Origin: a virus
IMG/VR virus record: IMGVR_UViG_3300021963_004264
Coordinates: 1 to 64,000 of that record
Length of the DNA stretch: 64,000 nt
Direction: 5' to 3' (one strand)
In this document: positions 1 to 64,000 of the stretch, in pieces
Numbering within the stretch: position 1 is the stretch's first letter
Layout: each line of letters opens with the position of its first letter
The notes under the pieces: generated by a model
Seen by the model: the letters and a program-made list of their open reading frames with translations, nothing else
Databases searched by the model: none
What the model was told of the DNA's origin: nothing
Made by a program: the position numbers and the translations under genes

Positions 1-4
1 GAAG

Positions 5-32
5 TTGACAGAAACCAGAATCCTGTTATAAT
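5..32 (+). promoter_or_regulatory. Early-type sigma-70-like promoter
   Basis: A perfect TTGACA (5-10) and a perfect TATAAT (27-32) are separated by 16 bp, directly upstream of the first gene. This matches the host sigma-70 consensus used by early genes of T4-like phages. Confidence 0.75.
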
Positions 33-79
33 GAACAATGTTAAAATAAATATTAACACACAAAACACTTGAGGAACAT

Positions 80-343
80 ATGGCATATAACAGATCTTTT
101 AATGAAGAAGAACGAGCACGTCTTAAGCGCCTAATTGAAGAAGGCATGCAAGTTACCTATGAGATTGAAACTCTCAAGGAAGGTTTGAGCGATACCGTCA
201 AAGCCATTGCTGAAGAAATGGATATCAAGGCTGCTACACTAAACAAAGCTATCAAAATTGCACACAAGGCAAAGTTCGGTGAAGAGCGTGATAAGTTTGA
301 CGAGCTTGAAACTATCCTAGAAGCTGTCGGTAAGACACTTTAA
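80..343 (+). CDS. dsbA: DsbA-like small dsDNA-binding protein
   Basis: An 87-residue, charged, mostly helical protein. Its size, opening (MAYNRSFNEEE) and C-terminal helical stretch resemble the DsbA protein of T4-like phages, a small double-stranded DNA-binding protein linked to late transcription. No catalytic motif is visible. The start is supported by GAGGA (72-76) just upstream of the ATG. It has its own consensus promoter at 5-32 and sits immediately before the DNA polymerase gene, in keeping with a replication/transcription role. The family assignment is from memory of T4-like homologues and is not proven; a generic small DNA-binding protein is the alternative. Confidence 0.55.
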   Translation: MAYNRSFNEEERARLKRLIEEGMQVTYEIETLKEGLSDTVKAIAEEMDIKAATLNKAIKIAHKAKFGEERDKFDELETILEAVGKTL

Positions 344-404
344 AATTTTAAATATACTTGGTGGTGCGTCAGCCTTAAAATGATGCTTGGAGAAAGATAC
401 ACAC

Positions 405-3086
405 ATGAGTTATGTAGATGCGTTCTACGACAAATCTGCGGATTTGATTCGCGTAGTTGAACGAGTTAGCGGCAAAAGAATACTTGTAGATTACAAGCCT
501 GAATATAATTTTTATATTGCCGATCCACGTGGAAGTCACCGTAGTATTTACGGTGATCCAGTAAGCGAAGTACGATGTAAGAACATCAAAGACTTCCGTA
601 AAAATGTTGCAATTAACAGCCATGTTAAAAAGTTTGAAAGCGACATTAAGCCAATCAACAAAACTATAGCCAAGCATTACGCTGGTGCTGATACGCCTAA
701 ACTGCAAACAGCATTTTTCGATATCGAGGTGGACTTTGATCCAGCTCGTGGTTATGCTGATCCAGAGGAAGCATTCATGCCCATTACTGCTATCGGTGTG
801 TATCTCCAATGGCAAGATGCAATGATTTGTCTTGCTGTACCACCCAAGACTCTTACTTGGGAACAGGCGCAAAGCATCGCTAGTAACATGCCAGAAGTGT
901 TGCTGTTTAAGACAGAAAAAGAAATGCTTGAAGTATTTCTTACTCTTATTGAAGATGCAGACATTCTCAGTGGTTGGAACAGCGAAGGTTATGATATTCC
1001 TTACACGACCAACCGAATCATTAAGACACTAGGTAAGAGTGAGCTACGTAAACTATGCCTGTGGGATCAAATGCCCACAGTGCGTGAATACGAAGCATAC
1101 GGAAGTCAGCGTCAAACTTATGATTTAGTTGGTCGTGTCCACCTAGACTATATGCAGTTATATCGTAAGTATAACTATGAAGAGCGTCACAGTTATCGAC
1201 TAGACTATATCGGTGAGATGGAAATTGGCGAACGTAAGGTTGCGTATGAAGGTTCGTTGGATAGACTTTACAATCACGATTTTGAAAAGTTCTTAGAATA
1301 TAACATTCAAGATACTGTACTACTTAACAAGCTGGATAAGAAACTACAGTTCATTGACCTTGCTAACACTATTGCACACGATAATACTGTGCTGTTGCCT
1401 ACAACAATGGGTGCTGTGGCAACTACTGAGCAAGCTATCATTAACGAAGCCCATCGACGTGGATTTATCGTGCCTGATCGTAATAGAAGCGAGCGCGGCG
1501 ATACGCAAGCCGCAGGTGCATATGTAGCCTTTCCAAAGAAAGGCTATCACGAATGGGTAGGTAGTATGGACATTAACAGTCTATATCCTAGCGTATTCCG
1601 CGCACTAAACATGGCAGCTGAAACTATTGTAGGTCAGTTACGTCCAGACTATACTGATGAAGAAATCAACAATAAAATTAAACTTGAAAAAGCAAGTTTT
1701 GCTGATGCTTGGTTAGGTAAGTTTGGTACCAACGAGTTTGAATTTGTAATTGATAAAGATGTTAATCATACAATGAAGCTGGATATGGAGGATGGTTCTT
1801 CCATTGACGTTACCGGTGCGGATGTTTACAATCTTATTTTCAACAGCGGCCAGCCGTGGAACATCAGTGCTAATGGCACTATCTTTAAAACAGACTTCCA
1901 AGGCATTGTTCCAGGGTTGCTAGAACGCTGGTACAGTGAACGTAAAGAACTACAAGCTAAGAAGAAAGATGCAACAACATCAGAAGAAAAAGCGTTCTGG
2001 GATAAGCGTCAGCTGGTTAAGAAAATTAACTTGAATAGCTTATATGGTGCTATTTTGAATCCGGGCTGTCGTTTCTTCGATAAGCGTATTGGACAGTCAA
2101 CTACACTAACCGGTAGACGTATTACACGATTCATGGCTGGTAAGACAAATGAATTACTTTTAGGTAAATTTGACCACTTAGGTGATTGTATCATTTACGG
2201 TGATACTGACTCTGTGTATTTTACTGCGGTACCTGCATTACCTGAAGGCAGTGAACTTGATCTAGACAGTGCTGTTAAACTGTACGACCATATCAGTGAT
2301 ACAGTAAGTGACGACTTTCCAGAATTCTTAAATAAGGAATTTAATGTTCCTTACGAGAATGGTAAGGTTCTTAAGGCAGGCCGAGAAGTAGTTGGTCGTT
2401 CAGGACTGTTTATTACTAAAAAGCGTTACGCAATCAAGTGTCTTGATATCGAAGGTTATCAACCAGAAGGAGGTAAGCTAAAGATCATGGGCATGGAAAT
2501 TAAGCGCAGTGATACGCCAGAATTTGTACAAGACTTTTTAGAAGAAGTACTCAACGATGCACTAAGCGGTGTGTCTGAAAAGGATGTTATCGATAAGGTT
2601 AAAGGTTTTAAAAAGAATTTCCAAAGTTTAGAATCTTGGAAGAAAGGCATGCCTAAGCGTGTTAATAACCTAACTAACTATACTGAAAAACTTCGTAATA
2701 CCAGAAAAACAGAAAATATGAAGTTGTATAAGTTAGATGCGCTTAAGGAAGAATCTAGCAATAACATGATTCCAGGACATGTAAGAGCAAGTATTAATTG
2801 GAATGATATTAAGAAAGCATTTGGTGACAACTATAGCATGACTATCACAGATGGTATGAAGGTTATCGTTTGTCGCTTAAAAAATAATGCTATGGGTTAT
2901 AGCAGTATTGCATACCCAACTGACGAACTTAATCTACCTCAATGGTTCAAAGATATGCCCTTCGATGACGCTGGCATGGAAGAAGCTGTGTTGGACAAGA
3001 AAATTGAAAACGTTCTAGGACAAATGGGATGGGATTTATCTCAAACAAAAGAAAGTGAAGCACTTCAAGAGTTCTTTACTTTCTAA
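405..3086 (+). CDS. 43: Family B DNA polymerase, T4 gp43 type
   Basis: Replicative DNA polymerase with 3'-5' proofreading, about 893 residues, close to T4 gp43 (898). The exonuclease site is seen as FFDIEVDF (acidic residues about D106 and E108), NSEGYDIPY (Exo II) and YNIQDTVLL (Exo III). Polymerase motif A is SMDINSLYPSV (near residue 389), motif B is KKINLNSLYGAI (near 540) and motif C is YGDTDSVYF (598-606), followed by KKRYAIK. The C-terminus ends LQEFFTF, a plausible sliding-clamp binding tail like the C-terminus of T4 gp43. I chose the ATG at 405, with GGAGA at 389-393 upstream, over an in-frame TTG at 387 that would add six residues. The clamp gene follows. Confidence 0.97.
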   Translation: MSYVDAFYDKSADLIRVVERVSGKRILVDYKPEYNFYIADPRGSHRSIYGDPVSEVRCKNIKDFRKNVAINSHVKKFESDIKPINKTIAKHYAGADTPKLQTAFFDIEVDFDPARGYADPEEAFMPITAIGVYLQWQDAMICLAVPPKTLTWEQAQSIASNMPEVLLFKTEKEMLEVFLTLIEDADILSGWNSEGYDIPYTTNRIIKTLGKSELRKLCLWDQMPTVREYEAYGSQRQTYDLVGRVHLDYMQLYRKYNYEERHSYRLDYIGEMEIGERKVAYEGSLDRLYNHDFEKFLEYNIQDTVLLNKLDKKLQFIDLANTIAHDNTVLLPTTMGAVATTEQAIINEAHRRGFIVPDRNRSERGDTQAAGAYVAFPKKGYHEWVGSMDINSLYPSVFRALNMAAETIVGQLRPDYTDEEINNKIKLEKASFADAWLGKFGTNEFEFVIDKDVNHTMKLDMEDGSSIDVTGADVYNLIFNSGQPWNISANGTIFKTDFQGIVPGLLERWYSERKELQAKKKDATTSEEKAFWDKRQLVKKINLNSLYGAILNPGCRFFDKRIGQSTTLTGRRITRFMAGKTNELLLGKFDHLGDCIIYGDTDSVYFTAVPALPEGSELDLDSAVKLYDHISDTVSDDFPEFLNKEFNVPYENGKVLKAGREVVGRSGLFITKKRYAIKCLDIEGYQPEGGKLKIMGMEIKRSDTPEFVQDFLEEVLNDALSGVSEKDVIDKVKGFKKNFQSLESWKKGMPKRVNNLTNYTEKLRNTRKTENMKLYKLDALKEESSNNMIPGHVRASINWNDIKKAFGDNYSMTITDGMKVIVCRLKNNAMGYSSIAYPTDELNLPQWFKDMPFDDAGMEEAVLDKKIENVLGQMGWDLSQTKESEALQEFFTF

Positions 3087-3105
3087 AAAAATCAAATAAA
3101 AACAC

Positions 3106-3134
3106 TTGACAAATCTAAATAAACTATGTATACT
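3106..3134 (+). promoter_or_regulatory. Sigma-70-like promoter before the clamp gene
   Basis: TTGACA (3106-3111) and TATACT (3129-3134) with a 17-bp spacer lie in the 70-bp gap between the polymerase and clamp genes, 22 bp before the clamp ATG. Confidence 0.75.
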
Positions 3135-3156
3135 ATCATTAACTTAGGAGCATCAT

Positions 3157-3912
3157 ATGGCAAATAATTATATTAAAGACACACTCAAAGACGTTATTAA
3201 ACATACGCACAGTCTGGGTATCTTCGAAATGGTGAAGATTTCCGGCACACTTGAAGAAACAAGAATTGAAACTGTTGACGCAGACAAGACTGTTATCTTT
3301 AAAGGCAAGACAGTTAATCCTGTAGCAGACTTTGTTGATGCTACTGTTGGACTCAGTCGCATGAGCGTACTGGATGGATATTTGAAGTATCCAGGGTTTG
3401 ATGATGAAGCCGCAACTGTAGCTGTTGTTACGCAAAAGCGTAACGAGGTTGACGTTCCGGTTGAGGTTAAGTTTGTTAGTGCTGATGGCACTGATGCAAA
3501 CTATCGCTTTATGCTTGCTGACGTAGTTAATCAGCAACTTAAGGACATTACATTTAAAGGCGCAGAGTTTGATATTAATATTGTACCTACTGCAAAGAAT
3601 CTAAAGGACCTGGGCTACTTTAATAGTGTACTAGGTGCATATGAATCTACATTTATGCCAAAGACAGAAGGCAATAAATTGTTTTTCCATATTGGCGACG
3701 GTGTTAGCGATCGTACAAAGATCCTTATTGCTGAAGGAGTTGACGGAGAAACTAAGAACGAATTCCGTTGGCCACTGGATATTGTACTTAAGATTTTGCG
3801 TTTAGGTGATAATGCAAATGTTGTACTCAGCATTAACAATAAAGGTCTACTTCAAATTAAAGTTGATAGCGGTATCAGCGAATACACATATCTACTTCCG
3901 GCTAAAGGTTAA
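3157..3912 (+). CDS. 45: Sliding clamp, T4 gp45-like
   Basis: A 251-residue protein read as the DNA polymerase processivity clamp, slightly longer than T4 gp45 (228). Support comes from its place right after the polymerase gene, the all-beta composition with alternating hydrophobic strands, and the segment VLDGYLKYPGF, which resembles the LNGFLGILSL region of gp45. The C-terminal half (KILIAEG, then NEFRWPLDIVLKILRLGDNANVVLSINNKG, split here as NEFRWPLDIVLKI and LRLGDNANVV) looks like the second clamp subdomain. AGGAG at 3145-3149 sets the ATG, and it has its own promoter at 3106-3134. The clamp-loader genes (44/62) are not in the window. Confidence 0.8.
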   Translation: MANNYIKDTLKDVIKHTHSLGIFEMVKISGTLEETRIETVDADKTVIFKGKTVNPVADFVDATVGLSRMSVLDGYLKYPGFDDEAATVAVVTQKRNEVDVPVEVKFVSADGTDANYRFMLADVVNQQLKDITFKGAEFDINIVPTAKNLKDLGYFNSVLGAYESTFMPKTEGNKLFFHIGDGVSDRTKILIAEGVDGETKNEFRWPLDIVLKILRLGDNANVVLSINNKGLLQIKVDSGISEYTYLLPAKG

Positions 3913-3915
3913 TTA

Positions 3916-5481
3916 ATGAAAGACTTAGGAAAACGTCAAAGCGACTATGCGGTATACTTACCTGCTATCAGTAGCTTTTATACAAAACAGCTACACAAGT
4001 TACTATCTAACCCTTCCGACTGGAGAACTCCGCCAGGATTTGAAAGAGGTAATGCCGGTCTAGACTTTTTAGATCCGAGTGTCGGATATTATCATTATCC
4101 ATATGGACTATACTCAGCAGGCCATGCTCATCTAGATCCTGCTAAGAGCGATGCCGAAGAACCTATGGTTCAAAAGCGTAACAGAGGAATTACAACTGTA
4201 CTAGGTGACTCTGGCGGTTTCCAGGTTGCTAAAGGCGTACTAAAACTAGACTGGACTAATGCTAAAGATCCAAATGATCCTAGCAGAATTGAATTATGTG
4301 AAAAGATTCTTCGTTGGCTCGAACATACGTCCGATTGGGCTATGACGCTAGATATCCCAGGCTTTGCGGCTGTTCCACCTTTTAGTAAAAAGACAGGACT
4401 AACTAAGATTCAAGACACTATTGATATCAGTTTACTTAACTTAGATTACTTTGTACGCAATCGTGTACCAGGTGCTACTAAGTTTTTAAATGTTCTTTCT
4501 GGTACCGATCAAAAGAGCGCCGATGACTGGTACGAAAGTGTTAAACATTTTAGTGACCCTAAATTTGTTGCTACTGCCTATGGTGACGCTAATCGCACAC
4601 TGGAAGGTTATGCGTTTGCTGGTATTAACATGCGTAACATGCCTATCGCACTAAAGCGTTTACTTAAACTACGTGAAGATGGTTTGCTTGAAGGCAAAGG
4701 GTGGATTCACTTCCTTGGTACAGGTAAACTTAATTGGGCTTGTTATCTAACTAGTATCCAACGTATGCTACGTAAGCACGATAGTCCAAATATTACACTT
4801 AGCTTTGATGCTGCCAGTCCATTCGTTAATACAGCGTATGGTCAAACATACGCATACAACTATTTTTCTCCTAAGAGATTTGGTTATTTTATGGATCGCG
4901 CTTTTGATAATCAAAAGCTAAAAGGTAGTACAATGCCTATGCCATTTAACAGTCCTATTATGGAGCGTCTAGTTGCAGGTGATCTTTGCTGTATGGAAGA
5001 GGGTGACTTGGATCGTAACGGCAAACCTAAGGGTAAAGATAGTACAAGTTGGGACACACAGAGTTATCTCTACTATATGTCTCACAGCGTTTACAATCAT
5101 ATTACTGCCGTTCAAGAAGCCAATCGATTGGCTGATATTGAAAAGTTTAGAGCACCTGTTCACTACAGTGATTGGATCAATGACAAAACAAGTAAAGGAA
5201 CAAACGAGTTTAGTCCTTATGTTCCTTACAGTGTTGTTTACTTTGATAGCTTTGTAAAAGAAGTACTAGATCCAGCATGTCCGAATCCTTATGAACTTAT
5301 TGACAAGTACAGTAAATTCTTAGAAGAGATCAGTTTTGGTAGCTTTGCTTCCGAGACACATCTAGATGTTAGTTTCTTTGAAGAATCTACTACATCGGTG
5401 CATGACGAATCTGTCAGTCGTGAAGACGAAATGATGGATCCTGCTATGTCTGGTGATTTCGATCCGGAGTCGTTAAATTGA
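3916..5481 (+). CDS. dpdA: TGT-like DNA guanine transglycosylase, DpdA-type
   Basis: A 521-residue protein of the tRNA-guanine transglycosylase superfamily. GDSGGFQ (97-103) matches the TGT motif carrying the first catalytic aspartate (D98 here), and LSFDAASPF places a second aspartate (D298) where TGT has its nucleophile. FAGINMRNMP and HFLGTG correspond to strands of the TIM barrel. It is longer than bacterial TGT (about 375 residues) and I do not see the usual CxCxxC...H zinc site, as is common in DpdA proteins, which exchange guanine in DNA for a 7-deazaguanine. FolE and QueE in the same gene series support DNA rather than tRNA modification; that is inference. It begins 3 bp after the clamp gene and overlaps the next gene by 4 bp. 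The C-terminal 40 residues are acidic. Confidence 0.8.
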   Translation: MKDLGKRQSDYAVYLPAISSFYTKQLHKLLSNPSDWRTPPGFERGNAGLDFLDPSVGYYHYPYGLYSAGHAHLDPAKSDAEEPMVQKRNRGITTVLGDSGGFQVAKGVLKLDWTNAKDPNDPSRIELCEKILRWLEHTSDWAMTLDIPGFAAVPPFSKKTGLTKIQDTIDISLLNLDYFVRNRVPGATKFLNVLSGTDQKSADDWYESVKHFSDPKFVATAYGDANRTLEGYAFAGINMRNMPIALKRLLKLREDGLLEGKGWIHFLGTGKLNWACYLTSIQRMLRKHDSPNITLSFDAASPFVNTAYGQTYAYNYFSPKRFGYFMDRAFDNQKLKGSTMPMPFNSPIMERLVAGDLCCMEEGDLDRNGKPKGKDSTSWDTQSYLYYMSHSVYNHITAVQEANRLADIEKFRAPVHYSDWINDKTSKGTNEFSPYVPYSVVYFDSFVKEVLDPACPNPYELIDKYSKFLEEISFGSFASETHLDVSFFEESTTSVHDESVSREDEMMDPAMSGDFDPESLN

Positions 5482-6359
5482 AAGCACTTATAGTAGGTTT
5501 AGGTTTTGGGCAAGCAGTTTATAAACCTATACTTTCTAAACTTGGTTATGAAATTTGCACTGTTGATTTAAAAGACGGTGCAAATTACACTAATGTTGAT
5601 CATGCAGTTAGAGATCACGGCAAGTTTGATATAGTGCATATTTGTACGCCCAACTACACACACGAAAATCTTGCAAGACAAGTTGCTCCATATGCCGATA
5701 TAATTTTTGTTGAAAAGCCTGGAGTTATTAATCATACTGCCTGGCATAATCTTATTAAAGATTTTGACGCTAGGTTTATGATGGTTAAAAACAACCAATA
5801 TAGAGCAGAAATTGACGAGTTTAAACGACTTGCTAAAGAAAGCAATGCTGTAAACATTCGTTGGGATAGTAAAAATAGAATTCCACAACCGGGCAGTTGG
5901 TTCACAACAAAAAATTTAGCATTTGGCGGTGTGAGTAGGGATCTTATCCCTCATATGTTAAGCTATTTCACAGCATTAACAGACTATATTGCATCTACAA
6001 AAAACTATGTACTTGCACATCAACAATATACCTTAAGTGATATCGGTGATACAGACTATGGTGTTGTTAATAAGGACGGAATTTATAATGTAGATGACTT
6101 TTGTTCATTTGAATTTGTTGATACTGAAAATACAAATTGGACGCTTACAGCAAATTGGAAAAATAATAAAGAAGATGATAGTAGTATTTCTTTTCACTTA
6201 AAAGATGGAAATATTTTAAAGTTTAATCTAGGTTTGTGTCCTGAAGAAGCATACGAAAAAATGATTAAGACTGCTGTCGAACACCTAAATAATGATAAAT
6301 TCTGGAAGTCACAATATGAACAAGATATGTGGATCCATAGACAAATTGAACAAATATGA
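5478..6359 (+). CDS. Gfo/Idh/MocA-family NAD(P) oxidoreductase
   Basis: A 293-residue Rossmann-fold oxidoreductase. The N-terminal nucleotide-binding turn is VGLGFG (6-11), and the family signatures CTPN (56-59) and VEKPG (78-82) are clear. Members oxidise or reduce sugars, often nucleotide-linked, with NAD(P). A C-terminal alpha/beta domain follows, ending at the usual length for a short member. It is coupled by 4-bp overlaps to the TGT-like gene before and to the zinc dehydrogenase-like gene after. I infer a role in sugar-nucleotide metabolism together with the later epimerase and glycosyltransferases. The substrate cannot be read from sequence. Confidence 0.85.
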   Translation: MKALIVGLGFGQAVYKPILSKLGYEICTVDLKDGANYTNVDHAVRDHGKFDIVHICTPNYTHENLARQVAPYADIIFVEKPGVINHTAWHNLIKDFDARFMMVKNNQYRAEIDEFKRLAKESNAVNIRWDSKNRIPQPGSWFTTKNLAFGGVSRDLIPHMLSYFTALTDYIASTKNYVLAHQQYTLSDIGDTDYGVVNKDGIYNVDDFCSFEFVDTENTNWTLTANWKNNKEDDSSISFHLKDGNILKFNLGLCPEEAYEKMIKTAVEHLNNDKFWKSQYEQDMWIHRQIEQI

Positions 6360-7255
6360 TAGTTAAATGCTTACAAACTAACGGACAGGGCTACTTTGAA
6401 GAGGTAGAATACAGAAAACCGAAACTTAATGAATACGAGATTGAGGTCAAAGCACTAATGACTGGCGTATGTCGCAGTGACATTGACATGATGCAAGGTA
6501 ACTTTGGTCCACTACCTTTACACATGCAAGGTCATGAAGGCCTTGGGGTTGTAACCAAAGTAGGTAGTGGCATTGGCACAACACAAGTCGGCGACTTTGT
6601 TGCTACACGTGGCGAGCCTGCATATGCAGATTTTTACAATGTGCGTGTCAATGAATATGTCACTATTCCCGAAGTACACCCTAAGTATATCATCGAGCCA
6701 GTAGCTTGTGGTATTAATATTGTCGACCAAGCAATCAATGAAATCAAAAGTAGACAAGGTGTGGACAGTAATTTGTTAATTATTGGCAGCGGATTTTTAG
6801 CATGGGTTGCATACCATAAACTTATTTTATCAAATTTAAAATTTATTATCGATGTGTTAGGTACAAGCAACCAAGAGTTATGGGGAGATAATTTGTTGTT
6901 ACACACAACTTCCTCATATGATGTTGTTATTGATTTATCAGGCAAATATGAATTAGGAACCGAAATTAATCTCAATAACAATGCATTAATCATCGACGGA
7001 GTCGGAAAAGCGATTTCTAAAAATGAAGCACAAGCGCAGTTGTGGAAGGCATGTACTACAATAAGACCAAGTCCTCGCAGTCACGGATTTCATCAATGCA
7101 TGGAAGATGCTGTTTGGATGATTGAAAACAATCATATTAATGTTGACAGTTTCTGGACAAAAGGTTATAATAGAAAAACCGAATGGCAGCAAGCATTTGC
7201 TGACGGAATTAATCGCCCGCAGGGCTATAGTAGAGGCTATATTAAATGGGACTAA
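6356..7255 (+). CDS. Zinc-dependent alcohol/polyol dehydrogenase-like protein (MDR)
   Basis: A 299-residue medium-chain dehydrogenase/reductase-like protein. The catalytic-zinc signatures are present: GVCRSD (C39, D42) and GHEGLG (H60, E61), followed by VGDFVATRG. The four-cysteine loop that binds structural zinc in many MDRs is absent. The Rossmann half begins LIIGSGFLAW and is compact, so the protein is shorter than the usual 340-350 residues. It overlaps the preceding oxidoreductase by 4 bp and the next gene by 10 bp. With its neighbour it could form a two-step sugar or polyol redox route; this is inference from adjacency. Confidence 0.75.
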   Translation: MIVKCLQTNGQGYFEEVEYRKPKLNEYEIEVKALMTGVCRSDIDMMQGNFGPLPLHMQGHEGLGVVTKVGSGIGTTQVGDFVATRGEPAYADFYNVRVNEYVTIPEVHPKYIIEPVACGINIVDQAINEIKSRQGVDSNLLIIGSGFLAWVAYHKLILSNLKFIIDVLGTSNQELWGDNLLLHTTSSYDVVIDLSGKYELGTEINLNNNALIIDGVGKAISKNEAQAQLWKACTTIRPSPRSHGFHQCMEDAVWMIENNHINVDSFWTKGYNRKTEWQQAFADGINRPQGYSRGYIKWD

Positions 7256-7773
7256 ATACTGAAGAAAGACAAAACATAGTTTATTTTACAGGCTACGAAG
7301 TTGAGCATACTGTATGCCATGGTATGTTTACGCTCTTTGTTGTTGGTACTCCGCCTTTAGAAGAAATCCTTACAGAGGCTAGAAAACATAATGTACAGCA
7401 AATTTATTTTGGTACTAGCCAAAGTTTCAACCCAACAAACGATGATTGGGATGAATGGGACGAAGTTATTACTGGATGCCTAAAAGAAAAGTTTTGGGTC
7501 ACTTTAGATTTTGATGTTGATTATGCTAATCATCCCTGGTTTCATGACAGCGGTTGGTGCGAACATGATAAATTTGTTCCTATGATTAGTGTGAAGATAC
7601 CATATATTAAATTGTTCAATTATAATACAACCGTAAAGATTGACGATAGAACTTGGGGATTCAGTAACCCGGGTGTATGGACACATCAATTAAATGAGTT
7701 AATGACCAAGGACAAATATACATATTGGGATCAATACACCGAAGATACCGATATTAATACAGAAAATGATTGA
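7246..7773 (+). CDS. Hypothetical protein, possibly conserved in marine T4-like phages
   Basis: A 175-residue soluble protein I cannot assign. It opens with NIVYFTGYEVEHTVCHGMFTL and is rich in aromatic and acidic residues, with the acidic stretch DDWDEWDE in the middle. I have an impression of similar FTGYEVEHT openings in other marine T4-like phages but cannot confirm it. The ATG lies inside the end of the dehydrogenase gene (10-bp overlap), so it is translationally coupled. A new promoter-like sequence begins at its end (7770). Confidence 0.7.
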   Translation: MGLNTEERQNIVYFTGYEVEHTVCHGMFTLFVVGTPPLEEILTEARKHNVQQIYFGTSQSFNPTNDDWDEWDEVITGCLKEKFWVTLDFDVDYANHPWFHDSGWCEHDKFVPMISVKIPYIKLFNYNTTVKIDDRTWGFSNPGVWTHQLNELMTKDKYTYWDQYTEDTDINTEND

Positions 7774-7796
7774 CAACCCAGGAGTTATAGTATACT
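7770..7796 (+). promoter_or_regulatory. Probable sigma-70-like promoter
   Basis: TTGACA (7770-7775) overlaps the end of the previous gene and TATACT lies at 7791-7796. The spacer is 15 bp, shorter than ideal. The site precedes a run of small genes starting at 7807. Confidence 0.5.
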
Positions 7797-7806
7797 ATAA
7801 ACTAGT

Positions 7807-7989
7807 ATGAATATAAAATTAGAATGTGACGATGACGGAGTGGTAGTAAGCACTACACTAAAGATTGATAGCTTGGAAACTGAACAAGAACTACAAGAAG
7901 TTTTTATGAAGTTTATTAAATTCATTCGCAAGTGTGGTGCTAAGTTTCCAGAAGAGTTAGATCAGATTGAAAAGGAGTTTAACAAATGA
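7807..7989 (+). CDS. Hypothetical small acidic protein
   Basis: Sixty residues, acidic, with a predicted helix in the second half (ELQEVFMKFIKFIRK). No motif was recognised. No strong ribosome-binding site precedes the ATG. It overlaps the next gene by 4 bp (ATGA), so the three genes 7807-8548 form a coupled set downstream of the promoter at 7770. Confidence 0.6.
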   Translation: MNIKLECDDDGVVVSTTLKIDSLETEQELQEVFMKFIKFIRKCGAKFPEELDQIEKEFNK

Positions 7990-8177
7990 CCTTATACGAA
8001 GTAGCAACAGCAATTGCAGTGTGTATATTTTGTATTGTGCTAATTTGGTTTATTATTGAATCAAACCAGTATATTTCAGAACGTAATCGCTTAAGAAAAG
8101 AAACAGGTAAGTATTACGAACACGATATTCACGAAGAGCTGTTAAAGCGAGCAAAAGAAAACAAGGAAAATAAATGA
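7986..8177 (+). CDS. Small single-pass membrane protein
   Basis: Sixty-three residues with one clear membrane segment at about 7-27 (ATAIAVCIFCIVLIWFII), followed by a charged, lysine-rich tail that by the positive-inside rule should be cytoplasmic. Function unknown. It is coupled by 4-bp overlaps to both neighbours. Confidence 0.65.
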   Translation: MTLYEVATAIAVCIFCIVLIWFIIESNQYISERNRLRKETGKYYEHDIHEELLKRAKENKENK

Positions 8178-8548
8178 AAACTATTTGGGTTACATTCCAA
8201 AAAGAAGGCATCCATATGTATCCAGGTGCCGATACTGATCCTAAGTTAGCCACAGGCGGCTGGGATGATGTAAGTTTTCTAGGTGTGCCGCACAGGCACA
8301 TTTTCCATTTTAAAGTCTGGATTGAAGTATTCCACGATGACCGAGACATTGAATTTATTCAGTTCAAGCGTTGGCTAGAACGCCAGTACAGCGAAGGCGT
8401 GCTTGAATTGAATCATAAGAGTTGCGAGATGATCGCAGAAGATTTAGCAGTGGAGATTACTAAGAAGTATCCTAACCGCTGGCTAAAGATTTCTGTAGCC
8501 GAAGATAATGAAAACGGCTGCGAAATTGATTTTCCTGTCAAGCAATAA
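8174..8548 (+). CDS. Divergent QueD/6-pyruvoyltetrahydropterin synthase-like T-fold protein (candidate)
   Basis: A 124-residue protein, the size of QueD. I align it to QueD by motif. FQKEGIH (8-14) corresponds to the N-terminal FSAAH histidine and PHRH (H40, H42) to the HGH pair, giving a possible three-histidine zinc site. LNHKSCEMIAEDL (79-91) fits the DH...PTxENxA segment, with H81 at the catalytic histidine. VAED (E110) fits the glutamate near the C-terminus that binds the pterin. The catalytic cysteine that normally lies four residues before HGH is missing. QueD makes carboxytetrahydropterin, the step between FolE (12262) and QueE (13598), both encoded here, so context supports the reading. 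It remains a motif-level inference; a non-catalytic T-fold relative is possible. Confidence 0.5.
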   Translation: MKTIWVTFQKEGIHMYPGADTDPKLATGGWDDVSFLGVPHRHIFHFKVWIEVFHDDRDIEFIQFKRWLERQYSEGVLELNHKSCEMIAEDLAVEITKKYPNRWLKISVAEDNENGCEIDFPVKQ

Positions 8549-8550
8549 GA

Positions 8551-8578
8551 TTGACAGGTAGATGGTCCAATATATTTT
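8551..8578 (+). promoter_or_regulatory. Weak promoter candidate before the H1-like gene
   Basis: TTGACA at 8551-8556 lies in a 48-bp gap. The -10 is unclear: TATATT at 8571 gives a 14-bp spacer and TATTTT at 8573 gives 16 bp. A good ribosome-binding site (TAGGAG) follows. Confidence 0.4.
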
Positions 8579-8596
8579 AAATAATAGGAGAAAAAC

Positions 8597-8785
8597 ATGA
8601 CCGAGACACACTTAAAATTGAAAGCTCTTTTCGAAGAGTATGTTAAAGAATCAGATGCATTTGAAGTCAAGGGCGTTAAGGCCGCGGCGGCTCGTGCTCG
8701 TAAGGCACTAGGCGAAATTGGCAAGTTGTCAAAGGTTCGTCGCGCCGAGATTCAAGACAAGAAGAATGCTGCCAGCGCAGCCTAA
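8597..8785 (+). CDS. Histone H1-like small DNA-binding protein
   Basis: Sixty-two residues, lysine/arginine and alanine rich. The pattern FEVKGVKAAAARARKALGEI followed by RAEIQDKKN closely resembles bacterial and chlamydial Hc1/histone-H1-like proteins (typical form: KGNKAAGTRxRKALxEI, then RKEIQxKKN). Such proteins bind and compact DNA. In a phage it could coat or remodel host or phage DNA. TAGGAG just upstream supports the ATG. It is followed 11 bp later by the BI-1 family gene, with which it is probably co-transcribed. Confidence 0.7.
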   Translation: MTETHLKLKALFEEYVKESDAFEVKGVKAAAARARKALGEIGKLSKVRRAEIQDKKNAASAA

Positions 8786-8796
8786 GGAGAAGTATA

Positions 8797-9474
8797 ATGT
8801 CGTTTGATACAACCATTAAGACAGCTAGTGATATTAATCTTGCTATGGCTCGTGTGTACAACAATATGTTTTTTGCCGTGCTTACCAGCATGGTAGTAAG
8901 CTACTTTGTTGGTACATCACCTGACCTATTGCAATTTTTCTTTACTGGTATTACCAAGTGGATTGTAATTTTTGCACCGCTAGCATTTATCTTTGCTGTA
9001 CCAGTACTGCTTAACTCAGGTATTGGTCGCTCAGGTAAGCTACTAGTATTGCATAGCTTTGCGGCCTTGATGGGTTTGAGCTTTGCAACTATCTTTGCTG
9101 TGTACGCTATGGGCAGTATTTTTAGTGCTTTTATGGGTGCCGCTGTACTATTTGGTACAATGAGCGTGTACGGTTATTTTACAAAAACTAACCTAGATAG
9201 TATGGGCAAATTTATGTTTGTAGGACTAATTGCAATTATTATTGTAAGTCTTATTAATATCTTTATTGGTAGCACACTTATACAAATGGTTGTAAGTGCA
9301 TTAGCTATCATCATCTTCCTGGGTTTAACTGCATACGATACTCAAAAGATCCGTGAGCAGATTATGTACAGTAACTTTGATGATAGTGCTGAAATTTCAG
9401 GTGCATTAACGTTGTACTTGGATTTCATTAACCTATTCCTTAACTTACTAAATCTTTTTGGTGATAGGAAGTAA
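8797..9474 (+). CDS. Bax inhibitor-1/YccA-family membrane protein
   Basis: A 225-residue integral membrane protein with about seven hydrophobic segments and the family look of BI-1/YccA/UPF0005: an N-terminal charged helix (MARVYNNMFFAVLTSM), a middle helix SGKLLVLHSFAALMGLSFA, and the C-terminal signature FLGLTAYDTQKIREQ, in which the conserved aspartate pair region is seen. YccA in E. coli interacts with and is degraded by the FtsH protease, and eukaryotic BI-1 affects calcium leak and cell death. A phage copy could protect phage membrane or regulatory proteins from FtsH; that is inference. AAGGAG lies before the ATG. Confidence 0.88.
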   Translation: MSFDTTIKTASDINLAMARVYNNMFFAVLTSMVVSYFVGTSPDLLQFFFTGITKWIVIFAPLAFIFAVPVLLNSGIGRSGKLLVLHSFAALMGLSFATIFAVYAMGSIFSAFMGAAVLFGTMSVYGYFTKTNLDSMGKFMFVGLIAIIIVSLINIFIGSTLIQMVVSALAIIIFLGLTAYDTQKIREQIMYSNFDDSAEISGALTLYLDFINLFLNLLNLFGDRK

Positions 9475-9475
9475 A

Positions 9476-9652
9476 ATGAGTACAGCACCAGATAACAGTG
9501 CTGACGACAAAGCAGTAGTCCCTCAACCTGAAAAAGTTGATAGGGCTACTGCTGATAGTCTAAATAACTATGCACAGAGTTTAAATGATCCTATTACACA
9601 CGTAGTAGATTATGGCAATCTTGAACTTGAAGATAGCAAAAAGAAAAAGTAA
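9476..9652 (+). CDS. Hypothetical small protein
   Basis: Fifty-eight residues from the ATG at 9476, one base after the previous stop codon; an in-frame upstream extension inside the BI-1 gene looks wrong. Hydrophilic, with a lysine-rich C-terminus (DSKKKK). No motif recognised. It lies between the BI-1 gene and a glycosyltransferase gene with 1-2 bp gaps. Confidence 0.55.
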   Translation: MSTAPDNSADDKAVVPQPEKVDRATADSLNNYAQSLNDPITHVVDYGNLELEDSKKKK

Positions 9653-9654
9653 AA

Positions 9655-10737
9655 ATGAAAATATTTCTAGTAGAATTAGAACCAGTTGAAACTCGATATA
9701 CTGCTCAGTGGAAGAAATTTCTACCTGAGCAACTTTGTTCTGCAGGGTTTGATGTTGAGATTATTGCAGGGCCGGCGGATGCGCCGCAAGATACAACGCC
9801 AGGCGCATTTTTGAATTTTAGCGGTACTAACTATTGGAAGAGTGAACAACTTAAAACAATTTCTAAGATGTTTGCCGAAGGTAAGGTCAATGATGGTGAC
9901 TACTTCCTTTACACTGATGCTTGGAATCCAACTGTGTTACAGCTCAAGTATATGGCTGAACTACTAGGTGTTAAGATTAAGATCGGTGGTATGTGGCATG
10001 CCGGCAGTTATGATCCTGCAGACTTTTTAGGTAGATTGATTGGCAAAGCACCTTGGGTGCGTCATGCAGAAATGAGTATGTATGAATGCTTCGACGATAA
10101 TTTTTATGCCACAGATTTCCATATTGATATGTTTACAAATACATTCTGGAACGATGATAGAGATATCGATAGACAACTACTGCACAAGATTCGTAGAGTT
10201 GGTTGGCCTATGGAGTACTTAGAGCACAGTTTAGATGCTTATAAGAATTTAGAAAAGAAAAACTTAATTCTTTTTCCACATAGACTTGCGCCAGAAAAAC
10301 AAGTTGAAATTTTTGAAGATTTAGCAAAACATTTACCGCAGTATGATTTTGTTATTTGTCAAAATAAGAAATTAACAAAGCATGAATATCATACTTTACT
10401 AGGGCAGTCAAAGATGGTATTCTCTGCCAACTTGCAAGAAACATTAGGTATTAGTTGGTATGAGGGGGTGCTTGTAGATGCTATTCCTTTGATACCGGAT
10501 AGATTAAGTTACAGTGAAATGGCTATCGACAGTTTTAAATATCCGGCTGATTGGACTACAAATTACGAATCTTATTTAGAAAATAGAGAACATATTATTA
10601 ATAAAATTATTCAACTAATGGATAATTACGATAGTTTAAAAAATGATTTAACAACACAAAGAGAGAAATTATCTAATGACTTCTTTAGTGGAAATGCGCT
10701 TTACGAAGTCTTAAGGAGTAGGCAACATGGCAAATAA
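9655..10737 (+). CDS. GT-B fold glycosyltransferase-like protein
   Basis: A 360-residue protein with a two-domain GT-B look. The second half starts LILFPHRLAPEKQVEIFEDL, the usual hinge and nucleotide-sugar domain opening of GT4-like enzymes, and contains LQETLGISWYEG (about 260-272), a version of the E-x7-E donor-binding motif. The N-terminal half has DGDYFLYTDAWNP and IGGMWHAGSYDP, probably the acceptor domain. Donor and acceptor are unknown. It overlaps the epimerase gene by 11 bp, so the two are likely made together, the epimerase perhaps supplying the donor. Confidence 0.75.
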   Translation: MKIFLVELEPVETRYTAQWKKFLPEQLCSAGFDVEIIAGPADAPQDTTPGAFLNFSGTNYWKSEQLKTISKMFAEGKVNDGDYFLYTDAWNPTVLQLKYMAELLGVKIKIGGMWHAGSYDPADFLGRLIGKAPWVRHAEMSMYECFDDNFYATDFHIDMFTNTFWNDDRDIDRQLLHKIRRVGWPMEYLEHSLDAYKNLEKKNLILFPHRLAPEKQVEIFEDLAKHLPQYDFVICQNKKLTKHEYHTLLGQSKMVFSANLQETLGISWYEGVLVDAIPLIPDRLSYSEMAIDSFKYPADWTTNYESYLENREHIINKIIQLMDNYDSLKNDLTTQREKLSNDFFSGNALYEVLRSRQHGK

Positions 10738-11707
10738 AGAAACACAAAAAACAGTACTAGTTACAGGCGGCAGCGGATTTGTAGGCGGCATGGTATGTCG
10801 TTTGCTTGTTGATGCAGGTCATAATGTTATCAACGTTGATAGACGTAAAAAAGATATCGATGGTGTAACACAATATCCGTTTGATATTGATAATCATCAA
10901 TTAAAGGGTGTTATTCAATTAACTAAACCTGATACTATTATGCACTTTGCCGCTGATCATGAAGTTGCAAGAAGCGTTGAAGATCCAGGTACATACTATT
11001 GGAACAATGTTGCTAACACAATTGCGTTACTTAACCAAGCTGTTAAGGCTGGAGTAAAGAATTTCGTATTCAGTAGTAGTAGCACAGTTTATGGGTTGGT
11101 TGATGTATTCCCAACTCCAGAACCCACAGATAGAGATCCTGTTTCTCCATATGGTAAAACAAAGAAGATGGTAGAAGACATTCTTGTTGATTATCATAAA
11201 GCATATGGATTAAATTTTGCGGCTTTGAGGTACTTTAACGCCGCAGGTGCTGATCCATCTCTTAAACACGGCTATACACAAGATCCTGCCTCACACCTAG
11301 TACCTATCTTAGCTAGAGCCGCAATTGATAATTCAAAAGTACAAATTTTTGGCGATGATTATCCTACTAACGACGGTACCGCTGAACGAGATTACACCCA
11401 TGTATTTGATATTGCTACAGCACATTTGTCTGCTATGAATTATTTGCAAGATGGTGGCGACAGCGGAGCATTTAACATAGGCGCCGGCAATAGTGCATCT
11501 GTATTAGAAGTTGTTAATACATTTAATGCTGTTAACAATACTGATATTAAGTATGAGGTTGTGTCACGCAGACCGGGAGATGTTGCTAAAACATATGCTG
11601 ATATTACTAAAGCATCTGCGGCATTTGGTTGGTCGCCAATTTATAAATTAGATGACATCGTTAAACATTCGTATGAATGGGAAAAGAAAGTTCAAAAGGT
11701 CAAATAA
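10727..11707 (+). CDS. galE: UDP-glucose 4-epimerase-like extended SDR
   Basis: A 326-residue extended short-chain dehydrogenase. TGGSGFVG (13-20) binds NAD, FSSSSTVYG (115-123) holds the catalytic serine/threonine, and Y142-K146 (PYGKTKK) is the YxxxK pair. RYFNAAGADP, HLVPILARAA and DYTHVFDIA are typical of GalE, which interconverts UDP-glucose and UDP-galactose through a 4-keto intermediate. The length is close to bacterial GalE (about 338). Closely related UDP-sugar epimerases (UDP-GlcNAc or UDP-glucuronate) cannot be excluded, and a UDP-glucose dehydrogenase is also encoded at 44963-46246. Confidence 0.88.
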   Translation: MANKETQKTVLVTGGSGFVGGMVCRLLVDAGHNVINVDRRKKDIDGVTQYPFDIDNHQLKGVIQLTKPDTIMHFAADHEVARSVEDPGTYYWNNVANTIALLNQAVKAGVKNFVFSSSSTVYGLVDVFPTPEPTDRDPVSPYGKTKKMVEDILVDYHKAYGLNFAALRYFNAAGADPSLKHGYTQDPASHLVPILARAAIDNSKVQIFGDDYPTNDGTAERDYTHVFDIATAHLSAMNYLQDGGDSGAFNIGAGNSASVLEVVNTFNAVNNTDIKYEVVSRRPGDVAKTYADITKASAAFGWSPIYKLDDIVKHSYEWEKKVQKVK

Positions 11708-12166
11708 ATGCAAAAGTACGAATACCTTTCACACGAAGATATGAATGGTTATTATGCTGATGTAATTCGCAAACTAGCCAAAGACAATATAAAGCCGGAT
11801 GTAGTGTTTGCTCCTATGCGCGGCGGCGCCGATTTTGGAATTAAAGTAAGTAATTACTACGACATTCCATTTGAATCTATACAGTGGCAGACACGCAGTG
11901 GCAATGAACGTAATGTAGAACAGCTACAGTACCTATTCAAAAAATATGATCAACAGTGTATTTTAATTGTCGACGATATTTGTGATTCTGGTGCTACACT
12001 AAAAGAAATAGCAGAAGTAGCATTAACAATGGATCAAACAAATTTAATTTTTGCTGTTGCTATTGAAAACCTAGAAAGCCCATTTAGCTGTGATTACTCG
12101 TCTAGAGAAATTAGTCGTACAGAAGATACACAATGGTTCATTTTTCCATGGGAAAAATGGTGGTAA
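11708..12166 (+). CDS. Phosphoribosyltransferase-domain protein
   Basis: A 152-residue type I phosphoribosyltransferase. The PRPP-binding loop is ILIVDDICDSGATL (85-98), and VVFAPMRGGADFGIKVSNY forms the first strand-loop region. The family moves phosphoribose to or from purine or pyrimidine bases; the hood region that fixes substrate is too short here to call. It starts one base after the epimerase gene. A role in nucleotide salvage, or in converting a modified base to a nucleotide, would suit a phage with base modification, but that is inference. Confidence 0.82.
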   Translation: MQKYEYLSHEDMNGYYADVIRKLAKDNIKPDVVFAPMRGGADFGIKVSNYYDIPFESIQWQTRSGNERNVEQLQYLFKKYDQQCILIVDDICDSGATLKEIAEVALTMDQTNLIFAVAIENLESPFSCDYSSREISRTEDTQWFIFPWEKWW

Positions 12167-12190
12167 ATTTTATTGTTTGCCTAAATAACA

Positions 12191-12219
12191 TTGACAAAAC
12201 ATATTTTTGTCTATATAAT
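12191..12219 (+). promoter_or_regulatory. Perfect sigma-70-like promoter before folE
   Basis: TTGACA (12191-12196) and TATAAT (12214-12219) with the ideal 17-bp spacer. This is the best promoter in the window and lies 42 bp before the folE start codon. Confidence 0.85.
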
Positions 12220-12261
12220 TAACTTACTAGACATCCACGTCTATAACTCGGAGATTTTAAC

Positions 12262-13071
12262 TTGACACAAAAATTTAAACTTGATAATTTAATAAACGGA
12301 GATCAAAGAGAACCGTTTAGGATAGACGAGCATGTTACATTAGAAAAAGGCGCCGGCGATATGAGCGATAAAAATTACGATGAAGGCTATCTAGCAGATG
12401 CTATTCGCTTTAAAATGAGGCGCGATAACAAACGTTTCTGGGCAGGTGACAATGTCTCAGATTATGTTACAGAAGATATTAAGCATAAACTAATTGACGA
12501 AGCTACTGAAGCTTTCGAGTTAGTATTAGATCGATTACTTATTGACCGTGATACCGATCCTAACAGTAAGGGTACTGCTCGTCGATTAGCTAAAATGTAC
12601 TTTAATGAAATAATGGCAGGAAGATATGAACCAGCACCAGACGCAACAGCGTTTCCAAATGACTCGGCGGACCGTTACGAAGGTATGCTGGTTGTTCGCA
12701 GTGAGCTTCGCAGTATGTGTAGCCATCATCACCAACCCGTTACTGGCGTTGCTTATATTGGTATTATTGCCGCCGAGAAACTTATCGGCCTCAGCAAGTA
12801 CACCCGTATCGCCCAGTGGTGCGCTAGACGTGGAACTCTCCAGGAGGAACTTGCTAATGACATTGCTAGGGAAATCGAAAAGGCCACCGGAGCAAAAAAC
12901 TTAGGTGTATATATTCAAGCAACACACGGTTGTTGTGAGAACCGAGGTATTATGGCACACAGTAGTTTAACACAGACTACTGTGCTTAAAGGTTCCTTCA
13001 AAGAAGATCCCGGCGCAAAGAAAGAGTTCTTTGACAACATTAAACTACAACAAGAATTTGCGCCAAGGTAA
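12262..13071 (+). CDS. folE: GTP cyclohydrolase I
   Basis: A 269-residue enzyme converting GTP to dihydroneopterin triphosphate, the entry step to folate and to queuosine/7-deazaguanine synthesis. The core is plain: RSMCSHHHQP (C153, H155/H156, zinc and catalysis), GLSKYTRIAQW, and THGCCENRG (H222, C224). The N-terminal 45 residues are an extra leader relative to the roughly 220-residue enzymes. The start is probably TTG at 12262, 9 bp after GGAG; the next in-frame ATG at 12361 would still leave the whole domain. Bases 12650-12900 look more GC-rich than the ends of the gene. With QueE and the DpdA-like gene it indicates 7-deazaguanine synthesis. Confidence 0.95.
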   Translation: MTQKFKLDNLINGDQREPFRIDEHVTLEKGAGDMSDKNYDEGYLADAIRFKMRRDNKRFWAGDNVSDYVTEDIKHKLIDEATEAFELVLDRLLIDRDTDPNSKGTARRLAKMYFNEIMAGRYEPAPDATAFPNDSADRYEGMLVVRSELRSMCSHHHQPVTGVAYIGIIAAEKLIGLSKYTRIAQWCARRGTLQEELANDIAREIEKATGAKNLGVYIQATHGCCENRGIMAHSSLTQTTVLKGSFKEDPGAKKEFFDNIKLQQEFAPR

Positions 13072-13074
13072 GTT

Positions 13075-13614
13075 ATGATTAAAACTAAAGGACCACATAA
13101 CATCCACGTTATTGATAGAAATAACGTACCTATATCAGAAGTATGTGATTCAGTAGCTGATCATAAATCTATTGATTGGATTAAGAATAGATTTTTAGTT
13201 ACTGATGACGAAGTGTTTGAATGCCTTGACACATATGTTGATCTAACAGACAAAACACCATTTGTAATTAAGTTAAATTGTACTGCTGATCCCAACGGCT
13301 CAGATATTTACGGCATTGAGACAACTGAAATTAATGATAAAATGTATTTCAGTATATTAAACTATGGCCGTATATTTTTTGAAGCTGACTGTTTGCAAGA
13401 ACTGTTTACTTATTCTTTAAACTTAATTATTATCGAAGCAGTCCTAGATTTGAAGGATAGTACAGATAATGATCCTATGAGTATGCATAGTGTTGTATTA
13501 GATGCTTTTAGAGATTCATATGGTAACATCGATTCATCTAACATTACACATATTCTTGAGCAGTTAGATCATCAATCTTTAATGAGACAAATGAAACATG
13601 CAAAAACCAATTAA
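13075..13614 (+). CDS. Hypothetical protein between folE and queE
   Basis: A 179-residue soluble acidic protein that I do not recognise. It has no histidine pattern for QueD and no P-loop (SGGxDS) for QueC, so it does not fill either gap by motif. Mixed alpha/beta composition. It starts 3 bp after folE and overlaps queE by 17 bp, so it is translated with them and may belong to the same pathway. Confidence 0.65.
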   Translation: MIKTKGPHNIHVIDRNNVPISEVCDSVADHKSIDWIKNRFLVTDDEVFECLDTYVDLTDKTPFVIKLNCTADPNGSDIYGIETTEINDKMYFSILNYGRIFFEADCLQELFTYSLNLIIIEAVLDLKDSTDNDPMSMHSVVLDAFRDSYGNIDSSNITHILEQLDHQSLMRQMKHAKTN

Positions 13615-14488
13615 ATACAGCGAACTATTCTATAGTGCTCAAGGCGAAGGAAAATATGTAGGTATTCCTAGTCTTTGGCTAAGATTTTTCCTTTGCAATT
13701 TACAGTGTAACGGGTTCGGTCAATGCGATCCAACAAATCCTGATACATATGAATTGCCGTTTGAAACAGTTGATATTAGCAATATCAAACGTGTTGAGGA
13801 TTTGCCTGTTTTTGAAAAGGGATGCGATAGCAGTTATACTTGGAGTAAACGCTACAGCCACCTTATTACAGAGCGTAGTGTCGAAGAAACTGTTGATAAT
13901 CTAACAGCACTATTACCAAACGGGACCTTTCAACATCCTAAGAGTTCTCAATGGGCGCATATGGTGTTTACTGGTGGCGAGCCTATGCTTAAGAAGTCTC
14001 AGGAAGGCATGATTGCTATTCTCAATGAGTTTGGTCGTAGACTTAACATGCCTAAGAATATCACAGTTGAAACTAATGGCACACAACCACTTACACCTGA
14101 ATTAGAACAGTTTATCACTGAATACTTTTGGAAGTATGGTGGAGATTGGTACTGGAGCGTAAGTCCTAAACTCTGGAGTACAGCAGGCGAGAAGCACAAC
14201 AGGGCTATCAAGCCAGATGTTCTTGCCTCATATGATCGTGTATCAAAGCACGGACAATTAAAGTTTGTTGTAAATGGTAGCAAGGAGAGCTGGCGGGAAG
14301 TAGAAGAAAATACGAAAATATTTCGTGATGCAGGCTGTAACTTTCCAGTATGGATTATGGGTGTTGGTGGTACGTTAGAAGGCCTCAAAATTACAGAAGC
14401 CATGATTGCAGACGAAGCAATACAGCGTGGGTATAACTATACAAGTCGTGTACATGTACACATTTATGGTAATGCAATTGGAAAATAA
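13598..14488 (+). CDS. queE: 7-carboxy-7-deazaguanine synthase (QueE), radical SAM
   Basis: A 296-residue radical-SAM enzyme of the QueE type, which contracts carboxytetrahydropterin to 7-carboxy-7-deazaguanine. YSAQGEGKYVGIPSLWLRF is the family N-terminus, TGGEPML binds SAM, and VETNGTQPL and SPKLW follow as in QueE. The cluster region is unusual: C33-x3-C37 is followed by C43 and then a long insert before GCDSSYTW (C76), which corresponds to the usual third-cysteine segment (WCDTxYxW). The third ligand is therefore C43 or, more likely, C76 with an insert of about 35 residues. The protein is longer than typical QueE (210-230). Its last bases overlap the next gene. Confidence 0.92.
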   Translation: MQKPIKYSELFYSAQGEGKYVGIPSLWLRFFLCNLQCNGFGQCDPTNPDTYELPFETVDISNIKRVEDLPVFEKGCDSSYTWSKRYSHLITERSVEETVDNLTALLPNGTFQHPKSSQWAHMVFTGGEPMLKKSQEGMIAILNEFGRRLNMPKNITVETNGTQPLTPELEQFITEYFWKYGGDWYWSVSPKLWSTAGEKHNRAIKPDVLASYDRVSKHGQLKFVVNGSKESWREVEENTKIFRDAGCNFPVWIMGVGGTLEGLKITEAMIADEAIQRGYNYTSRVHVHIYGNAIGK

Positions 14489-15050
14489 ACAATATAAAGT
14501 TTTTGAAAATTTATTTTCTAGTAATACTCTTAATATAATAGAGTCTTACGCTAAATTGCTACCAGGTGATAAAAGTAGCTACAATGTATGGCCTTCGGAA
14601 GCAACAAATAATAATACAGCGCCAGAATGTTTTACATGCGATATTTTAGGTAAAGATAGATTAGAAATTATCAATGAATTATATAATAATTCTACATTAC
14701 CATGCTATAAAAAAAGTTGGTTAAAAGATTGCGATATTGCAGTTCAAAAATTACCTATAGGCGGATATATACCTAAGCATACAGATCATTGTATTTTTAG
14801 CTTAACAGTATTTTTGTCAGCGCCGGTTGGCGGAGAGTTTGTTTGGTGGGACGAAAGCAATAACGAGCATGTTGTTACTCCTAAAGTTAACAATGCAGTA
14901 ATTGCATGTTATGAAAATTTTATTAGGGGTGCAAGTCACGAAGTTCGAAAAGTTAAGGATGATGTAAGATTTACATTGCAACTTTTTGTGTTTGATAAAA
15001 AAGAAAGAACAGCAGATAAATCTGTTGTTTGGGATATAGAGGAATCATAA
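14472..15050 (+). CDS. 2-oxoglutarate/Fe(II) oxygenase-like protein
   Basis: A 192-residue protein with a double-stranded beta-helix oxygenase pattern: HTD (H103, D105), a distal histidine in GASHEV (H156) and an arginine for 2-oxoglutarate in VRFTLQLF (R166). It resembles prolyl-hydroxylase-type phage enzymes. I use the ATG at 14472, inside the end of queE (17-bp overlap); the frame is open further upstream but would lie mostly inside queE. The substrate is unknown; protein or modified-base hydroxylation are both possible. Confidence 0.75.
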   Translation: MQLENKQYKVFENLFSSNTLNIIESYAKLLPGDKSSYNVWPSEATNNNTAPECFTCDILGKDRLEIINELYNNSTLPCYKKSWLKDCDIAVQKLPIGGYIPKHTDHCIFSLTVFLSAPVGGEFVWWDESNNEHVVTPKVNNAVIACYENFIRGASHEVRKVKDDVRFTLQLFVFDKKERTADKSVVWDIEES

Positions 15051-15052
15051 AA

Positions 15053-15541
15053 ATGAAAATACCATTTTGGATGCTACCTGCTAGTTGGGGGCTAAAAGGA
15101 AAAACTAGAGAAATTGCCGAAGCTGAATATTATCACGAAGGGCAAGAACTTGAGGAAAAACTAGCAGAAATTAATGCTACTACACCTGAAGAAAAAGAAA
15201 TTGCTAAATTAGCAGTTAAGCTCAAACATGAAGAAATTAGTCAAGATGCTTATGATAAAGCAGTTGCAACAATTAAAAAAGAACCTTGGGTTAATGTAGT
15301 TAAAATGGGTGTAAATCCAACTAATGTTACTCAAGGATTCTTTGAACTTGATTGGAACGAAGAATTTATTGTTATGCTACAAGAAGCAGGCATTGAAGGT
15401 ATGAGTGATGAAGAAATCGTTAACAAATGGTTCAACGGTGTATGCAAAACTGTACTACTGCAAGAAAAAGCAGATTTAGATTTTGGATTGGAAGAGGCGG
15501 CTCGAGAAGATGTCCAGTACACAAGAAAGAGCCAAGATTAA
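15053..15541 (+). CDS. Hypothetical protein
   Basis: A 162-residue protein from the ATG at 15053. The N-terminus (MKIPFWMLPASWGLKGKTRE) is followed by charged helices, including the stretch KLKHEEISQDAYDKAVATIK. I recognise no catalytic motif. It overlaps the next gene by 32 bp. The opening and charged helices are reminiscent of other hypothetical proteins of marine T4-like phages, an impression I cannot check. Confidence 0.65.
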   Translation: MKIPFWMLPASWGLKGKTREIAEAEYYHEGQELEEKLAEINATTPEEKEIAKLAVKLKHEEISQDAYDKAVATIKKEPWVNVVKMGVNPTNVTQGFFELDWNEEFIVMLQEAGIEGMSDEEIVNKWFNGVCKTVLLQEKADLDFGLEEAAREDVQYTRKSQD

Positions 15542-15743
15542 ATTGGCACACCTCATGGCAGAGGTGCAACCAATTATTGATAAACATATCTCCGATTTAA
15601 GTTCTCCGGAGATAGATTATATCTTGACAAATTATCGAAAGTATCTTAAAATAGACATAGAGAGAGACTTAGAAAAGGCAAGAACTACTAAGTTAACTTC
15701 AAGTCCGTTAGATGATATTTTAAATGGTGAGATAAATGGCTAA
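15510..15743 (+). CDS. Hypothetical small helical protein
   Basis: Seventy-seven residues from the ATG at 15510 (MSSTQERAKIKLAHLM); an in-frame start at 15483 inside the previous gene is less likely. Highly charged and helical, with no motif seen. It overlaps the exonuclease gene by 8 bp, suggesting coupled translation. Confidence 0.55.
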   Translation: MSSTQERAKIKLAHLMAEVQPIIDKHISDLSSPEIDYILTNYRKYLKIDIERDLEKARTTKLTSSPLDDILNGEING

Positions 15744-16746
15744 TTATATTCTAGTTGATACACTTAATATGTTTTTCCGTGCCAAGCATGTAGGCGGTGG
15801 CAAGGACATTGACATGCGTGTAGGCATGGCGATGCATATTATGTTTAATAGTGTTAAGAAGGCTTGGCGAGACTTTAATGGAGATCACGTCGTGTTCTGC
15901 CTCGAAGGTCGTAGCTGGCGTAAGGACTTTTATCCGCAGTATAAAGCTAACCGTAAAGTAATTGCAGATAAACGTAGTCCTAGAGAAATTGAAGACGATG
16001 CATTGTTCTTTGAAGCATACGAAGACATTGTTAAATACTTTAACGATAAGACTAATTGTAGTGTTATTCGTTGCCCTAACGCAGAAGCCGATGATCTTAT
16101 TGCTACATGGATACAAACACACCCAGATGATAACCATATTATTGTCAGCACAGACAGTGATTTTTACCAGTTATTGGCACATAACGTAAAACAGTATAAC
16201 GGTACTACAGATGAGATTGTTGCGTTAGAAGGTGTCACGAATGCTAAAACTGGTAAAGCTGTGATTGATAAAAAGACTGGCAAGCCTAAGAGTGTAGGTG
16301 ACCCTGCGTTTATTTTGTTTGAGAAATGTGTACGCGGTGATCCTACAGATAACGTCTTTAGTGCGTTTCCTGGTGCACGACTAAAGGGTACTAAGAACAA
16401 GACTGGTATTACAGAAGCGTTTGAAGACCGTGAACGTGGCGGATATAATTTCAACAACTTCATGCTACAGCGTTGGGTTGACCATGAGGATGTAGAGCAT
16501 CGTGTGCGCGATGACTATGACCGTAATCGCATACTCATTGATCTTACTGCACAACCCGATGACGTTAAAGAAGCATGTCGAACTATTATACGCGATGCCG
16601 TCAATAAACCTCATGTAGGGCAAGTCGGTATTCACTTTATGAAGTTTTGTTCAAAGTGGAATATGCAACGACTTAGTGAGAATCCAACCGAGTTTGCAGA
16701 AATACTGGGTAAAGGAATAACTGATTCTAAAATGGTAGATGCATGA
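15736..16746 (+). CDS. rnh: 5'-3' exonuclease, T4 RNase H/FEN type
   Basis: A 336-residue member of the FEN/5'-nuclease family, which removes RNA primers and flaps in T4-type replication. The acidic metal-binding residues are visible: VDTLN (D8), NAEADDLIA (E117, D119, D120), STDSDF (D140, D142), and RGDPTDN (about 205-211), which starts the helix-hairpin-helix region. GRSWRKDFYPQYKANR is the conserved arginine/lysine block for DNA binding. It is slightly longer than T4 RNase H (305). It overlaps genes on both sides by 4-8 bp. Confidence 0.92.
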   Translation: MANYILVDTLNMFFRAKHVGGGKDIDMRVGMAMHIMFNSVKKAWRDFNGDHVVFCLEGRSWRKDFYPQYKANRKVIADKRSPREIEDDALFFEAYEDIVKYFNDKTNCSVIRCPNAEADDLIATWIQTHPDDNHIIVSTDSDFYQLLAHNVKQYNGTTDEIVALEGVTNAKTGKAVIDKKTGKPKSVGDPAFILFEKCVRGDPTDNVFSAFPGARLKGTKNKTGITEAFEDRERGGYNFNNFMLQRWVDHEDVEHRVRDDYDRNRILIDLTAQPDDVKEACRTIIRDAVNKPHVGQVGIHFMKFCSKWNMQRLSENPTEFAEILGKGITDSKMVDA

Positions 16747-17789
16747 TAGTCGAACACTACGGCGACCCTTATTCAGCTATTACACAAACCCTTGGCCAAT
16801 TGTCATGTCAAAATATCGACCCTTTGAAAAGAGTTGGTATTATAAATTGGTGGTGGTTAAATAACGATGAAAGTATGTTAGACAATCTAAAATCTTTTGT
16901 CGAACGTCAAGATATATGTTTTTTTCTAAGCGAAGAAATTTTTGGTAAATTTTCTAATATAGATATAAATGATGTTTTTACATTGCTTAATAAGTATAAT
17001 GTTTACTATATTTTATTTTCTGAGGACAATACACTTTCTGTAAAACCTCTAGATAGTAAATCTTTTTACTCTCCGTGGTTCTATAAATCCCCATTGTTTG
17101 TACCATCTACTTTTCGACCGGATATAATTTATAGAGAAAAACCTTACGTATTTAATTTAATGTTAGGATCTAAAAAATCTTATCGAACACTAAGTTTTAA
17201 ATATCTAAAAGACAATAATAAAATTTATTCCTCTTACCTAGGCCATCCTCAATTTAAAAACGATTCTTCAACATTTTTAGACGATGAAGATATACAGCAT
17301 AACTTAATTAATCAAAATGTTGAAGTTGAAAAACTCAATACTATGAATCAAGTGAAAAGAGAAAATCAACAATGTACTATATCACATGTCATCCCAGAAA
17401 GAATATATACAAATACTCATTTTGATATTGTTACCGAAACTTTTGTAAAAAACGATCACAATTTTCTCACTGAAAAAACAGCAAAGCCTCTAGCCACAGG
17501 AAGATTTTTTTGTTGGTATGCATCCCGAGCACTTACATCATATTTAGGACGATATGGGTTTGACTTTACTAACTATCCAGCTGATTATGATAATATATCC
17601 AACGATGTAGATAGATTTGATTCATTTTTAAGTGTTGTTGAGGAGATAACTTCAAGTCAGTCACTGTTAGAAGATATCTATGAAAAGACTATGCAATCTA
17701 GAAGACATAATATGAGTGTTTACTGGAAAGGTAGAAAAAAAATTTATAATAATTTATATAGCTGGATGTTAGAATGCATTCAGACGTAA
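16743..17789 (+). CDS. Glycosyltransferase-like protein with TEK motif (family also at 40073 and 43824)
   Basis: A 348-residue protein. Its C-terminal third has FLTEKTAKPLATGRFFCW, then LTSYLGRYGFDF and a stretch ending in DRFDSFLSVVEEI. The same layout is seen in the proteins at 40073-41275 and 43824-44963. The (T/S)EK...P(F/L)...GF(D/K)xF pattern recalls the donor-side half of fucosyltransferase-like GT10 enzymes, so I call it a likely glycosyltransferase; the N-terminal half is not recognisable. A and T are frequent at third codon positions. It overlaps the exonuclease gene by 4 bp and the next gene by 16 bp. Confidence 0.55.
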   Translation: MIVEHYGDPYSAITQTLGQLSCQNIDPLKRVGIINWWWLNNDESMLDNLKSFVERQDICFFLSEEIFGKFSNIDINDVFTLLNKYNVYYILFSEDNTLSVKPLDSKSFYSPWFYKSPLFVPSTFRPDIIYREKPYVFNLMLGSKKSYRTLSFKYLKDNNKIYSSYLGHPQFKNDSSTFLDDEDIQHNLINQNVEVEKLNTMNQVKRENQQCTISHVIPERIYTNTHFDIVTETFVKNDHNFLTEKTAKPLATGRFFCWYASRALTSYLGRYGFDFTNYPADYDNISNDVDRFDSFLSVVEEITSSQSLLEDIYEKTMQSRRHNMSVYWKGRKKIYNNLYSWMLECIQT

Positions 17790-18007
17790 CTAAATGGACC
17801 GAAACTGAAAAAGCGTTTTGGATTTTAGAACACGGCGAGCCTGACTATGCTTGGATATTTGAACGCAACGGTGATATAGTTTATCGCAGACCGTTTGCCG
17901 CACCAGGATCAAAATTGCCTCCATGGGTAAGCACAGAAAGAGAAGAAGTAACTAACAAACTTGTTGGAAAACAAATTGATTTAATTATACTGGATGAAAT
18001 GAAATGA
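17774..18007 (+). CDS. Hypothetical protein
   Basis: Seventy-seven residues, rich in tryptophan and charged residues (EPDYAWIFERNGDIVYRRPF). No motif recognised. It overlaps both neighbours (16 bp and 4 bp), so it is part of the coupled gene series from 15053 to 19300. Confidence 0.6.
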   Translation: MHSDVTKWTETEKAFWILEHGEPDYAWIFERNGDIVYRRPFAAPGSKLPPWVSTEREEVTNKLVGKQIDLIILDEMK

Positions 18008-18306
18008 ATGTAATTACTAAAGAAGAGCACCCGTTTGATACCGAGCAAGGAAAAACTTGGTTACGAGATATGCTACACATGGGTCCTATGACTGTAACAT
18101 TTACCAAAAAGGATGGTGAAGAACGTGTAATGACTTGCACGTTAAAAGAGGTTGATATTCCCATTGAATCGCGCCCTAAAGTGTTAGCTGAAGGCGAAAC
18201 ACCTAAAAAACGTAACGATAACACTATTAGTGTTTGGGATTTGAACGCAAATGGCTGGCGCAGTTTTGTACTAGCTAACGTAAAAAGAGTTGAATTTTCT
18301 CTGTGA
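18004..18306 (+). CDS. SH3-like beta-barrel protein (DUF2693-like)
   Basis: One hundred residues. MTVTFTKKDGEERVMTCTL, then a short disordered stretch, then ISVWDLNANGWRSF and a final strand is the pattern of DUF2693/SH3-fold proteins common in T4-like and cyano-type phages. Function unknown, possibly a nucleic-acid or protein adaptor. Its stop overlaps an inverted repeat and a late-promoter-like octamer (18301-18321). Confidence 0.7.
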   Translation: MNVITKEEHPFDTEQGKTWLRDMLHMGPMTVTFTKKDGEERVMTCTLKEVDIPIESRPKVLAEGETPKKRNDNTISVWDLNANGWRSFVLANVKRVEFSL

Positions 18307-18321
18307 TAAATAATATCACAG
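18301..18321 (+). repeat. Perfect inverted repeat containing a late-promoter-like octamer
   Basis: CTGTGATA (18301-18308) and TATCACAG (18314-18321) form a perfect 8-bp inverted repeat around AATAA. GATAAATA, the late-promoter-like octamer, lies at 18305-18312. It overlaps the stop codon of the gene before and a GTG start of the gene after. It could be a promoter with a built-in hairpin or an operator. Confidence 0.5.
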
Positions 18322-18860
18322 AACAACACATGGATAACATTATGACACACGAAAAAGCAGTTCTACAACAAATATCAGATGTAGCATGGTTAGTACACCA
18401 AGGGCCTAGCAAACTAGGCATTCTTAACAAAGATGTACAAGAACACTACACATACATCACTGGTAAAGAATTAGTAAAATTTAACGACCAAGATGCAGTA
18501 GTTGAACATTTTGGAAATTTAAAACTATTCACCGAAATTGTTAATGTACCTACTCAGACCTCCGAAAAGATTTTTATTAAAGGTTTTGAAGTAGACCACG
18601 AAAATCCTATTATTATCGACTCTACTCACCCAGATTTCCGAGATGACTTACCTATCTATGCAAAAGTAGAGGGTAAAGGAATTTACTATGCAGCCGGATA
18701 TTATTGCATTCAGTTTGAAAAAGGTTGGAAAAAGTCTCACGGTCCAAAACTAGCAACACTGCTCAGATATGGATACGAAGGCCCATATAAAACAGAAATA
18801 GAAATGCGTCAGCGTCTAAAAGAATTAAACAAGAAAAAGCGAAAGAATGACAGAGCGTGA
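18303..18860 (+). CDS. Hypothetical protein
   Basis: Up to 185 residues. The longest form starts with GTG at 18303 (4-bp GTGA overlap with the previous stop); ATGs at 18330 and 18342 are alternatives, and one of them would be needed if transcription begins at the late-like octamer 18305-18312. The middle contains IIIDSTHPDFRDDLPIYAKVEG and the C-terminus is a basic helix (RQRLKELNKKKRKN). I do not recognise the family. Confidence 0.65.
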   Translation: MINNITEQHMDNIMTHEKAVLQQISDVAWLVHQGPSKLGILNKDVQEHYTYITGKELVKFNDQDAVVEHFGNLKLFTEIVNVPTQTSEKIFIKGFEVDHENPIIIDSTHPDFRDDLPIYAKVEGKGIYYAAGYYCIQFEKGWKKSHGPKLATLLRYGYEGPYKTEIEMRQRLKELNKKKRKNDRA

Positions 18861-19041
18861 AAAGTTAATTTTGCACTTGCAAAATCTTGCTAAATCTAAG
18901 ACAAAGAGTGCAACATTCGATGTTTTGTTTTTACTTGGTGTTTTAAATGCGCTACCTAAAGAACAACCCAAACCAATTGTACCAAGATTTGATAAAATTG
19001 GGCTCGACGTAGACGGCGGCAGTTTTAGCGATGCAGACTGA
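18847..19041 (+). CDS. Hypothetical small protein
   Basis: Sixty-four residues. A basic, helical N-terminal half (REKLILHLQNLAKSKTK) with a short hydrophobic stretch (FDVLFLLGVL), then an acidic tail. No motif. It overlaps the previous and next genes by 14 and 11 bp. Confidence 0.5.
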   Translation: MTEREKLILHLQNLAKSKTKSATFDVLFLLGVLNALPKEQPKPIVPRFDKIGLDVDGGSFSDAD

Positions 19042-19300
19042 ATCGAGTTCGCGCGAAGGATGCGGGTATAACGCAATATTTAGATATCAATGGCATACTA
19101 ATACTAATGCGCTTCCTATGCATGTTATTGGTATGATTGATCGAATAACGGAAAATCGTAGATGGGGTTGGACTTTTAAACCACATAAGAATATGGACTA
19201 CCATAGGACAGATTGGTATAAAGATCAAACACTAATAATAACGTTTGAAGATCAAACTGATCTAATACAAACTAAGTTAGAGCTTGCACACTTGCTTTAA
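19031..19300 (+). CDS. Hypothetical protein
   Basis: Eighty-nine residues with a mixed beta pattern (NAIFRYQW, WGWTFKPHKNMDY, QTLIITFED). No motif recognised. The ATG overlaps the end of the preceding gene by 11 bp and the gene ends the coupled series; a late-like octamer follows. Confidence 0.5.
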   Translation: MQTESSSREGCGYNAIFRYQWHTNTNALPMHVIGMIDRITENRRWGWTFKPHKNMDYHRTDWYKDQTLIITFEDQTDLIQTKLELAHLL

Positions 19301-19328
19301 TTAACAGATACTTTAATTGGCTTAAAAT

Positions 19329-19336
19329 GATAAATA
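19329..19336 (+). promoter_or_regulatory. T4-late-like promoter octamer (GATAAATA)
   Basis: GATAAATA in the 55-bp gap before the gene at 19356 matches the T4 late consensus TATAAATA except at the first base. If T4 spacing holds, RNA would start near 19342-19344, just at the ribosome-binding site AAGGAG. Confidence 0.6.
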
Positions 19337-19357
19337 TGTGTAAGGAGACACACATAT
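19334..19357 (+). repeat. Start-codon-masking inverted repeat
   Basis: ATATGTGT (19334-19341) pairs with ACACATAT (19350-19357). AAGGAG is in the loop, and the A and U of the AUG at 19356 lie in the 3' arm. RNA read through from upstream would form the hairpin; RNA begun at the octamer 19329-19336 would lack the 5' arm. Confidence 0.5.
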
Positions 19358-19673
19358 GAGTAGACCAAAGCCAGAAGTGCTGCTAGAAGCATTGAATAAA
19401 ACTACCTATAAAGCTGAGCAGGTTCTTGTTGCCGATGCTATTTACAGCGTGTTTTATTTAGGTAAACCTATTAACTTACGTATTATACATACTTTGGTTA
19501 ATTACCCAGGACCTAAATATAAAAAAGTAAGTTTTAGCAATCCAGGACATGCATTTAATTTAGCTGAAAGATTAAACAAAATTTTTCAAACTAAAGAGTT
19601 TGTTGTGGTGCGTATGACCCATGGTGAAGCTGTCAATGAACAGGATATTTTAGCACTAACGCACAAAGAATAA
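19356..19673 (+). CDS. Hypothetical protein
   Basis: One hundred and five residues, basic. SRPKPEVLLEALNKTTYKAEQVL suggests a helical N-terminus; the rest is mixed alpha/beta. No motif recognised. The start is backed by AAGGAG (19342-19347). It is preceded by a late-promoter-like octamer and a start-masking inverted repeat, so it is probably expressed late. Confidence 0.6.
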   Translation: MSRPKPEVLLEALNKTTYKAEQVLVADAIYSVFYLGKPINLRIIHTLVNYPGPKYKKVSFSNPGHAFNLAERLNKIFQTKEFVVVRMTHGEAVNEQDILALTHKE

Positions 19674-19679
19674 TAAATA
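19672..19679 (+). promoter_or_regulatory. Late-like octamer (AATAAATA)
   Basis: AATAAATA straddles the stop codon of the gene before and lies 17 bp before the ATG at 19697. It matches seven of eight positions of the T4 late consensus. Confidence 0.4.
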
Positions 19680-19696
19680 TCTATGAGGCTAGATTT

Positions 19697-20092
19697 ATGG
19701 CAACACAAGTTAGTTTTCATGAACAACTGTTAGCTAAAATTGAAAAAGATGTATTAGACTCTTTACAAACAAACAATCTATTTCCTACAAATTACTCAAA
19801 GGACGAAATCTTCAGAACTGTTTTTGCAAATTATCGCGTAGTTTCTGGAAGCCCTGAAGGTCTTCGTCTAACGAATTTTGGCAACAAAGTTCTATCCAAA
19901 CATTTCGACTTTTATAAGTATCCCATTCAAGATGAAATTAATAATTTTGTCTTCGTAACTCTTGACAAATCCATGCGTTGGCCTTATTATTTAGGTACTA
20001 GGAGTAATTATATCGTATTCTACAGCGAAGAGGATGCGGCCTGGTTTAGATTAAACGGAAACAGTATAAAAAGGTATGTAGAAAGCATTTAA
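19697..20092 (+). CDS. Hypothetical protein
   Basis: One hundred and thirty-one residues. After a helical N-terminus comes FRTVFANYRVVSGSPEGLRLTN, then FGNKVLSKHFDFYKYPI, which could be a small winged-helix fold, and a C-terminal part ending RYVESI. Not assigned. GAGG at 19684-19687 precedes the ATG, and the late-like octamer is upstream. Confidence 0.6.
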   Translation: MATQVSFHEQLLAKIEKDVLDSLQTNNLFPTNYSKDEIFRTVFANYRVVSGSPEGLRLTNFGNKVLSKHFDFYKYPIQDEINNFVFVTLDKSMRWPYYLGTRSNYIVFYSEEDAAWFRLNGNSIKRYVESI

Positions 20093-20098
20093 GTTATT

Positions 20099-20605
20099 AT
20101 GGACACATTGGTTTTAAACAAAGACGCACAGCCAATCAGCATTCTTCCGCTGAGCGCAGTCGGCTGGCAAGAAGCTATCAAGTATATGTGGCTCGACAGA
20201 GTTCATGTACTCGAATGGTATGACGACTGGATTGTTCGCAGTCCAAGTTGGGAAACTCGTGTGCCTGCCGTAATGATGGTTAAGGATTATGTAAAGAATA
20301 AAAAGTACCCACGTTTCAGCAAGTACAATGTTACTCTACGTGACCGCTTCACATGCCAATATTGCGAAACTCATGTTGGTACAAACACAGTAACAATGGA
20401 TCACGTGTTACCAATTAGCCGAGGCGGTAAGACATGTTGGGAAAACATTGTCGCGGCATGCGGTCCTTGCAACAGTAAAAAAGGTAGTGATATGCATATG
20501 AAACCTATATGTGAGCCGTACAAGCCTAGTTATTACGAATTAGCTAATATTCGTAAGACTCTACCTTTTGATATGCGTCACCCTAGCTGGAAAGACTATC
20601 TATGA
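20099..20605 (+). CDS. HNH endonuclease
   Basis: A 168-residue HNH nuclease. CQYC (first zinc knuckle), MDHVLPISRGGKTCWENIVAAC (catalytic H of DH, N in the helix; shown as MDHVLPISRGG and WENIVAAC) and CNSKKG complete the HNH zinc-beta-beta-alpha fold. The N-terminal half (VLNKDAQPISILPLSAVGW) is the extension common to a bacterial HNH group often found in marine bacteria and phages, so a free-standing homing nuclease is not the only reading. It overlaps the next gene by 4 bp. Confidence 0.88.
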   Translation: MDTLVLNKDAQPISILPLSAVGWQEAIKYMWLDRVHVLEWYDDWIVRSPSWETRVPAVMMVKDYVKNKKYPRFSKYNVTLRDRFTCQYCETHVGTNTVTMDHVLPISRGGKTCWENIVAACGPCNSKKGSDMHMKPICEPYKPSYYELANIRKTLPFDMRHPSWKDYL

Positions 20606-20994
20606 ACGACAATGACAACATTGTAAAGTTTCCTACCAAAGAACGTAAGAGTAGTGTTACAAAGGAAAGGACTCAAAAGATTAATGACTTTTCGAGTTCT
20701 TTCACTCCCTCTTATAATCTAAATAGTATGTCAGTTACTATGTCAGGTTTTGATAAATGGATACCGCCTTTGTTCAATGAGGATACAATTAGTTTTGCTA
20801 ATTTAAACAACTCAAATTGGTGTCCTTCTTTTGGACCAACTGACACCAACCTTCTAACATCTATTGTTGATCGTTGCGCGGCAATTCAAAAGCAATGTAT
20901 TACAGCAGGTTCCAATCAGGAAACAATTGCACTACAGCACGTTTTGGATAAACTTGACGAAGCATTATTGCTCTCCAAAATTTCTTCAAAATAA
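20602..20994 (+). CDS. Hypothetical protein
   Basis: One hundred and thirty residues, low in charge and rich in serine and asparagine in the first half, with a helical C-terminus (ALQHVLDKLDEALLLSKI). No motif recognised. It is coupled to the HNH gene by a 4-bp overlap and ends just before a sigma-70-like promoter. Confidence 0.55.
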   Translation: MNDNDNIVKFPTKERKSSVTKERTQKINDFSSSFTPSYNLNSMSVTMSGFDKWIPPLFNEDTISFANLNNSNWCPSFGPTDTNLLTSIVDRCAAIQKQCITAGSNQETIALQHVLDKLDEALLLSKISSK

Positions 20995-21006
20995 TTTAAA
21001 AAAGAC

Positions 21007-21034
21007 TTGACTTTGTCTTGCATTAGTGTATAAT
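21007..21034 (+). promoter_or_regulatory. Sigma-70-like promoter before the winged-helix gene
   Basis: TTGACT (21007-21012) and TATAAT (21029-21034), 16-bp spacer, in a 97-bp gap. A leader of about 50 bases follows, with AGAGGTGA before the ATG at 21092. Confidence 0.72.
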
Positions 21035-21091
21035 GTATATATGTTGCAGACTAACAGACTGCACATAACTTTAAAAAGAGGTGACAATAAC

Positions 21092-21361
21092 ATGTCTAAT
21101 ACAAATACTGTAACTAAAGAGAACCGTGTTCTCGAAGCACTTCGTGCTAACTCACGTGGTCTTACCGCCGCTCAGATTGAAAGCCAGTTTGGTGTAGGTA
21201 ACGCTCGTTCAACTGTATCAGCACTTCGCATGAAGGGTTTCGCAATCTATGCAAACCAGCATACTGATACAAAGGGTCGTACTAAGACTTTCTATCGTCT
21301 AGGTACACCAAGCCGCGCAGTTGTTGCTGCCGGTTATCGTGCGCTCGCACAGGGTCTCTAA
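21092..21361 (+). CDS. Winged-helix DNA-binding protein
   Basis: Eighty-nine residues. KENRVLEALRANSRGLTAAQIESQFG is a helix-turn-helix (quoted in two parts: RVLEALRANSRG and LTAAQIESQFG), then NARSTVSALRMKGFAIYANQHT supplies the recognition helix and wing. It resembles small MarR/ArsR-like or phage transcription regulators. I use the ATG at 21092, which follows AGAGGTGA, not an in-frame ATG at 21026 inside the -10 region. It is its own transcription unit: promoter at 21007 and a strong hairpin terminator at 21402. The C-terminus is basic, with GYRALAQGL at the end. Confidence 0.78.
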   Translation: MSNTNTVTKENRVLEALRANSRGLTAAQIESQFGVGNARSTVSALRMKGFAIYANQHTDTKGRTKTFYRLGTPSRAVVAAGYRALAQGL

Positions 21362-21401
21362 GACCTACTAAACCTTAGTTCTCCTAATAACAAAAGGTTT
21401 G

Positions 21402-21430
21402 AAAAGGCACGGCAACGTGCCTTTTCTTTT
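21402..21430 (+). terminator. Rho-independent terminator after the winged-helix gene
   Basis: A 10-bp perfect stem AAAAGGCACG/CGTGCCTTTT (21402-21411 and 21416-21425) with a GCAA tetraloop, followed by CTTTT. The stem and GNRA loop are typical of strong phage terminators. Confidence 0.85.
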
Positions 21431-21462
21431 GACTTTAATATCTGTAACTATTAAATAGTTGT

Positions 21463-22302
21463 ATGAAAAGACTTTTTGCATTTGGTTGTAGTTTAACATA
21501 TTATTCGTGGCCTACTTGGGCTGATTTAATCGGTGCCAACTTCGATGATTATTATAATTTTGGTGTAATGGGAATGGGTAATCAGTTTATCCAGCATACT
21601 ATTTACGAAGCTAACAGTATTTTTGATTTTACCGAAGATGATACTGTGCTTGTTATGTTTACTAATCCTTTTAGAAATGATTCGTTCATTGCAGATACTC
21701 AGGATAATCAGTTACGTTGGCAATCGCGAGGCTTTATATATCAACCTTCTAATGAAGGCATTTATACGGAACAATGGCAACAACAATTTTGGTCTCCGGA
21801 GCAAAGCTATATGAATATGTGGCTCGCAATGAAATCTGTTAAACAATTACTTGACGCTAAAAAAGTTGCTTATAAGTTTTTGCCAGGTATTAGTTTTCAA
21901 AACACAGAAGAAACTGGCCCGTTAGATGTTACAAATCACAGTTTTATTACTCCATACTTTGAACAAATTAAAGCTATGTTTAATGTTGATATACCTTTGT
22001 TAGAGTGGTCAAGGAAAAACTTCAATGATAATGACTTCTATACATTTAATGATGTAGGCACAGACCAGCATCCTACCATTAAAATGCATGGATTGTATGC
22101 TTTAAAATATCTACATGAATTTTGCAACGAAAACACGCTAAAATACATTGATCTTCTACATAACAGTATTGATCTTTCCAGTCAAGAAGCAAATTGGCAA
22201 AATGACGAGTTTTCACGTATTAGAGGCAAAAAAGCAGGTTCCGTGTGTAACTGGCAATATATGGTAACAAACAAAGTGGGTAGCGAGTCATTTAAAACCT
22301 GA
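21463..22302 (+). CDS. SGNH/GDSL-hydrolase-like protein (copy 1 of 3)
   Basis: A 279-residue protein with an SGNH-like layout: FAFGCSLTYYSWP at residues 5-17 (block I serine in GCS), FGVMGMGNQFI (block with G and N) and DQHPTIKMH near the C-terminus (D-x-H block V). Such enzymes remove acetyl or other acyl groups from sugars or lipids. Relatives lie at 35735-36376 and 55665-56477 on the other strand, both in glycan gene clusters. The substrate is unknown; some phage members may be non-catalytic. The stop overlaps a late-like octamer. Confidence 0.65.
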   Translation: MKRLFAFGCSLTYYSWPTWADLIGANFDDYYNFGVMGMGNQFIQHTIYEANSIFDFTEDDTVLVMFTNPFRNDSFIADTQDNQLRWQSRGFIYQPSNEGIYTEQWQQQFWSPEQSYMNMWLAMKSVKQLLDAKKVAYKFLPGISFQNTEETGPLDVTNHSFITPYFEQIKAMFNVDIPLLEWSRKNFNDNDFYTFNDVGTDQHPTIKMHGLYALKYLHEFCNENTLKYIDLLHNSIDLSSQEANWQNDEFSRIRGKKAGSVCNWQYMVTNKVGSESFKT

Positions 22303-22308
22303 TAAATA
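22301..22308 (+). promoter_or_regulatory. Late-like octamer (GATAAATA)
   Basis: GATAAATA overlaps the stop codon of the SGNH-like gene, 38 bp before the ATG at 22347 and followed by a good ribosome-binding site (AGGAG). Confidence 0.5.
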
Positions 22309-22346
22309 TTAGTACAGACCCAAAAGCACACTTACAGGAGAGCGTG

Positions 22347-22808
22347 ATGTTTGAAGTAACAATCGTTGGTAAGGTGGAACACAAACGCTACTTGAAACGG
22401 TACGCTAAGGACATTCTGTATCATTTTTTTAAGGACAGAATAAAGCGTACAGTACCTATTACAATTAAAGTAGTCGATTATTTAGACGGAGATTGGGGAT
22501 GGTGTTATGGGACCAGATCCGAAGTCACAATAGAATTAGCTAGGGCTGTTAAAGGCAAGAAAAACAGAAAGCGACGAACACGTCGAGACCAGCTAATAGA
22601 AACATTAGCACACGAACTCATACATGCTAAACAATTTATTAGGGGCGAAATAAATCAACGTAACCTTATTTGGCGAGGTCAACGTGGTCCATATGATTGT
22701 AGACGTTTAGCATATCGTAAAACACCTTGGGAAAAGGAAGCCTTTGGCCAGGAAAAAGAATTAAAACAAATCTACTGGGATAAACATTATAAACACTTTA
22801 TAAAGTAG
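22347..22808 (+). CDS. SprT-like zinc metalloprotease-domain protein
   Basis: A 153-residue basic protein. LAHELIHAKQF contains HExxH (HELIH), and the preceding arginine-lysine run (KGKKNRKRRTRRD) and following WRGQRGPYD resemble SprT-like domains of phages. The family holds zinc metalloproteases; a proteolytic function in virion maturation or DNA-protein crosslink repair is possible but unproven. AGGAG (22336-22340) supports the ATG at 22347; a GTG three bases upstream is also possible. The late-like octamer at 22301 suggests late expression. Confidence 0.7.
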   Translation: MFEVTIVGKVEHKRYLKRYAKDILYHFFKDRIKRTVPITIKVVDYLDGDWGWCYGTRSEVTIELARAVKGKKNRKRRTRRDQLIETLAHELIHAKQFIRGEINQRNLIWRGQRGPYDCRRLAYRKTPWEKEAFGQEKELKQIYWDKHYKHFIK

Positions 22809-22815
22809 GTATTTA

Positions 22816-23514
22816 ATGAACGCTCAAGGTTGGTTCCCCACATTGATATGTGATTTTGAAAGCCAGACACACGATCAATTCAAAACTGCATTTTACAATA
22901 ATATGTCAAAATATGTTCATCCCGAAGGACTAGATGGAGAACATGCTGATCTTTTTTTCCACCATAATCCTGAACTTGAATTTTTCTTTAAGGAAATAAC
23001 CGATTTTGCAAAACAATATTTGGTTGCTATGGAACTTGATCCAGAAGAATGGGATTTTAATTTAGTTAAGTGTTGGTGGCAAAGTGTTAAAAATAATAAT
23101 ATTCCTATGCACAATCACAGTGATGCACATTTATCATTTGTGTATTATGCAAATGTACCACCCGAATCAGGTAATCTAATTTTTCAAACACCTACCGATT
23201 ACATAAACGATTTAACAAAAGGTTTATTTCTAGATGATTATGAAAAAAAATTACCAATAAAAAAATACAATCTTTTTAATTCAATGTCTGTTGCGTATGA
23301 AGCAAAAGAAGGTAAGGTAATTATATTTCCTGCAAGATTAGATCATATGACTACACCTATGATGGTTAATACTGCCGACAAACAAACAACAGATGTTGAC
23401 GTTATCAAAAAACGTCGAATTAGTATAGCAGGCGATTTTTTACTAACATTTAAAAAACCAAAACATACTGCTATGGGTCTACAACCAGTAAATTGCTGGC
23501 GAAATTTTGGCTAA
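22816..23514 (+). CDS. 2OG-Fe(II) oxygenase family protein
   Basis: A 232-residue protein matching the phage 2OG-Fe(II) oxygenase 5-type pattern: CWWQSVKNNNIPMHNHSDAH (HxD-like metal site), LSFVYYANVPPESGNLIF, then IIFPARLDHMT (distal histidine) and RRISIAGDFLLT (2-oxoglutarate-binding arginine). Such proteins hydroxylate small molecules or protein side chains and are frequent in marine T4-like phages. It begins 7 bp after the SprT-like gene. Confidence 0.8.
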   Translation: MNAQGWFPTLICDFESQTHDQFKTAFYNNMSKYVHPEGLDGEHADLFFHHNPELEFFFKEITDFAKQYLVAMELDPEEWDFNLVKCWWQSVKNNNIPMHNHSDAHLSFVYYANVPPESGNLIFQTPTDYINDLTKGLFLDDYEKKLPIKKYNLFNSMSVAYEAKEGKVIIFPARLDHMTTPMMVNTADKQTTDVDVIKKRRISIAGDFLLTFKKPKHTAMGLQPVNCWRNFG

Positions 23515-23520
23515 AAACAC

Positions 23521-23541
23521 TGTAAGTTGTTGATTTACAAC
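23521..23541 (+). repeat. 21-bp intergenic repeat, copy 1
   Basis: A 21-bp sequence starting TGTAAGTTGTTG and ending TTTACAAC is identical to 25216-25236. It contains GTTGT...ACAAC as an imperfect hairpin and lies 36 bp before the -35 of the promoter at 23577. This copy is followed by AGCTTTTTT, so it could be a terminator for the oxygenase gene; a regulator-binding site is the alternative. Confidence 0.6.
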
Positions 23542-23576
23542 AGCTTTTTTGTAGCAAAAAAACAACAAAAAAGTGG

Positions 23577-23605
23577 TTGACAAACGGGTATGTTTAACGT
23601 ATACT
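23577..23605 (+). promoter_or_regulatory. Sigma-70-like promoter before the deaminase gene
   Basis: TTGACA (23577-23582) and TATACT (23600-23605) with a 17-bp spacer, preceded by an A-rich stretch like an UP element. Confidence 0.78.
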
Positions 23606-23637
23606 CATATATGTAGTTAGGAAAAAGTAACGCATAT

Positions 23638-23946
23638 ATGTCCTCAAAACAAAACATGACTGCAATTATCTACGATAAGCGTGGTAAAGTTGTTTCTATT
23701 GGACAAAACAGTTATGTAAAAACTCATCCTCTACAAGCGAAGTATGCTGCCTTAGCCGGTATGCCCGACAGGCAATTTCTTCATGCAGAGATCCATGCTA
23801 TTGTAAAATGTAAGGATCTTACTAAGGCCCACAAGATTTTTGTGTCACGCTGGGATCGTAAGGGTCAACCTGCTCTTGCTAAACCTTGTCCGGTTTGCAT
23901 AAGCGCCATTGAAGCCGCAGGCATCGAAATTATTGAACATACCTAA
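23638..23946 (+). CDS. Small zinc-dependent deaminase (cytidine/dCMP deaminase fold)
   Basis: A 102-residue protein with the zinc-deaminase signature: HAEIHA (H49, E51) and KPCPVC (C84, C87). It would deaminate a cytosine- or guanine-type base or nucleotide; substrate is not set by these motifs. It is shorter than T4 dCMP deaminase (193) and lacks the allosteric zinc insert. It is a one-gene unit with its own promoter on each side. Confidence 0.82.
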   Translation: MSSKQNMTAIIYDKRGKVVSIGQNSYVKTHPLQAKYAALAGMPDRQFLHAEIHAIVKCKDLTKAHKIFVSRWDRKGQPALAKPCPVCISAIEAAGIEIIEHT

Positions 23947-23955
23947 AAAAAGTGG

Positions 23956-23983
23956 TTGACAATAGTGCTAAAGATGCTATTAT
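23956..23983 (+). promoter_or_regulatory. Sigma-70-like promoter before the MoxR gene
   Basis: TTGACA (23956-23961) and TATTAT (23978-23983), 16-bp spacer, in the 73-bp gap. The upstream AAAAAAGTGG also precedes the promoter at 23577. Confidence 0.65.
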
Positions 23984-24019
23984 TAATATGTAGGTAATAG
24001 AAATAAGGAGTAACTTACA

Positions 24020-25126
24020 ATGGATACACTAACTGTAAAGCCCAGTCAAGTTAAGAGTGTTGCGCTTCGTGCAATGCTTGCAAATCGTCCTCTGTTTATT
24101 TGGGGTCCTCCCGGTATTGGTAAGAGTGAACTTGTTCAAGGTATCGCCGCTAGCGGCTCGCTAGGTAATGCCCTAGTAATTGACCTTCGTCTTGCTCTGC
24201 TTGAGCCCACAGACTTGCGTGGCTACCCCTTCCGTAATCCAGAGACTAATACAATGGATTGGTCTCCGCCGCAGGATCTTCCCAGCGAAGAACTTGCCGC
24301 ACAATACGATACAATTATCCTGTTCCTAGACGAGCTTAACAGTGCTCCGCCTAGTGTGCAGGCCGCGGCATATCAGCTTGTACTTAACCGCCGCATCGGC
24401 CAGTATGTTCTTCCTAAGAACGTTAAGATTATTGCCGCAGGTAACCGTGAAACTGACCGCGGTGTTACGTTCCGTATGCCTGCTCCGTTGGCTAACCGCT
24501 TCCGTCACATTAACATGGCAGTAGACTTTGGTGACTGGCAACGTTGGGCTATTAATAACGATATCCACCCGGACGTTATTGGTTACCTTTCCTATGCCAA
24601 GCAGGACTTGTTTGACTTCGATCCTAAGACCAGTAGCCAAGCATTTGCTACTCCTCGTTCGTGGTCATACGTTAGCGAGATCCTTTCTACGCTAGGTTTT
24701 GAAGGTGCAGAAATTTTTGAACAGAAGGCAGAAATTGCCGGTGCTGTTGGTGAAGGTATGGCGGGTAAGTTTGTTGAACACCGCCGTATTGCTAGCCACT
24801 TGCCTAAGCCAGAAGACATCCTTGCCGGTAAGGTTAAGAAGTTGGACAATAAGTTGAGCCAAGAAATTTCCGCTAAGTACAGTCTTGTTGTTGGTATGAC
24901 ATATGAGATCAACCAGCTCTATAAGGAAAATGGTACTGGTGGAGACTTTAAGAAGTGCTTCAACAATGCCGTAGCATTTTCCTACGATAACTTTGAACCT
25001 GAAATGGTAGTGTTGTTTTTCAAAACTATTATGACAGACTATGGAATTAAGTTCAATATCCGCACAGATTTGGATAAAGAACTTTACAAAATCTTCTCTG
25101 AGCGTTATACCAAGTATATCGCTTGA
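24020..25126 (+). CDS. MoxR-type AAA+ ATPase
   Basis: A 368-residue AAA+ ATPase. Walker A is GPPGIGKSE (29-37), Walker B ILFLDELNSAP (100-110), then a sensor-1 region IIAAGNRETD and an arginine-finger-type APLANRFRH. MoxR/CbbQ ATPases act as chaperones or metal-centre inserters together with VWA-domain partners. The next gene encodes such a partner, an arrangement known in bacteria and in large phages. The gene has more GC-rich codons than its flanks, with GGT/GCC/CGT preferred, which may reflect transfer or high expression. AAGGAG precedes the ATG. Confidence 0.9.
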   Translation: MDTLTVKPSQVKSVALRAMLANRPLFIWGPPGIGKSELVQGIAASGSLGNALVIDLRLALLEPTDLRGYPFRNPETNTMDWSPPQDLPSEELAAQYDTIILFLDELNSAPPSVQAAAYQLVLNRRIGQYVLPKNVKIIAAGNRETDRGVTFRMPAPLANRFRHINMAVDFGDWQRWAINNDIHPDVIGYLSYAKQDLFDFDPKTSSQAFATPRSWSYVSEILSTLGFEGAEIFEQKAEIAGAVGEGMAGKFVEHRRIASHLPKPEDILAGKVKKLDNKLSQEISAKYSLVVGMTYEINQLYKENGTGGDFKKCFNNAVAFSYDNFEPEMVVLFFKTIMTDYGIKFNIRTDLDKELYKIFSERYTKYIA

Positions 25127-25185
25127 GGAAGATAGGGTTGAGCCATCCTACCTTGTTACTCCCTACCTACAGCTCAATCCTTAAC

Positions 25186-25209
25186 GAACCCCCCGGAAAC
25201 GGGGGGTTC
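25186..25209 (+). terminator. GC-rich hairpin after the MoxR gene
   Basis: A 9-bp stem GAACCCCCC/GGGGGGTTC (25186-25194, 25201-25209) with loop GGAAAC, in the 191-bp gap between the MoxR and VWA genes. No U-run follows, so it is either a weak terminator or an RNA-stability element separating the two genes. The gap also holds the 21-bp repeat and a promoter. Confidence 0.6.
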
Positions 25210-25215
25210 ACCTTA

Positions 25216-25236
25216 TGTAAGTTGTTGATTTACAAC
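25216..25236 (+). repeat. 21-bp intergenic repeat, copy 2
   Basis: Identical to 23521-23541 over all 21 bases and placed 23 bp before the -35 at 25260, while unrelated bases surround it. Its return upstream of a second early-type promoter argues for a regulatory site. Confidence 0.6.
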
Positions 25237-25259
25237 GGAAAAATAGGTAGTTTTTCCAG

Positions 25260-25287
25260 TTGACAAACCCTCTATTTCGTGTATAAT
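25260..25287 (+). promoter_or_regulatory. Sigma-70-like promoter before the VWA gene
   Basis: TTGACA (25260-25265) and TATAAT (25282-25287), 16-bp spacer, 31 bp upstream of the ATG at 25318. Confidence 0.78.
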
Positions 25288-25317
25288 ATAAGTATAGTAA
25301 GAAGGATGGAGTAACAG

Positions 25318-26601
25318 ATGAGTACCGATACAGCAAAGCGTCAAAGCAAGACTAACAAGCCTATCCCAGAGACCAAAAAAACTTCTGCTCAAGTAGAAGA
25401 TGTGCTCATTAAGGCTCGTATTCAAATGCTAATTAGTGCTCCGTTTTTTGGCAACCTAGCTACTCGTTTGCGTTTTAAGGACGCAACAGAGTGGCTTTCC
25501 ACACTTGCCACAGACGGACGTTATTTTTATTACAACCGCAACTTTGTTGACGCAATGGCGTTTGATGAGGTTGTGTTCGGCATGGGTCACGAAGTTCTCC
25601 ATTGTGTTTACGACCACATGGATAAGAAGCGTTTAGGCAATCGTGATCCACGTCTTTGGAACATTGCTAACGATTACGTTATCAACGCAGACCTAGTTGA
25701 AGCTAAGATTGGTGAGCAGATTAAGCTCGTTGACATTTGCTTTGATTGGAAGTATCGCGGTAAGATGTCAGAAGAGATTTATGACGATCTATTCCAGAAG
25801 GCAGTTAACGAAGGTCGTGTTATTACAGTAGAAGCATTTGATGAGCATATCTACCGTGATGATGACGGCGACGACGAAGGTACGGGCGAAGGCGAGGGTA
25901 ACGATGGATCTAAAGGTCCTGTGCGTTACACTAAGGCAGAGAAGGATCAGATCAAGCAGGACTTCCAGAATGCTGTGATTCAGAGTGCTAAGGCAGCAGG
26001 CGCCGGTAACTTGCCAGGTGGTGTAAAGCGTCTTGTAGACAAGTTGCTTAACCCACAGTTGAGCTGGCGTGAACTGTTGCCAATGCAGATCCAAAGTGTT
26101 ATTAAGAGCGACTATACTTACATGCGTCCAAGCCGCAAGGGTTTAGATGCTGGCTTCTACTTGCCAGGTATGGATCGCGAACAGACTATTGATGTTGCTA
26201 TTGCTATTGACACGTCAGGTTCTATTAGCAACGATATGCTAGTAGACTTCCTTAGCGAAGTACACGGCATTATGAGTCAGTACAATGATTTTAAGATTCA
26301 TATTTGGTGTTTTGATACCGCAGTACATAACCCTGTGCTAATTACTGCTGACACTGCTAATGATCTACTTACGTATGAAATTGGTGGCGGTGGCGGTACC
26401 GACTTTGACGTAAACTTTGAATACATGAAGGAGCAAGGTATTGTTCCTAAGAAGTTTATTATGTTTACAGATGGTTATCCTTGGAACAGTTGGGGTGATG
26501 AGAACTACTGTGACAGCCTGTTTATTGTGCATGGTGGTGACGGTGGCAATACACCAACCGCACCATTCGGTATTACAGTCCCGTATACAAGGGCCGCTTA
26601 A
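25318..26601 (+). CDS. VWA-like domain protein with N-terminal metallopeptidase-like domain (DUF2201 type)
   Basis: A 427-residue protein. The first half has FGMGHEVLHCVYDHM (HEVLH, 91-95), a putative metallopeptidase signature, and DPRLWNIANDYVINADLV, as in DUF2201 proteins. An acidic linker (about 178-200) follows. The C-terminal third is VWA-like with a MIDAS sequence DTSGSIS (near residues 297-303), then IWCFDT and FTDGYPW. It is the expected partner of the MoxR ATPase encoded upstream; the pair would form a chaperone-like complex. Like the ATPase gene it uses GC-richer codons than the surrounding genes. Confidence 0.85.
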   Translation: MSTDTAKRQSKTNKPIPETKKTSAQVEDVLIKARIQMLISAPFFGNLATRLRFKDATEWLSTLATDGRYFYYNRNFVDAMAFDEVVFGMGHEVLHCVYDHMDKKRLGNRDPRLWNIANDYVINADLVEAKIGEQIKLVDICFDWKYRGKMSEEIYDDLFQKAVNEGRVITVEAFDEHIYRDDDGDDEGTGEGEGNDGSKGPVRYTKAEKDQIKQDFQNAVIQSAKAAGAGNLPGGVKRLVDKLLNPQLSWRELLPMQIQSVIKSDYTYMRPSRKGLDAGFYLPGMDREQTIDVAIAIDTSGSISNDMLVDFLSEVHGIMSQYNDFKIHIWCFDTAVHNPVLITADTANDLLTYEIGGGGGTDFDVNFEYMKEQGIVPKKFIMFTDGYPWNSWGDENYCDSLFIVHGGDGGNTPTAPFGITVPYTRAA

Positions 26602-26606
26602 GGAGT

Positions 26607-26876
26607 ATGAAAGTGTCTAGGAAGTTAGATCAAATTGAGTTTGAGCTATTAGGTAGCACCGATTTCATGGTCCACCTAGTTAGAAATAGTCGCAAAGTAA
26701 TTGGTATCTCAACAGATATCCTTGAACAGCTCTATGACTATTTGGATACACATGCTAAAGGTCTATACTATGTACGGGCTGATGAAAATAAAGTTATAGT
26801 CTATTTTGAAGATGTGATAGACAGAGAAAATGTAGATAATTTTTTGCGCCAGTTTTCTGACGAAGAAATTTATTAA
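26607..26876 (+). CDS. Hypothetical protein
   Basis: Eighty-nine residues, mixed alpha/beta, with VIVYFEDVIDRENVDNF near the end. No motif recognised. It begins 5 bp after the VWA gene with AAGGAG overlapping the end of that gene, so it is probably part of that operon. Confidence 0.55.
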   Translation: MKVSRKLDQIEFELLGSTDFMVHLVRNSRKVIGISTDILEQLYDYLDTHAKGLYYVRADENKVIVYFEDVIDRENVDNFLRQFSDEEIY

Positions 26877-26923
26877 GAATTAAATATACATATAATATAC
26901 CACATAATCAAGGAGTCTATTAT

Positions 26924-27184
26924 ATGGCAAAACAAAAGGTAAAAGAAATGTCAGAACAAGTACAAGAGACTCAGGCTGATTCAGTACCCGAGTCAATCAG
27001 TCTGCAGGATCTTCAAGTCCTACTACAGATTGTTGACCTTGCAAGTAGTCGCGGTGCTTTCCGAGGTGCAGAGTTAACACAAGTAGGTGCAATTTTTGAT
27101 AAGCTCAATGCGTTCCTATCATTTATTGCAGAACAGCAAAAAGCTCGCGACGAAGAAGCAGCCAAACAGGCTGTCGAGGAGTAA
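26924..27184 (+). CDS. Hypothetical small helical protein
   Basis: Eighty-six residues, acidic. After a polar N-terminus comes SLQDLQVLLQIVDLASSRGAF and a helix RGAELTQVGAIFDKLNAFLSF, then a charged coil. The pattern is reminiscent of hypothetical proteins in other marine T4-like phages, an impression I cannot check. AAGGAG lies upstream. The gap before it (47 bp) shows no strong promoter. Confidence 0.6.
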   Translation: MAKQKVKEMSEQVQETQADSVPESISLQDLQVLLQIVDLASSRGAFRGAELTQVGAIFDKLNAFLSFIAEQQKARDEEAAKQAVEE

Positions 27185-27188
27185 CACT

Positions 27189-27797
27189 ATGGCACAGTTA
27201 ATGAAACACGTTGGTAAGTTTGGCGAAAAACCATGCATTGTTGTATTCCGTGAACTACCAGGTGAACAAGACAATTGCTTGATTGTACAAACAGATAACT
27301 TAGAAAGCAGACAACACGACGACTTGATGAATGTTATTCAAAGTTCTGAAGCACAGCAAGCAAACGATATCAGCGAAGTATTGTTTAGACGTCAATTCAC
27401 TGACGGTAGCAATATGCTAAACACACTTCACTATGGTAAGAAGTTGCAGAAGGTTCCGGTTGGTTTAGTTCAACTAACACCTGCGCCTAACCAATCACTA
27501 CCATTAGATCAAGTTAATGCAGAAATTCGTAAACTAAAGGGAGGCTATACTCCCCCAGTTAATGATCCTTCGCATCTAGGCGAAACCTCTACCAAACCAG
27601 TAAGCACAACCGAAGCAACTTCAGATACTAACGCTGAAAGCGATGTATCAGGTATTGCAAAAACACTTCTTGCACAAGCTACTCTTATGGAAGAAGATGG
27701 TCAACGTATGCTTACAGAAGCAGAAGCTAAAAAGCAAGAAGCGTTTAGACTTGACCCGTCTTTGAGACCACCAGGTCGTCCTAAGAAAGTTAGATAA
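27189..27797 (+). CDS. Hypothetical protein
   Basis: A 202-residue protein from the ATG at 27189; upstream in-frame sequence lies inside the previous gene. The first 120 residues look folded (KPCIVVFRELPGEQDNCLIVQ), followed by a threonine/serine-rich disordered stretch and a helical region with QATLMEEDGQRMLTEAEAKK. The C-terminus is basic (RPPGRPKKVR). Function unknown. The stop is followed at once by a late-like octamer. Confidence 0.65.
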   Translation: MAQLMKHVGKFGEKPCIVVFRELPGEQDNCLIVQTDNLESRQHDDLMNVIQSSEAQQANDISEVLFRRQFTDGSNMLNTLHYGKKLQKVPVGLVQLTPAPNQSLPLDQVNAEIRKLKGGYTPPVNDPSHLGETSTKPVSTTEATSDTNAESDVSGIAKTLLAQATLMEEDGQRMLTEAEAKKQEAFRLDPSLRPPGRPKKVR

Positions 27798-27800
27798 ATA
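27793..27800 (+). promoter_or_regulatory. Late-like octamer (GATAAATA)
   Basis: GATAAATA overlaps the stop codon of the preceding gene and lies 31 bp before the GTG start at 27832. Confidence 0.5.
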
Positions 27801-27831
27801 ATAACAATAAGTTTTTAATAGGATTATATGC

Positions 27832-28170
27832 GTGTCTCATGCACCTAGCGTTGTAATTTTAGGTAGATCAAGCAATAAAATCGATAACGAATATATCAAA
27901 AATTTAATTTCTTCAATTGACCCTGAAGGTGTTCCAGAAGAATTTATTTACAGAGTATTCGTTATCGATGAGCAAGATAACAGGTTTTTAATGCCTGAAA
28001 ATTTTTATACAAAAGGTATAAAATATAACAATCTGTTTAAAACAATGAGTCGTTTCAAAACAGAACATCCAATTAAAACAGTCGAAATTGTTATCGATTT
28101 ACTATCTGTAAAAGATAAGTTAGAATCTGAAGCAAACGAAATTTTTTCCCAATTACCAAATTCAAATTAG
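27832..28170 (+). CDS. Hypothetical protein
   Basis: One hundred and twelve residues beginning with GTG after AGGA (27820-27823). VVILGRSSNKIDN and FIYRVFVIDEQDNRFLMPEN suggest a small alpha/beta fold. It is preceded by a late-like octamer and followed directly by a sigma-70-like promoter. Confidence 0.6.
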   Translation: MSHAPSVVILGRSSNKIDNEYIKNLISSIDPEGVPEEFIYRVFVIDEQDNRFLMPENFYTKGIKYNNLFKTMSRFKTEHPIKTVEIVIDLLSVKDKLESEANEIFSQLPNSN

Positions 28171-28198
28171 TTGACAATATATAACTTTGTGTTATTAT
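28171..28198 (+). promoter_or_regulatory. Sigma-70-like promoter before the lipoprotein gene
   Basis: TTGACA (28171-28176) and TATTAT (28193-28198), 16-bp spacer, starting one base after the previous stop codon. Confidence 0.7.
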
Positions 28199-28231
28199 AG
28201 TTATATGTTCAATTAACTGTACGGTATTTTG

Positions 28232-29977
28232 ATGACTCGTAATCTAGTATCATTGGTAGCAATGTCAATACTCCTCGCTTCTTGCGGAGGAGGTGGCAGC
28301 GAAACCCCCCCAGTGTTGGTATCATCTCCACAAGTATACACACCAACTACTACTACTGCCTTAGACAATCGATATAAGTTTGAACCTTTTGCATATACAC
28401 TTATGCTACCAACAGGCGAAACTACAGTAAGCTATCGATTGGGTGACTTCAAGTCATCGGATCAGTTTGCAAAAACATACAAATATAAAATTGAAGATTA
28501 CGGTTTTTTTGAAGTCTCGGTAAAAGGTCTTAACAACGGTTGTCCTAGAAGTGAGTGTGGCGAAGAATATGCACCGCCTGGGCCATGGAATCATAGACCA
28601 TATCAAATTATTGAATCTGATATTAATCGTGACGGCTACAAAGATTTCTATTTGTTTGAAACTATTCACGGATCTAGGGACCAATCTCCTAATGACTTAG
28701 TTCATGCTTTTATTAATGATGGACGAGGTCATTTTCAACTTTCAAATACTACAGTATTTGCAACAGGTACCGCTTGTACTAGACAAGGTGGTATTGGCCC
28801 ACAAGCACTAACAGCCAAAAATAAAAACAGCAATTGCGGGTATTCTACCGGCTCTACAAGACATGCACTTGTTGCAGACTTTAATAATGATGGCATGGAT
28901 GACATATTTGGTTCTATGACCTTACACCTTAGCGACAAAGGTGTACTACATAATAAAACACTAAGCAATATTCCAGATTATTTTCGCAGTAGTCATATGG
29001 GTGCGTTGTTTACGCATGACCAGTATGCAGGAGATGCAACCGGTGATAAACATATAGACATTTTTATTCCTTCTATCCATACCGCAGAGAAAGGATTTTG
29101 GGGTGATGGAACAAAAATCGATGGCTGTAGTGAATGTATTGCTACAGTACCTTGGTCTTTATTAGTTAATGATGGGACTGGAAAGTTTTCATTAAATCAA
29201 AACTTTCCTATTATGGGTGTAGGCAAAGATCATCCGTTAGTAAGACAGTACATGCCGCATAACGATCCAAATAAGGGTATCCTATGGGGAGGTAATGTGG
29301 AAAAAATGTGGGCAACAACTACGGCGATTGCTGATTTTGACAAGGACGGTCATCCTGATGTTGTAGTAGGTTGGTTCAATCCTAGAGCAACTGAAACTTG
29401 GGGATTAGGTAAGAACAGTGCCGGAGCAGTCTACTATAACGATGGTAAAAATGATTGGCGTAACCGTCCTATTATGTCATTACCTGCCAGCTTCTATAAC
29501 AATAATGGTAATGCAAACGATATTGAAGTAATGGATTTTGACGAAGACGGGTGGATTGATATTATAGTAGCATCTACTAAACACTCACCCTATTACGAAG
29601 GCAGAATACTTCAGTTTTTTAGAAATAATAAAGATGGTACATTTAGCGATGTAACTAATACTGTTCATCCGGCTCCTGAAAAGTATGCCAACGGAACAGG
29701 TACACCATTGTGGAACGGTGAAGGTCAAATCATCTTACGTGATTTCAACGGTGACGGTAGATTAGACATAGTTGATAGTAACACGTATACTTACGTACTG
29801 CTTAATAATGGTTATGGAAAATTTACAATGTACGACTCACACAATTTTCCTAGAGTTACAGGAAGTGACGGTACATATTTTCCTATAAAAATTGATTTAA
29901 ACTATGGATTTATTGGTTACGGAACTACTTGTGCCGCAGACAAATGCACAACTTCATATTTTCAAGTTAAACAATAG
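28232..29977 (+). CDS. FG-GAP/VCBS-repeat lipoprotein
   Basis: A 581-residue secreted lipoprotein. The N-terminus is a signal peptide with lipobox: LVSLVAMSILLASC, C18 being the lipidated cysteine, then GGGG. At least six Dx(N/D)xDGxxD calcium-loop units mark an FG-GAP beta-propeller: DINRDGYKD, DFNNDGMDD, DATGDKHID, DFDKDGHPD, DFDEDGWID and DFNGDGRLD. Cysteine pairs (CPRSEC, CSEC, CAADKC) suggest periplasmic or surface folding. It is an envelope protein of bacterial type, unusual for a T4-like phage; it could change the infected cell's surface or be of host origin. It has its own promoter at 28171. Confidence 0.85.
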   Translation: MTRNLVSLVAMSILLASCGGGGSETPPVLVSSPQVYTPTTTTALDNRYKFEPFAYTLMLPTGETTVSYRLGDFKSSDQFAKTYKYKIEDYGFFEVSVKGLNNGCPRSECGEEYAPPGPWNHRPYQIIESDINRDGYKDFYLFETIHGSRDQSPNDLVHAFINDGRGHFQLSNTTVFATGTACTRQGGIGPQALTAKNKNSNCGYSTGSTRHALVADFNNDGMDDIFGSMTLHLSDKGVLHNKTLSNIPDYFRSSHMGALFTHDQYAGDATGDKHIDIFIPSIHTAEKGFWGDGTKIDGCSECIATVPWSLLVNDGTGKFSLNQNFPIMGVGKDHPLVRQYMPHNDPNKGILWGGNVEKMWATTTAIADFDKDGHPDVVVGWFNPRATETWGLGKNSAGAVYYNDGKNDWRNRPIMSLPASFYNNNGNANDIEVMDFDEDGWIDIIVASTKHSPYYEGRILQFFRNNKDGTFSDVTNTVHPAPEKYANGTGTPLWNGEGQIILRDFNGDGRLDIVDSNTYTYVLLNNGYGKFTMYDSHNFPRVTGSDGTYFPIKIDLNYGFIGYGTTCAADKCTTSYFQVKQ

Positions 29978-29979
29978 GT

Positions 29980-30678
29980 TTACTTAAAACCAATTTGCAT
30001 GAATCTTGTGTACGCAGGTGTTTTCATAATGCCTGCGTACAACCTTTTCTGCATTGGGTACTTGGCAAACATTTCTTCAATACTTGTGCAAGTATTAATG
30101 TGACCAATGTAGCCTTCGCTGTCGTTGGTTTGCATAGCAATTAATTGACTGCTGTCAGCAGTATCAAACCAATGTGTGTCCATGTGTTCACAACTGGTAT
30201 TAATAACAACATCGGGTGTGGTCTGAATAAGTTCACCACCAGTTTCAAATAGCATGTTACTGGTACATAATGTACTTGCATCAGCAACAACACCTTTGAA
30301 CTTCCAACTATCTTGTACATAACGTTGATTGAAACGTTCTGCTAATTCAATTGCACCAGCATCAACATCAATGCCGTATACTCGCTTAACATCAGCAATG
30401 TTAAACAAAGGCTGTACAATACTGCCTACCCAACAACCTAGCAGTGCAACTGTATACTCATGAGTGTATACCATGTTGCGGAATAGTTTTTCTAATAACC
30501 AACTCTTGCTTGCCAACTGACCTTTGCTGAATGCATCTCTAGGATAACCACCGTATATGGCTCGTTCAAAGTAACTAGGAGGCATAGCAACAAAACTGCT
30601 TTCGCTGTCAATGTATGCTTCTACTTTTGCCCAGGTATTAATGTTGATTGTATCTATTTCGCAGCCACTCATAATCAT
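29980..30678 (-). CDS. SAM-dependent methyltransferase-like protein
   Basis: A 232-residue class I methyltransferase-like protein. VALLGCWVGSIVQPLF is the motif I loop (a variant of GxGxG), YGIDVDAGAIELAERFNQRY holds the acidic motif II, and VVINTSCEHM is the strand before the catalytic loop. Target unknown: sugar, protein or nucleic acid. It is the last gene of the minus-strand series and overlaps the end of the 1099-residue repeat gene by 41 bp. It converges with the lipoprotein gene, 2 bp apart, with no visible terminator between. Confidence 0.65.
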   Translation of the reverse strand: MIMSGCEIDTININTWAKVEAYIDSESSFVAMPPSYFERAIYGGYPRDAFSKGQLASKSWLLEKLFRNMVYTHEYTVALLGCWVGSIVQPLFNIADVKRVYGIDVDAGAIELAERFNQRYVQDSWKFKGVVADASTLCTSNMLFETGGELIQTTPDVVINTSCEHMDTHWFDTADSSQLIAMQTNDSEGYIGHINTCTSIEEMFAKYPMQKRLYAGIMKTPAYTRFMQIGFK

Positions 30679-33600
30679 TTATCCTTGCTAATGCTTCTAC
30701 ATCATTGCGGTTAGCTTGTGCATATGCACGACCTTCTTCGGCACCACGCTTTGCTTCTTTGCTAAAGTCTGCGTCTTGTACAGGATGCAACCAACCTTCT
30801 AATCTTTCTCGACTATCAGCATCATCCTTTAGTGCTAACTTAACACACTCACGGAATGCGCTACGCCATGTGCTATACTCATCGCTGTTAAACTTTGTTA
30901 CACAACTCACTTCAGGCATTGCTTTGAACCTAGTACTTAGTCCTGTTGTAAAGTCTAGTCCCCAGCTTGTGGCATTGATTACTTGTTCACGATTGAATAG
31001 CTTAACACCACCGTATCCATATTCTTGCCCAGTTACTGGGTTACGGCTTGCCCAAACGTGTACTACTTCTTGGTCATATACATCGGGTATATACCCAAAA
31101 TCGAATGTATCCAAAATTTCTGCATCGGCGTCTACTACCCAAAACATCTTGCTTTTAACGCTTCTAGCAGCCTCTTTGTGTGCATTAAATATTCCTGCTA
31201 TATCTTTGACCCAGGTAGCGTTAAAACGTGCTGTAAGACGCTTATATGCGCTTGTAGCACCCTGTTCTTTGTATGATAAGAACACAATATCGTAAGGTTG
31301 ATAGGTACTACCCAATTCTTTAACATATTGGATATCCTTTAGCTTATTTAATCGGATACTATCTGTGGTTAATTGGGAATAGTCTTTTTGGGTAGGCCAT
31401 AATCGGAGACCACCATAACTATGAACCTTTTGGGTATGAGGATTCTGTCTTTGCCAAACATGTATTTTATTAATGCTCAAAATGTCTGGTAGGTAGCCTG
31501 CGTCCAATACACTTTGTTCAACACTAACATCAGGATCAATAGTCCACAGGAAAGGAACTTCCTGATTAGCAAATTCCTGTAGAGCAGTAACCAACTCTGA
31601 TTTTGTAACATCTTTTAGATGTACCACTGGCCACTGAGGACGCAGACTACCAACAGTATTTATTTGTTTTAGATTACTAAAGCTGTTGTTAGCTACATCT
31701 TTATCTGTAAGTGTGGTCGAGAATGTACCTTTAGGATACAATCTAATGTTTCTATACTTACCATCTTCGTCTGCAAAAACGTGTACGTTCTTTTCGTCCC
31801 ATTGTGTAGGATAATAATCAAACTTAAAATCGGGATGCACTCTAGTGAAAGGATCCACAACCCAATACATAGAATTCTCTACAGTACTGTCTATGTGTGT
31901 AAGTTGTTCAATAATATCGAGCTGTGGATCCAGTTTTAAAATAGGAAATTCTTTTTGTGTACATGCAGGTTCTCGAATGTACTTAGGTCTTCCTTTAGCT
32001 TGTGGTACTTTAGGACATAGCATAACGCCAGAATAATCATATTGACGACCTGTAACAGGATTTAATTTTTGCCAGACATGTGTTTTTCCTTCATCCCACG
32101 TTTCAGGAATAAAGTCAAAGTCAAAATTTTCTAGTACAGTAACGTTAGGATCTATGACCCAAAACCAGTTATTAGTAGATTTTTCTCGGCCCAATTCTTC
32201 ACTATTAAATTTTTCAAATTCTAAATCTTTAAAAGGGCTAATAAAATGTATCACAAGTTCAACATTGTTCCACGTTTTAGGAACCCAACGAATACCACCC
32301 ATGCTTTCAGGATACTTGTGTTTTAGTTGTTCACCTAAATGAAAGCTGTGTATCATATTGCGTTGAAAATCAGGTGGCACCCAAGATACTTCTCTAGCTA
32401 ATTTATATTCTTTGTCGATAAGCCAACAGTCTTGTGTTACTACTCTATAATCATTTGGATCTTCTACATAAAGAATAGGGTACTGCTTGTTTCCTGTAGG
32501 AGAAGACGAAATGTATTTTGCGTCGTCTTTATTATATTTAACAGGAACTAGTTTAGCACCGCCGCAACGATTATCGCTAACATTAGTAACACTTAAAGGA
32601 TACTTATGTTGTAATTGATCTGGTATTTTAAAAATATGAATATACTTTTGATCGTACTTGTGTGGGACATAGTTGAATACATCATTTAACTCGTGCTCAC
32701 TGTCAACAAGCCAAAACATTTTAGTTCTACTTTTTCTAGCATAAGTTTCATAATTGTTTATATCGGTTGAATAAAAAATATCATAACGAACAGGTACAAT
32801 TCCTAATTGATATTTGTGTTTAGTCATATCAAATTTCTTATGTACAAGTCGTACACCGCCACAGCGAATATCCCAAGGTTCATTTACTGATTCAGGATAA
32901 CGTTCGTCTAAATGTCCAGGTATTTTAAACACATGTATATATTCAACTTCGTGTGTCGCAGGCACATAATAGAGCTTACCGTTAAATGTAAAATCTCTGT
33001 CTACTATCCAAAACCAATCAGTTTTACTGCGTTCTGCATATTCATTATATGTTTCTACATTGAATTCGTCGCTGTCTATAAAGAATATATCATATTCTTT
33101 ATCAGCAATAGGACAAGCAGGATGTATTTTTAGTTCAGCATTTTGCCAACACTTAGGTACTAATCTTATACCACCCATCGCTTGAGGATATTTTTCTGTG
33201 AGCTGATAAGGCATACGGAAGCAGTGTATGTAATCTTGTTCGAAAGGATTAGGGACCCAGTCTAATGTACTTGTGTCGATGCTATGATCATTATCTATAA
33301 GCCAAACATAATCATCTTTAAATTTATCACGCTGTGCATAGTTGTTTACATCAGTTACATATAATACAGGATACTCTAATCCTGCATCTAGGAAGCTATG
33401 ATATTTTATTTGTGCGCTAGCCCAATTATTAGGATATAGCTTGATACCGCCTTCTCGCTCAGGATACTTATGTTCTAACTGTCCGCGTAAATGAAAGCTA
33501 TGAATAAAAGTAGGCTCAAAATTATCTGGAGCCCAGTCAATATCATTGTTTAACTTATATTCAGGATCTACACACCACACATGACTAGCATATGGATGAA

Positions 33601-33937
33601 CATCAAAATAATCTTCTGGTGTTGTTGTATATACTATATCAAATGCTTTACGGCATACAATATGATTAACTTGTTTTGTTCCGAGCGGTGTAGTGCGAGG
33701 TAATAATTTTACACCGCCATAATTGTTACTGTTCCATTTCCAAATGTGTTCATATACTTGGTCATGGTCTGGTGGTCTAAATTCAAATACTTGTGTATCA
33801 ACAACTTCAATGTTTGGTTCAACAACCCAATACATTTTTGTTTTGGATGAAATTTGTTCGTAAGATTCTACTTGCTTTGCAAAAGGCAAAACATCTTTTA
33901 GTTTTTTATTTTCACCTATGTAGAATATATCAAACAC
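30638..33937 (-). CDS. Giant protein of about ten GT-A-like repeats
   Basis: A 1099-residue protein, starting with GTG, made of about ten degenerate tandem repeats of 85-110 residues. Each runs: an opening strand (YDIFY, YPVLYV, YDIVFLSY), a stretch ending in FW(I/L/V)VD, a proline/aromatic region (YVP, FIP), a strand with (Y/V)(I/H)H(V/I/S)(F/W), then YPxxxGG(I/V)(R/K)L(V/Y)P. The last unit is longest: YDIVFLSYKE, GIFNAHKEAARS, KMFWVVDADAE, GYGGVKLF and FRECVKLAL. It resembles the separate protein at 53084-54079, so I read it as a GT-A glycosyltransferase-like core, with DADAE as a DxD-type motif. The N-terminal units lack this motif and may bind sugar or act as a scaffold; that is inference. 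Confidence 0.8.
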   Translation of the reverse strand: MFDIFYIGENKKLKDVLPFAKQVESYEQISSKTKMYWVVEPNIEVVDTQVFEFRPPDHDQVYEHIWKWNSNNYGGVKLLPRTTPLGTKQVNHIVCRKAFDIVYTTTPEDYFDVHPYASHVWCVDPEYKLNNDIDWAPDNFEPTFIHSFHLRGQLEHKYPEREGGIKLYPNNWASAQIKYHSFLDAGLEYPVLYVTDVNNYAQRDKFKDDYVWLIDNDHSIDTSTLDWVPNPFEQDYIHCFRMPYQLTEKYPQAMGGIRLVPKCWQNAELKIHPACPIADKEYDIFFIDSDEFNVETYNEYAERSKTDWFWIVDRDFTFNGKLYYVPATHEVEYIHVFKIPGHLDERYPESVNEPWDIRCGGVRLVHKKFDMTKHKYQLGIVPVRYDIFYSTDINNYETYARKSRTKMFWLVDSEHELNDVFNYVPHKYDQKYIHIFKIPDQLQHKYPLSVTNVSDNRCGGAKLVPVKYNKDDAKYISSSPTGNKQYPILYVEDPNDYRVVTQDCWLIDKEYKLAREVSWVPPDFQRNMIHSFHLGEQLKHKYPESMGGIRWVPKTWNNVELVIHFISPFKDLEFEKFNSEELGREKSTNNWFWVIDPNVTVLENFDFDFIPETWDEGKTHVWQKLNPVTGRQYDYSGVMLCPKVPQAKGRPKYIREPACTQKEFPILKLDPQLDIIEQLTHIDSTVENSMYWVVDPFTRVHPDFKFDYYPTQWDEKNVHVFADEDGKYRNIRLYPKGTFSTTLTDKDVANNSFSNLKQINTVGSLRPQWPVVHLKDVTKSELVTALQEFANQEVPFLWTIDPDVSVEQSVLDAGYLPDILSINKIHVWQRQNPHTQKVHSYGGLRLWPTQKDYSQLTTDSIRLNKLKDIQYVKELGSTYQPYDIVFLSYKEQGATSAYKRLTARFNATWVKDIAGIFNAHKEAARSVKSKMFWVVDADAEILDTFDFGYIPDVYDQEVVHVWASRNPVTGQEYGYGGVKLFNREQVINATSWGLDFTTGLSTRFKAMPEVSCVTKFNSDEYSTWRSAFRECVKLALKDDADSRERLEGWLHPVQDADFSKEAKRGAEEGRAYAQANRNDVEALARINDYEWLRNRYNQH

Positions 33938-33938
33938 T

Positions 33939-34106
33939 TTATTTTTTCTCTGTTTTTTTAATCTGTTGTGATTTTAATTTGTTTAGCGCACTAAGTACAG
34001 TTCTCCAAGGATGCTGACTACAATCTTTAGTATGCTTAGGTAAAAGTTCTTTACATTCTACGCATCGGCCTTCTAAAATAAGTTGTGCCTTATCAATCTT
34101 GTCCAT
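33939..34106 (-). CDS. Small zinc-binding-like protein
   Basis: A 55-residue basic protein. Five residues spaced C15-x2-C18-x6-H25-x3-C29-x2-H32 could bind zinc; the C-terminus is a lysine-rich helix. The ATG lies 14 bp inside the end of the carbamoyltransferase gene and the stop is one base before the GTG of the repeat protein, which argues for a real, coupled gene. Function unknown. Confidence 0.6.
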   Translation of the reverse strand: MDKIDKAQLILEGRCVECKELLPKHTKDCSQHPWRTVLSALNKLKSQQIKKTEKK

Positions 34107-35616
34107 CACTTGTATGAACCTTTACTCCATAGTATTTTTCAAATTCTTTAGCATCGTTTTCATCGTTAACAATTGGCTGACCTTTAATATTTAAGCTAGT
34201 ATTAACTAACATAGGACAGCCTGTCTTTTTATGAAATGCCTTAAGTAATTTATAAAGTCCAGGATGCTGATTTTTGTTTACTGTTTGTACACGACTAGTG
34301 CCATCAGCATGTATAATTGCAGGAAACTCTTCTGGCTTTTTACACTTAGCAACAAATTGCATATAAGGACTTGTTAATCCGTTAACAGGCATTTCAAAAT
34401 ATTCGTCGCAATGTTCTTCTAAAATAACGGGAGCAAATGGGCGAAACTTTTGACGCTTTTTAATTGCGTTCATCTTGTTTTTAATGTCACCTCCTCGTGG
34501 ATCAGCTAGCAGACTCCGGTTCCCGAGTGCTCGAGGACCATACTCAGCTCGCCCATTTGCTATCCCAAAGATCTCACCACGCTCTAATGATTGTAGTGCT
34601 TTCTTTACAGGGTAGGCACCAGGGATATTAAACCCTAGATATGGACCCTGCCATTCTACTCTTTTAGAGGTTAAGTTATAGTAATGTAGTGCGGCAGCGC
34701 CTAAGCTACTGCCAGCATCACCGGGGTTAGGCATAATATGTACATTATCATATAACTTGAATAAGTGTCTGTTTGCAACACAGTTGAGAGCGACTCCGCC
34801 CATAAAAACTAAATTTTTGCTGCCGGTTATTTGTTGTGCCTTTAGTGCATATTGAAAAATTCGTTGTTCTACAATAGATTGAGCACTGGCAGCAATATCG
34901 TAATCAGTTTGATAGTGACCTGATTCGTCTTTGTCGCCTGTACGAATAATAAAGTCTTTCTCAAAGCCACGTTGTAGATTAACTTTCATTGCTATAGGAT
35001 TAGAAGATTTTTTAAAAAGTTCTTCTTCCATATATTTTTTAAACATAGGTTCGCCGTATGCCGACATACCCATAAGAATATATTCATCTTCGTTGGGTTT
35101 TAATCCTACAAGATGTGTTGCCGCACTGTAAAATAGACCTAAGCTGCTCGGAAACCATGTGCTATGTTTCTTTTTTAGTTTACCTGATTCCCAATGCCAA
35201 ATACTTGATGTATCAAACTCGCCGATAGCATCTAGAACAATAACAGCACATTCGTTAAAGTCGCTGGTAAGCACGCCGGCTGCGGCATGCGTTTCGTGAT
35301 GCATGTATTGTTTAGAGGGAATGTTACTTAGTTCAGGATAAAAGTTTGCAACCCAGCCCTGCTGAGTAGGTTCTTTAACTGCACTCCAGTTACCTGCTCG
35401 CATTAAACGAAGTTGTTTTAATGTTGCATTTTCATGATAAACAACGTAGTCGGGCTTGCCATATGTAAGAGCTTCAGCCACAAGTTTACGATTTAAGAAT
35501 CTATCGTTTTTAATTTTGCTGTAACGTTCTGCGTGTGCGGCAAAAACTATCTTACCGTCATCTACTACAGTAACGCTAGCATCATGAAACATACTGCTGA
35601 TGCCAAGAATTCTCAT
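34093..35616 (-). CDS. Carbamoyltransferase (NodU/CmcH/TobZ family)
   Basis: A 507-residue carbamoyltransferase. The N-terminal kinase-like domain starts LGISSMFHDAS, with MHHETHAAAG (H106, H107, H110) at the carbamoyl phosphate site. AIGEFD, LVFMGGVALNC and GDAGSSLGAA bind the nucleotide, and the C-terminal YrdC-like-partner domain has EYGPRALGNRSLLADPR and FRPFAPV. The enzyme moves carbamoyl from carbamoyl phosphate to a hydroxyl on a sugar, antibiotic or hydroxymethyl base. It is in the glycan gene series, so a sugar is the first guess; a modified DNA base is possible. NodU-like proteins are known in T4-like cyanophages. Confidence 0.92.
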   Translation of the reverse strand: MRILGISSMFHDASVTVVDDGKIVFAAHAERYSKIKNDRFLNRKLVAEALTYGKPDYVVYHENATLKQLRLMRAGNWSAVKEPTQQGWVANFYPELSNIPSKQYMHHETHAAAGVLTSDFNECAVIVLDAIGEFDTSSIWHWESGKLKKKHSTWFPSSLGLFYSAATHLVGLKPNEDEYILMGMSAYGEPMFKKYMEEELFKKSSNPIAMKVNLQRGFEKDFIIRTGDKDESGHYQTDYDIAASAQSIVEQRIFQYALKAQQITGSKNLVFMGGVALNCVANRHLFKLYDNVHIMPNPGDAGSSLGAAALHYYNLTSKRVEWQGPYLGFNIPGAYPVKKALQSLERGEIFGIANGRAEYGPRALGNRSLLADPRGGDIKNKMNAIKKRQKFRPFAPVILEEHCDEYFEMPVNGLTSPYMQFVAKCKKPEEFPAIIHADGTSRVQTVNKNQHPGLYKLLKAFHKKTGCPMLVNTSLNIKGQPIVNDENDAKEFEKYYGVKVHTSDGQD

Positions 35617-35619
35617 ATC

Positions 35620-35763
35620 TTACCTGTAAATGAAAGGATCCATTTTGCGAAGTTCTTCTAACTTCTTTTTTAACTGCTCCTCTTCTTCAGCAGTTAGCTC
35701 TAACTCAGGAGCGTCTTTTTCGTTTTGCTCTTTTTTATTTTCTTGATCTAATGGCTTGTTCAT
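35620..35763 (-). CDS. Hypothetical small coiled-coil protein
   Basis: Forty-seven residues from the ATG at 35763; a longer form starting at 35805 would lie inside the previous gene. Highly charged: glutamate-lysine rich (TAEEEEQLKKKLEELRK), probably one helix. It overlaps the SGNH-like gene by 29 bp and ends 3 bp before the carbamoyltransferase gene. Function unknown. Confidence 0.5.
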   Translation of the reverse strand: MNKPLDQENKKEQNEKDAPELELTAEEEEQLKKKLEELRKMDPFIYR

Positions 35764-36376
35764 ATAATTCCTCTGCGATTGAATTGTGTACCTGCTCATT
35801 ACCATGATGTAGTTCGCTGTAATGATCAGGCATCAGTTCTTCGTAATCCTCAAATATAGCATTGAACGGCTTATAATACTTATCGTTGAATAATTCATTA
35901 AATGCTGGATGCTGGACATCTTCATAAAATTTATTCCATGCATTAAAAAACAAATAGTCTATACCCTTGTTTTCAAGGAACGATTTTAATGCAAGTTGAT
36001 TGATCAGCGTTCTTTCTAGTCCTAATGTGTTCCAATTACAACAATAAAGACTCATAAAATCAAATAATTTTTGAAGCTGTTCTTTATTGTTAATGTTATC
36101 AGGTACTTGTCTACCCAGTCCAAAATGATGCCATTCTTCGTTAAAAATAACTTCTTGTCTTTCGTATGTAGTCCAGCCAATAACAACAAAATCAACAGGA
36201 TTATTTAAACAATAGTTAATTGTTGTTCTTAGAATACGGTCGTTGCCGCCGCCGGGCATAGCTAAGTTAACAGATTTCATGCCTAGTTTTTCTGCAAGCG
36301 GTTGAACAAAACTTATAGACGATTCAGATCCTGCAACATGACTACAACCGTTAGCAAGCAATACTTTATTTGTCAT
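35735..36376 (-). CDS. SGNH/GDSL-hydrolase-like protein (copy 2 of 3)
   Basis: A 213-residue protein. LLANGCSHVAGSES is the block I region (serine in GCS), LAMPGGGNDRIL the glycine/asparagine region, DFVVIGWTTYERQE the third strand, and MPDHYSELHHG a DxxH-like element near the C-terminus. Related to the proteins at 21463 and 55665. Probably acts on acyl groups of a glycan, but catalysis is not certain. It overlaps the first radical-SAM gene of the cluster by 11 bp. Confidence 0.6.
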   Translation of the reverse strand: MTNKVLLANGCSHVAGSESSISFVQPLAEKLGMKSVNLAMPGGGNDRILRTTINYCLNNPVDFVVIGWTTYERQEVIFNEEWHHFGLGRQVPDNINNKEQLQKLFDFMSLYCCNWNTLGLERTLINQLALKSFLENKGIDYLFFNAWNKFYEDVQHPAFNELFNDKYYKPFNAIFEDYEELMPDHYSELHHGNEQVHNSIAEELYEQAIRSRK

Positions 36377-37664
36377 ACATTAAATTCCACAGCTCAGGAA
36401 TGGCATTGCTCATACTTTCATTACGCTGTCGATCAAGCAGGCTGGTATACTTCTTAAAAATAGCTAACTGTTTTTCCCAATCATCGTGACGATTTTCTTT
36501 AAGTGCTTTAATAAGAGCATTGATAGCTTGTAGATTATTTTCTCGTTTAACTAAAATTTTACTTGTAGGAATCCATGCTTCTAATCGTTCTACTGCTACT
36601 GCACGGACACTATCAGGTAAATTTCTAAAATCTAAACTGCGAGGATAGTCACAAATTAAAAATGTTAAATGTATTTCTCTGTTATACTCTTGCTCTAATG
36701 TTTCACAATAGTCTAGTAATTTGGTTATGTCTAAGATGTTATATATTTGAATAACAGGACTAAACAGTAGGCTACCTACTACTTTACTAGCACAGTAGCG
36801 ACGAACGTTTTCGTCTGTTTGTGTCCAGTGGCTAGCACCACGAATATATTCGTTTAATTCTCCATATGCATCTACACTAAAGCACATCAACACTTTCTTA
36901 AATTGCTCTACAAGATTAATAAAGCGAGGCTTAATATTAGTCATATTGCTATTAAAAACTAATTCAATATTTTTAGCAATACCTAGTTCAACGCATTTTT
37001 CTAAGATCCAGTATGTACGTTCAATTAGCGTAGGTTCGCCTCCAGTGAAATATAACTTATTAACACCCGGTAGCCATTCTTCGACCTGACGCAAAAATTC
37101 AGGATCATCTTGCCAAGGAGTAATGTGATCAGCAAATTGACCCCAAGTAAAATGATCTTTAATAAACTGTCCCGACATAGGATCAATTTCTTCGATACGT
37201 TTGTATTCTTTTTGTATCTGACTACTGTTTTGTGGTTGACACATACGGCACTTTAGGTTACATAAGTTACCTAAACGGAAGTCCAAATACATTGGTGCTT
37301 CCTCTACTACATAGTCGTTGTCAATACTGCGCTCAATGCGTTGCATAATGCTTTCGCCGTGTCCACTGTATTCAAACCAGTCTCGAATATAGTTAGTGCG
37401 ATAGCTAGGGAAGCCCATCTTTTCTAAATCGTAGCAATGTTCGCAACCCTTAACTGTTTCGCCTTCAATCATTTGTTTGCGTATCTTACGCATGTGATTA
37501 TTGTTCCACACACTTTCAATACGATCACCTTTGTTAAGGTCGAACATAGTACCGTCGTCGTTTTTAAAGTTGTCGCGAGCAACACAGCACCAGCTTACTG
37601 TTCCAGTAGGCTGAGTCATTACATGTATCCATGGATAAGGACAAAATGTTTTACTATATTCCAT
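36366..37664 (-). CDS. Radical SAM protein with N-terminal auxiliary-cluster region, paralogue 1
   Basis: A 432-residue radical-SAM enzyme. Core cluster C135-x3-C139-x2-C142 (CNLKCRMC) and SAM-binding FTGGEPTL near residue 210. Before it is a second set of cysteines: FCPYPW (C8), SWCC (C26, C27) and GCEHC (C74, C77), which by position look like an auxiliary Fe-S site placed N-terminal of the core instead of C-terminal as in SPASM/twitch enzymes. The C-terminus has the paralogue signature ending PELW. Overlaps: 11 bp with the SGNH-like gene, 1 bp with paralogue 2. Substrate unknown. Confidence 0.85.
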   Translation of the reverse strand: MEYSKTFCPYPWIHVMTQPTGTVSWCCVARDNFKNDDGTMFDLNKGDRIESVWNNNHMRKIRKQMIEGETVKGCEHCYDLEKMGFPSYRTNYIRDWFEYSGHGESIMQRIERSIDNDYVVEEAPMYLDFRLGNLCNLKCRMCQPQNSSQIQKEYKRIEEIDPMSGQFIKDHFTWGQFADHITPWQDDPEFLRQVEEWLPGVNKLYFTGGEPTLIERTYWILEKCVELGIAKNIELVFNSNMTNIKPRFINLVEQFKKVLMCFSVDAYGELNEYIRGASHWTQTDENVRRYCASKVVGSLLFSPVIQIYNILDITKLLDYCETLEQEYNREIHLTFLICDYPRSLDFRNLPDSVRAVAVERLEAWIPTSKILVKRENNLQAINALIKALKENRHDDWEKQLAIFKKYTSLLDRQRNESMSNAIPELWNLMYDK

Positions 37665-38860
37665 TAAAATTCCTCTGGTGCATTACCATGCTCTTTTAGG
37701 ATTTTATAAAATTCAGGGAAAGTGTCCTTAAACTTTTCGTCCCTGTATTGATCACTAAACATTGTATGCTTATAGAAAATGTGCATTTTTGATGTATCAT
37801 AATCTACATCAGTGCAATATTTAACTGAGCTAACAATATCTGGATGTGTATTGTTAGCAAATTTTTCAAATACTTTCATCTTAACACGCTTAGGCAATAC
37901 TTTACAACTTAAATGTTCTGGTGTATACACATGATTAAAGTATATAGGTGTATCAGGAAACTCTTTATCTCGCCAAGCAATAATTTCATCTAGATAGAAT
38001 ATGTTGAATATACTAACAGTATAACATATGTCAGGAAATAGTACAGGAATTTTTTGATCTAACAACTTTCTTAAGTTATCTCTAACCTGATCCCACTTAG
38101 TAGGATTTCTTATGTATTCAAAATGAGAACCAATGCCGTCAATACTAAAACTTACCATAACACGTTTAAAGTGTGGCCACAATTCAACACCTCGTTCAGG
38201 ATAAATGCTGCCGTTCGTATTATAGTTTAGTGTAATGTCTTTACTGCGGCCAGTATCAACTAAGTTTTGTAAAATGTCATAGTGGTCGGTAATTAGTAAT
38301 GGCTCGCCACCATAAAATTCTAGTACTTCTAAGTCAGTACTAATCTCTTTAAAATCCTCCCAGAAAGCAGGATTGCGCTCTGGCCAACGGCCTGCTACTC
38401 GCATCTGATCCCAAAAACGATTGCCTTCGCCGTCGCGTTTCTTTTCTTCAGGTACCCACAAGCTACTAGCAAAGCTGTTGCAAATTCTACATCTATTGTT
38501 ACATATATTTCCTAGCTTTAGATCCATAGCAATAGGCTTTTGTAACTCTTTAGCTTCCTGTGCATTTTTTAATGCATCTGGAAAGTCTTTTAGCGCACGT
38601 TGACGCTTACTATGCACGCCAGCGTCTTCAGCAGTCCAACAACTATAACAAGAGGCTGGCTTTTCACCATTTAAGAAATCCTGCCTTAACTTATCAAGCC
38701 ACTCACTGTTCCATCCGTCGCTTAGTGTATTCTCTGCAAGATTTAGTTTCTTACCATCAGGGCCTTTAATCAATTCGTCCATTTGACAGCAAACACTCAT
38801 GTGTCCATCAGTACGTGCTTCAATGTTTACGAAAGGCATTGGACAAAAATGTTTGCTCAT
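37664..38860 (-). CDS. Radical SAM protein, N-twitch type, paralogue 2
   Basis: 398 residues, one of the shortest members. Core cluster C120-x3-C124-x2-C127 (CNNRCRIC) and FYGGEPLL. N-terminal cysteines C6 (FCPMPF), C24/C25 (SVCC), C71 and C74 (CYSC). The tail has MFSDQYRDEKFKDTFPEFY, the D-x-x-R-x-x-x-F-x-x-x-F-P-E-(L/F) motif shared by most copies. The four-base overlap with paralogue 3 (ATGA) indicates coupled translation and probably fixed ratios. Confidence 0.85.
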   Translation of the reverse strand: MSKHFCPMPFVNIEARTDGHMSVCCQMDELIKGPDGKKLNLAENTLSDGWNSEWLDKLRQDFLNGEKPASCYSCWTAEDAGVHSKRQRALKDFPDALKNAQEAKELQKPIAMDLKLGNICNNRCRICNSFASSLWVPEEKKRDGEGNRFWDQMRVAGRWPERNPAFWEDFKEISTDLEVLEFYGGEPLLITDHYDILQNLVDTGRSKDITLNYNTNGSIYPERGVELWPHFKRVMVSFSIDGIGSHFEYIRNPTKWDQVRDNLRKLLDQKIPVLFPDICYTVSIFNIFYLDEIIAWRDKEFPDTPIYFNHVYTPEHLSCKVLPKRVKMKVFEKFANNTHPDIVSSVKYCTDVDYDTSKMHIFYKHTMFSDQYRDEKFKDTFPEFYKILKEHGNAPEEF

Positions 38861-40071
38861 ATGTTCTTTAACTCCGGGAATGTTTCTGCAAAGTTATCGC
38901 CTCTTAGGTCGTCAAATTCTGCATTAAATTTTTTAAATTCTTCTAATAAATGGGTATGGTCATCATCTAAAAATTTCATAGCACTGCGGTAGCCTTCTGT
39001 AGCTCTACCAATGTGATCCTGCGGTTCTAACCAACGCAAATGTTTATTCCATTTATATTTTATTTCTTCTTTTAAACTTTGTGGCAATACACTCATACGA
39101 AAACGTGGATTATTTAACAGTACATTAACATACCAATCACCTGCTTTGATGTAACCTTTTTCTACCCAACTACGATGAAAGTCTGTAATATGCCATGCAT
39201 TGTATGCGCTAACTGTAGAACTAACATAAAAATCTATTTCAGGTGCTCTTGTTCTAAGTTCTTCTATGTTAGCAATAACATCATTCCATATTGTGCCTTT
39301 ACGTTGATACTCTCCTCGAGCACCTTCTGCATCTAAACTAGCACCAACACTAATATGCTTAAAGTTTTTCCACAAGTCAATGACATTATGTTGCTTATAT
39401 TTAAGTTTTGTAAAGTTTGTATTGTAGAATATTCGGATATCTGTCTTGCCTAACTCAACAAGACGATTCATAATGTGCCAGTGTTCGTCCATAATAATAG
39501 GTTCGCCACCAGCCCAATATATTTGTTCGATATGTGGTAGCATAGTTTCGAACTCTTCCATAAAGCCTTCGACGTCTTTACGGATTTGAATTACGCTTTC
39601 TGTGGGTGTTTGGTTAAAACTGCTCTTTACAGCATCTTGAAACCAGTTACTGCTTAGTTCTGGGCCGCAGTAGCGACAGCGTAGGTTACATACGTTACTG
39701 AAGCGGAAGTCTAAGTATACAATATGCAGGTCATCTAAGCTGCCATCAGGATTAGTTTTTGCAACTTTATCCCAATGCGGCTCTAACCAGTCTTTGTTAC
39801 TGCGAACACGTAAGCTGTCGTGACCATACTTTTCCTTTTCGTAACAGCGAACACACTCTTTGCAACTTTTGCCCTGTAGCATGTTAAGGCGAACCTGACG
39901 CATAGCAGGACTGTTCCATACTTCGCGTAAGCTGTTCTCTCGCAAATCGCCTATGTTTGTTTCCCAAGGGCTGTCACAGCACAGCATAGTTTTGCCATTG
40001 GGCCATGGGTGCATGTGAATCCATGGCAATATACACATGGTCTTACTATTCTTATGATCATCTATGTTCAT
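38857..40071 (-). CDS. Radical SAM protein, N-twitch type, paralogue 3
   Basis: 404 residues. Core cluster C128-x3-C132-x2-C135 (CNLRCRYC) and WAGGEPII. The N-terminal region has MCILPWIHMH (C13), LCC (C31, C32) and SCKECVRCYE (C70, C73, C76), one more cysteine than its paralogues. C-terminal signature FDDLRGDNFAETFPELK. It is one base downstream of a TEK-type glycosyltransferase-like gene, so the two may act on the same product. Confidence 0.85.
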   Translation of the reverse strand: MNIDDHKNSKTMCILPWIHMHPWPNGKTMLCCDSPWETNIGDLRENSLREVWNSPAMRQVRLNMLQGKSCKECVRCYEKEKYGHDSLRVRSNKDWLEPHWDKVAKTNPDGSLDDLHIVYLDFRFSNVCNLRCRYCGPELSSNWFQDAVKSSFNQTPTESVIQIRKDVEGFMEEFETMLPHIEQIYWAGGEPIIMDEHWHIMNRLVELGKTDIRIFYNTNFTKLKYKQHNVIDLWKNFKHISVGASLDAEGARGEYQRKGTIWNDVIANIEELRTRAPEIDFYVSSTVSAYNAWHITDFHRSWVEKGYIKAGDWYVNVLLNNPRFRMSVLPQSLKEEIKYKWNKHLRWLEPQDHIGRATEGYRSAMKFLDDDHTHLLEEFKKFNAEFDDLRGDNFAETFPELKNI

Positions 40072-40072
40072 T

Positions 40073-41275
40073 TTAAAAATTACTATCTACCCAAGCTTCT
40101 ATATCATTTGATTGTGCTAGTGTTTTTACTCTATAAAAATTATTTGCTAATCTCACAGACATATTTCTTTGTTTTAATATCTCACACCAACCGTTTATTG
40201 TATACATATTTACTAAACGTTTTAATTCATCAAACACTAAATCACATCGTTTATAAATGTTATCTTCTTTATCATAATTATGATTCACTATATCGTCAAA
40301 CATATCAAAACCTAGCTCTCGTAGCACTTGTACCATTCCTGGTGCAGCGATGAATAAAGGAATTTGATTCATTAAAAATGCTTTAGCAGTTTTTTCTGTA
40401 AAAAATACTCTATCAGACGAAACTGTTTGCCAATTATATGGCACAGGACTATAATATTTAACATGACTTCTAACATCACTACCAACAGACGACTCTTGAA
40501 CAACATTAAAAATTGCTGATTCAAATTCTTTGAAAAAATGATGTTGATCATTGTCTGCGTGATTAACAGATACAGGAAATTTAGCAAGCTCGTCGTCACT
40601 AAGCATTAATTTTAAATAATTTATGCTGTTCGGATCTTTCCAAACATTTAATGTGTCATTGCCCCAACCACAAGTTACTATACCCTTATTTAATAAGTCG
40701 GCCTCATTTAAAATTTTGTTAGTAAAATAGATACGTTCTTGTCTAACTAATCTACCTAAGCTAACAAAATGTTTATTTTTACAACCTATGTCGCCAGCAG
40801 TTGGAATTTTATCTACCACTAAAGGTCTAAAAAGAGATTTAAAAAATGTTGGTGCAGTAAAGTGTGTTATTTTTAATTTTTCTAGGTGTCTAAGGACAGG
40901 GCCTTTAGTGAGGGCGCCATCAATCCATAAAATATTTTTATAACCATCGCTCTGCAACATATCAAACACAATGTTCCAATATGTTGAGTTTAATGCTTCG
41001 GTTGTATAACCAACAATAATATTTTCTTTCTTAGGAAGGCAAGAAAGCGCATATTTTGTATAAAGACTAATATCAAATTCGGAGATACTTTGATAATCTA
41101 TGATGTTAAATGAATTACTTTTATTTGTTAGGCTATCATATAGTGCATCGTACTGGTCGTTAAGGTGTACAATATCTGCATGACAGATAGTTTTTGTCTT
41201 AGTAATTTCTAGATTTTTATTAGGATCTAGATAACTAGGATGATAAAACTTTTCAATATGTGTGGTTGTATCCAT
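40073..41275 (-). CDS. TEK-motif glycosyltransferase-like protein (copy 2 of 3)
   Basis: A 400-residue protein related to 16743-17789 and 43824-44963. The C-terminal half has FFTEKTAKAFLMNQIPLF, then VLRELGFDMFDDIVNHNYD and a helical tail. The motif and the following FxxF-(D/N)xxYD recall GT10-type donor domains, so it probably transfers a sugar. The N-terminal half is A+T-rich and unassigned. It overlaps paralogue 4 by 23 bp. Confidence 0.6.
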   Translation of the reverse strand: MDTTTHIEKFYHPSYLDPNKNLEITKTKTICHADIVHLNDQYDALYDSLTNKSNSFNIIDYQSISEFDISLYTKYALSCLPKKENIIVGYTTEALNSTYWNIVFDMLQSDGYKNILWIDGALTKGPVLRHLEKLKITHFTAPTFFKSLFRPLVVDKIPTAGDIGCKNKHFVSLGRLVRQERIYFTNKILNEADLLNKGIVTCGWGNDTLNVWKDPNSINYLKLMLSDDELAKFPVSVNHADNDQHHFFKEFESAIFNVVQESSVGSDVRSHVKYYSPVPYNWQTVSSDRVFFTEKTAKAFLMNQIPLFIAAPGMVQVLRELGFDMFDDIVNHNYDKEDNIYKRCDLVFDELKRLVNMYTINGWCEILKQRNMSVRLANNFYRVKTLAQSNDIEAWVDSNF

Positions 41276-42497
41276 ACTTCTCTATCATTTCTATTAGTTC
41301 AGGGAACACAGCACGCCAAGTTAAACTAGCTGGGTGTTGACGTTGCTTATCTAGTTGATCATTGTAGCGACAAAACTGTTCCCATTTATTTGAATCCCAG
41401 TCATCGTTTTCAAATAAACCTGTAATATTTGAAAAATGTACGCCATTACCGTACTTACCAACTCTATATTTGTGAATAATTTCTTTTCTTACCTCCGGAG
41501 GTAGAACCGCAGGACTTAAAAAGTCAGGATCATATACAAAATTCATATCTACTGGTACAGGAGCCCAATCTAAAAATTCTTCCAAGTAAGCAAAATTATA
41601 AGCACTAACAGTTTGTGTGATGCGTATAGTTAAATCTGTTTCCATAAGTCTATTAAGATTATCTCTAACATCAGCCCAGTATGTTGGAAAACGTATATAA
41701 TGATTACGTACATGCAAATCGTCGATGCTCGGGCATACACGAGTCTCTTTGAATTCTTTCCATAAAGGAATAGCCTGTTCGGGTAAGTTAGTCATATTAA
41801 TGTTATACCACAATGTAATATTTTTACTACGGCCACCGTCTACTAACTTACGTAGATACTTCCAATGTGCTTTAATAAGTGTTGGTTCGCCTCCATTGAT
41901 ATACAATACTTCCATGTTAGGCGCACTATTGTACAAATCTTCATAGAAGCTTTCATCCTCAGGCCATTTAAAATCGTTTTTATGATCTAGCCAACTATAT
42001 CCGTCGTTTACAAACTCTAATTTTTCCACCAATTCTTGATAATCTCGGCGCCACTGACTGCTACTTGCTGGATTGCAAGTACGACAGCGAACATTGCATA
42101 CATTACCAAGACGGAGCTCGACAAAACGAAGGTCAAGAGGAATGCCACCGTTAGTGTCAGTAATGCTGCTAGCCCAAGTAAGGTCTCGATGAGGATACTG
42201 GCCCATTTCATGTTTTCTTTTGCTAACAATTTTTTTATCTTCTTCATCATAACACCTCATACATGCAACAGGTTTTTCACCATTTAACATTTGTTGCCTT
42301 ATTTGCTTAAAGTAATCACTGTTCATGTGGGTGTTAATATCGTGATTATTTAATGTAAAGAATTGATCTCCATCTGGGCCAAAATTTCTAGCACGATTTT
42401 TACCTGCTGTGTGATCGCTGATACAGCAAGGTGTAACACCACCATGCGGGTGTGTACCTAAATGAATCCACGGTAGTGGACAGAATGTATTACTCAT
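41253..42497 (-). CDS. Radical SAM protein, N-twitch type, paralogue 4
   Basis: 414 residues. Core cluster C134-x3-C138-x2-C141 (CNVRCRTC) and INGGEPTL. N-terminal cysteines C6 (FCPLPWIHLG), C24/C25 (PCC), C79 and C82 (CMRC). C-terminal signature DKQR then AVFPELIEM. Translationally coupled to paralogue 5 (4-bp overlap) and to the TEK-type gene downstream. Activity and substrate unknown. Confidence 0.85.
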   Translation of the reverse strand: MSNTFCPLPWIHLGTHPHGGVTPCCISDHTAGKNRARNFGPDGDQFFTLNNHDINTHMNSDYFKQIRQQMLNGEKPVACMRCYDEEDKKIVSKRKHEMGQYPHRDLTWASSITDTNGGIPLDLRFVELRLGNVCNVRCRTCNPASSSQWRRDYQELVEKLEFVNDGYSWLDHKNDFKWPEDESFYEDLYNSAPNMEVLYINGGEPTLIKAHWKYLRKLVDGGRSKNITLWYNINMTNLPEQAIPLWKEFKETRVCPSIDDLHVRNHYIRFPTYWADVRDNLNRLMETDLTIRITQTVSAYNFAYLEEFLDWAPVPVDMNFVYDPDFLSPAVLPPEVRKEIIHKYRVGKYGNGVHFSNITGLFENDDWDSNKWEQFCRYNDQLDKQRQHPASLTWRAVFPELIEMIEKYGYNHTY

Positions 42498-43831
42498 ATA
42501 AATGCGCCTTTCGCTACAGCGCCGTAACGTGGATCTTCTACAGCTTTAGCGTAGTGAAAATCATAATCAAAATATGGTTTGATTATTTCATACAGTTCAG
42601 GAAATACTTTTCTAAAATCTTCGCCTCTATATCTATCACCTGCAACCAGTTGTTGCATAAACATTCTACGTCTAACAGCCATTTCTGTTTCAACAGTAAT
42701 ATTAGGATCAGGAACATCGCTCCAATCACGCATGGGTATTACTACTTGCTCCAGTGGTGTTAGTACATGATTAATAATACCTTTGATTTGCCCTTCAACG
42801 GAAGCATTAGGAAAAGTCATGTTTTGTAAAGGCGCAACTACTTTGGTTTTTACAAATTCCTCAAACACATTACTATTAAACCAGCTGGGGAAATGAACCA
42901 TATTAAAGAAAATTTCAAAATTAGGCCAACGTTCAGCAAATACTTCTACATATTCTTTTAAGTACATCACATTCATTGCTGATACCGTACATGTAATACT
43001 TACATAAATTTCTTTGTTAGTATGTAATGTATGGAAATGGTCTAAATTTTTACTTACTACATCCCAATCAGCACCATGTCTTAAATATTCAAATCTTTCT
43101 TTACTGGCAGCATCAACACTAATACCGAAACCAACATCCTTAAAGTTCTTAATAAGTTTACCTACCAAGTCAGTGTGTAATTGTGTTCCGTTAGTGCTAA
43201 AGTTAAGAGCAATATCTTTTGCAAGATCACGTTCAATAAGTTTTTCAGCAAATGATTTAAACTCTTTCATATACAGCGGCTCGCCGCCCATAATTTCTAG
43301 ATACTTAATATCCTTGATCCAGTCATCCATCTCAGTCCAAAACTTTGCATTTTCCATGTCGTCCATTTGAATAGCAACTGTTTCTTTTAGATAGGGCAGA
43401 CCTCTATCTTCAGACTCTTTAACCCACTTACTGCTATAGTTAGGATTACACGTTCTGCATTTAATATTACAAGTTGTTCCTAAAATAAGTTGGAAGTCTT
43501 GCGGCATTTCTGGTTCTTGAGAATAGTCTATTTCTTCGTAGCGCCATTTAGCATACTCGTTATAAATTTCACGTTTAGACTGTTTACCATTAGCTTCGTC
43601 TTGCCAACAATGCTTACAGTTTTTTGGTAAACCACCTTCTCTAATTTCTTGGCGGACATTTTTATAAAATTCACTGTGGAAGATGTCACGAACACTAGTT
43701 TCACCAAGTGTATAAAATTCTCCATTAGGCTTTGTTACACGTTGTTGTGCAATACAACATGTTCTAACAAATCCACCTGGTTCGTTACTCATGTGCTTCC
43801 AAAGCAAACTGCAATATCTAGGTTCAGACAT
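42494..43831 (-). CDS. Radical SAM protein, N-twitch type, paralogue 5
   Basis: 445 residues. Core cluster C121-x3-C125-x2-C128 (CNIKCRTC) and IMGGEPLY. N-terminal cysteines C7, C25/C26 (TCC), C72 and C75 (CKHC). The signature RYRGEDFRKVFPELYEII is followed by a longer tail than in the other copies. It overlaps a TEK-type gene by 8 bp upstream, so the arrangement GT-like gene then radical-SAM gene occurs twice (43824/42494 and 40073/38857). Confidence 0.85.
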   Translation of the reverse strand: MSEPRYCSLLWKHMSNEPGGFVRTCCIAQQRVTKPNGEFYTLGETSVRDIFHSEFYKNVRQEIREGGLPKNCKHCWQDEANGKQSKREIYNEYAKWRYEEIDYSQEPEMPQDFQLILGTTCNIKCRTCNPNYSSKWVKESEDRGLPYLKETVAIQMDDMENAKFWTEMDDWIKDIKYLEIMGGEPLYMKEFKSFAEKLIERDLAKDIALNFSTNGTQLHTDLVGKLIKNFKDVGFGISVDAASKERFEYLRHGADWDVVSKNLDHFHTLHTNKEIYVSITCTVSAMNVMYLKEYVEVFAERWPNFEIFFNMVHFPSWFNSNVFEEFVKTKVVAPLQNMTFPNASVEGQIKGIINHVLTPLEQVVIPMRDWSDVPDPNITVETEMAVRRRMFMQQLVAGDRYRGEDFRKVFPELYEIIKPYFDYDFHYAKAVEDPRYGAVAKGAFI

Positions 43832-44963
43832 TTACTACTTCCTCTTTTTCGTTATAAATCTTATATGCTAGGTTATAGTTATGATCTAAAACTTCTTGAA
43901 CTTCTTCACTATAAACTTTTTCTTTTAAACTGTTAAAAGGCATATCTAAGTATGTTGTTACTTGATTTAAAATATGATCTATTCTTTCAAAACTGTCGTC
44001 TATATCATCATAGCTTTCATCAAATAAAATACCATCAAATGTTTTGAAGCCCCATGACCGTAAAACTTTTAATCCGTTTGGCATGCCAAACCTAATAAAA
44101 GGTCTTTTATATATTATTGATCTAAAAAGTTTTTCGGATAACACATCTTCTTTCCACCAATCATTCTTATTTTTAAATTCTTTATAATCTTCAAAACTAT
44201 AAAAATCCTCTGCTTCATGATAGTCAATATTAAAATTAAATAAACACGAAGAAAAAGAATTTTTAAATTCGTCAGTTTCGCCAAGCCATATATTTGAAGT
44301 CCTAACAATGTTCTCAACATTTTTTGTTAACGAATTAAAGTAATTTTTTTGTTCGTTAGTTAAATTCCAATCGTCGGGTACATCAAAATTTTCGTAAAAA
44401 AACGATGTTATCATCTTTTCTATTCTTGGTGTATTAACAATATTTTTTAAATACCATTGTAACACAAAATTTCTATGTAGTGTAGGTCTACCTACAAACA
44501 TACTTACATGCTTAGTTTCTTCTTTTTCTAAATAGCTACAACCATTTAAAAATAATCGCTCTAACCAAAGACTCTTAGGTTGATTGTATACTTTTATTTT
44601 TTTATCTATTAGATTTTTGTTACACCATTTATTGTAGCTGTCAGTACTATAAATGTTTGATGTTAAAAAAACAATATTTTCTTCGGGAATTTGAAAATGT
44701 TTAGATAGGTCATGTAATATATCAAACCATAATTTACTTTTATCGCGAGAACCAAACAACATAGGCTCTTCTACACAATCTATTATGAGTTGTTTATCTT
44801 TATTTTCTAATGCGGCTTTTTCAAAAACTTGTTTAATTTTAAAAAGTTTATTGTCGTTAGATGATAAAGGGAACCCGCCATGAATAGTTATATAGTAAGA
44901 AGTTAGAGGAGAATGAACTCCCCTAACTTCCATTTTACCTGTTATTGTTTTTTGCAATAACAT
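43824..44963 (-). CDS. TEK-motif glycosyltransferase-like protein (copy 3 of 3)
   Basis: A 379-residue protein, the most A+T-rich of its family. LSEKLFRSIIYKRPFIRFG, then LKVLRSWGFKTFDG, and DESYDDIDDSFERIDHIL is the clearest version of the shared C-terminal module (SEK in place of TEK). The ATG at 44963 overlaps the stop of the UDP-glucose dehydrogenase gene by one base; ATG at residue 11 is an alternative. Likely sugar donor use follows from the neighbour making UDP-glucuronate, which is inference. Confidence 0.6.
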   Translation of the reverse strand: MLLQKTITGKMEVRGVHSPLTSYYITIHGGFPLSSNDNKLFKIKQVFEKAALENKDKQLIIDCVEEPMLFGSRDKSKLWFDILHDLSKHFQIPEENIVFLTSNIYSTDSYNKWCNKNLIDKKIKVYNQPKSLWLERLFLNGCSYLEKEETKHVSMFVGRPTLHRNFVLQWYLKNIVNTPRIEKMITSFFYENFDVPDDWNLTNEQKNYFNSLTKNVENIVRTSNIWLGETDEFKNSFSSCLFNFNIDYHEAEDFYSFEDYKEFKNKNDWWKEDVLSEKLFRSIIYKRPFIRFGMPNGLKVLRSWGFKTFDGILFDESYDDIDDSFERIDHILNQVTTYLDMPFNSLKEKVYSEEVQEVLDHNYNLAYKIYNEKEEVVNV

Positions 44964-46246
44964 TACCTAGTATTGCCGTAATGAACTACTTCTACACCAG
45001 TTAAATCAGGTGTTTTACGCCACGGATCAACTACAACACTTCCTTCGGCAAAGCTAAGGGTAGTACCATTAGCTGTTGCTACTGTTAATGCTTCATCTGC
45101 ACCTGTAACTCTGTGATCATTATACCAACCTTTTACAAAGTCTAGCTGTTCACCGTAAGTAATCTGCGGATTGTGTGCTAGCAAGTAAACAGCTGGGCTA
45201 GATAGAACATCAGCTGGCGGTACTTCTCCCATTACTTCGTCTAAGTAATAAAGTTTAGCACCAAGTTGTTCTACATAATGCCCAACCAACATACTGCTAC
45301 TACCGGCATCATATGGCACTAATGGCTTATATGCTTTACCTACAATAACTACAGGCTTGCCGGATGCAAGTTCAACTAACTTTTTAGCCATGTTTTCTGC
45401 TTGTACTTCACGTGAACGCATTACAGCATCAAATAAGTCATAGCCTAAGTCTAGGCGCTCTGCTAGAAAGCGTAGAGCAATATTATCGCGTGGGTGACAT
45501 GCACCGCCATCGCCCATGCCAGGCTTCATGTAACCTGGTCCCATAATGCGTCTGTCGCTTGTTGCTAGTGCATCGCAAACTACTTCAGCATTAACATGAC
45601 CTAGCTTTTCAGCTACGTCCTGAATCATGTTTACTAGGCTTACTTTAGCACTAATGAATGTATTATAGAATACTTTGATACATTCTGTTTCTTCCCAAGT
45701 ACCTACAATGTAACGTGGGCTGTTCTGCATAATGGTCTTGTAGAAGTCTACAAGTTCTTTTGCATCACCAGTTTCGCTGCCATCCTCTGTACCAATCATA
45801 ACCATTTCTGGGTTAACCATGTCCCACTTAACAGTACCCATAGCAATTAAGTATGGATTATAAATGAAACGTGCATTAGTTATTAATGGTTGTAACTGAC
45901 TACGAACTGTACCTGGTAGTACAGTTGAGATTAGAACAATTAACTGAGACGGTGTTGCAACCGCATTTACTTCACGCAGAACGTTCTTGACTACAGTGTA
46001 ATCAAAGTCTTTGTTAGGTAAATGACTGGTTGGTGCTTTGCCATCATATTTTGGATCGTGCGGTGTTTCAACTGCGATAAACACAATATCTTGACCGCGT
46101 ACTGCATCAGCGAGTGTAGGAACCATTTTAAAGTTCTCTGGCTCGCGTGGTGAAATATCATATCCAACAACATCATGGACTTCAGCGACCATCTCGGCGC
46201 AGGCTTGTCCTAGCTTGCCAACTCCGATAAATCCGATTGAGGCCAT
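44963..46246 (-). CDS. ugd: UDP-glucose/GDP-mannose dehydrogenase family protein
   Basis: A 427-residue NAD-dependent nucleotide-sugar dehydrogenase, oxidising the sugar C6 twice to a uronate. IGFIGVGKLGQA is the Rossmann turn, ISTVLPGT and FIYNPYLIAMG are conserved in the family, and GMGDGGACHPRDN (C250) holds the catalytic cysteine; most enzymes have GGSCFPKD, so the loop is a variant. VIVGKAYKP starts the C-terminal UDP-binding domain. UDP-glucose is the likely substrate given the GalE-like gene at 10727. It is the first gene after the late-like promoter at 46291, with AGGAG before the ATG. Confidence 0.85.
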   Translation of the reverse strand: MASIGFIGVGKLGQACAEMVAEVHDVVGYDISPREPENFKMVPTLADAVRGQDIVFIAVETPHDPKYDGKAPTSHLPNKDFDYTVVKNVLREVNAVATPSQLIVLISTVLPGTVRSQLQPLITNARFIYNPYLIAMGTVKWDMVNPEMVMIGTEDGSETGDAKELVDFYKTIMQNSPRYIVGTWEETECIKVFYNTFISAKVSLVNMIQDVAEKLGHVNAEVVCDALATSDRRIMGPGYMKPGMGDGGACHPRDNIALRFLAERLDLGYDLFDAVMRSREVQAENMAKKLVELASGKPVVIVGKAYKPLVPYDAGSSSMLVGHYVEQLGAKLYYLDEVMGEVPPADVLSSPAVYLLAHNPQITYGEQLDFVKGWYNDHRVTGADEALTVATANGTTLSFAEGSVVVDPWRKTPDLTGVEVVHYGNTR

Positions 46247-46267
46247 TTTCTTCTCCTAAGTTGTTAA

Positions 46268-46285
46268 GTACAGTTTTAACTGTAC
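46268..46285 (-). repeat. 5'-leader hairpin of the ugd-type transcript
   Basis: GTACAGTT (46268-46275) and AACTGTAC (46278-46285) form a perfect inverted repeat just after the expected start site of the late-like promoter 46291-46298. It would be at the 5' end of the mRNA and could stabilise it. Confidence 0.5.
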
Positions 46286-46290
46286 CTACA

Positions 46291-46298
46291 TATTTATC
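46291..46298 (-). promoter_or_regulatory. Late-like promoter (GATAAATA) driving 46246 to 29980
   Basis: Minus-strand GATAAATA lies in the only gap of more than 20 bp between 54079 and 29980. The next genes are nearly overlapping down to 29980, so this site probably drives 15 genes, including five radical-SAM paralogues. Confidence 0.6.
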
Positions 46299-46317
46299 AG
46301 GTAATTTTACTTGATTA

Positions 46318-47712
46318 TCAAGTATTTGGCTTTCTCATCCACCAATCGTATAGTTCGTTGTCGGCTTTGTATATGTCTTCGATGCGTAAAGGCTGTTCTG
46401 GACGAATATCAGCAATCTTATCCTGCCAGTTGCGTCCTTTGAAGAAACTGGCTTCAGCTTGATCTGGCCACTGTTCTTGGAACGTAGGTGTTACTAACAT
46501 ATTCTCTAGTTCACGTATTAGTGTTTGTTGTTTATGTGTAGCACGTGGTACAATATAATCTAAATTTTCTTTAATGATACGATCTAAAATGTGTCTCGGC
46601 CAAGCCATAGGACTAAACACAATGTCGGAATGAAATGCAAACATACGTTTAGTTTCAATTTTAACATCTAATTCTAATGCATAATTAAAGAAAGTTTTTA
46701 AATCAAACATACCTGGGCCAGTTAATGTAAGATCCATGAGCATACGATCTTTACCTCCTGGTAGTGCTACACCTTCACGGAAGTTACGATCCCATTCATT
46801 CCACTTTAACCCAGTACGGATAAATTCACCAATAGTACCAGTACCATCAATACTAGCGCACATAGTCCAGTCCTTGGCTTGTGGTAACCAATCATACAAA
46901 TAGTGATTATTAAATCTTACTCTGCTTAAGTTACTGTTATAACGTAAATGTACTTTTTTAAGATTGTCGTCTTGCGATAAACGATCCATTGCACGCCAGT
47001 GAATATCATACATCAATGGTTCACCGCCGACCCAATAAATTTCCTCTACAATACCTCGACAGATGGCATCCCAAAATTCTTCTTCTACAACTTCTTTTTG
47101 GAATTTCTCAATGATCTTTTTATTTTCGGGGACCATGAAAGGTTGGTTTTCTGGACTCCAGAGACCGTGCTTTTTCTTTTCTGCTTCCCAGCTTGAAGAA
47201 AGAGGTTCACCACACATACGACACTTAAAATTGCATAAATTACTGACCCTATAGTCAAAGCTAATAGGCTCCATACGAGTAGTTCCATCATCATCTGTCT
47301 CCTCGAACGCTTGTTCGATCTTGTCCTTAAATAAAAATCCTGTAAACCACTGGCGATAAGTGCTTTGACTTAAAATGCTATCATTACATACTGCACATTG
47401 TGGTATTGTTTCCCCGGACATTAGCTTCTTGCGAATGTCCTTCATATAATCACTATTCCAGTGTTCGTGTAAACTTACTGGTTTATAATCGTCAATAGTG
47501 CCTACTTCTTTATACTTGCCGGTGCTCTTGTCGTTGCTAGCGTCAATGTATTGACGCTGCATCATATGTTCTTCGCGACTAGCACAGCACATGCGTCGCT
47601 CGCTTTGAGGACTAATGTACGTATGCGTCCATGGCGCCATACAAAATGTTTTGTTAGGAGATTCTGGACTCATTTGCCCATGTTCCCAAATTGGTTTAAT
47701 TCTTTTTGTCAT
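46318..47712 (-). CDS. Radical SAM protein, N-twitch type, paralogue 6
   Basis: 464 residues. Core cluster C160-x3-C164-x2-C167 (CNFKCRMC) and WVGGEPLM. N-terminal cysteines C24 (FCMAPW), C42/C43 (MCC), C106 and C109 (CAVC), in a longer N-terminal region than other members. SMR-like gene 47709-47930 is coupled by a 4-bp overlap upstream. The C-terminus lacks the clear FPEL signature. It is the last gene of the transcript from 54107 before the gap at 46247-46317. Confidence 0.85.
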   Translation of the reverse strand: MTKRIKPIWEHGQMSPESPNKTFCMAPWTHTYISPQSERRMCCASREEHMMQRQYIDASNDKSTGKYKEVGTIDDYKPVSLHEHWNSDYMKDIRKKLMSGETIPQCAVCNDSILSQSTYRQWFTGFLFKDKIEQAFEETDDDGTTRMEPISFDYRVSNLCNFKCRMCGEPLSSSWEAEKKKHGLWSPENQPFMVPENKKIIEKFQKEVVEEEFWDAICRGIVEEIYWVGGEPLMYDIHWRAMDRLSQDDNLKKVHLRYNSNLSRVRFNNHYLYDWLPQAKDWTMCASIDGTGTIGEFIRTGLKWNEWDRNFREGVALPGGKDRMLMDLTLTGPGMFDLKTFFNYALELDVKIETKRMFAFHSDIVFSPMAWPRHILDRIIKENLDYIVPRATHKQQTLIRELENMLVTPTFQEQWPDQAEASFFKGRNWQDKIADIRPEQPLRIEDIYKADNELYDWWMRKPNT

Positions 47713-47930
47713 AGTTTTTGTATATCTATTACGCCGTAGTGATCCATTGTGGCTACTGTTATGTTATGTCGCTTAATTACTGCAAATACTAAATCAATCA
47801 TTACCTGACTGTTGCCGCAAATTATTTTTAAAGGCACTAATTTTTGATTCATGAAAATAAAGTTTTCCACTATGCGATCAACGTCATGATGTCTTACTCC
47901 GTGTAAATCTAATGTATTATTTTTACCCAT
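47709..47930 (-). CDS. Smr-like domain protein
   Basis: A 73-residue protein from the ATG at 47930. LDLHGVRHHDVDRIVENFI is the Smr signature (LDLHG), followed by PLKIICGNSQVM, which corresponds to the glycine-rich TGxGxH loop. Smr domains in MutS2 and elsewhere are nicking nucleases or nucleic-acid binders. The family's stand-alone short forms occur in phages. It overlaps the NeuB-like gene by 8 bp. Confidence 0.6.
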   Translation of the reverse strand: MGKNNTLDLHGVRHHDVDRIVENFIFMNQKLVPLKIICGNSQVMIDLVFAVIKRHNITVATMDHYGVIDIQKL

Positions 47931-48663
47931 TTGCAATCTCTAGTATTTCTAAATTTTTAAAGTAATCATAAAATTGTTGAGGTGTTAACAAGGCTGCATT
48001 ATCACTATCTTCATCGCCCAGATACTTTTCAATAAATTCTACACCTTTATATGCAACTGCAACACTAGGGAATATGCCTACATCTTTACTTTCGTACCCT
48101 ACAGTATAACCTTGCTGTATTAATTTATCTAGTTCGTTTAAATGAATTTCATTGATCTCAGGCGGAAAATTTTCTGTAGTGTAATATACTTGCAGATTCT
48201 TTCTACCTTTACCATATAGTGTTTGGTAGTCTTCATTGTGTTTGTAACTAAAGATAACTTCTGTAAAATTATTTTTGCAAAATCTAGATAGTTCGTAAAT
48301 GTTGACAGCACTGTTATGAAGCTTAATAACTTTAGCATCACAATACTCTTTTACAAATTCTGCCGCATTACTGTCAGTAACACTCCATATAACGGGTATA
48401 CCTATTCTATTTGCTAAATTGCTAATATGTTCAGCTGAATTTATATCTATCTCACTACGTTTAGCAACTTCAATATATGGTAAATGCCCCCAGCGACTTG
48501 GTATAGAAACATATTTCTTTTCTTCCGGTATAAGCAAACTAGGTGTGCTTTTGCTAATTACAACTGCATCAGCATTACACTGTGCAGCCGCAATTAGTCT
48601 TGCTTCTAAGACACTAATTTTATTTTCGTGTCCTACACCTATGTTAGCATATAGTTTAGCCAT
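47923..48663 (-). CDS. NeuB-like sugar-acid synthase TIM-barrel domain
   Basis: A 246-residue protein like the N-terminal barrel of NeuB (N-acetylneuraminate or legionaminate synthase), which joins phosphoenolpyruvate to a hexosamine. LYANIGVGHENKISVLEARL and AAQCNADAVVISKS match the first strand-helix unit (AxxGxNHxG...A...GADAVKFQ). RWGHLPYIEVAKRSEID and IPVIWSVTDSNAAEF follow as in NeuB, and VGYESKDVG fits the GYSDH-like strand. It lacks the C-terminal antifreeze-like SAF domain (usual length about 345). The FQ/E metal-ligand residues are partly changed, so activity is uncertain. Confidence 0.65.
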   Translation of the reverse strand: MAKLYANIGVGHENKISVLEARLIAAAQCNADAVVISKSTPSLLIPEEKKYVSIPSRWGHLPYIEVAKRSEIDINSAEHISNLANRIGIPVIWSVTDSNAAEFVKEYCDAKVIKLHNSAVNIYELSRFCKNNFTEVIFSYKHNEDYQTLYGKGRKNLQVYYTTENFPPEINEIHLNELDKLIQQGYTVGYESKDVGIFPSVAVAYKGVEFIEKYLGDEDSDNAALLTPQQFYDYFKNLEILEIANG

Positions 48664-50332
48664 TGCCTTCTACACCACCTAAACCATCTAATTCTGTATC
48701 CCAGCCAATGCTACTGCCACCAATTTTTTTCATCATTTCAGCACGAGCTTCAGGGTCTAATGGATTGTCGTACCAGTCTGCACTTTCACCTGTCTTACGA
48801 TCACGCTTACGAACTTCCTCTACAACAACTTCACCATCTTCGCTTACTGTACGATGTGCATAAACAGCACCGTCTTTAGCTAATGTCTTTGGTTGCTGGA
48901 TATCCATTTCTTTTTTCACTAGTGGCAGAACTTTGATGTTATCATAGAACTCTACTAGATTAGGAAATGTTTTGCGGAAGTCTTTGCCGCGACGTGCATC
49001 ATACTGCTCATGGAATACTTTAAAGTCATGCTCTAGTAGTTCACGGTCAGCAGTATTACGATGCGGTGTTTTAACAACGTCTAGATACTCAATAAGACGA
49101 CTTAGCTGATCCTGCTCCCAAGGTTGCACCAACTGTAGTCCATTAGCATCACGCTCGTCCTTTTCACGTACTTCTTTAAGCCAGTTAAAGATTTGGTCGT
49201 GATACTTTTTACGTAACTCATCTGGTAGTGTTAATGGACTTTGGAAACTAGGGAAGCGTAGAATGTTGCAAGTAAAGCCTGGACGATTATGTCCGTACTT
49301 GCGCTTCATTGACAGCATCCAGTTTAAAAAGTCTACAATACTATCTAAGCACAGCGCATTAATGGTCATCATCATGTGCAAGCCTTCGATACGTGCTTCA
49401 CTACACATACGTTCAAAGTTATGTGTCCATTCTTCCCAGTTTAGTCCGTCGCGAATATATTCAGCTTGTGGGCCGTATGCTTCGCAACTAGTATACAAGT
49501 GGAAACGATTAATATACTGTGTACCGGCAATTAACTTGTCAATAAGGTCTTTCTTAGAACCTAAGTTACTGTTAATAGCTAAACGCATTTTTTGTGCTTG
49601 CGGTGTATCAGCGTTTTCTTTAAACCAATCAAACAGTTTATAGATGTCAGGAGTCATTGTAGGTTCACCACCAGTAACACGAATTTCTTCTAGCTCTTGG
49701 CTAAGTTCAGGCCACCAACGCCAGAACGCATCTACATATGGATTAAAGTCATCTCTGTCAAATGGTTCTGCATAAGGTGCATCGTCAATAAAATGCCCAC
49801 GTGCATCGCTACGGATATTATGGTAACCGCCATTATTTCGAATGTCTTTTACCCATGTAGTACTGAAAGCAGGATTACAATAGCTACATGCGAACTGACA
49901 AGTTCTATTAAAGGAAATTTCTAAAGTCTTAAGACCAACGTCTGCATCTGGATTTAGTTTAGCAATCTTCATCAAGTCTTCATCTTCATAGATAACAGTC
50001 TTGTATGTACGATCACTTACAGGCTCGTTGCCGTCAGCATCCTTGCCCATATCCTCAATCTTCCAGCAGTATTCACATTCTTTGGGACGCTTGCCTTCCT
50101 GCATCATTTGACGCATTTTCTTTTTGTGCTTGGTATTGTGAATAGCAGTAGGATTAGTTTTGATTTCTTCTAAATCAATTTGGTGTGCGGGAGGGTGATG
50201 GCAACTAGTAGTGCCACCATGCCCTAGCCAAATAGTAGCATTAAGCCACTTAGCCGCACAGAATGATTCCGAAACCGGATCAATCATTCTCTTCTTAAAC
50301 TCTCTGTGGCTTTCGCCTTGCTTACGTCCCAT
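48656..50332 (-). CDS. Radical SAM protein, N-twitch type, paralogue 7
   Basis: 558 residues, the longest copy. Core cluster C145-x3-C149-x2-C152 (CQFACSYC) and VTGGEPTM. The N-terminal set is C25, a single C44 followed by HHPP instead of the CC pair, then C86 and C89 (CEYC), and it has HQIDLEEIKTNPTAIHNT, almost the same as in paralogue 8. DARRGKDFRKTFPNL is the C-terminal signature, then a 100-residue charged tail not seen in the others. Paralogues 7 and 8 are thus a distinct subgroup. Confidence 0.85.
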   Translation of the reverse strand: MGRKQGESHREFKKRMIDPVSESFCAAKWLNATIWLGHGGTTSCHHPPAHQIDLEEIKTNPTAIHNTKHKKKMRQMMQEGKRPKECEYCWKIEDMGKDADGNEPVSDRTYKTVIYEDEDLMKIAKLNPDADVGLKTLEISFNRTCQFACSYCNPAFSTTWVKDIRNNGGYHNIRSDARGHFIDDAPYAEPFDRDDFNPYVDAFWRWWPELSQELEEIRVTGGEPTMTPDIYKLFDWFKENADTPQAQKMRLAINSNLGSKKDLIDKLIAGTQYINRFHLYTSCEAYGPQAEYIRDGLNWEEWTHNFERMCSEARIEGLHMMMTINALCLDSIVDFLNWMLSMKRKYGHNRPGFTCNILRFPSFQSPLTLPDELRKKYHDQIFNWLKEVREKDERDANGLQLVQPWEQDQLSRLIEYLDVVKTPHRNTADRELLEHDFKVFHEQYDARRGKDFRKTFPNLVEFYDNIKVLPLVKKEMDIQQPKTLAKDGAVYAHRTVSEDGEVVVEEVRKRDRKTGESADWYDNPLDPEARAEMMKKIGGSSIGWDTELDGLGGVEGNG

Positions 50333-50342
50333 TGTGTGTCCT

Positions 50343-51878
50343 CTAAATCATTGCATTTGCTTCTTGGCAAATTTGCCACCAGTCTTCCATTTCCGGGAAC
50401 ACTGATAAAAAGTCTGTGTCTCTACGCTGATCATGTTGCGTAAAGAATTTATAAAAATTAGCTCGCGCTTTTAATACTTCTTCTTCACTTAACTTACTGC
50501 CCGCTTTCATCCATTCTAGATTACGACGAGCCTTATCAATTTCAAAATCCTTAAAGCCTCTATAGTCTATGTACTGCTCGTTGGCAGCATTAAGTTCCAT
50601 AAAAGCAATTGCTTCTTCTAAGTAGTCCTGGTACCATTCTGGCATTACTTGTATGCACTGCCAGTGTGGTGCTCGCAATAACGGAATATCAAACCAAATA
50701 CGTTGCTTAGGACGTATTTCGTAGTCAGGGTGTTTGTGTCCACCATTATCCGGTACTGGTATGTATTTAATGCCTTGGCGATCTTTAGCGAACTCTTCGC
50801 GGAGCTCTAGAATAAACTGTAGCCATTCTCGGAAGCTGGTTAAGCTAAGTGCATTAAATGTGTTAATAAATGTTATAGTGGTATTGTCTGTTTCACGTAG
50901 TACACGCAATACATTCTTCTTTAGCACTTCAAAGTCCATGCCGTTACGCATGTACTCTGCTTGCTTACCATAACCGTCACAGCTAACAAACACAGCGAAG
51001 TTCTTACAAGCCGGTGCTACATACCAGTTGTTTCCACTGTTTGGATTAAACTTCTGTGGATCTTCCCAAATTTGAATCTGTTCTAAACGCTGTAGCGATT
51101 CAATAAACTTGTCCATTAGCTGTGGCTTTGGTGGAACCATGTTTGATGTTACACTCATTTCTAGCCATGCGTTAGGATTTTTATACACATAGTCTAGTAC
51201 TTTAAAAGTATTTACGTCCATCAGTGGTTCACCACCTGTCATACGGAACACTTCTAGATTCTTGTATAACTCTGGCCACCATTTCCAGAACGCTTCTACA
51301 TATGGATTCTCATCCTGTGCTACACGCAAAGGCATTAGGCCTGCGCGAGCTAAACTTTCTGTGTTGTTATGCTCGCCACCCACAATTTGATATGGACCGT
51401 GATCTTTAATCTCTTGATGCCAGCTGGTGCTTAGATGCGGACTGCAATAACTGCATTTGAAGTTGCAGGCTTGGTTAAAGTTTACTTCTACATAGCGTGG
51501 GTTGATGTTGCCTTCCCAACCTGCTGTCTTAATATCTTCTTTAGCGTTCTGTGCCCAGTATTCGCCACTGCGGTAAACACGATCACTGCGGCCACCTACA
51601 TCTTCGATGCGCCAGCAGTAGCTACAACCAGCTGGGCGTTTTCCTTCCAGCATGTCTTTACGCTGTTCTTTTTTCTCAGATGTATTGTGTAGCGCACTGG
51701 GATTAGCCTTTAGTTCTTCTAGGTCAATTTTGTGCGTAGGCGGATGATAACAACTGTGTGTCATGCCGTTAGTCAAGTGCATAGATACCTGCGCCCACTT
51801 TGCATAACACATAGTAGGGCTAATAGCATCTAGTTCTTTTTGGGCGGCATCTGCTGCCTGTTCATAAATACTAGTCAT
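50343..51878 (-). CDS. Radical SAM protein, N-twitch type, paralogue 8
   Basis: 511 residues. Core cluster C138-x3-C142-x2-C145 (CNFKCSYC) and MTGGEPLM. N-terminal cysteines C24, C43 (SCYHPP) and C85/C88 (CSYC), with HKIDLEELKANPSALHNT as in paralogue 7. The end has HDQRRDTDFLSVFPEMEDWW. It is followed by a 10-bp gap before paralogue 7 and overlaps the SDR gene by 8 bp. A recent duplication with paralogue 7 is likely. Confidence 0.85.
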   Translation of the reverse strand: MTSIYEQAADAAQKELDAISPTMCYAKWAQVSMHLTNGMTHSCYHPPTHKIDLEELKANPSALHNTSEKKEQRKDMLEGKRPAGCSYCWRIEDVGGRSDRVYRSGEYWAQNAKEDIKTAGWEGNINPRYVEVNFNQACNFKCSYCSPHLSTSWHQEIKDHGPYQIVGGEHNNTESLARAGLMPLRVAQDENPYVEAFWKWWPELYKNLEVFRMTGGEPLMDVNTFKVLDYVYKNPNAWLEMSVTSNMVPPKPQLMDKFIESLQRLEQIQIWEDPQKFNPNSGNNWYVAPACKNFAVFVSCDGYGKQAEYMRNGMDFEVLKKNVLRVLRETDNTTITFINTFNALSLTSFREWLQFILELREEFAKDRQGIKYIPVPDNGGHKHPDYEIRPKQRIWFDIPLLRAPHWQCIQVMPEWYQDYLEEAIAFMELNAANEQYIDYRGFKDFEIDKARRNLEWMKAGSKLSEEEVLKARANFYKFFTQHDQRRDTDFLSVFPEMEDWWQICQEANAMI

Positions 51879-52530
51879 AAATTTTAGTATAGTCCCAACC
51901 TTGATCCATAAATTTACTGTGTTGTTTCCAACGCATAATAACTCTATGCATATGTTCCCCGCCGGCTACCGACCAAATGTCGTTATTATTAAAGCCGTCA
52001 TTTAATAAATGGTCACTGATTAGTTTGGCATATTTTTGCTTTTTTTCTTGTGTCATATCACTTATACATGCGCCTGCAACTATTAAGCCTTTATCTTTTC
52101 CGCCTATTGTAAAAATAAGCTGTTGTTCAGAACTTCTTAATAATCTATATAGTATACAATCAGGAAAGTCTTTTTCGTAAGCGATAGTACTTGTAGAAAA
52201 AATAAACGTGCCTTTCATTTTATTTTCTAAGTATTTTAACAACGTTAGTTTAAACCAAAAACCTATTCTCCAAGAGTTTATAAAATTATCATACGTGTCT
52301 TTTTGTTCTATCAAAGGTCTAGTATAATCAAAATCGGCACCCTGAATATTTGCATTAAAAAATATTCTATCTGGAAGCTCTTTATTTTTTATAGATTCTA
52401 TGAATTCTTCTGGTTTACTATAATCAACATTATGTCGGCCGAATTTAATAACTTCGTGACCGGCGGCTTCTAAATCGGCAATAATGTATTTTGCATACTC
52501 TGAAGATGCACCAAAAAACCAATATTTCAT
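51871..52530 (-). CDS. Short-chain dehydrogenase-like NAD(P) protein
   Basis: A 219-residue Rossmann-fold protein. FFGASSEYAKYI is a variant of the SDR nucleotide loop, DRIFFNANIQGAD holds the NAG-like strand, and FIFSTSTIAYEKDFPDCILYRLLRSSE covers the S-Y-x3-K region (written in two parts: FIFSTSTIAYEKDF, PDCILYRLLRSSE), where the lysine is replaced. It could be an inactive or unusual SDR. It overlaps its neighbours by 4 and 8 bp, so it belongs to the radical-SAM/glycan operon. Confidence 0.6.
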   Translation of the reverse strand: MKYWFFGASSEYAKYIIADLEAAGHEVIKFGRHNVDYSKPEEFIESIKNKELPDRIFFNANIQGADFDYTRPLIEQKDTYDNFINSWRIGFWFKLTLLKYLENKMKGTFIFSTSTIAYEKDFPDCILYRLLRSSEQQLIFTIGGKDKGLIVAGACISDMTQEKKQKYAKLISDHLLNDGFNNNDIWSVAGGEHMHRVIMRWKQHSKFMDQGWDYTKIYD

Positions 52531-53084
52531 TTTTTCTCTTCTTTGGTTCGGTCAAGCATCATTGAAATAGTAAATCTATCTACTGCGTTGTGATCTAGTA
52601 GTCCTACACTATGAAAACTTTTATCCAAAACTTTAAATAATAAAAGTTGATTAGGTTTCCCACCTATGTCAATCGGATCGTTGCCATACGTATCTGAATG
52701 AAATGTTGTACCACAAGCGTTGTTTAAATATAAAACACCTCTAATCGGCACATGTATCCAATGTGTATCATTATGAATATGTAATTTATTTCCAGCTGGA
52801 AGTAAGTTAACAGAAGACTTGTTTTCTATGCAGTTTTCTTGCCAAACCAGATTAATAGCATTTAACATTTCACTTTCATATTTTAATAATACTTCCATTA
52901 GTGGGTGGCCTGATAAAGACATAAAGCCTTCTAATTTATCATTAGTTACAAAATAATCCAATAAGTATTTTTTATGTGCTGCATCAAATAATTGAGGATC
53001 AAAAAAGTTGTCAATGAGTATGTACTCTGTGCCATGACAGACTTTTATATTTTCTCGACATATTTGATCAATGTTTAACAGCAT
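52527..53084 (-). CDS. 2OG-Fe(II) oxygenase-like protein
   Basis: A 185-residue protein from the ATG at 53084, which overlaps the stop of the upstream gene by 3 bp; a longer form would extend into that gene. LHIHNDTHWIHVPIRGVLYLN gives the HxD-type metal site (H-x-D in IHND; quoted in full elsewhere only as HIHNDTH), NQLLLFKVLDKSFHSV holds the distal histidine, and DRFTISMML the arginine. It resembles small phage prolyl hydroxylase-like enzymes. Substrate unknown. Confidence 0.7.
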   Translation of the reverse strand: MLLNIDQICRENIKVCHGTEYILIDNFFDPQLFDAAHKKYLLDYFVTNDKLEGFMSLSGHPLMEVLLKYESEMLNAINLVWQENCIENKSSVNLLPAGNKLHIHNDTHWIHVPIRGVLYLNNACGTTFHSDTYGNDPIDIGGKPNQLLLFKVLDKSFHSVGLLDHNAVDRFTISMMLDRTKEEKK

Positions 53085-54079
53085 TATAACAAGCCTTTTT
53101 CCAGCAGTTCTTGGATCTGTTTTTCTCGAATCATTACACCCCAACGGCGTGGATTTACATAAGTTTTTTTAAAGAACTCACACATTTTTGGATTAGGATC
53201 AAACAACATCATTTTGTTGATATCTTCATTTAGTTCTTGTCCTAGAGTACATATTGCATTATACAACATTTCTTTGTTCCACGCAACCTTTGTATAGCGG
53301 CAAACTGTGTCGCCTGCAAACTGTGGAGCGATTTCTTTATTAAAATAATCTTTAAACCACTCATAGTCTGAAATTTGATTAGTGTCCCAATCTGTTAATA
53401 CAGTTTTTTGACAGCCTAACCTAGCGCCGTAGATTGCCCACAACCCATTTTCAACATCGCTACCGATATTGCACCACGTTTGTAATCTGTTATAATTTTG
53501 CCACCAAATTTTATCTGCAAACTCATCTGCACGTACTTTTCGTCCTTGGTCTAGACTCATCTTTACGCCTTCACGGAAGCCTGCACGAAAAGCCTGGAAC
53601 GGACTGGCTGTTTGATGTACTTCACTAAATGTGTCGTTGAGCTGAATATAGTTTAACTTCCAGCAGAACTCCATGCCTTCGCCATCGCCTGCTGACTCGT
53701 GTGTTTGCATCTGTAGTGCATACTCTTTGGGCCAACACTTAAGACCACCGTTGCCATATACTAATCCGTTTAGTAGGTTCTTAGCGTTCCAGCTAAAGAT
53801 GCTTTCGCTAATGTTGTTGCCGTCATGGTCTGTATCGGGTACATCTAGCACCTGTTCAAAGAAATCATCCATTACGATATTATCACCGTCTACAGTAATA
53901 AAACGTTCAGTTTCACTTTGTGCGGCAGCGGCTTTGTGCGCGGCATCGAACCCTTTAACACCGTGAACTCGTTTTGCCCAAGGTACCTTGTTAAGCAAGT
54001 CTGCCCAATTTTCTTCCGCATTGGGTTCATCGTAAGAGATATAAAAGATGTCTAGTTCAGTAACATCAATTTTGGCCAT
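53084..54079 (-). CDS. GT-A-like glycosyltransferase, related to the giant repeat protein
   Basis: A 331-residue protein whose layout equals the last unit of the protein at 30638-33937: an opening strand LDIFYISYDEP, VKGFDAAHKAAAA, ITVDGDNIV (DxD-type VDGD), a strand with IFSWNAKN, YGNGGLKCWP, and AFRAGFREGVKM. It is likely a GT-A glycosyltransferase with VDGD as metal/nucleotide-sugar site. The first gene after the late-like promoter at 54107, it opens the transcript with the SDR and four downstream radical-SAM/NeuB-type genes. Its start codon sits in an inverted repeat. Confidence 0.75.
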   Translation of the reverse strand: MAKIDVTELDIFYISYDEPNAEENWADLLNKVPWAKRVHGVKGFDAAHKAAAAQSETERFITVDGDNIVMDDFFEQVLDVPDTDHDGNNISESIFSWNAKNLLNGLVYGNGGLKCWPKEYALQMQTHESAGDGEGMEFCWKLNYIQLNDTFSEVHQTASPFQAFRAGFREGVKMSLDQGRKVRADEFADKIWWQNYNRLQTWCNIGSDVENGLWAIYGARLGCQKTVLTDWDTNQISDYEWFKDYFNKEIAPQFAGDTVCRYTKVAWNKEMLYNAICTLGQELNEDINKMMLFDPNPKMCEFFKKTYVNPRRWGVMIREKQIQELLEKGLL

Positions 54080-54108
54080 ATGTGTGTCCTATATTAAGTA
54101 CACACATA
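54079..54108 (-). repeat. Start-codon-masking inverted repeat
   Basis: TATGTGTGT (54079-54087) pairs with ACACACATA (54100-54108) around a 12-base loop with AGG. It mirrors the element at 19334-19357: one base of the start codon at 54079 and the bases directly upstream are in the stem, and the other arm overlaps the late octamer. Confidence 0.5.
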
Positions 54109-54114
54109 TTTATC
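54107..54114 (-). promoter_or_regulatory. Late-like promoter (GATAAATA) driving 54079 to 46318
   Basis: Minus-strand GATAAATA in the 82-bp gap between the genes at 54079 and 54162. With T4 spacing, RNA would start around 54099-54101, giving a leader of about 20 bases. Confidence 0.6.
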
Positions 54115-54161
54115 ATGTTATTTGAAGGTATCTATCAAAGGCTGGCCCATATACGCCTAAT

Positions 54162-54812
54162 CTAAACTTCTCTTGAATATTTTTCGAATGCTTTAACAGT
54201 ATAAATGCTACATTCTAATGGGATGTCTTTGATTTTAATGGTTAGCAGTTTATTAGTTAATAGTTGACGTAACGACACATATTCACTGTGTAACATTATG
54301 TGTGGATCGTTTTTTGCTGTAAAATAAAATTTTAAAATTTTATGTCCATTTGCGGTTGCAGTAAAAGGATCTATATCTTTATATTTTTGTAAAATATTAT
54401 CGTTAAGCTCAATGATAAATTGATTTTTTGTTAATGTACATTTACAGTCAAAATCATCGTTATGGTCAATAAGCATAAGCGAATTATTTTCAGCTGATAC
54501 TATAGTACTCTCTAAAGGCCTAGATTCTATACTATAAAGATTGTCAACTAGCAAATCCTTTTTTACAAAGAAAAGATTCCAATTTTTACCTTCGAGAATT
54601 TGTAGTTGGTTATCGTCGAATTCTCGAAACTGCCACTCTGGGTTTGCTTCTATTTCTTCTTTAGTAATAGAAACAATTGTTCCATCATTTAAAAAATATA
54701 CTTTTGGCTTTTTTGAAAGTTCTTGCTTCATCAAGGCAGCAAAACTTCCGCCAGCAGATTCTTTTGACGCTAAAAACCTTAATCTTCGTTCTTCAGCTTC
54801 TTTAGATACCAT
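54162..54812 (-). CDS. Hypothetical protein
   Basis: A 216-residue protein from the ATG at 54812. The first 45 residues are helical and charged (KEAEERRLRFLASKESAGG); the rest is beta-rich with NGHKILKFYFTAKNDPHIML. No motif recognised. It ends the transcript from upstream, before the late-like promoter at 54107, and overlaps the glycosyltransferase gene by 11 bp. Confidence 0.55.
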   Translation of the reverse strand: MVSKEAEERRLRFLASKESAGGSFAALMKQELSKKPKVYFLNDGTIVSITKEEIEANPEWQFREFDDNQLQILEGKNWNLFFVKKDLLVDNLYSIESRPLESTIVSAENNSLMLIDHNDDFDCKCTLTKNQFIIELNDNILQKYKDIDPFTATANGHKILKFYFTAKNDPHIMLHSEYVSLRQLLTNKLLTIKIKDIPLECSIYTVKAFEKYSREV

Positions 54813-55665
54813 AATCATTTTCCATTTGTTTAATCATTTTTAGTGTTAGCCAGTCCTTTTCAACATAATGAAATGGCAACAACTGTTGGAAGTTTCCTAC
54901 TTTGAAATCAGTATAAGTGTTATAGTAAGTAGGTATAGTTTCAGTCCAGTTATGGCTTATTATCGATGTTGGTACGTTTTGTACATGGCTTTTCATATGT
55001 ACAAAGGTAGGAACGGCGTCAATGTTTTCTCTAGTACATTCATGTTCAATGCCCAATAGTTGCATAGCTAGTGCAAATGCAACATCGCCACTCAGCCTGT
55101 CTGGTTTACCTTCGGGCATATACTTGTAAAAGAAACGCTGCCAATGCTGGAACACAATTTCTGTCATAGCAAATAATTCACTAGCCAGTTCGCTTTTCTT
55201 AAAATAAAAGAAAGCTGTATACACATTAGGTAAATTATTTTTTACAAAATATTCTCTATAATAATTACTGCTAACAATTTCACCGCGAAAAGTACGTACT
55301 TTGGTAGTAGCCCACACATCACGTTGTGATAATATATCCCACCAATGGCTGACATCTGTTGGAAATAACATATCAGTATCTAATACAACTGTTTCATCGT
55401 ATGGCGTCATATGTAGATATTTCCATTTATTGTTAATTTTCCAATCTTCGCCTTGTGCATCATCTTGCCAAGGAATGTCAACAATATAGTCAAATACCTG
55501 TTTGTGTTTGTTGGTGATTTTTTTCTTTGTTTCGGCATCAACACAAACGGTTAAATTATTAACACTGCTTTGTGTTAGTTTTAAATTTAACGCAAGAGCA
55601 TATGCCTGTTGAAGATAATCAACAGATGCATTATTTTGTGCTATTACAATATAGCCCTTACTCAT
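54802..55665 (-). CDS. GT-A (GT8-like) glycosyltransferase
   Basis: A 287-residue protein: GYIVIAQNNASVDYLQQA is the N-terminal strand-helix, ETVVLDTDML (D96, D98) is the DxD, and LSGDVAFALAMQLLG the later active-site helix. It is related to the protein at 57111-58019. GT8-like enzymes use UDP-glucose or UDP-galactose. It overlaps genes on both sides by 1-17 bp. Confidence 0.75.
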   Translation of the reverse strand: MSKGYIVIAQNNASVDYLQQAYALALNLKLTQSSVNNLTVCVDAETKKKITNKHKQVFDYIVDIPWQDDAQGEDWKINNKWKYLHMTPYDETVVLDTDMLFPTDVSHWWDILSQRDVWATTKVRTFRGEIVSSNYYREYFVKNNLPNVYTAFFYFKKSELASELFAMTEIVFQHWQRFFYKYMPEGKPDRLSGDVAFALAMQLLGIEHECTRENIDAVPTFVHMKSHVQNVPTSIISHNWTETIPTYYNTYTDFKVGNFQQLLPFHYVEKDWLTLKMIKQMENDYGI

Positions 55666-56477
55666 TAAACACCTTCTTTAAATTCTGGACAGTAGTAGTC
55701 AACGAATCTGTTTTTAATATGTGGCAATATTATTTCTTTAGTAAAATATTCATGCATAATTCGTGTAGGATGATTATCAGGCCACTTTATTGTTTCTCCG
55801 TGTTCTTCAATTTTCACGTCAATTTGAGGGAAATCATTATCAGTCCAGTGTGTGTAGCACCATTCGTGCATACTGCCTACTGGTAACCAATGGCTCCAAT
55901 CAATAAGATCTCGCATCCAAATGACATTTGGATTTTTATAAAAATCTGTATCTTTAAAAACTTCTGATGTAAATGTAGTCATAAAATATTTAATACCTGC
56001 CAATTTTAAGTACGATTGTACCCAAAGAATTTTTTCATAGGTATTAACTCTATGATTAACAAAATCATGCAAATGCGAATAATAAATTTTAGATGTCTTT
56101 TCTTTCCAATGAGGATTCATAATTAACCAGCCGCCGGGATCGTCGTCGACATATGTTGTAGGATTAATAAACATACTATCTAAACTTTTAACATCATCAC
56201 TAAGCTGTCCTTTAATATTAGAAATATATGTGTCGTGCCTATCTGGTCCGCTCCACATAATACCTACTAGAATTTCGTCTGGCTTTGCACCTTGATCTAA
56301 TAATTGCTGTACAGCAAATATTGCTTTTCTAGCAATTAAACTATTACCTTGACTTGATAAACCCATGTGAACACAGTTAACATCGTACGATGCTTCTAAA
56401 TGTATTGGCCAGGTATAACGTGTGATAGCATCGCTAAAACTACAACCCGATGTAACTATATGTTTAAAGTTTTTCAT
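55665..56477 (-). CDS. SGNH/GDSL-hydrolase-like protein (copy 3 of 3)
   Basis: A 270-residue protein. VTSGCSFSDAITRY is block I (serine in GCS), HMGLSSQGNSLIAR the glycine/asparagine region, and WPDNHPTRIMHEYF gives the D-x-H near the C-terminus. LVGIMWSGPDRHDTYI is the central strand. Related to 21463 and 35735, with the clearest DNHP motif of the three. Probable esterase or acyltransferase on a sugar, substrate unknown. Confidence 0.65.
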   Translation of the reverse strand: MKNFKHIVTSGCSFSDAITRYTWPIHLEASYDVNCVHMGLSSQGNSLIARKAIFAVQQLLDQGAKPDEILVGIMWSGPDRHDTYISNIKGQLSDDVKSLDSMFINPTTYVDDDPGGWLIMNPHWKEKTSKIYYSHLHDFVNHRVNTYEKILWVQSYLKLAGIKYFMTTFTSEVFKDTDFYKNPNVIWMRDLIDWSHWLPVGSMHEWCYTHWTDNDFPQIDVKIEEHGETIKWPDNHPTRIMHEYFTKEIILPHIKNRFVDYYCPEFKEGV

Positions 56478-56479
56478 TT

Positions 56480-57130
56480 TTACTTTACACCACTAGATAA
56501 CACAATTTTACAAATATGTTCTAGGCGTTCAATGTGTTCCATAGCACGCCATGGACTAGTATCTATTGCTACAACCCCATGACCTTTAATGCCAACAATG
56601 TCATATGCAATGTTACCCTCACTGTCAAGCTGTAAATTTTCGTGACACTTTACAGCTAGTTCTTCGCTGATAGGTGGAACATCTGGCACATTAGGTGCTA
56701 CTCGTGTATAGCGTCCTAGTTCAGGAAAGTCTTTCACTAACTCAGCTAGTTCTATTCCGGCGTGCATGGCTGCTACACAATAAGTCGGATGCAGATGCAT
56801 AACTACTCGCACGTCATTTTTGTGCTGACCCATTTCTTTTTGTAAGCCGAAGTGTAGAGGAATTTCGCCGCTGGGCTTTAGATTAGCACTAATGTCTGTA
56901 TAAAACTCTTCTACCCAACCGTATTGTACGAAAGGAGGTGCGGCATATGGCACACGATTAATTTGAATCTTTTTAAACTGATCAGGTTGCATTGTCTGCT
57001 TACGCACACCACTAGGCGTAATATAAAAATGATTACGGTCGTGGTGACGAATACTTACATTGCCGTCACGACTGGTAATCCAGTTGCGCTTATACGCTTC
57101 TACTAATGTATCACAGATTGTTTCTAACAT
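56480..57130 (-). CDS. Class II aldolase/adducin-family protein
   Basis: A 216-residue protein of the L-fuculose-phosphate aldolase/adducin type. HLHP plus the later KGHGVV histidine form the zinc site, NVSIRHHDRNHFYITPSGVR is the N-terminal phosphate-binding area (given here as GNVSIRH and ITPSGVR), and EIPLHFGLQ carries the glutamate. Such enzymes cleave or join sugar phosphates (fuculose, rhamnulose, ribulose) by retro-aldol chemistry. It fits the sugar pathway on this strand. Confidence 0.85.
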   Translation of the reverse strand: MLETICDTLVEAYKRNWITSRDGNVSIRHHDRNHFYITPSGVRKQTMQPDQFKKIQINRVPYAAPPFVQYGWVEEFYTDISANLKPSGEIPLHFGLQKEMGQHKNDVRVVMHLHPTYCVAAMHAGIELAELVKDFPELGRYTRVAPNVPDVPPISEELAVKCHENLQLDSEGNIAYDIVGIKGHGVVAIDTSPWRAMEHIERLEHICKIVLSSGVK

Positions 57131-58019
57131 GATTGATTAATTCCTCACTTATTCTATTTATTGCCCATTTATTCATAACGTGTAAATCAACATTACTCCA
57201 TTTAGTAAGCATAAAGTCGCCCGGGCTACGTGGCTTTTCTAAATACATTATCAGAGTATGATCGTTAACTGCACTGTGTATATCGTCAGTGTCAAATGTT
57301 TTATACAGTGTGGTAGGAAGTTGTGGTATTCCTCTATCTTTAAATCCGCTCATCATATGAGCCGCTATACTGAAACTGTAATCATTTCTGTATAAACTGC
57401 CTTTCCATTTGTAAACGTCTTGATAATATTGTTTATTATTTTTAACATGTTTAACACAATTAAAAAAACTTTCTGTTAAAGGCGTTTTACGAAAGTACAC
57501 AACAGTAGCCCAATACATTGTAATGCCAAAATCGTTTAATCTATTAAGTGTAAGATCTTTACGTTCATACATGATGTCCTGGTAACGCCAATTCATCATT
57601 AGTTCTTCGTTGTGTCCCCAGCACTGATTAAGTGTATCACTTAGTATTAGGTAGTCTACATCTAGTAATATAGTTTCTTCATACGGACTTAGATCATATG
57701 CATCACAACGATTAACATTATAAAAACTTAATGGCTTTGCAGTATGGCTGGTGTCTTTAAATGTTCGTATGTTTTGTTCTTTAAACTTTTTATCTTTTTC
57801 AACAACAATAAGATTGTTTATTGCATTATCTATAACGTCTTTACCCAAAGATTTTTCAGCATATTCTAAACTAGCAGGATCGGTAACTACTGTAATATTC
57901 TTAATACCTAAATGCTTTTGTATTAAAAGACTGTTTACAACAGCTAGTTTAAAATAATCAATTTCTGCGTTGTTGTGGGCAAACATAATGATGCCACGAT
58001 CATTATTTGCCTTCATCAT
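57111..58019 (-). CDS. GT-A glycosyltransferase-like protein
   Basis: A 302-residue protein homologous to 54802-55665: RGIIMFAHNNAEIDYFKLA opens it, LLDVDYL (D120, D122) is the DxD, and DFGITMYWATVVYFRK the acceptor-side strand. It is AT-rich, and two tandem ATGs (58019 and 58016) mark the start. It overlaps genes by 17-20 bp on both sides, so it is translated with them. Confidence 0.7.
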   Translation of the reverse strand: MMKANNDRGIIMFAHNNAEIDYFKLAVVNSLLIQKHLGIKNITVVTDPASLEYAEKSLGKDVIDNAINNLIVVEKDKKFKEQNIRTFKDTSHTAKPLSFYNVNRCDAYDLSPYEETILLDVDYLILSDTLNQCWGHNEELMMNWRYQDIMYERKDLTLNRLNDFGITMYWATVVYFRKTPLTESFFNCVKHVKNNKQYYQDVYKWKGSLYRNDYSFSIAAHMMSGFKDRGIPQLPTTLYKTFDTDDIHSAVNDHTLIMYLEKPRSPGDFMLTKWSNVDLHVMNKWAINRISEELINHVRNNL

Positions 58020-58362
58020 TGAGATCTAATACCTTATGTACTTTGCGTGACTTACGTAGTTTTTCGTACTCTGCATAATAGTCGTTGGTTACTTCAAAGT
58101 AACGACTGAGTACTTCATCATAAAAACTTTCAATATCAACTTTAATAGGATTTTGGTATATGTCTAAAAGAACTGCTTCAGTTTGCTTTTCTTCTAGCAA
58201 TAATTTACAAAAATTAAGTAGCGAACGATCAATTGTAAACGTGCCACCATTAATGCTGTAACTTAATAAACTTTGAGTTTTGGCTCGTAGTGCGGCTTGC
58301 TGATTATTAAGTGTAACTCGATAATTAGCAAATTCAAGTGCGTCAGTTAGTCTAGTGCTCAT
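58003..58362 (-). CDS. Hypothetical protein
   Basis: A 119-residue helical protein (QQAALRAKTQSLLSYS, then NFCKLLLEEKQTEAVLLDIY). No motif; the size and pattern recall hypothetical proteins in other T4-like phages. It is the first gene of the accessory series, just downstream of the terminator at 58382, so it likely needs a promoter not recognised here. Confidence 0.55.
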   Translation of the reverse strand: MSTRLTDALEFANYRVTLNNQQAALRAKTQSLLSYSINGGTFTIDRSLLNFCKLLLEEKQTEAVLLDIYQNPIKVDIESFYDEVLSRYFEVTNDYYAEYEKLRKSRKVHKVLDLNDEGK

Positions 58363-58381
58363 GCAAGTATTTAAGACAAAA

Positions 58382-58411
58382 AAAAGCCAGTATCCGTAAA
58401 TACTGGCTTTT
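58382..58411 (-). terminator. Bidirectional hairpin terminator, copy 1
   Basis: A perfect 12-bp stem AAAAGCCAGTAT/ATACTGGCTTTT with loop CCGTAA. It is A-tailed on one side and T-tailed on the other, so it can stop transcription from both directions. It ends the small lipoprotein unit. Confidence 0.85.
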
Positions 58412-58447
58412 GTTCGACACTATTTAAAAACAGACTAGTCTGTTATA

Positions 58448-58645
58448 TTACTTAGGCTGTACTGCGCCCGCATCTGCTGGTGCCGCAACTGGAGCAGGTG
58501 TTGCTGGTGCTGTGGCATTATCAGCTGGTGCTACTACTGCGGCAGCTGGTGCTGCTTCAGTTGGTGCTGGTGCTGGCTCGGTCTTTGAGCAAGCTGTTAG
58601 GCCTAGTAGTGCAGTAGATACTGCGATTGTTGTGAACATCTTCAT
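58448..58645 (-). CDS. Small Ala/Pro-rich lipoprotein
   Basis: Sixty-five residues from the ATG at 58645 (the frame stays open to 58672, without a good start). MKMFTTIAVSTALLGLTAC is a signal peptide ending in a lipobox, then a tail of repeated alanine and proline units (APAPTEAAPAAAVVAP). AAGGAG precedes the start. It is an isolated unit between two near-identical terminators, as expected of a moron-type gene. Function might be surface exclusion or spacing, but nothing in the sequence decides this. Confidence 0.7.
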   Translation of the reverse strand: MKMFTTIAVSTALLGLTACSKTEPAPAPTEAAPAAAVVAPADNATAPATPAPVAAPADAGAVQPK

Positions 58646-58690
58646 AAGTTTATTTCTCCTTGTGTTCTTCACGTTTATACTTATACATTA

Positions 58691-58722
58691 AAAAAGCCAG
58701 TATCCTTAAATACTGGCTTTTT
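58691..58722 (-). terminator. Bidirectional hairpin terminator, copy 2
   Basis: A perfect 13-bp stem with the same sequence as copy 1 (AAAAAGCCAGTAT/ATACTGGCTTTTT) and loop CCTTAA, one base different. It closes the virion gene series and is followed downstream by the lipoprotein. TATAAGTA (58678-58685 on the minus strand) may be its promoter. Confidence 0.85.
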
Positions 58723-58806
58723 AGTGTAGTTTACTCTACTCTTTAAGTAACCCGCATAGTGTGCATTGCTAAGAGGCAGTTTGGGTGTTGTTAACTATAT
58801 GTATTA

Positions 58807-59841
58807 TTAGCTGATTGCAGCCATGCTTATTGTTGGAGCAGTAATAGTAATACTCGAACCGTTTGCATTTGGTTGTTTGCGTCGACCATTAAGTGTTAGT
58901 GTACCGTCAATACTGTCAGTATATCCACTAGTCTCATCGCCTGAACTTGGTACGCCGTCTGGACCAATAGCACCATCAGCGGATGCTGCGGCTGCTGCGG
59001 TATAAGGATCGCTCCAAGTTGCTTTTAATGTAATTACAGTTGGATCAGTGATACTGTTAACCTTACCTTCTAACTTAAAGAAGTTAGAAGCATAAGCACC
59101 TGAACCGTATTTGATAAACAACTGCTGATAAGAGGCTGTTAATTCATAAAAACCAATACCTGCACTTGTACCTGAACTTGCACTTGTATCGTTGTAATTC
59201 ATTAATACATCGCCCATAGCACTTAACAAACTGGCCCAGTCACTGTTTTGTGTAGTAGCTGAACCACCAGTTCTCGATGAACTTACACCTAGTGCGCCTC
59301 CTGCATTAAAAAATGCACGGGCTGCGCTTTCGCTAGCAAATGTCCATGTTGTTTCTTCAGTTAATGTACTAGTCCAAGCTGTTGTTCTTGTAACATTGCT
59401 AACGCTAGACATTGTTGTACTTGCTGGACTAAATCTGTTATCCCAACAATCCTTAATGTTTAGCATTAAGTTATTCCAAGTAGTTGCAGCGATCGTTGTA
59501 GCAGTTGTTACGTCAGTTCCTACGCCTGTTCGTACCGTCTGACCTAAAAATGCACACAATGACTGAACGTCATCTTGTAAACGTTTAAAGCCGCCTGTGG
59601 CATTATCTGCATAAACTAAACCGCCTGTACTGGCAGCACTTACGGATGAACCACCTTGTGTGTATCCGTATGTACTTGCGGCTGTATATGTACCTAATGT
59701 TACATCTGCCGCAGTACCAAGTAGTAAGTTTACGTTTGTTCTTGCATTGTTGAAGTCAGCCGGAACAACAGTATCAGTTCCTGCGACAACTTGTGTCATT
59801 GTTGTCATTCCCGACGATGTGATTGTTGCACCTGATGGCAT
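58807..59841 (-). CDS. Putative virion structural protein
   Basis: A 344-residue protein rich in threonine, serine, alanine and glycine, with long low-complexity beta-prone stretches typical of phage fibres and head decoration. It opens MPSGATITSS and repeats short TxxA/TxTA patterns. It has a perfect TATAAATA late-promoter octamer at 59863 and TTAGGAGA before the ATG. The exact virion role is unknown. Confidence 0.65.
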   Translation of the reverse strand: MPSGATITSSGMTTMTQVVAGTDTVVPADFNNARTNVNLLLGTAADVTLGTYTAASTYGYTQGGSSVSAASTGGLVYADNATGGFKRLQDDVQSLCAFLGQTVRTGVGTDVTTATTIAATTWNNLMLNIKDCWDNRFSPASTTMSSVSNVTRTTAWTSTLTEETTWTFASESAARAFFNAGGALGVSSSRTGGSATTQNSDWASLLSAMGDVLMNYNDTSASSGTSAGIGFYELTASYQQLFIKYGSGAYASNFFKLEGKVNSITDPTVITLKATWSDPYTAAAAASADGAIGPDGVPSSGDETSGYTDSIDGTLTLNGRRKQPNANGSSITITAPTISMAAIS

Positions 59842-59862
59842 GTTATCTCCTAATTATTACAA

Positions 59863-59870
59863 TATTTATA
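59863..59870 (-). promoter_or_regulatory. T4 late promoter octamer (TATAAATA)
   Basis: Minus-strand TATAAATA is the exact T4 late consensus, 21 bp before the ATG at 59841, in the 29-bp gap after the tail-fibre gene. Confidence 0.75.
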
Positions 59871-61436
59871 TTACTTAACGCCTATTACAGCTTCAACAAC
59901 ACCTAAATTGTCCGTTGTTTTCTGTTCAAGACTTCTACCAATAACCTTACGTGGATCATATTCGTTAAATCCTAGCGCCATTGCTACGCCTGGTAAATGG
60001 CTGCTAATTAATCGTTCACCTTTTAGTACTTTACCAAATACTTTAACTGGTACACGACCTTTTAATGCAACAGGCAAACCTTCTGCTTCACTGTTCATTA
60101 AATAAGCAGGGTCAGTTGAAATAACACCAAATACATTCATATCTTCGATACTTGTTGTTTGTGTAATTTCTGCGCTGCCGCCTAGTTTTACAACTGTGCC
60201 CGGCTCGTAAGTTTCGTCGCTGGCATAAATTTCTGCCAAGTCAGCGTAACGTGCCGCTGTTGCAACGGCTGTTACTACGTTAGCCGAGAAGCTACCTGCA
60301 CTATCTCTTAGTACAAGTGTATTGGCCGTGTTTGTTGTAACTGCATCTGTTGCAGTACCTGTAGCAAAACTTACGTTTCCGCTTACGTTAAATTGAGTAG
60401 TATGAATAGTACTGATTCGTGTTGTGCTATTACCAATAGCTACGTTACCTGCACCAAGTATTGCACCTGATGTGCCGTTACCTACATACACTGTACCAGT
60501 GTGGAGGTCTGCAAATCTATAACTTGCACTACCAATGTTATAGGTATTTGTTGCATCAGGAACATAATTTCTTCCTGTATGAATAATTTCACTTGCATTG
60601 ACGTTTGCACCGTCTGAGCCAACGCTACCTAAGTTTATTTTATATGAAGCATCTGAGCGATATGATCTTTCGCTTAACGCTAGTGAAGTTGTGTTATATT
60701 CAGTACGTAAATTTAGACCAGGACGAATAATAGCACCGATGCCGCCTGAACCAACAAGTTCAGTGTACCAGTTGCGACTCTCGCCTTCTGTACTACTGTT
60801 CGAGTTAGCGGCAGTAAATTGTGCATGGTCACTGAAAATAGCCATGATTGTTTCTGCACCAAAGGCTGTAGTAGTACTACCATAATTTACCGAAGGACTA
60901 GATGAATCGTTAACATAAGTTAATGCAAGTACTGCGCGGTCAACACCTGTACTATCACGTAAGAAAATGTTACGTAGTTTAGTACCATAGTTAGAGGGAT
61001 TACCTATGTTACTTGTACTTGCAAACGCACTAGAAACTTCACCTGCATAACCTGCAAATTTAAAACTGCTACCATCATGTACACGAAGTTTATCATCTGT
61101 AGTATCAAACCACGCTGTACCTGCTACTAAGTTAGTTGATGGCGCTGAAGAACTAACTACAATATTAGTAGCTCTTTTCCATCTTGTGCCGTCATAAACC
61201 CTTAGTAGATTCTCTGTTTTATCATACCAAAGCTGACCTGTTAGTGTTGTACTTGCACTAGGTGCAGTTGCACTTGCAAAGTTTTCTAATTGACGTACAG
61301 CATTTTGTGCAAAGTATAGACCGTAGTTAGATACGTTACGTCCAACCAATGCTATTGCATAGGTACTGGTATCTATCGTACTGTCAGCAACTGTTGTCGA
61401 AACACTTCCGTCACTGTTATTAAATGTATATGGCAT
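59871..61436 (-). CDS. Tail fibre-like protein with C-terminal G2/IMC-like autoproteolysis region
   Basis: A 521-residue fibre protein. Two near-repeats GQLWYDKTENLLRVYDGTRWK and GTAWFDTTDDKLRVHDGSSFK (shown here as LWYDKTENLLRVYDGTRWK and AWFDTTDDKLRVHDGSSFK) are phage-fibre units; the middle has many NIGS/GNxT beta segments. The C-terminal part, from AARYADLAEIYASDE to KGERLISSHLPG, resembles the Peptidase_G2/IMC-type autoproteolytic domain of tail fibres. It could be a receptor-binding or baseplate-attached fibre. Confidence 0.75.
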   Translation of the reverse strand: MPYTFNNSDGSVSTTVADSTIDTSTYAIALVGRNVSNYGLYFAQNAVRQLENFASATAPSASTTLTGQLWYDKTENLLRVYDGTRWKRATNIVVSSSAPSTNLVAGTAWFDTTDDKLRVHDGSSFKFAGYAGEVSSAFASTSNIGNPSNYGTKLRNIFLRDSTGVDRAVLALTYVNDSSSPSVNYGSTTTAFGAETIMAIFSDHAQFTAANSNSSTEGESRNWYTELVGSGGIGAIIRPGLNLRTEYNTTSLALSERSYRSDASYKINLGSVGSDGANVNASEIIHTGRNYVPDATNTYNIGSASYRFADLHTGTVYVGNGTSGAILGAGNVAIGNSTTRISTIHTTQFNVSGNVSFATGTATDAVTTNTANTLVLRDSAGSFSANVVTAVATAARYADLAEIYASDETYEPGTVVKLGGSAEITQTTSIEDMNVFGVISTDPAYLMNSEAEGLPVALKGRVPVKVFGKVLKGERLISSHLPGVAMALGFNEYDPRKVIGRSLEQKTTDNLGVVEAVIGVK

Positions 61437-61457
61437 CTCTTATTCCCTCAAATAATT

Positions 61458-62117
61458 TTAGCTCAACTGTACTCTGACAGTATAGATTACCTCAATAATT
61501 CTGTTTTGTGACTTTTGTACAGGATGAAAAACTACATGAGTAAGCATTGTACTTGTATTAATTGGATCAGCATCTGTTGGATCACTAGGATAACTAAACA
61601 GTGCTAATTCATCAAAAATATAATCACCTTCATTTGTAGTACTACTGTCAAACAAATCCTGATCGCTAGGTTCTGCATAACCTAGTGTACAAGTTACTTT
61701 AATGTCTGTGTAACTTGAACCTGGAATTATTTGTATTTTGTCCGTTTCTGTATCAGCTGAGATAATCTTATAATAAGTTCTACTGTACAGACTTGCGCCG
61801 GTTTCATATGCTTCACTTACACGCGGTGACTTGTAGATTACTCTACCAGCGGTATCAACACTAGTTGCACCGTTACCAAAAGCCATGTAATGAACATATG
61901 CACCTTGAGCATTGTTTAAAGCGTTAGCGATTAAATTAGCCATATTGCCATAATGAATAGCATTACGCTTATTGATGAGTTCTTCGCCCGTTTCTTTATC
62001 GCGGATCAATATATGACCGCTAATATTGATACCGGCAACTTCATCTGGCTTCTTTTGAGGAGTAGCATTTTCTTGCATTTTCTCTGCGCCTTCGTCTTTT
62101 TTGTCAATGTCTAACAT
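61458..62117 (-). CDS. Putative baseplate or fibre structural protein
   Basis: About 219 residues from the ATG at 62117. The frame also opens at a GTG at 62132, but GATAAATA lies there, and ATG 62078 is an alternative if transcription starts from that octamer. Segments GHILIRDKETGEELINKRNAIHYGN and MAFGNGATSVDTAGR (the first split as GHILIRDKETGEE and LINKRNAIHYGN) resemble tail-component proteins near fibres in T4-like phages. It precedes the fibre gene by 21 bp. Confidence 0.65.
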   Translation of the reverse strand: MLDIDKKDEGAEKMQENATPQKKPDEVAGINISGHILIRDKETGEELINKRNAIHYGNMANLIANALNNAQGAYVHYMAFGNGATSVDTAGRVIYKSPRVSEAYETGASLYSRTYYKIISADTETDKIQIIPGSSYTDIKVTCTLGYAEPSDQDLFDSSTTNEGDYIFDELALFSYPSDPTDADPINTSTMLTHVVFHPVQKSQNRIIEVIYTVRVQLS

Positions 62118-62122
62118 ACGTT

Positions 62123-62130
62123 TATTTATC
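62123..62130 (-). promoter_or_regulatory. Late-like octamer (GATAAATA)
   Basis: Minus-strand GATAAATA lies in a 38-bp gap between the large structural gene and the gene at 61458. Its closeness to the ATG at 62117 leaves the true start open. Confidence 0.4.
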
Positions 62131-62155
62131 ACTTTTTTTAAACTAGCAGTTAATT

Positions 62156-64000
62156 TTAAATTCCATGGATGAATTTCATCAAACTTTCAACGTTAGCATA
62201 GTCTGCGTTAGCTACGTCTGCCAAGCTCAGTGCTGAATTTGAACCAGTGTTTAGTGTTGGAATTTCTAGTGTAATTGTGGTATTTCCGTTAATAAATTCG
62301 GATATATCATCGTCATACTCTTCGGAATCAAAACCATAGTAGTCCCATAACCCATCCTGTAAGAATAAATCATCCTCTACTGTAATTGTTAAGTTTGCAT
62401 TATCAATATCTGTAATGTAGAAGAATGTTACATTGCTTGTATAAGATGTGCTGTAATGTGTACCATTAGCAGTTAACATAGTGCCGTTAGCTGACATAGA
62501 TACCACACCACCTGCATTTAACAATGCAATAGCATTTGCTGTTGTTACAATAGACAACTGATTTGGTGCAACATAAGCAACATTAGAACCTGCGTAAGAC
62601 TGATATGTGTAGAATTGAGAACCAACTTCTAACCATATTGCACGATTAGTATCTAATCTGTTAAATGTTTCTTCTTCAGAACCTTCGATAACGTCTACTG
62701 TTACAGGATTTCCATAGATGTCTATAATCAAGTGATCCTGTATACTTGTGCCGGCGCTGCCTCTGGTTAGTTGACTAATAACATTTCCGTCAAGTCTGTC
62801 GTAAAGAATACGCTCTGTTCCTACCCATATAATACCAGGATCTCCTGGGCGTGGGGTCTGGAATACACTACCATCAACTACTGTAATTTCTGTTGAATAT
62901 GAATATACGTTAGCTGAAAGTGTAGTACTCTTATTAGTTGTAATTCTAACATATTCAGTATCACCGAATAAGTTTTGGTGCATTCTATACTTAACTGCAA
63001 TCGCATCTGGTGATACAGGTGTAGTACTTGTATTACCTCCAGCATATGGACTTGTGTAAACGTCAATGATTAGTGATTCTAGTGGGTCCAGGAACACCAT
63101 TTCTTCTGGACGCTCTTCACCGTATAGAATTTTCTTAAATGTTGCGCCGTCAAAACCTTCGTAAGTATCATTATTACGTCTTAGCGTAATATTACCTTGC
63201 GCTAATTCACTAAAGATACCTTCGTAGTTAACAACTTCAACTGTTCTATCTAATGCATACATATCCCAAGGATCTGTATCCCAACCAAAGCTACTTAAGA
63301 AATCAACGGTTGAGTCTAAACCTGCTACTGCATTAGTAAACAAGTTAGCATCTAATAGTTCGCCTCTCCAGCCACCACCAACTTTTTCTTTTACAAGAGT
63401 TAGTGTTGTGCTTAAGTTTCCTGCATTAATAATATCATGCAATACACTAGCATTTGTGATAATACTTGTATTTGTTCCTGCTGATGAATTATTAAAGTGT
63501 GAATTAACTTCCGCAACAAACGATGCACGAACAATTGGATCAAACTTAAATATTCTATCAATTGCTCTCATTTGTGAACTTGCAGTAATGTTTGCTTCGT
63601 TCATTTGGTTGATATTAGCAATATTTCTAGCAATACTTACGTTAACAGTAGTGTTACTTCTATTATGGCCAAATTGTGTTAATTCGTAGTTGGTTCTATC
63701 AAACACAAGTGTAGTATTGTTATGTCTAAATACATTATCGCCCTTGTTTGTAATGCTGAAATAATTCTTATAAGCATTATCAAAGAACATGATATTAGCA
63801 TCATTTTCGCTAAAGTCATCTAGGACACGAACAACACCTAAACCTCTGTCGATGTAAGGAGGCTTATCAAAGTCACTAACCATTGTTGGACCAACAACTT
63901 CAATTGGTGCTCTCTTACCATCTCTATATTCACGAATCTTAGCAGTGAATGGTTTAACTTCGTTCATGTATTCAATAATACGTGCAAAGTTATCAGGTTT
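62156..64000 (-). CDS. Virion structural protein, 5' end outside the window
   Basis: At least 614 codons. The frame stays open to the right edge: upstream of the methionine at 63967 the codons read KPDNFARIIEY without a stop and continue into EYMNEVKPFTAKIREY, which looks like coding sequence, so the true start is beyond 64000. The protein is beta-rich with phage tail/baseplate features (VRVLDDF, YVRITTNKST, IWVGTERILYDRLDGN and ending NADYANVES...). I would call it a T4-like tail/neck/baseplate structural protein. Exact role unknown. Confidence 0.75.
   Translation of the reverse strand, partial: KPDNFARIIEYMNEVKPFTAKIREYRDGKRAPIEVVGPTMVSDFDKPPYIDRGLGVVRVLDDFSENDANIMFFDNAYKNYFSITNKGDNVFRHNNTTLVFDRTNYELTQFGHNRSNTTVNVSIARNIANINQMNEANITASSQMRAIDRIFKFDPIVRASFVAEVNSHFNNSSAGTNTSIITNASVLHDIINAGNLSTTLTLVKEKVGGGWRGELLDANLFTNAVAGLDSTVDFLSSFGWDTDPWDMYALDRTVEVVNYEGIFSELAQGNITLRRNNDTYEGFDGATFKKILYGEERPEEMVFLDPLESLIIDVYTSPYAGGNTSTTPVSPDAIAVKYRMHQNLFGDTEYVRITTNKSTTLSANVYSYSTEITVVDGSVFQTPRPGDPGIIWVGTERILYDRLDGNVISQLTRGSAGTSIQDHLIIDIYGNPVTVDVIEGSEEETFNRLDTNRAIWLEVGSQFYTYQSYAGSNVAYVAPNQLSIVTTANAIALLNAGGVVSMSANGTMLTANGTHYSTSYTSNVTFFYITDIDNANLTITVEDDLFLQDGLWDYYGFDSEEYDDDISEFINGNTTITLEIPTLNTGSNSALSLADVANADYANVESLMKFIHGI

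Follow-up and report, generated by a model that had tools for sequence, protein, structure and literature searches.

Conserved arrays of N-twitch radical SAM paralogues beside virion genes of uncultured viruses: a possible glycan-editing system

Viral genomes carrying many radical SAM genes have been glimpsed before, without being described as a conserved ordered system. In pelagimyophages, cassettes of radical SAM genes were found to be added in one genome pair, within the host recognition cluster (PMC7029224). Like the virus studied here, these are T4-like marine phages with radical SAM and GT8 genes beside their tail fibres; unlike the present analysis, the passage describing the cassettes leaves aside the family of the proteins, their orthologous relations, any fixed order and the partner genes (PMC7029224). 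The T4-like marine genome TARA_ERS488813_N000010 was reported to hold 12 radical SAM genes and an A-type Fe-S carrier, thus resembling the viruses below in combining both in one genome (PMC5332604). In the part of that source concerned with them, these genes are read as Fe-S metabolism, without analysis of paralogy, arrangement or glycan context (PMC5332604). N_Twi-type radical SAM genes also occur in Vibrio phages K566/K567 and KVP40-type, with six matches in K566, two of them above the cut-off of NF033640 (N_Twi_rSAM). Unlike the arrays described here, these phages have no c4 partner gene and no match to the paralogues R7 or R8, and no conserved glycan partners were noted in their annotation. 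The NF033640 entry itself describes single proteins, and a literature search did not find a description of an array in which several orthologues keep a set order and set partners.

The DNA analysed here, hereafter the window, comprises 64 kb (positions 1-64,000) of IMG/VR virus record IMGVR_UViG_3300021963_004264, a marine virus of bacteria. From 36366 to 51878, a single gene row on the - strand includes eight ORFs that a first-pass annotation had described as paralogous N-twitch enzymes, each with a CxxxCxxC and a GGEP motif. All these motifs were found where reported, and all eight proteins belong to NF033640, which they match over essentially their full length and far above its curated cut-off of 170 bits (298-402 bits), so that a dispersal among unrelated families did not occur. 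These are R1 (36366..37664, 432 aa, CNLKCRMC, 363.8 bits), R2 (37664..38860, 398 aa, CNNRCRIC, 358.2 bits), R3 (38857..40071, 404 aa, CNLRCRYC, 402.2 bits), R4 (41253..42497, 414 aa, CNVRCRTC, 355.3 bits), R5 (42494..43831, 445 aa, CNIKCRTC, 298.1 bits), R6 (46318..47712, 464 aa, CNFKCRMC, 301.2 bits), R7 (48656..50332, 558 aa, CQFACSYC, 313.1 bits) and R8 (50343..51878, 511 aa, CNFKCSYC, 323.3 bits). CxxxCxxC and GGE recur in nearly all full-length homologues. Identity to R3, the most central member, is only 19-29% among the window paralogues, which are therefore ancient rather than recent copies. In the tree, R5 joins the R2 branch, R4 joins the R2/R5 branch, and R1 forms a small clade with few homologues beyond the close lineage.

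The reading we favour, tentatively and with slightly more doubt than belief, is that the array constitutes a multi-enzyme glycan-editing pathway in a host-recognition region, its product being destined for the virion or the surface of the host. Family membership of all eight proteins argues for it, as does their domain order, with SPASM N-terminal and the radical SAM core following. PF13186 (SPASM) was detected at about residues 6-110, ahead of PF04055, in six of the eight paralogues, two of these below the Pfam cut-off; R7 and R8 gave no Pfam match to PF13186 but still possess the four N-terminal cysteines. These cysteines, earlier noted as an extra set before the core, are indeed present and are better described as the N-terminal auxiliary-cluster motif of SPASM/twitch domains; they are conserved across the paralogues, with conserved spacing among homologues, the putative cluster ligands in R3 being C13, C31/C32, C73 and C76. 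The seven-cysteine motif that defines two auxiliary clusters in SPASM maturases (PMC6231123) was not found, only four N-terminal cysteines being common to the paralogues. The proposed division into two subgroups proved real and general: in a scan of homologues, a C[HY]HP placed after the second ligand cysteine marked 67 of 71 R7-clade and 69 of 72 R8-clade members (C-HHPP and C-YHPP in the window proteins); the other clades lack it and mostly have CC at this position. The C-terminal signature held in part, D..R being invariant in all eight proteins, while a literal FPEL is confined to R3, R4 and R5 and is replaced by IPEL, FPEF, DNEL, FPNL or FPEM in the remainder.

The R3 structure was modelled by AlphaFold2 (pLDDT 93.7, pTM 0.90). 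With a profile of R3 orthologues, the best solved relative was BtrN, a 2-deoxy-scyllo-inosamine dehydrogenase acting on an aminocyclitol, whose reaction and four-cysteine cluster have been described (PMC9012708). This similarity favours glycan editing, although the match is weak (E 6e-5), covers the auxiliary domain only and holds for R3 alone, the R7/R8 and R6 profiles matching MoaA and viperin instead. Like the R3 group, BtrN has a twitch auxiliary domain with four aligning cysteines; unlike it, BtrN carries this domain C-terminally and serves antibiotic synthesis. Since it is the N-terminal domain of the R3 group that the BtrN auxiliary domain matches, the domain order is swapped; this alignment of the R3 profile is also the one line of support for the four cysteines perhaps meeting at a single site. 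Also weighing against glycan editing, fold searches preferred the cores of CteB, BlsE, SkfB, anSME and viperin (TM ~0.4), and for SPASM/twitch enzymes a warning has been given that function cannot be predicted from sequence clusters (PMC6231123).

Three of these core folds, CteB, SkfB and anSME, together with a SPASM/twitch domain as in the SPASM enzymes of RiPP and sulfatase maturation, would suit peptide or protein maturases that introduce cross-links, epimers or oxidations into virion proteins of adjoining genes (tail fibre, neck), and the constant adjacency to virion genes str344/str521/h119 points the same way. We regard such maturases as unlikely: only Radical_SAM and SPASM exceeded Pfam cut-offs in R1-R8, with no PqqD/RRE-type domain, an unsystematic look at the array revealed no short, conserved precursor rich in Cys, and the conserved partners are glycan genes. 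The recurrence of viperin as a low-scoring NCBIfam match in all eight proteins, and its appearance in the fold search, may instead suggest nucleotide or nucleic acid targets, namely hypermodified DNA bases or chain-terminating nucleotides, in the manner of viperin or QueE, and the window does include GTP cyclohydrolase and QueE-like genes. Such targets are very improbable, the viperin family NF038283 giving at most 32.5 bits against a cut-off of 180, the queuosine-type genes lying >20 kb from the array on the opposite strand, and the array partners being of glycan type or virion genes.

A neighbourhood of sugar genes had also been proposed, and much of it found support. Pfam identified a UDP-glucose/GDP-mannose dehydrogenase (UGD, 44963..46246; PF00984 1e-17, PF03721 9e-15), with UDP-glucose 6-dehydrogenase as nearest solved protein, a short NeuB-like protein (47923..48663, 246 aa; NeuB 3.5e-14), a class II aldolase, and an O-carbamoyltransferase (c5, 34093..35616, 507 aa; Carbam_trans_C 3e-55) nearest to NovN, GdmN and TobZ among solved proteins. 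Two GT8/glycogenin-like glycosyltransferases, GTc (54802..55665) and GTd (57111..58019), were recognized by a joint profile against glycogenin in the PDB (E 6e-5). The supposed SDR (51871-52530) and the interspersed glycosyltransferases GTa and GTb were left without library support. GTa (40073..41275, 400 aa), a putative transferase with a conserved TEK motif, has no meaningful match in Pfam, NCBIfam, PHROG or PDB and may be a glycosyltransferase; GTb (43824..44963, 379 aa), also a putative transferase, is fast evolving and has no library match. The partner rep331 (c0, 53084..54079) is strongly conserved and gave a model (pLDDT 82) whose weak structural matches are mostly GT-A enzymes. A large protein with repeated rep331-like domains, rep1099 (30638..33937), has no library match, and an SGNH/DUF6071-type protein (35735..36376; DUF6071 6e-9) occupies a variable slot. 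Searches of the PDB with c4, rep331 and the GTa family gave no informative sequence match. The cassette is bordered by h119 (58003..58362), a head-tail connector-like virion protein (PHROG 22998 connector, E 0.0017), and str521 (59871..61436), with PHROG tail fibre and virion structural matches; a connector and a tail-fibre protein at the border of the array argue for glycan editing. UGD, the NeuB-like gene, c5, GTa to GTd, rep331, rep1099, the SGNH/DUF6071-type gene, h119 and str521 all lie on the - strand, as do R1-R8.

All eight paralogues keep their order in every close relative spanning the region, with dN/dS of 0.014-0.049 for R1-R8, a strong purifying selection that favours glycan editing. 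By comparison, GTb reaches 0.26 and is not kept in all relatives. The large rep1099 occurs in all relatives of the window lineage whose locus spans the region. R2 exists as two types in close relatives, each switching together with a neighbouring gene: type A pairs with GTa and type B with the sulfotransferase-like u7. The R2 type switched with GTa in 17 of 17 close loci tested and with u7 in 13 of 13 loci covering its site, a coupling that again speaks for glycan editing. For u7, motifs of sulfotransferase type (SxGKTGTTS and RDPWxRYVSG) were the only evidence, with no Pfam or PDB match, and a firm assignment as sulfotransferase was not retained. In distant viruses, a residual-distance test of the R2-GTa coupling looked significant for R2. 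This support was rejected since slot status was mostly phylogenetic by parsimony, which gave 4 changes whether the R2 tree or a concatenated R8/R7/R3/R6 tree was used; the switch in close relatives alone stands.

For scans of wider collections, an R3-centred set was used, the broad alignment (A1) containing no conserved stretch. R8, R7, R3, R2 and R6 are ancient orthologues whose order is shared by dozens of distantly related uncultured viruses: all five occurred in 36 of 42 distant loci, in the exact order R8-R7-R3-R2-R6 in 30, and arrays comprise one of each core type. R6 is strongly conserved, with 69% mean column identity across viruses. The core five recur with rep331 (39/42), GT8-like genes of the GTc/GTd type (37/42) and the carbamoyltransferase (34/42), a partnership supporting glycan editing, as does the nearness of the last to NovN, GdmN and TobZ. 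Relatives thus hold arrays with glycosyltransferases rather than single genes without glycan neighbours. A conserved 360-residue family, c4, accompanies the arrays of the wider lineage (50 of 50 full-flank loci), where its gene adjoins that of R6, and is missing from the window's lineage. Of the 9 records of >=190 kb that bear an array, 8 contain an A-type Fe-S carrier (PF01521), only array-bearing records being counted. The array adjoins str344, str521 and h119 constantly in relatives. Against glycan editing, 64 genes from the interior of distant arrays, when surveyed with Pfam, showed no enrichment in recognisable sugar enzymes; the GTa family (c1) was the most frequent interspersed gene (46 of 135 interior genes), and the others were mostly unannotated, further radical SAM genes being the commonest match. 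Bacterial homologues bear on both sides: those in polysaccharide loci of Ca. Jettenia (with an ABC-2/Wzt exporter and two GT2) and Tropicimonas (with a flippase) favour glycan editing, and the many single bacterial N_Twi genes outside glycan loci speak against it. A set of 50,697 phage records gave almost no match. The first-pass view of the array as very unusual is right for catalogued phages but wrong for uncultured viruses, in which arrays of this kind are frequent.

With 3 to 21 members per virus record, and a region that corresponds to the hypervariable host-recognition cluster described for pelagimyophages (PMC7029224), the genes could also be independent auxiliary metabolic genes collected in a hypervariable island without a common pathway. 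Such loose accumulation seems improbable, as it fits poorly with the fixed order of five orthologues, the constant c4 and the low dN/dS of all eight paralogues.

Under the preferred glycan-editing reading, we infer that each enzyme would bind two [4Fe-4S] clusters, one that cleaves SAM and an auxiliary one, the latter on the four N-terminal cysteines. The 5'-deoxyadenosyl radical would attack a glycan bound to a nucleotide, carrier or protein and remove an unactivated hydrogen from one of its sugar carbons, and the auxiliary cluster would accept or return an electron, leaving an oxidised or epimerised position. Within one glycan, each paralogue may have its own position to modify, and the earlier suggestion of a different step for each would fit the ancient orthologue groups and the one-of-each composition. 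This glycan would be built by UGD, the NeuB-like protein and the GT8-like and GT-A-like transferases, finished by O-carbamoylation or sulfation, and the product would decorate the tail fibre or neck, or else serve to remodel the envelope of the host at a late stage of infection. Of the sugar pathway first proposed, the family, paralogy and glycan neighbourhood thus stand, substrate and steps being conjectural. More doubtful is a broader proposal, in which at least five permuted-twitch radical SAM enzymes (eight here) form an old, ordered enzymatic line common to large uncultured viruses, with c4 in most lineages, and sequentially edit a single virion or host-surface glycan; if true, viruses would encode a carbohydrate pathway for which no counterpart has been described in cells.

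Radical SAM enzymes require Fe-S clusters and are sensitive to oxygen, so that five to eight of them with their partners represent a large viral investment, and the strict conservation of the array implies that its product is important. The array constitutes a large and almost uncharacterised set of enzymes, which catalogues of cultured phages miss almost completely. It raises the testable question of which glycan or polymer is edited, and whether this controls host recognition in abundant aquatic viruses.

The eight open reading frames described in the first-pass annotation (R1 to R8, numbered by rising coordinate; 36366-51878) are present, all on the minus strand, and carry the CxxxCxxC and GGEP motifs attributed to them. 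Profile searches bore out their assignment to a single family, as all eight matched NF033640, the NCBIfam twitch domain-containing radical SAM protein (hereafter N_Twi), at 298-402 bits versus a cut-off of 170 bits, and scored far under the respective cut-offs of all other families. Identity of the paralogues to R3 was 19-29%. SPASM/twitch domains are canonically placed after the radical SAM core. Here, Pfam placed PF13186 before the core in six of the eight paralogues (two of them under the Pfam cut-off); the extra cysteines previously noted are indeed present, but they represent the SPASM/twitch motif, located N-terminal of the core. Neighbouring genes overlap or are closely spaced, as deduced from their coordinates, and R1 to R8 are therefore probably transcribed as one or two units, in the direction of falling coordinates.

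The predicted structure of R3 (pLDDT 93.7, pTM 0.90) matched predicted viral proteins over its full length and, in the PDB, the radical SAM core of CteB, BlsE, SkfB, anSME, viperin and MoaA (TM near 0.4). Such core-only matches are as would be expected if this domain order were absent among solved structures. Among solved proteins, the one closest to R3 in sequence-profile comparison was BtrN, whose C-terminal auxiliary domain aligns cysteine for cysteine with the N-terminal domain of R3, an alignment not seen with the R7/R8 or R6 profiles.

R3 relatives occurred in 20 IMG/VR loci, 16 of them at 75-93% identity. Close-relative contigs covering the region retained all eight paralogues in unchanged order, together with the UDP-glucose/GDP-mannose dehydrogenase (UGD), NeuB-like and carbamoyltransferase genes, rep331, the large rep1099 with its rep331-like repeats and, where covered, the GT8/glycogenin-like GTc and GTd. 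The interspersed putative transferases GTa and GTb, the DUF6071-type SGNH gene and other genes were variable. Between the window and its nearest relative, dN/dS was 0.014-0.049 for all eight paralogues and 0.31 for GTa, values of which only the ranking is safe with dS near saturation. The NeuB-like protein (47923-48663) is short, with an apparently degenerate N-terminal motif; the relatives G004 and G010 carry a second, fuller NeuB with an adjacent cytidylyltransferase, Pfam-confirmed in G010.

Among 17 close loci, window counted, R2 exists in two types. Type A (7/17; 65-100% identity to window R2) was always accompanied by GTa between R3 and R4 (7/7), whereas GTa was absent from all 10 type B loci (40-46% identity). 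A gene with sulfotransferase-like PAPS motifs (u7) sits between UGD and R6 in 8/8 type B loci covering the spot and in 0/5 type A loci. Parsimony required three changes of R2 type on the R1+R3+R4 tree and one on the R2 tree; in G002, identity to the window is 90-96% for R1, R3, R6, R7, R8 and UGD but drops to 46% for R2, and GTa is missing. This co-switching suggests that R2 shares a step with GTa or u7. The R2-GTa link could not be told apart from phylogeny in distant viruses.

An R3-centred alignment scan yielded at least 562 confirmed stretches, and 32 additional virus records (47-347 kb) had 3-21 family matches apiece. In a tree of 587 sequences, R2, R3, R6, R7 and R8 each gathered ca. 58-71 members from distant viruses; R1 had few, and R4 and R5, which cluster with the R2 branch, were almost limited to the window's lineage. 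All five core orthologues were found in 36 of 42 distant loci with sufficient flank, which were located via R3, so that the presence of R3, unlike that of other genes, is by construction. Surveying relatives for gene order, as the first-pass annotation had proposed, recovered the exact core R8-R7-R3-R2-R6 in 30 of these 42 loci. Recurrent partners were rep331 (39/42), the GT8-like families (37/42 each), the 360-aa c4 family (35/42), carbamoyltransferase (34/42) and the GTa family (31/42), the usual order being tail fibre, str344 (a virion gene), the connector-like h119, GTd, GTc, a small gene, rep331, R8, R7, R3, R2, R6, c4 and carbamoyltransferase. The matches of rep331 were weak, and almost every one was to a GT-A-type glycosyltransferase or a sugar nucleotidyltransferase. 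In the window, the cassette likewise adjoins a connector-like and a tail-fibre protein.

The c4 family (e.g., L169:15871-16947 and the A4 members), which lies beside N_Twi arrays in distant viruses, had no Pfam or PDB match. A c4-seeded search found at least one N_Twi gene in 79/80 loci and at least four within 10 kb in 50/50 full-flank loci, and a rep331-seeded search found N_Twi genes nearby in 25/32 full-flank loci. Searches of the window's lineage, one record of 250 kb among them, detected no c4, and the window array is therefore without c4. A second radical SAM family (c15-like, ca. 330 aa, WQVNxxCNF) also recurs with N_Twi arrays (L168:14552-15541, L069:11269-12267, L095:13455-14465 and the G017 array end). 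An A-type Fe-S carrier (PF01521) occurs, sometimes in two copies, in 8/9 virus records that bear an array and measure 190 kb or more (including G033, G043, G049 and G050), a count made without a control set.

Homologues were also detected in MAGs of Bdellovibrionota, Elusimicrobiota and Bacteroidota, and in some isolates. Those of Ca. Jettenia and Tropicimonas belong to polysaccharide loci, the former with an ABC exporter bearing a Wzt domain and two GT2, the latter with a flippase; many Bacteroidota single-copy homologues lie outside such loci, and certain "bacterial" contigs (e.g., L095) are viral in appearance. In the Elusimicrobia MAG CAIRTQ01, at least 12 contigs (L056, L058, L060-L062, L064-L066, L068, L071, L076-L078) carry N_Twi genes, among them long ORFs of 966-1078 aa.

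The source IMG/VR record spans 73,954 bases, and its DNA polymerase resembles the T4-type jumbo phage polymerase. Elsewhere in the window, three genes near each other (3916-5481, 12262-13071 and 13598-14488) encode a GTP cyclohydrolase I (PF01227, 4e-38), a QueE-like radical SAM protein, assigned by sequence reading with Pfam Radical_SAM below cut-off, and a 521-aa protein that presumably resembles archaeosine/queuine transglycosylase; 7-deazaguanine DNA modification is possible. A BAX inhibitor-1 like membrane protein (Bax1-I; 8797-9474, Pfam E 3e-48) is unexpected for a phage. At 24020-26601, a gene for an AAA ATPase precedes one for a DUF2201/VWA-like protein; the two form a MoxR-VWA-like pair, and the ATPase was found again in relatives.

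Of the 50,697 records of catalogued phages, none matched R8, R7, rep331 or c4; R3 and R2 matched just two Vibrio phages, and R5 weakly matched 39 Vibrio phages. The sequenced Vibrio phage K566, with six matches to N_Twi close to a PagP-annotated gene, is a possible laboratory model. The available text of earlier studies describes radical SAM cassettes and GT8 genes in the host-recognition clusters of pelagimyophages (PMC7029224), a T4-like virus carrying 12 radical SAM genes (PMC5332604), enrichment of radical SAM genes in viromes (PMC7150976) and radical SAM genes encoded by Campylobacter phages (PMC3322345); no report of the ordered orthologous core and its partners was found in that text. 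The family name was not mentioned in the open-access literature searched, so an earlier report is possible. The family is already known, and its arrangement appears to be new. The array is real, conserved and under selection, and glycan editing, the mechanism that best fits its partners and location, is inferred.
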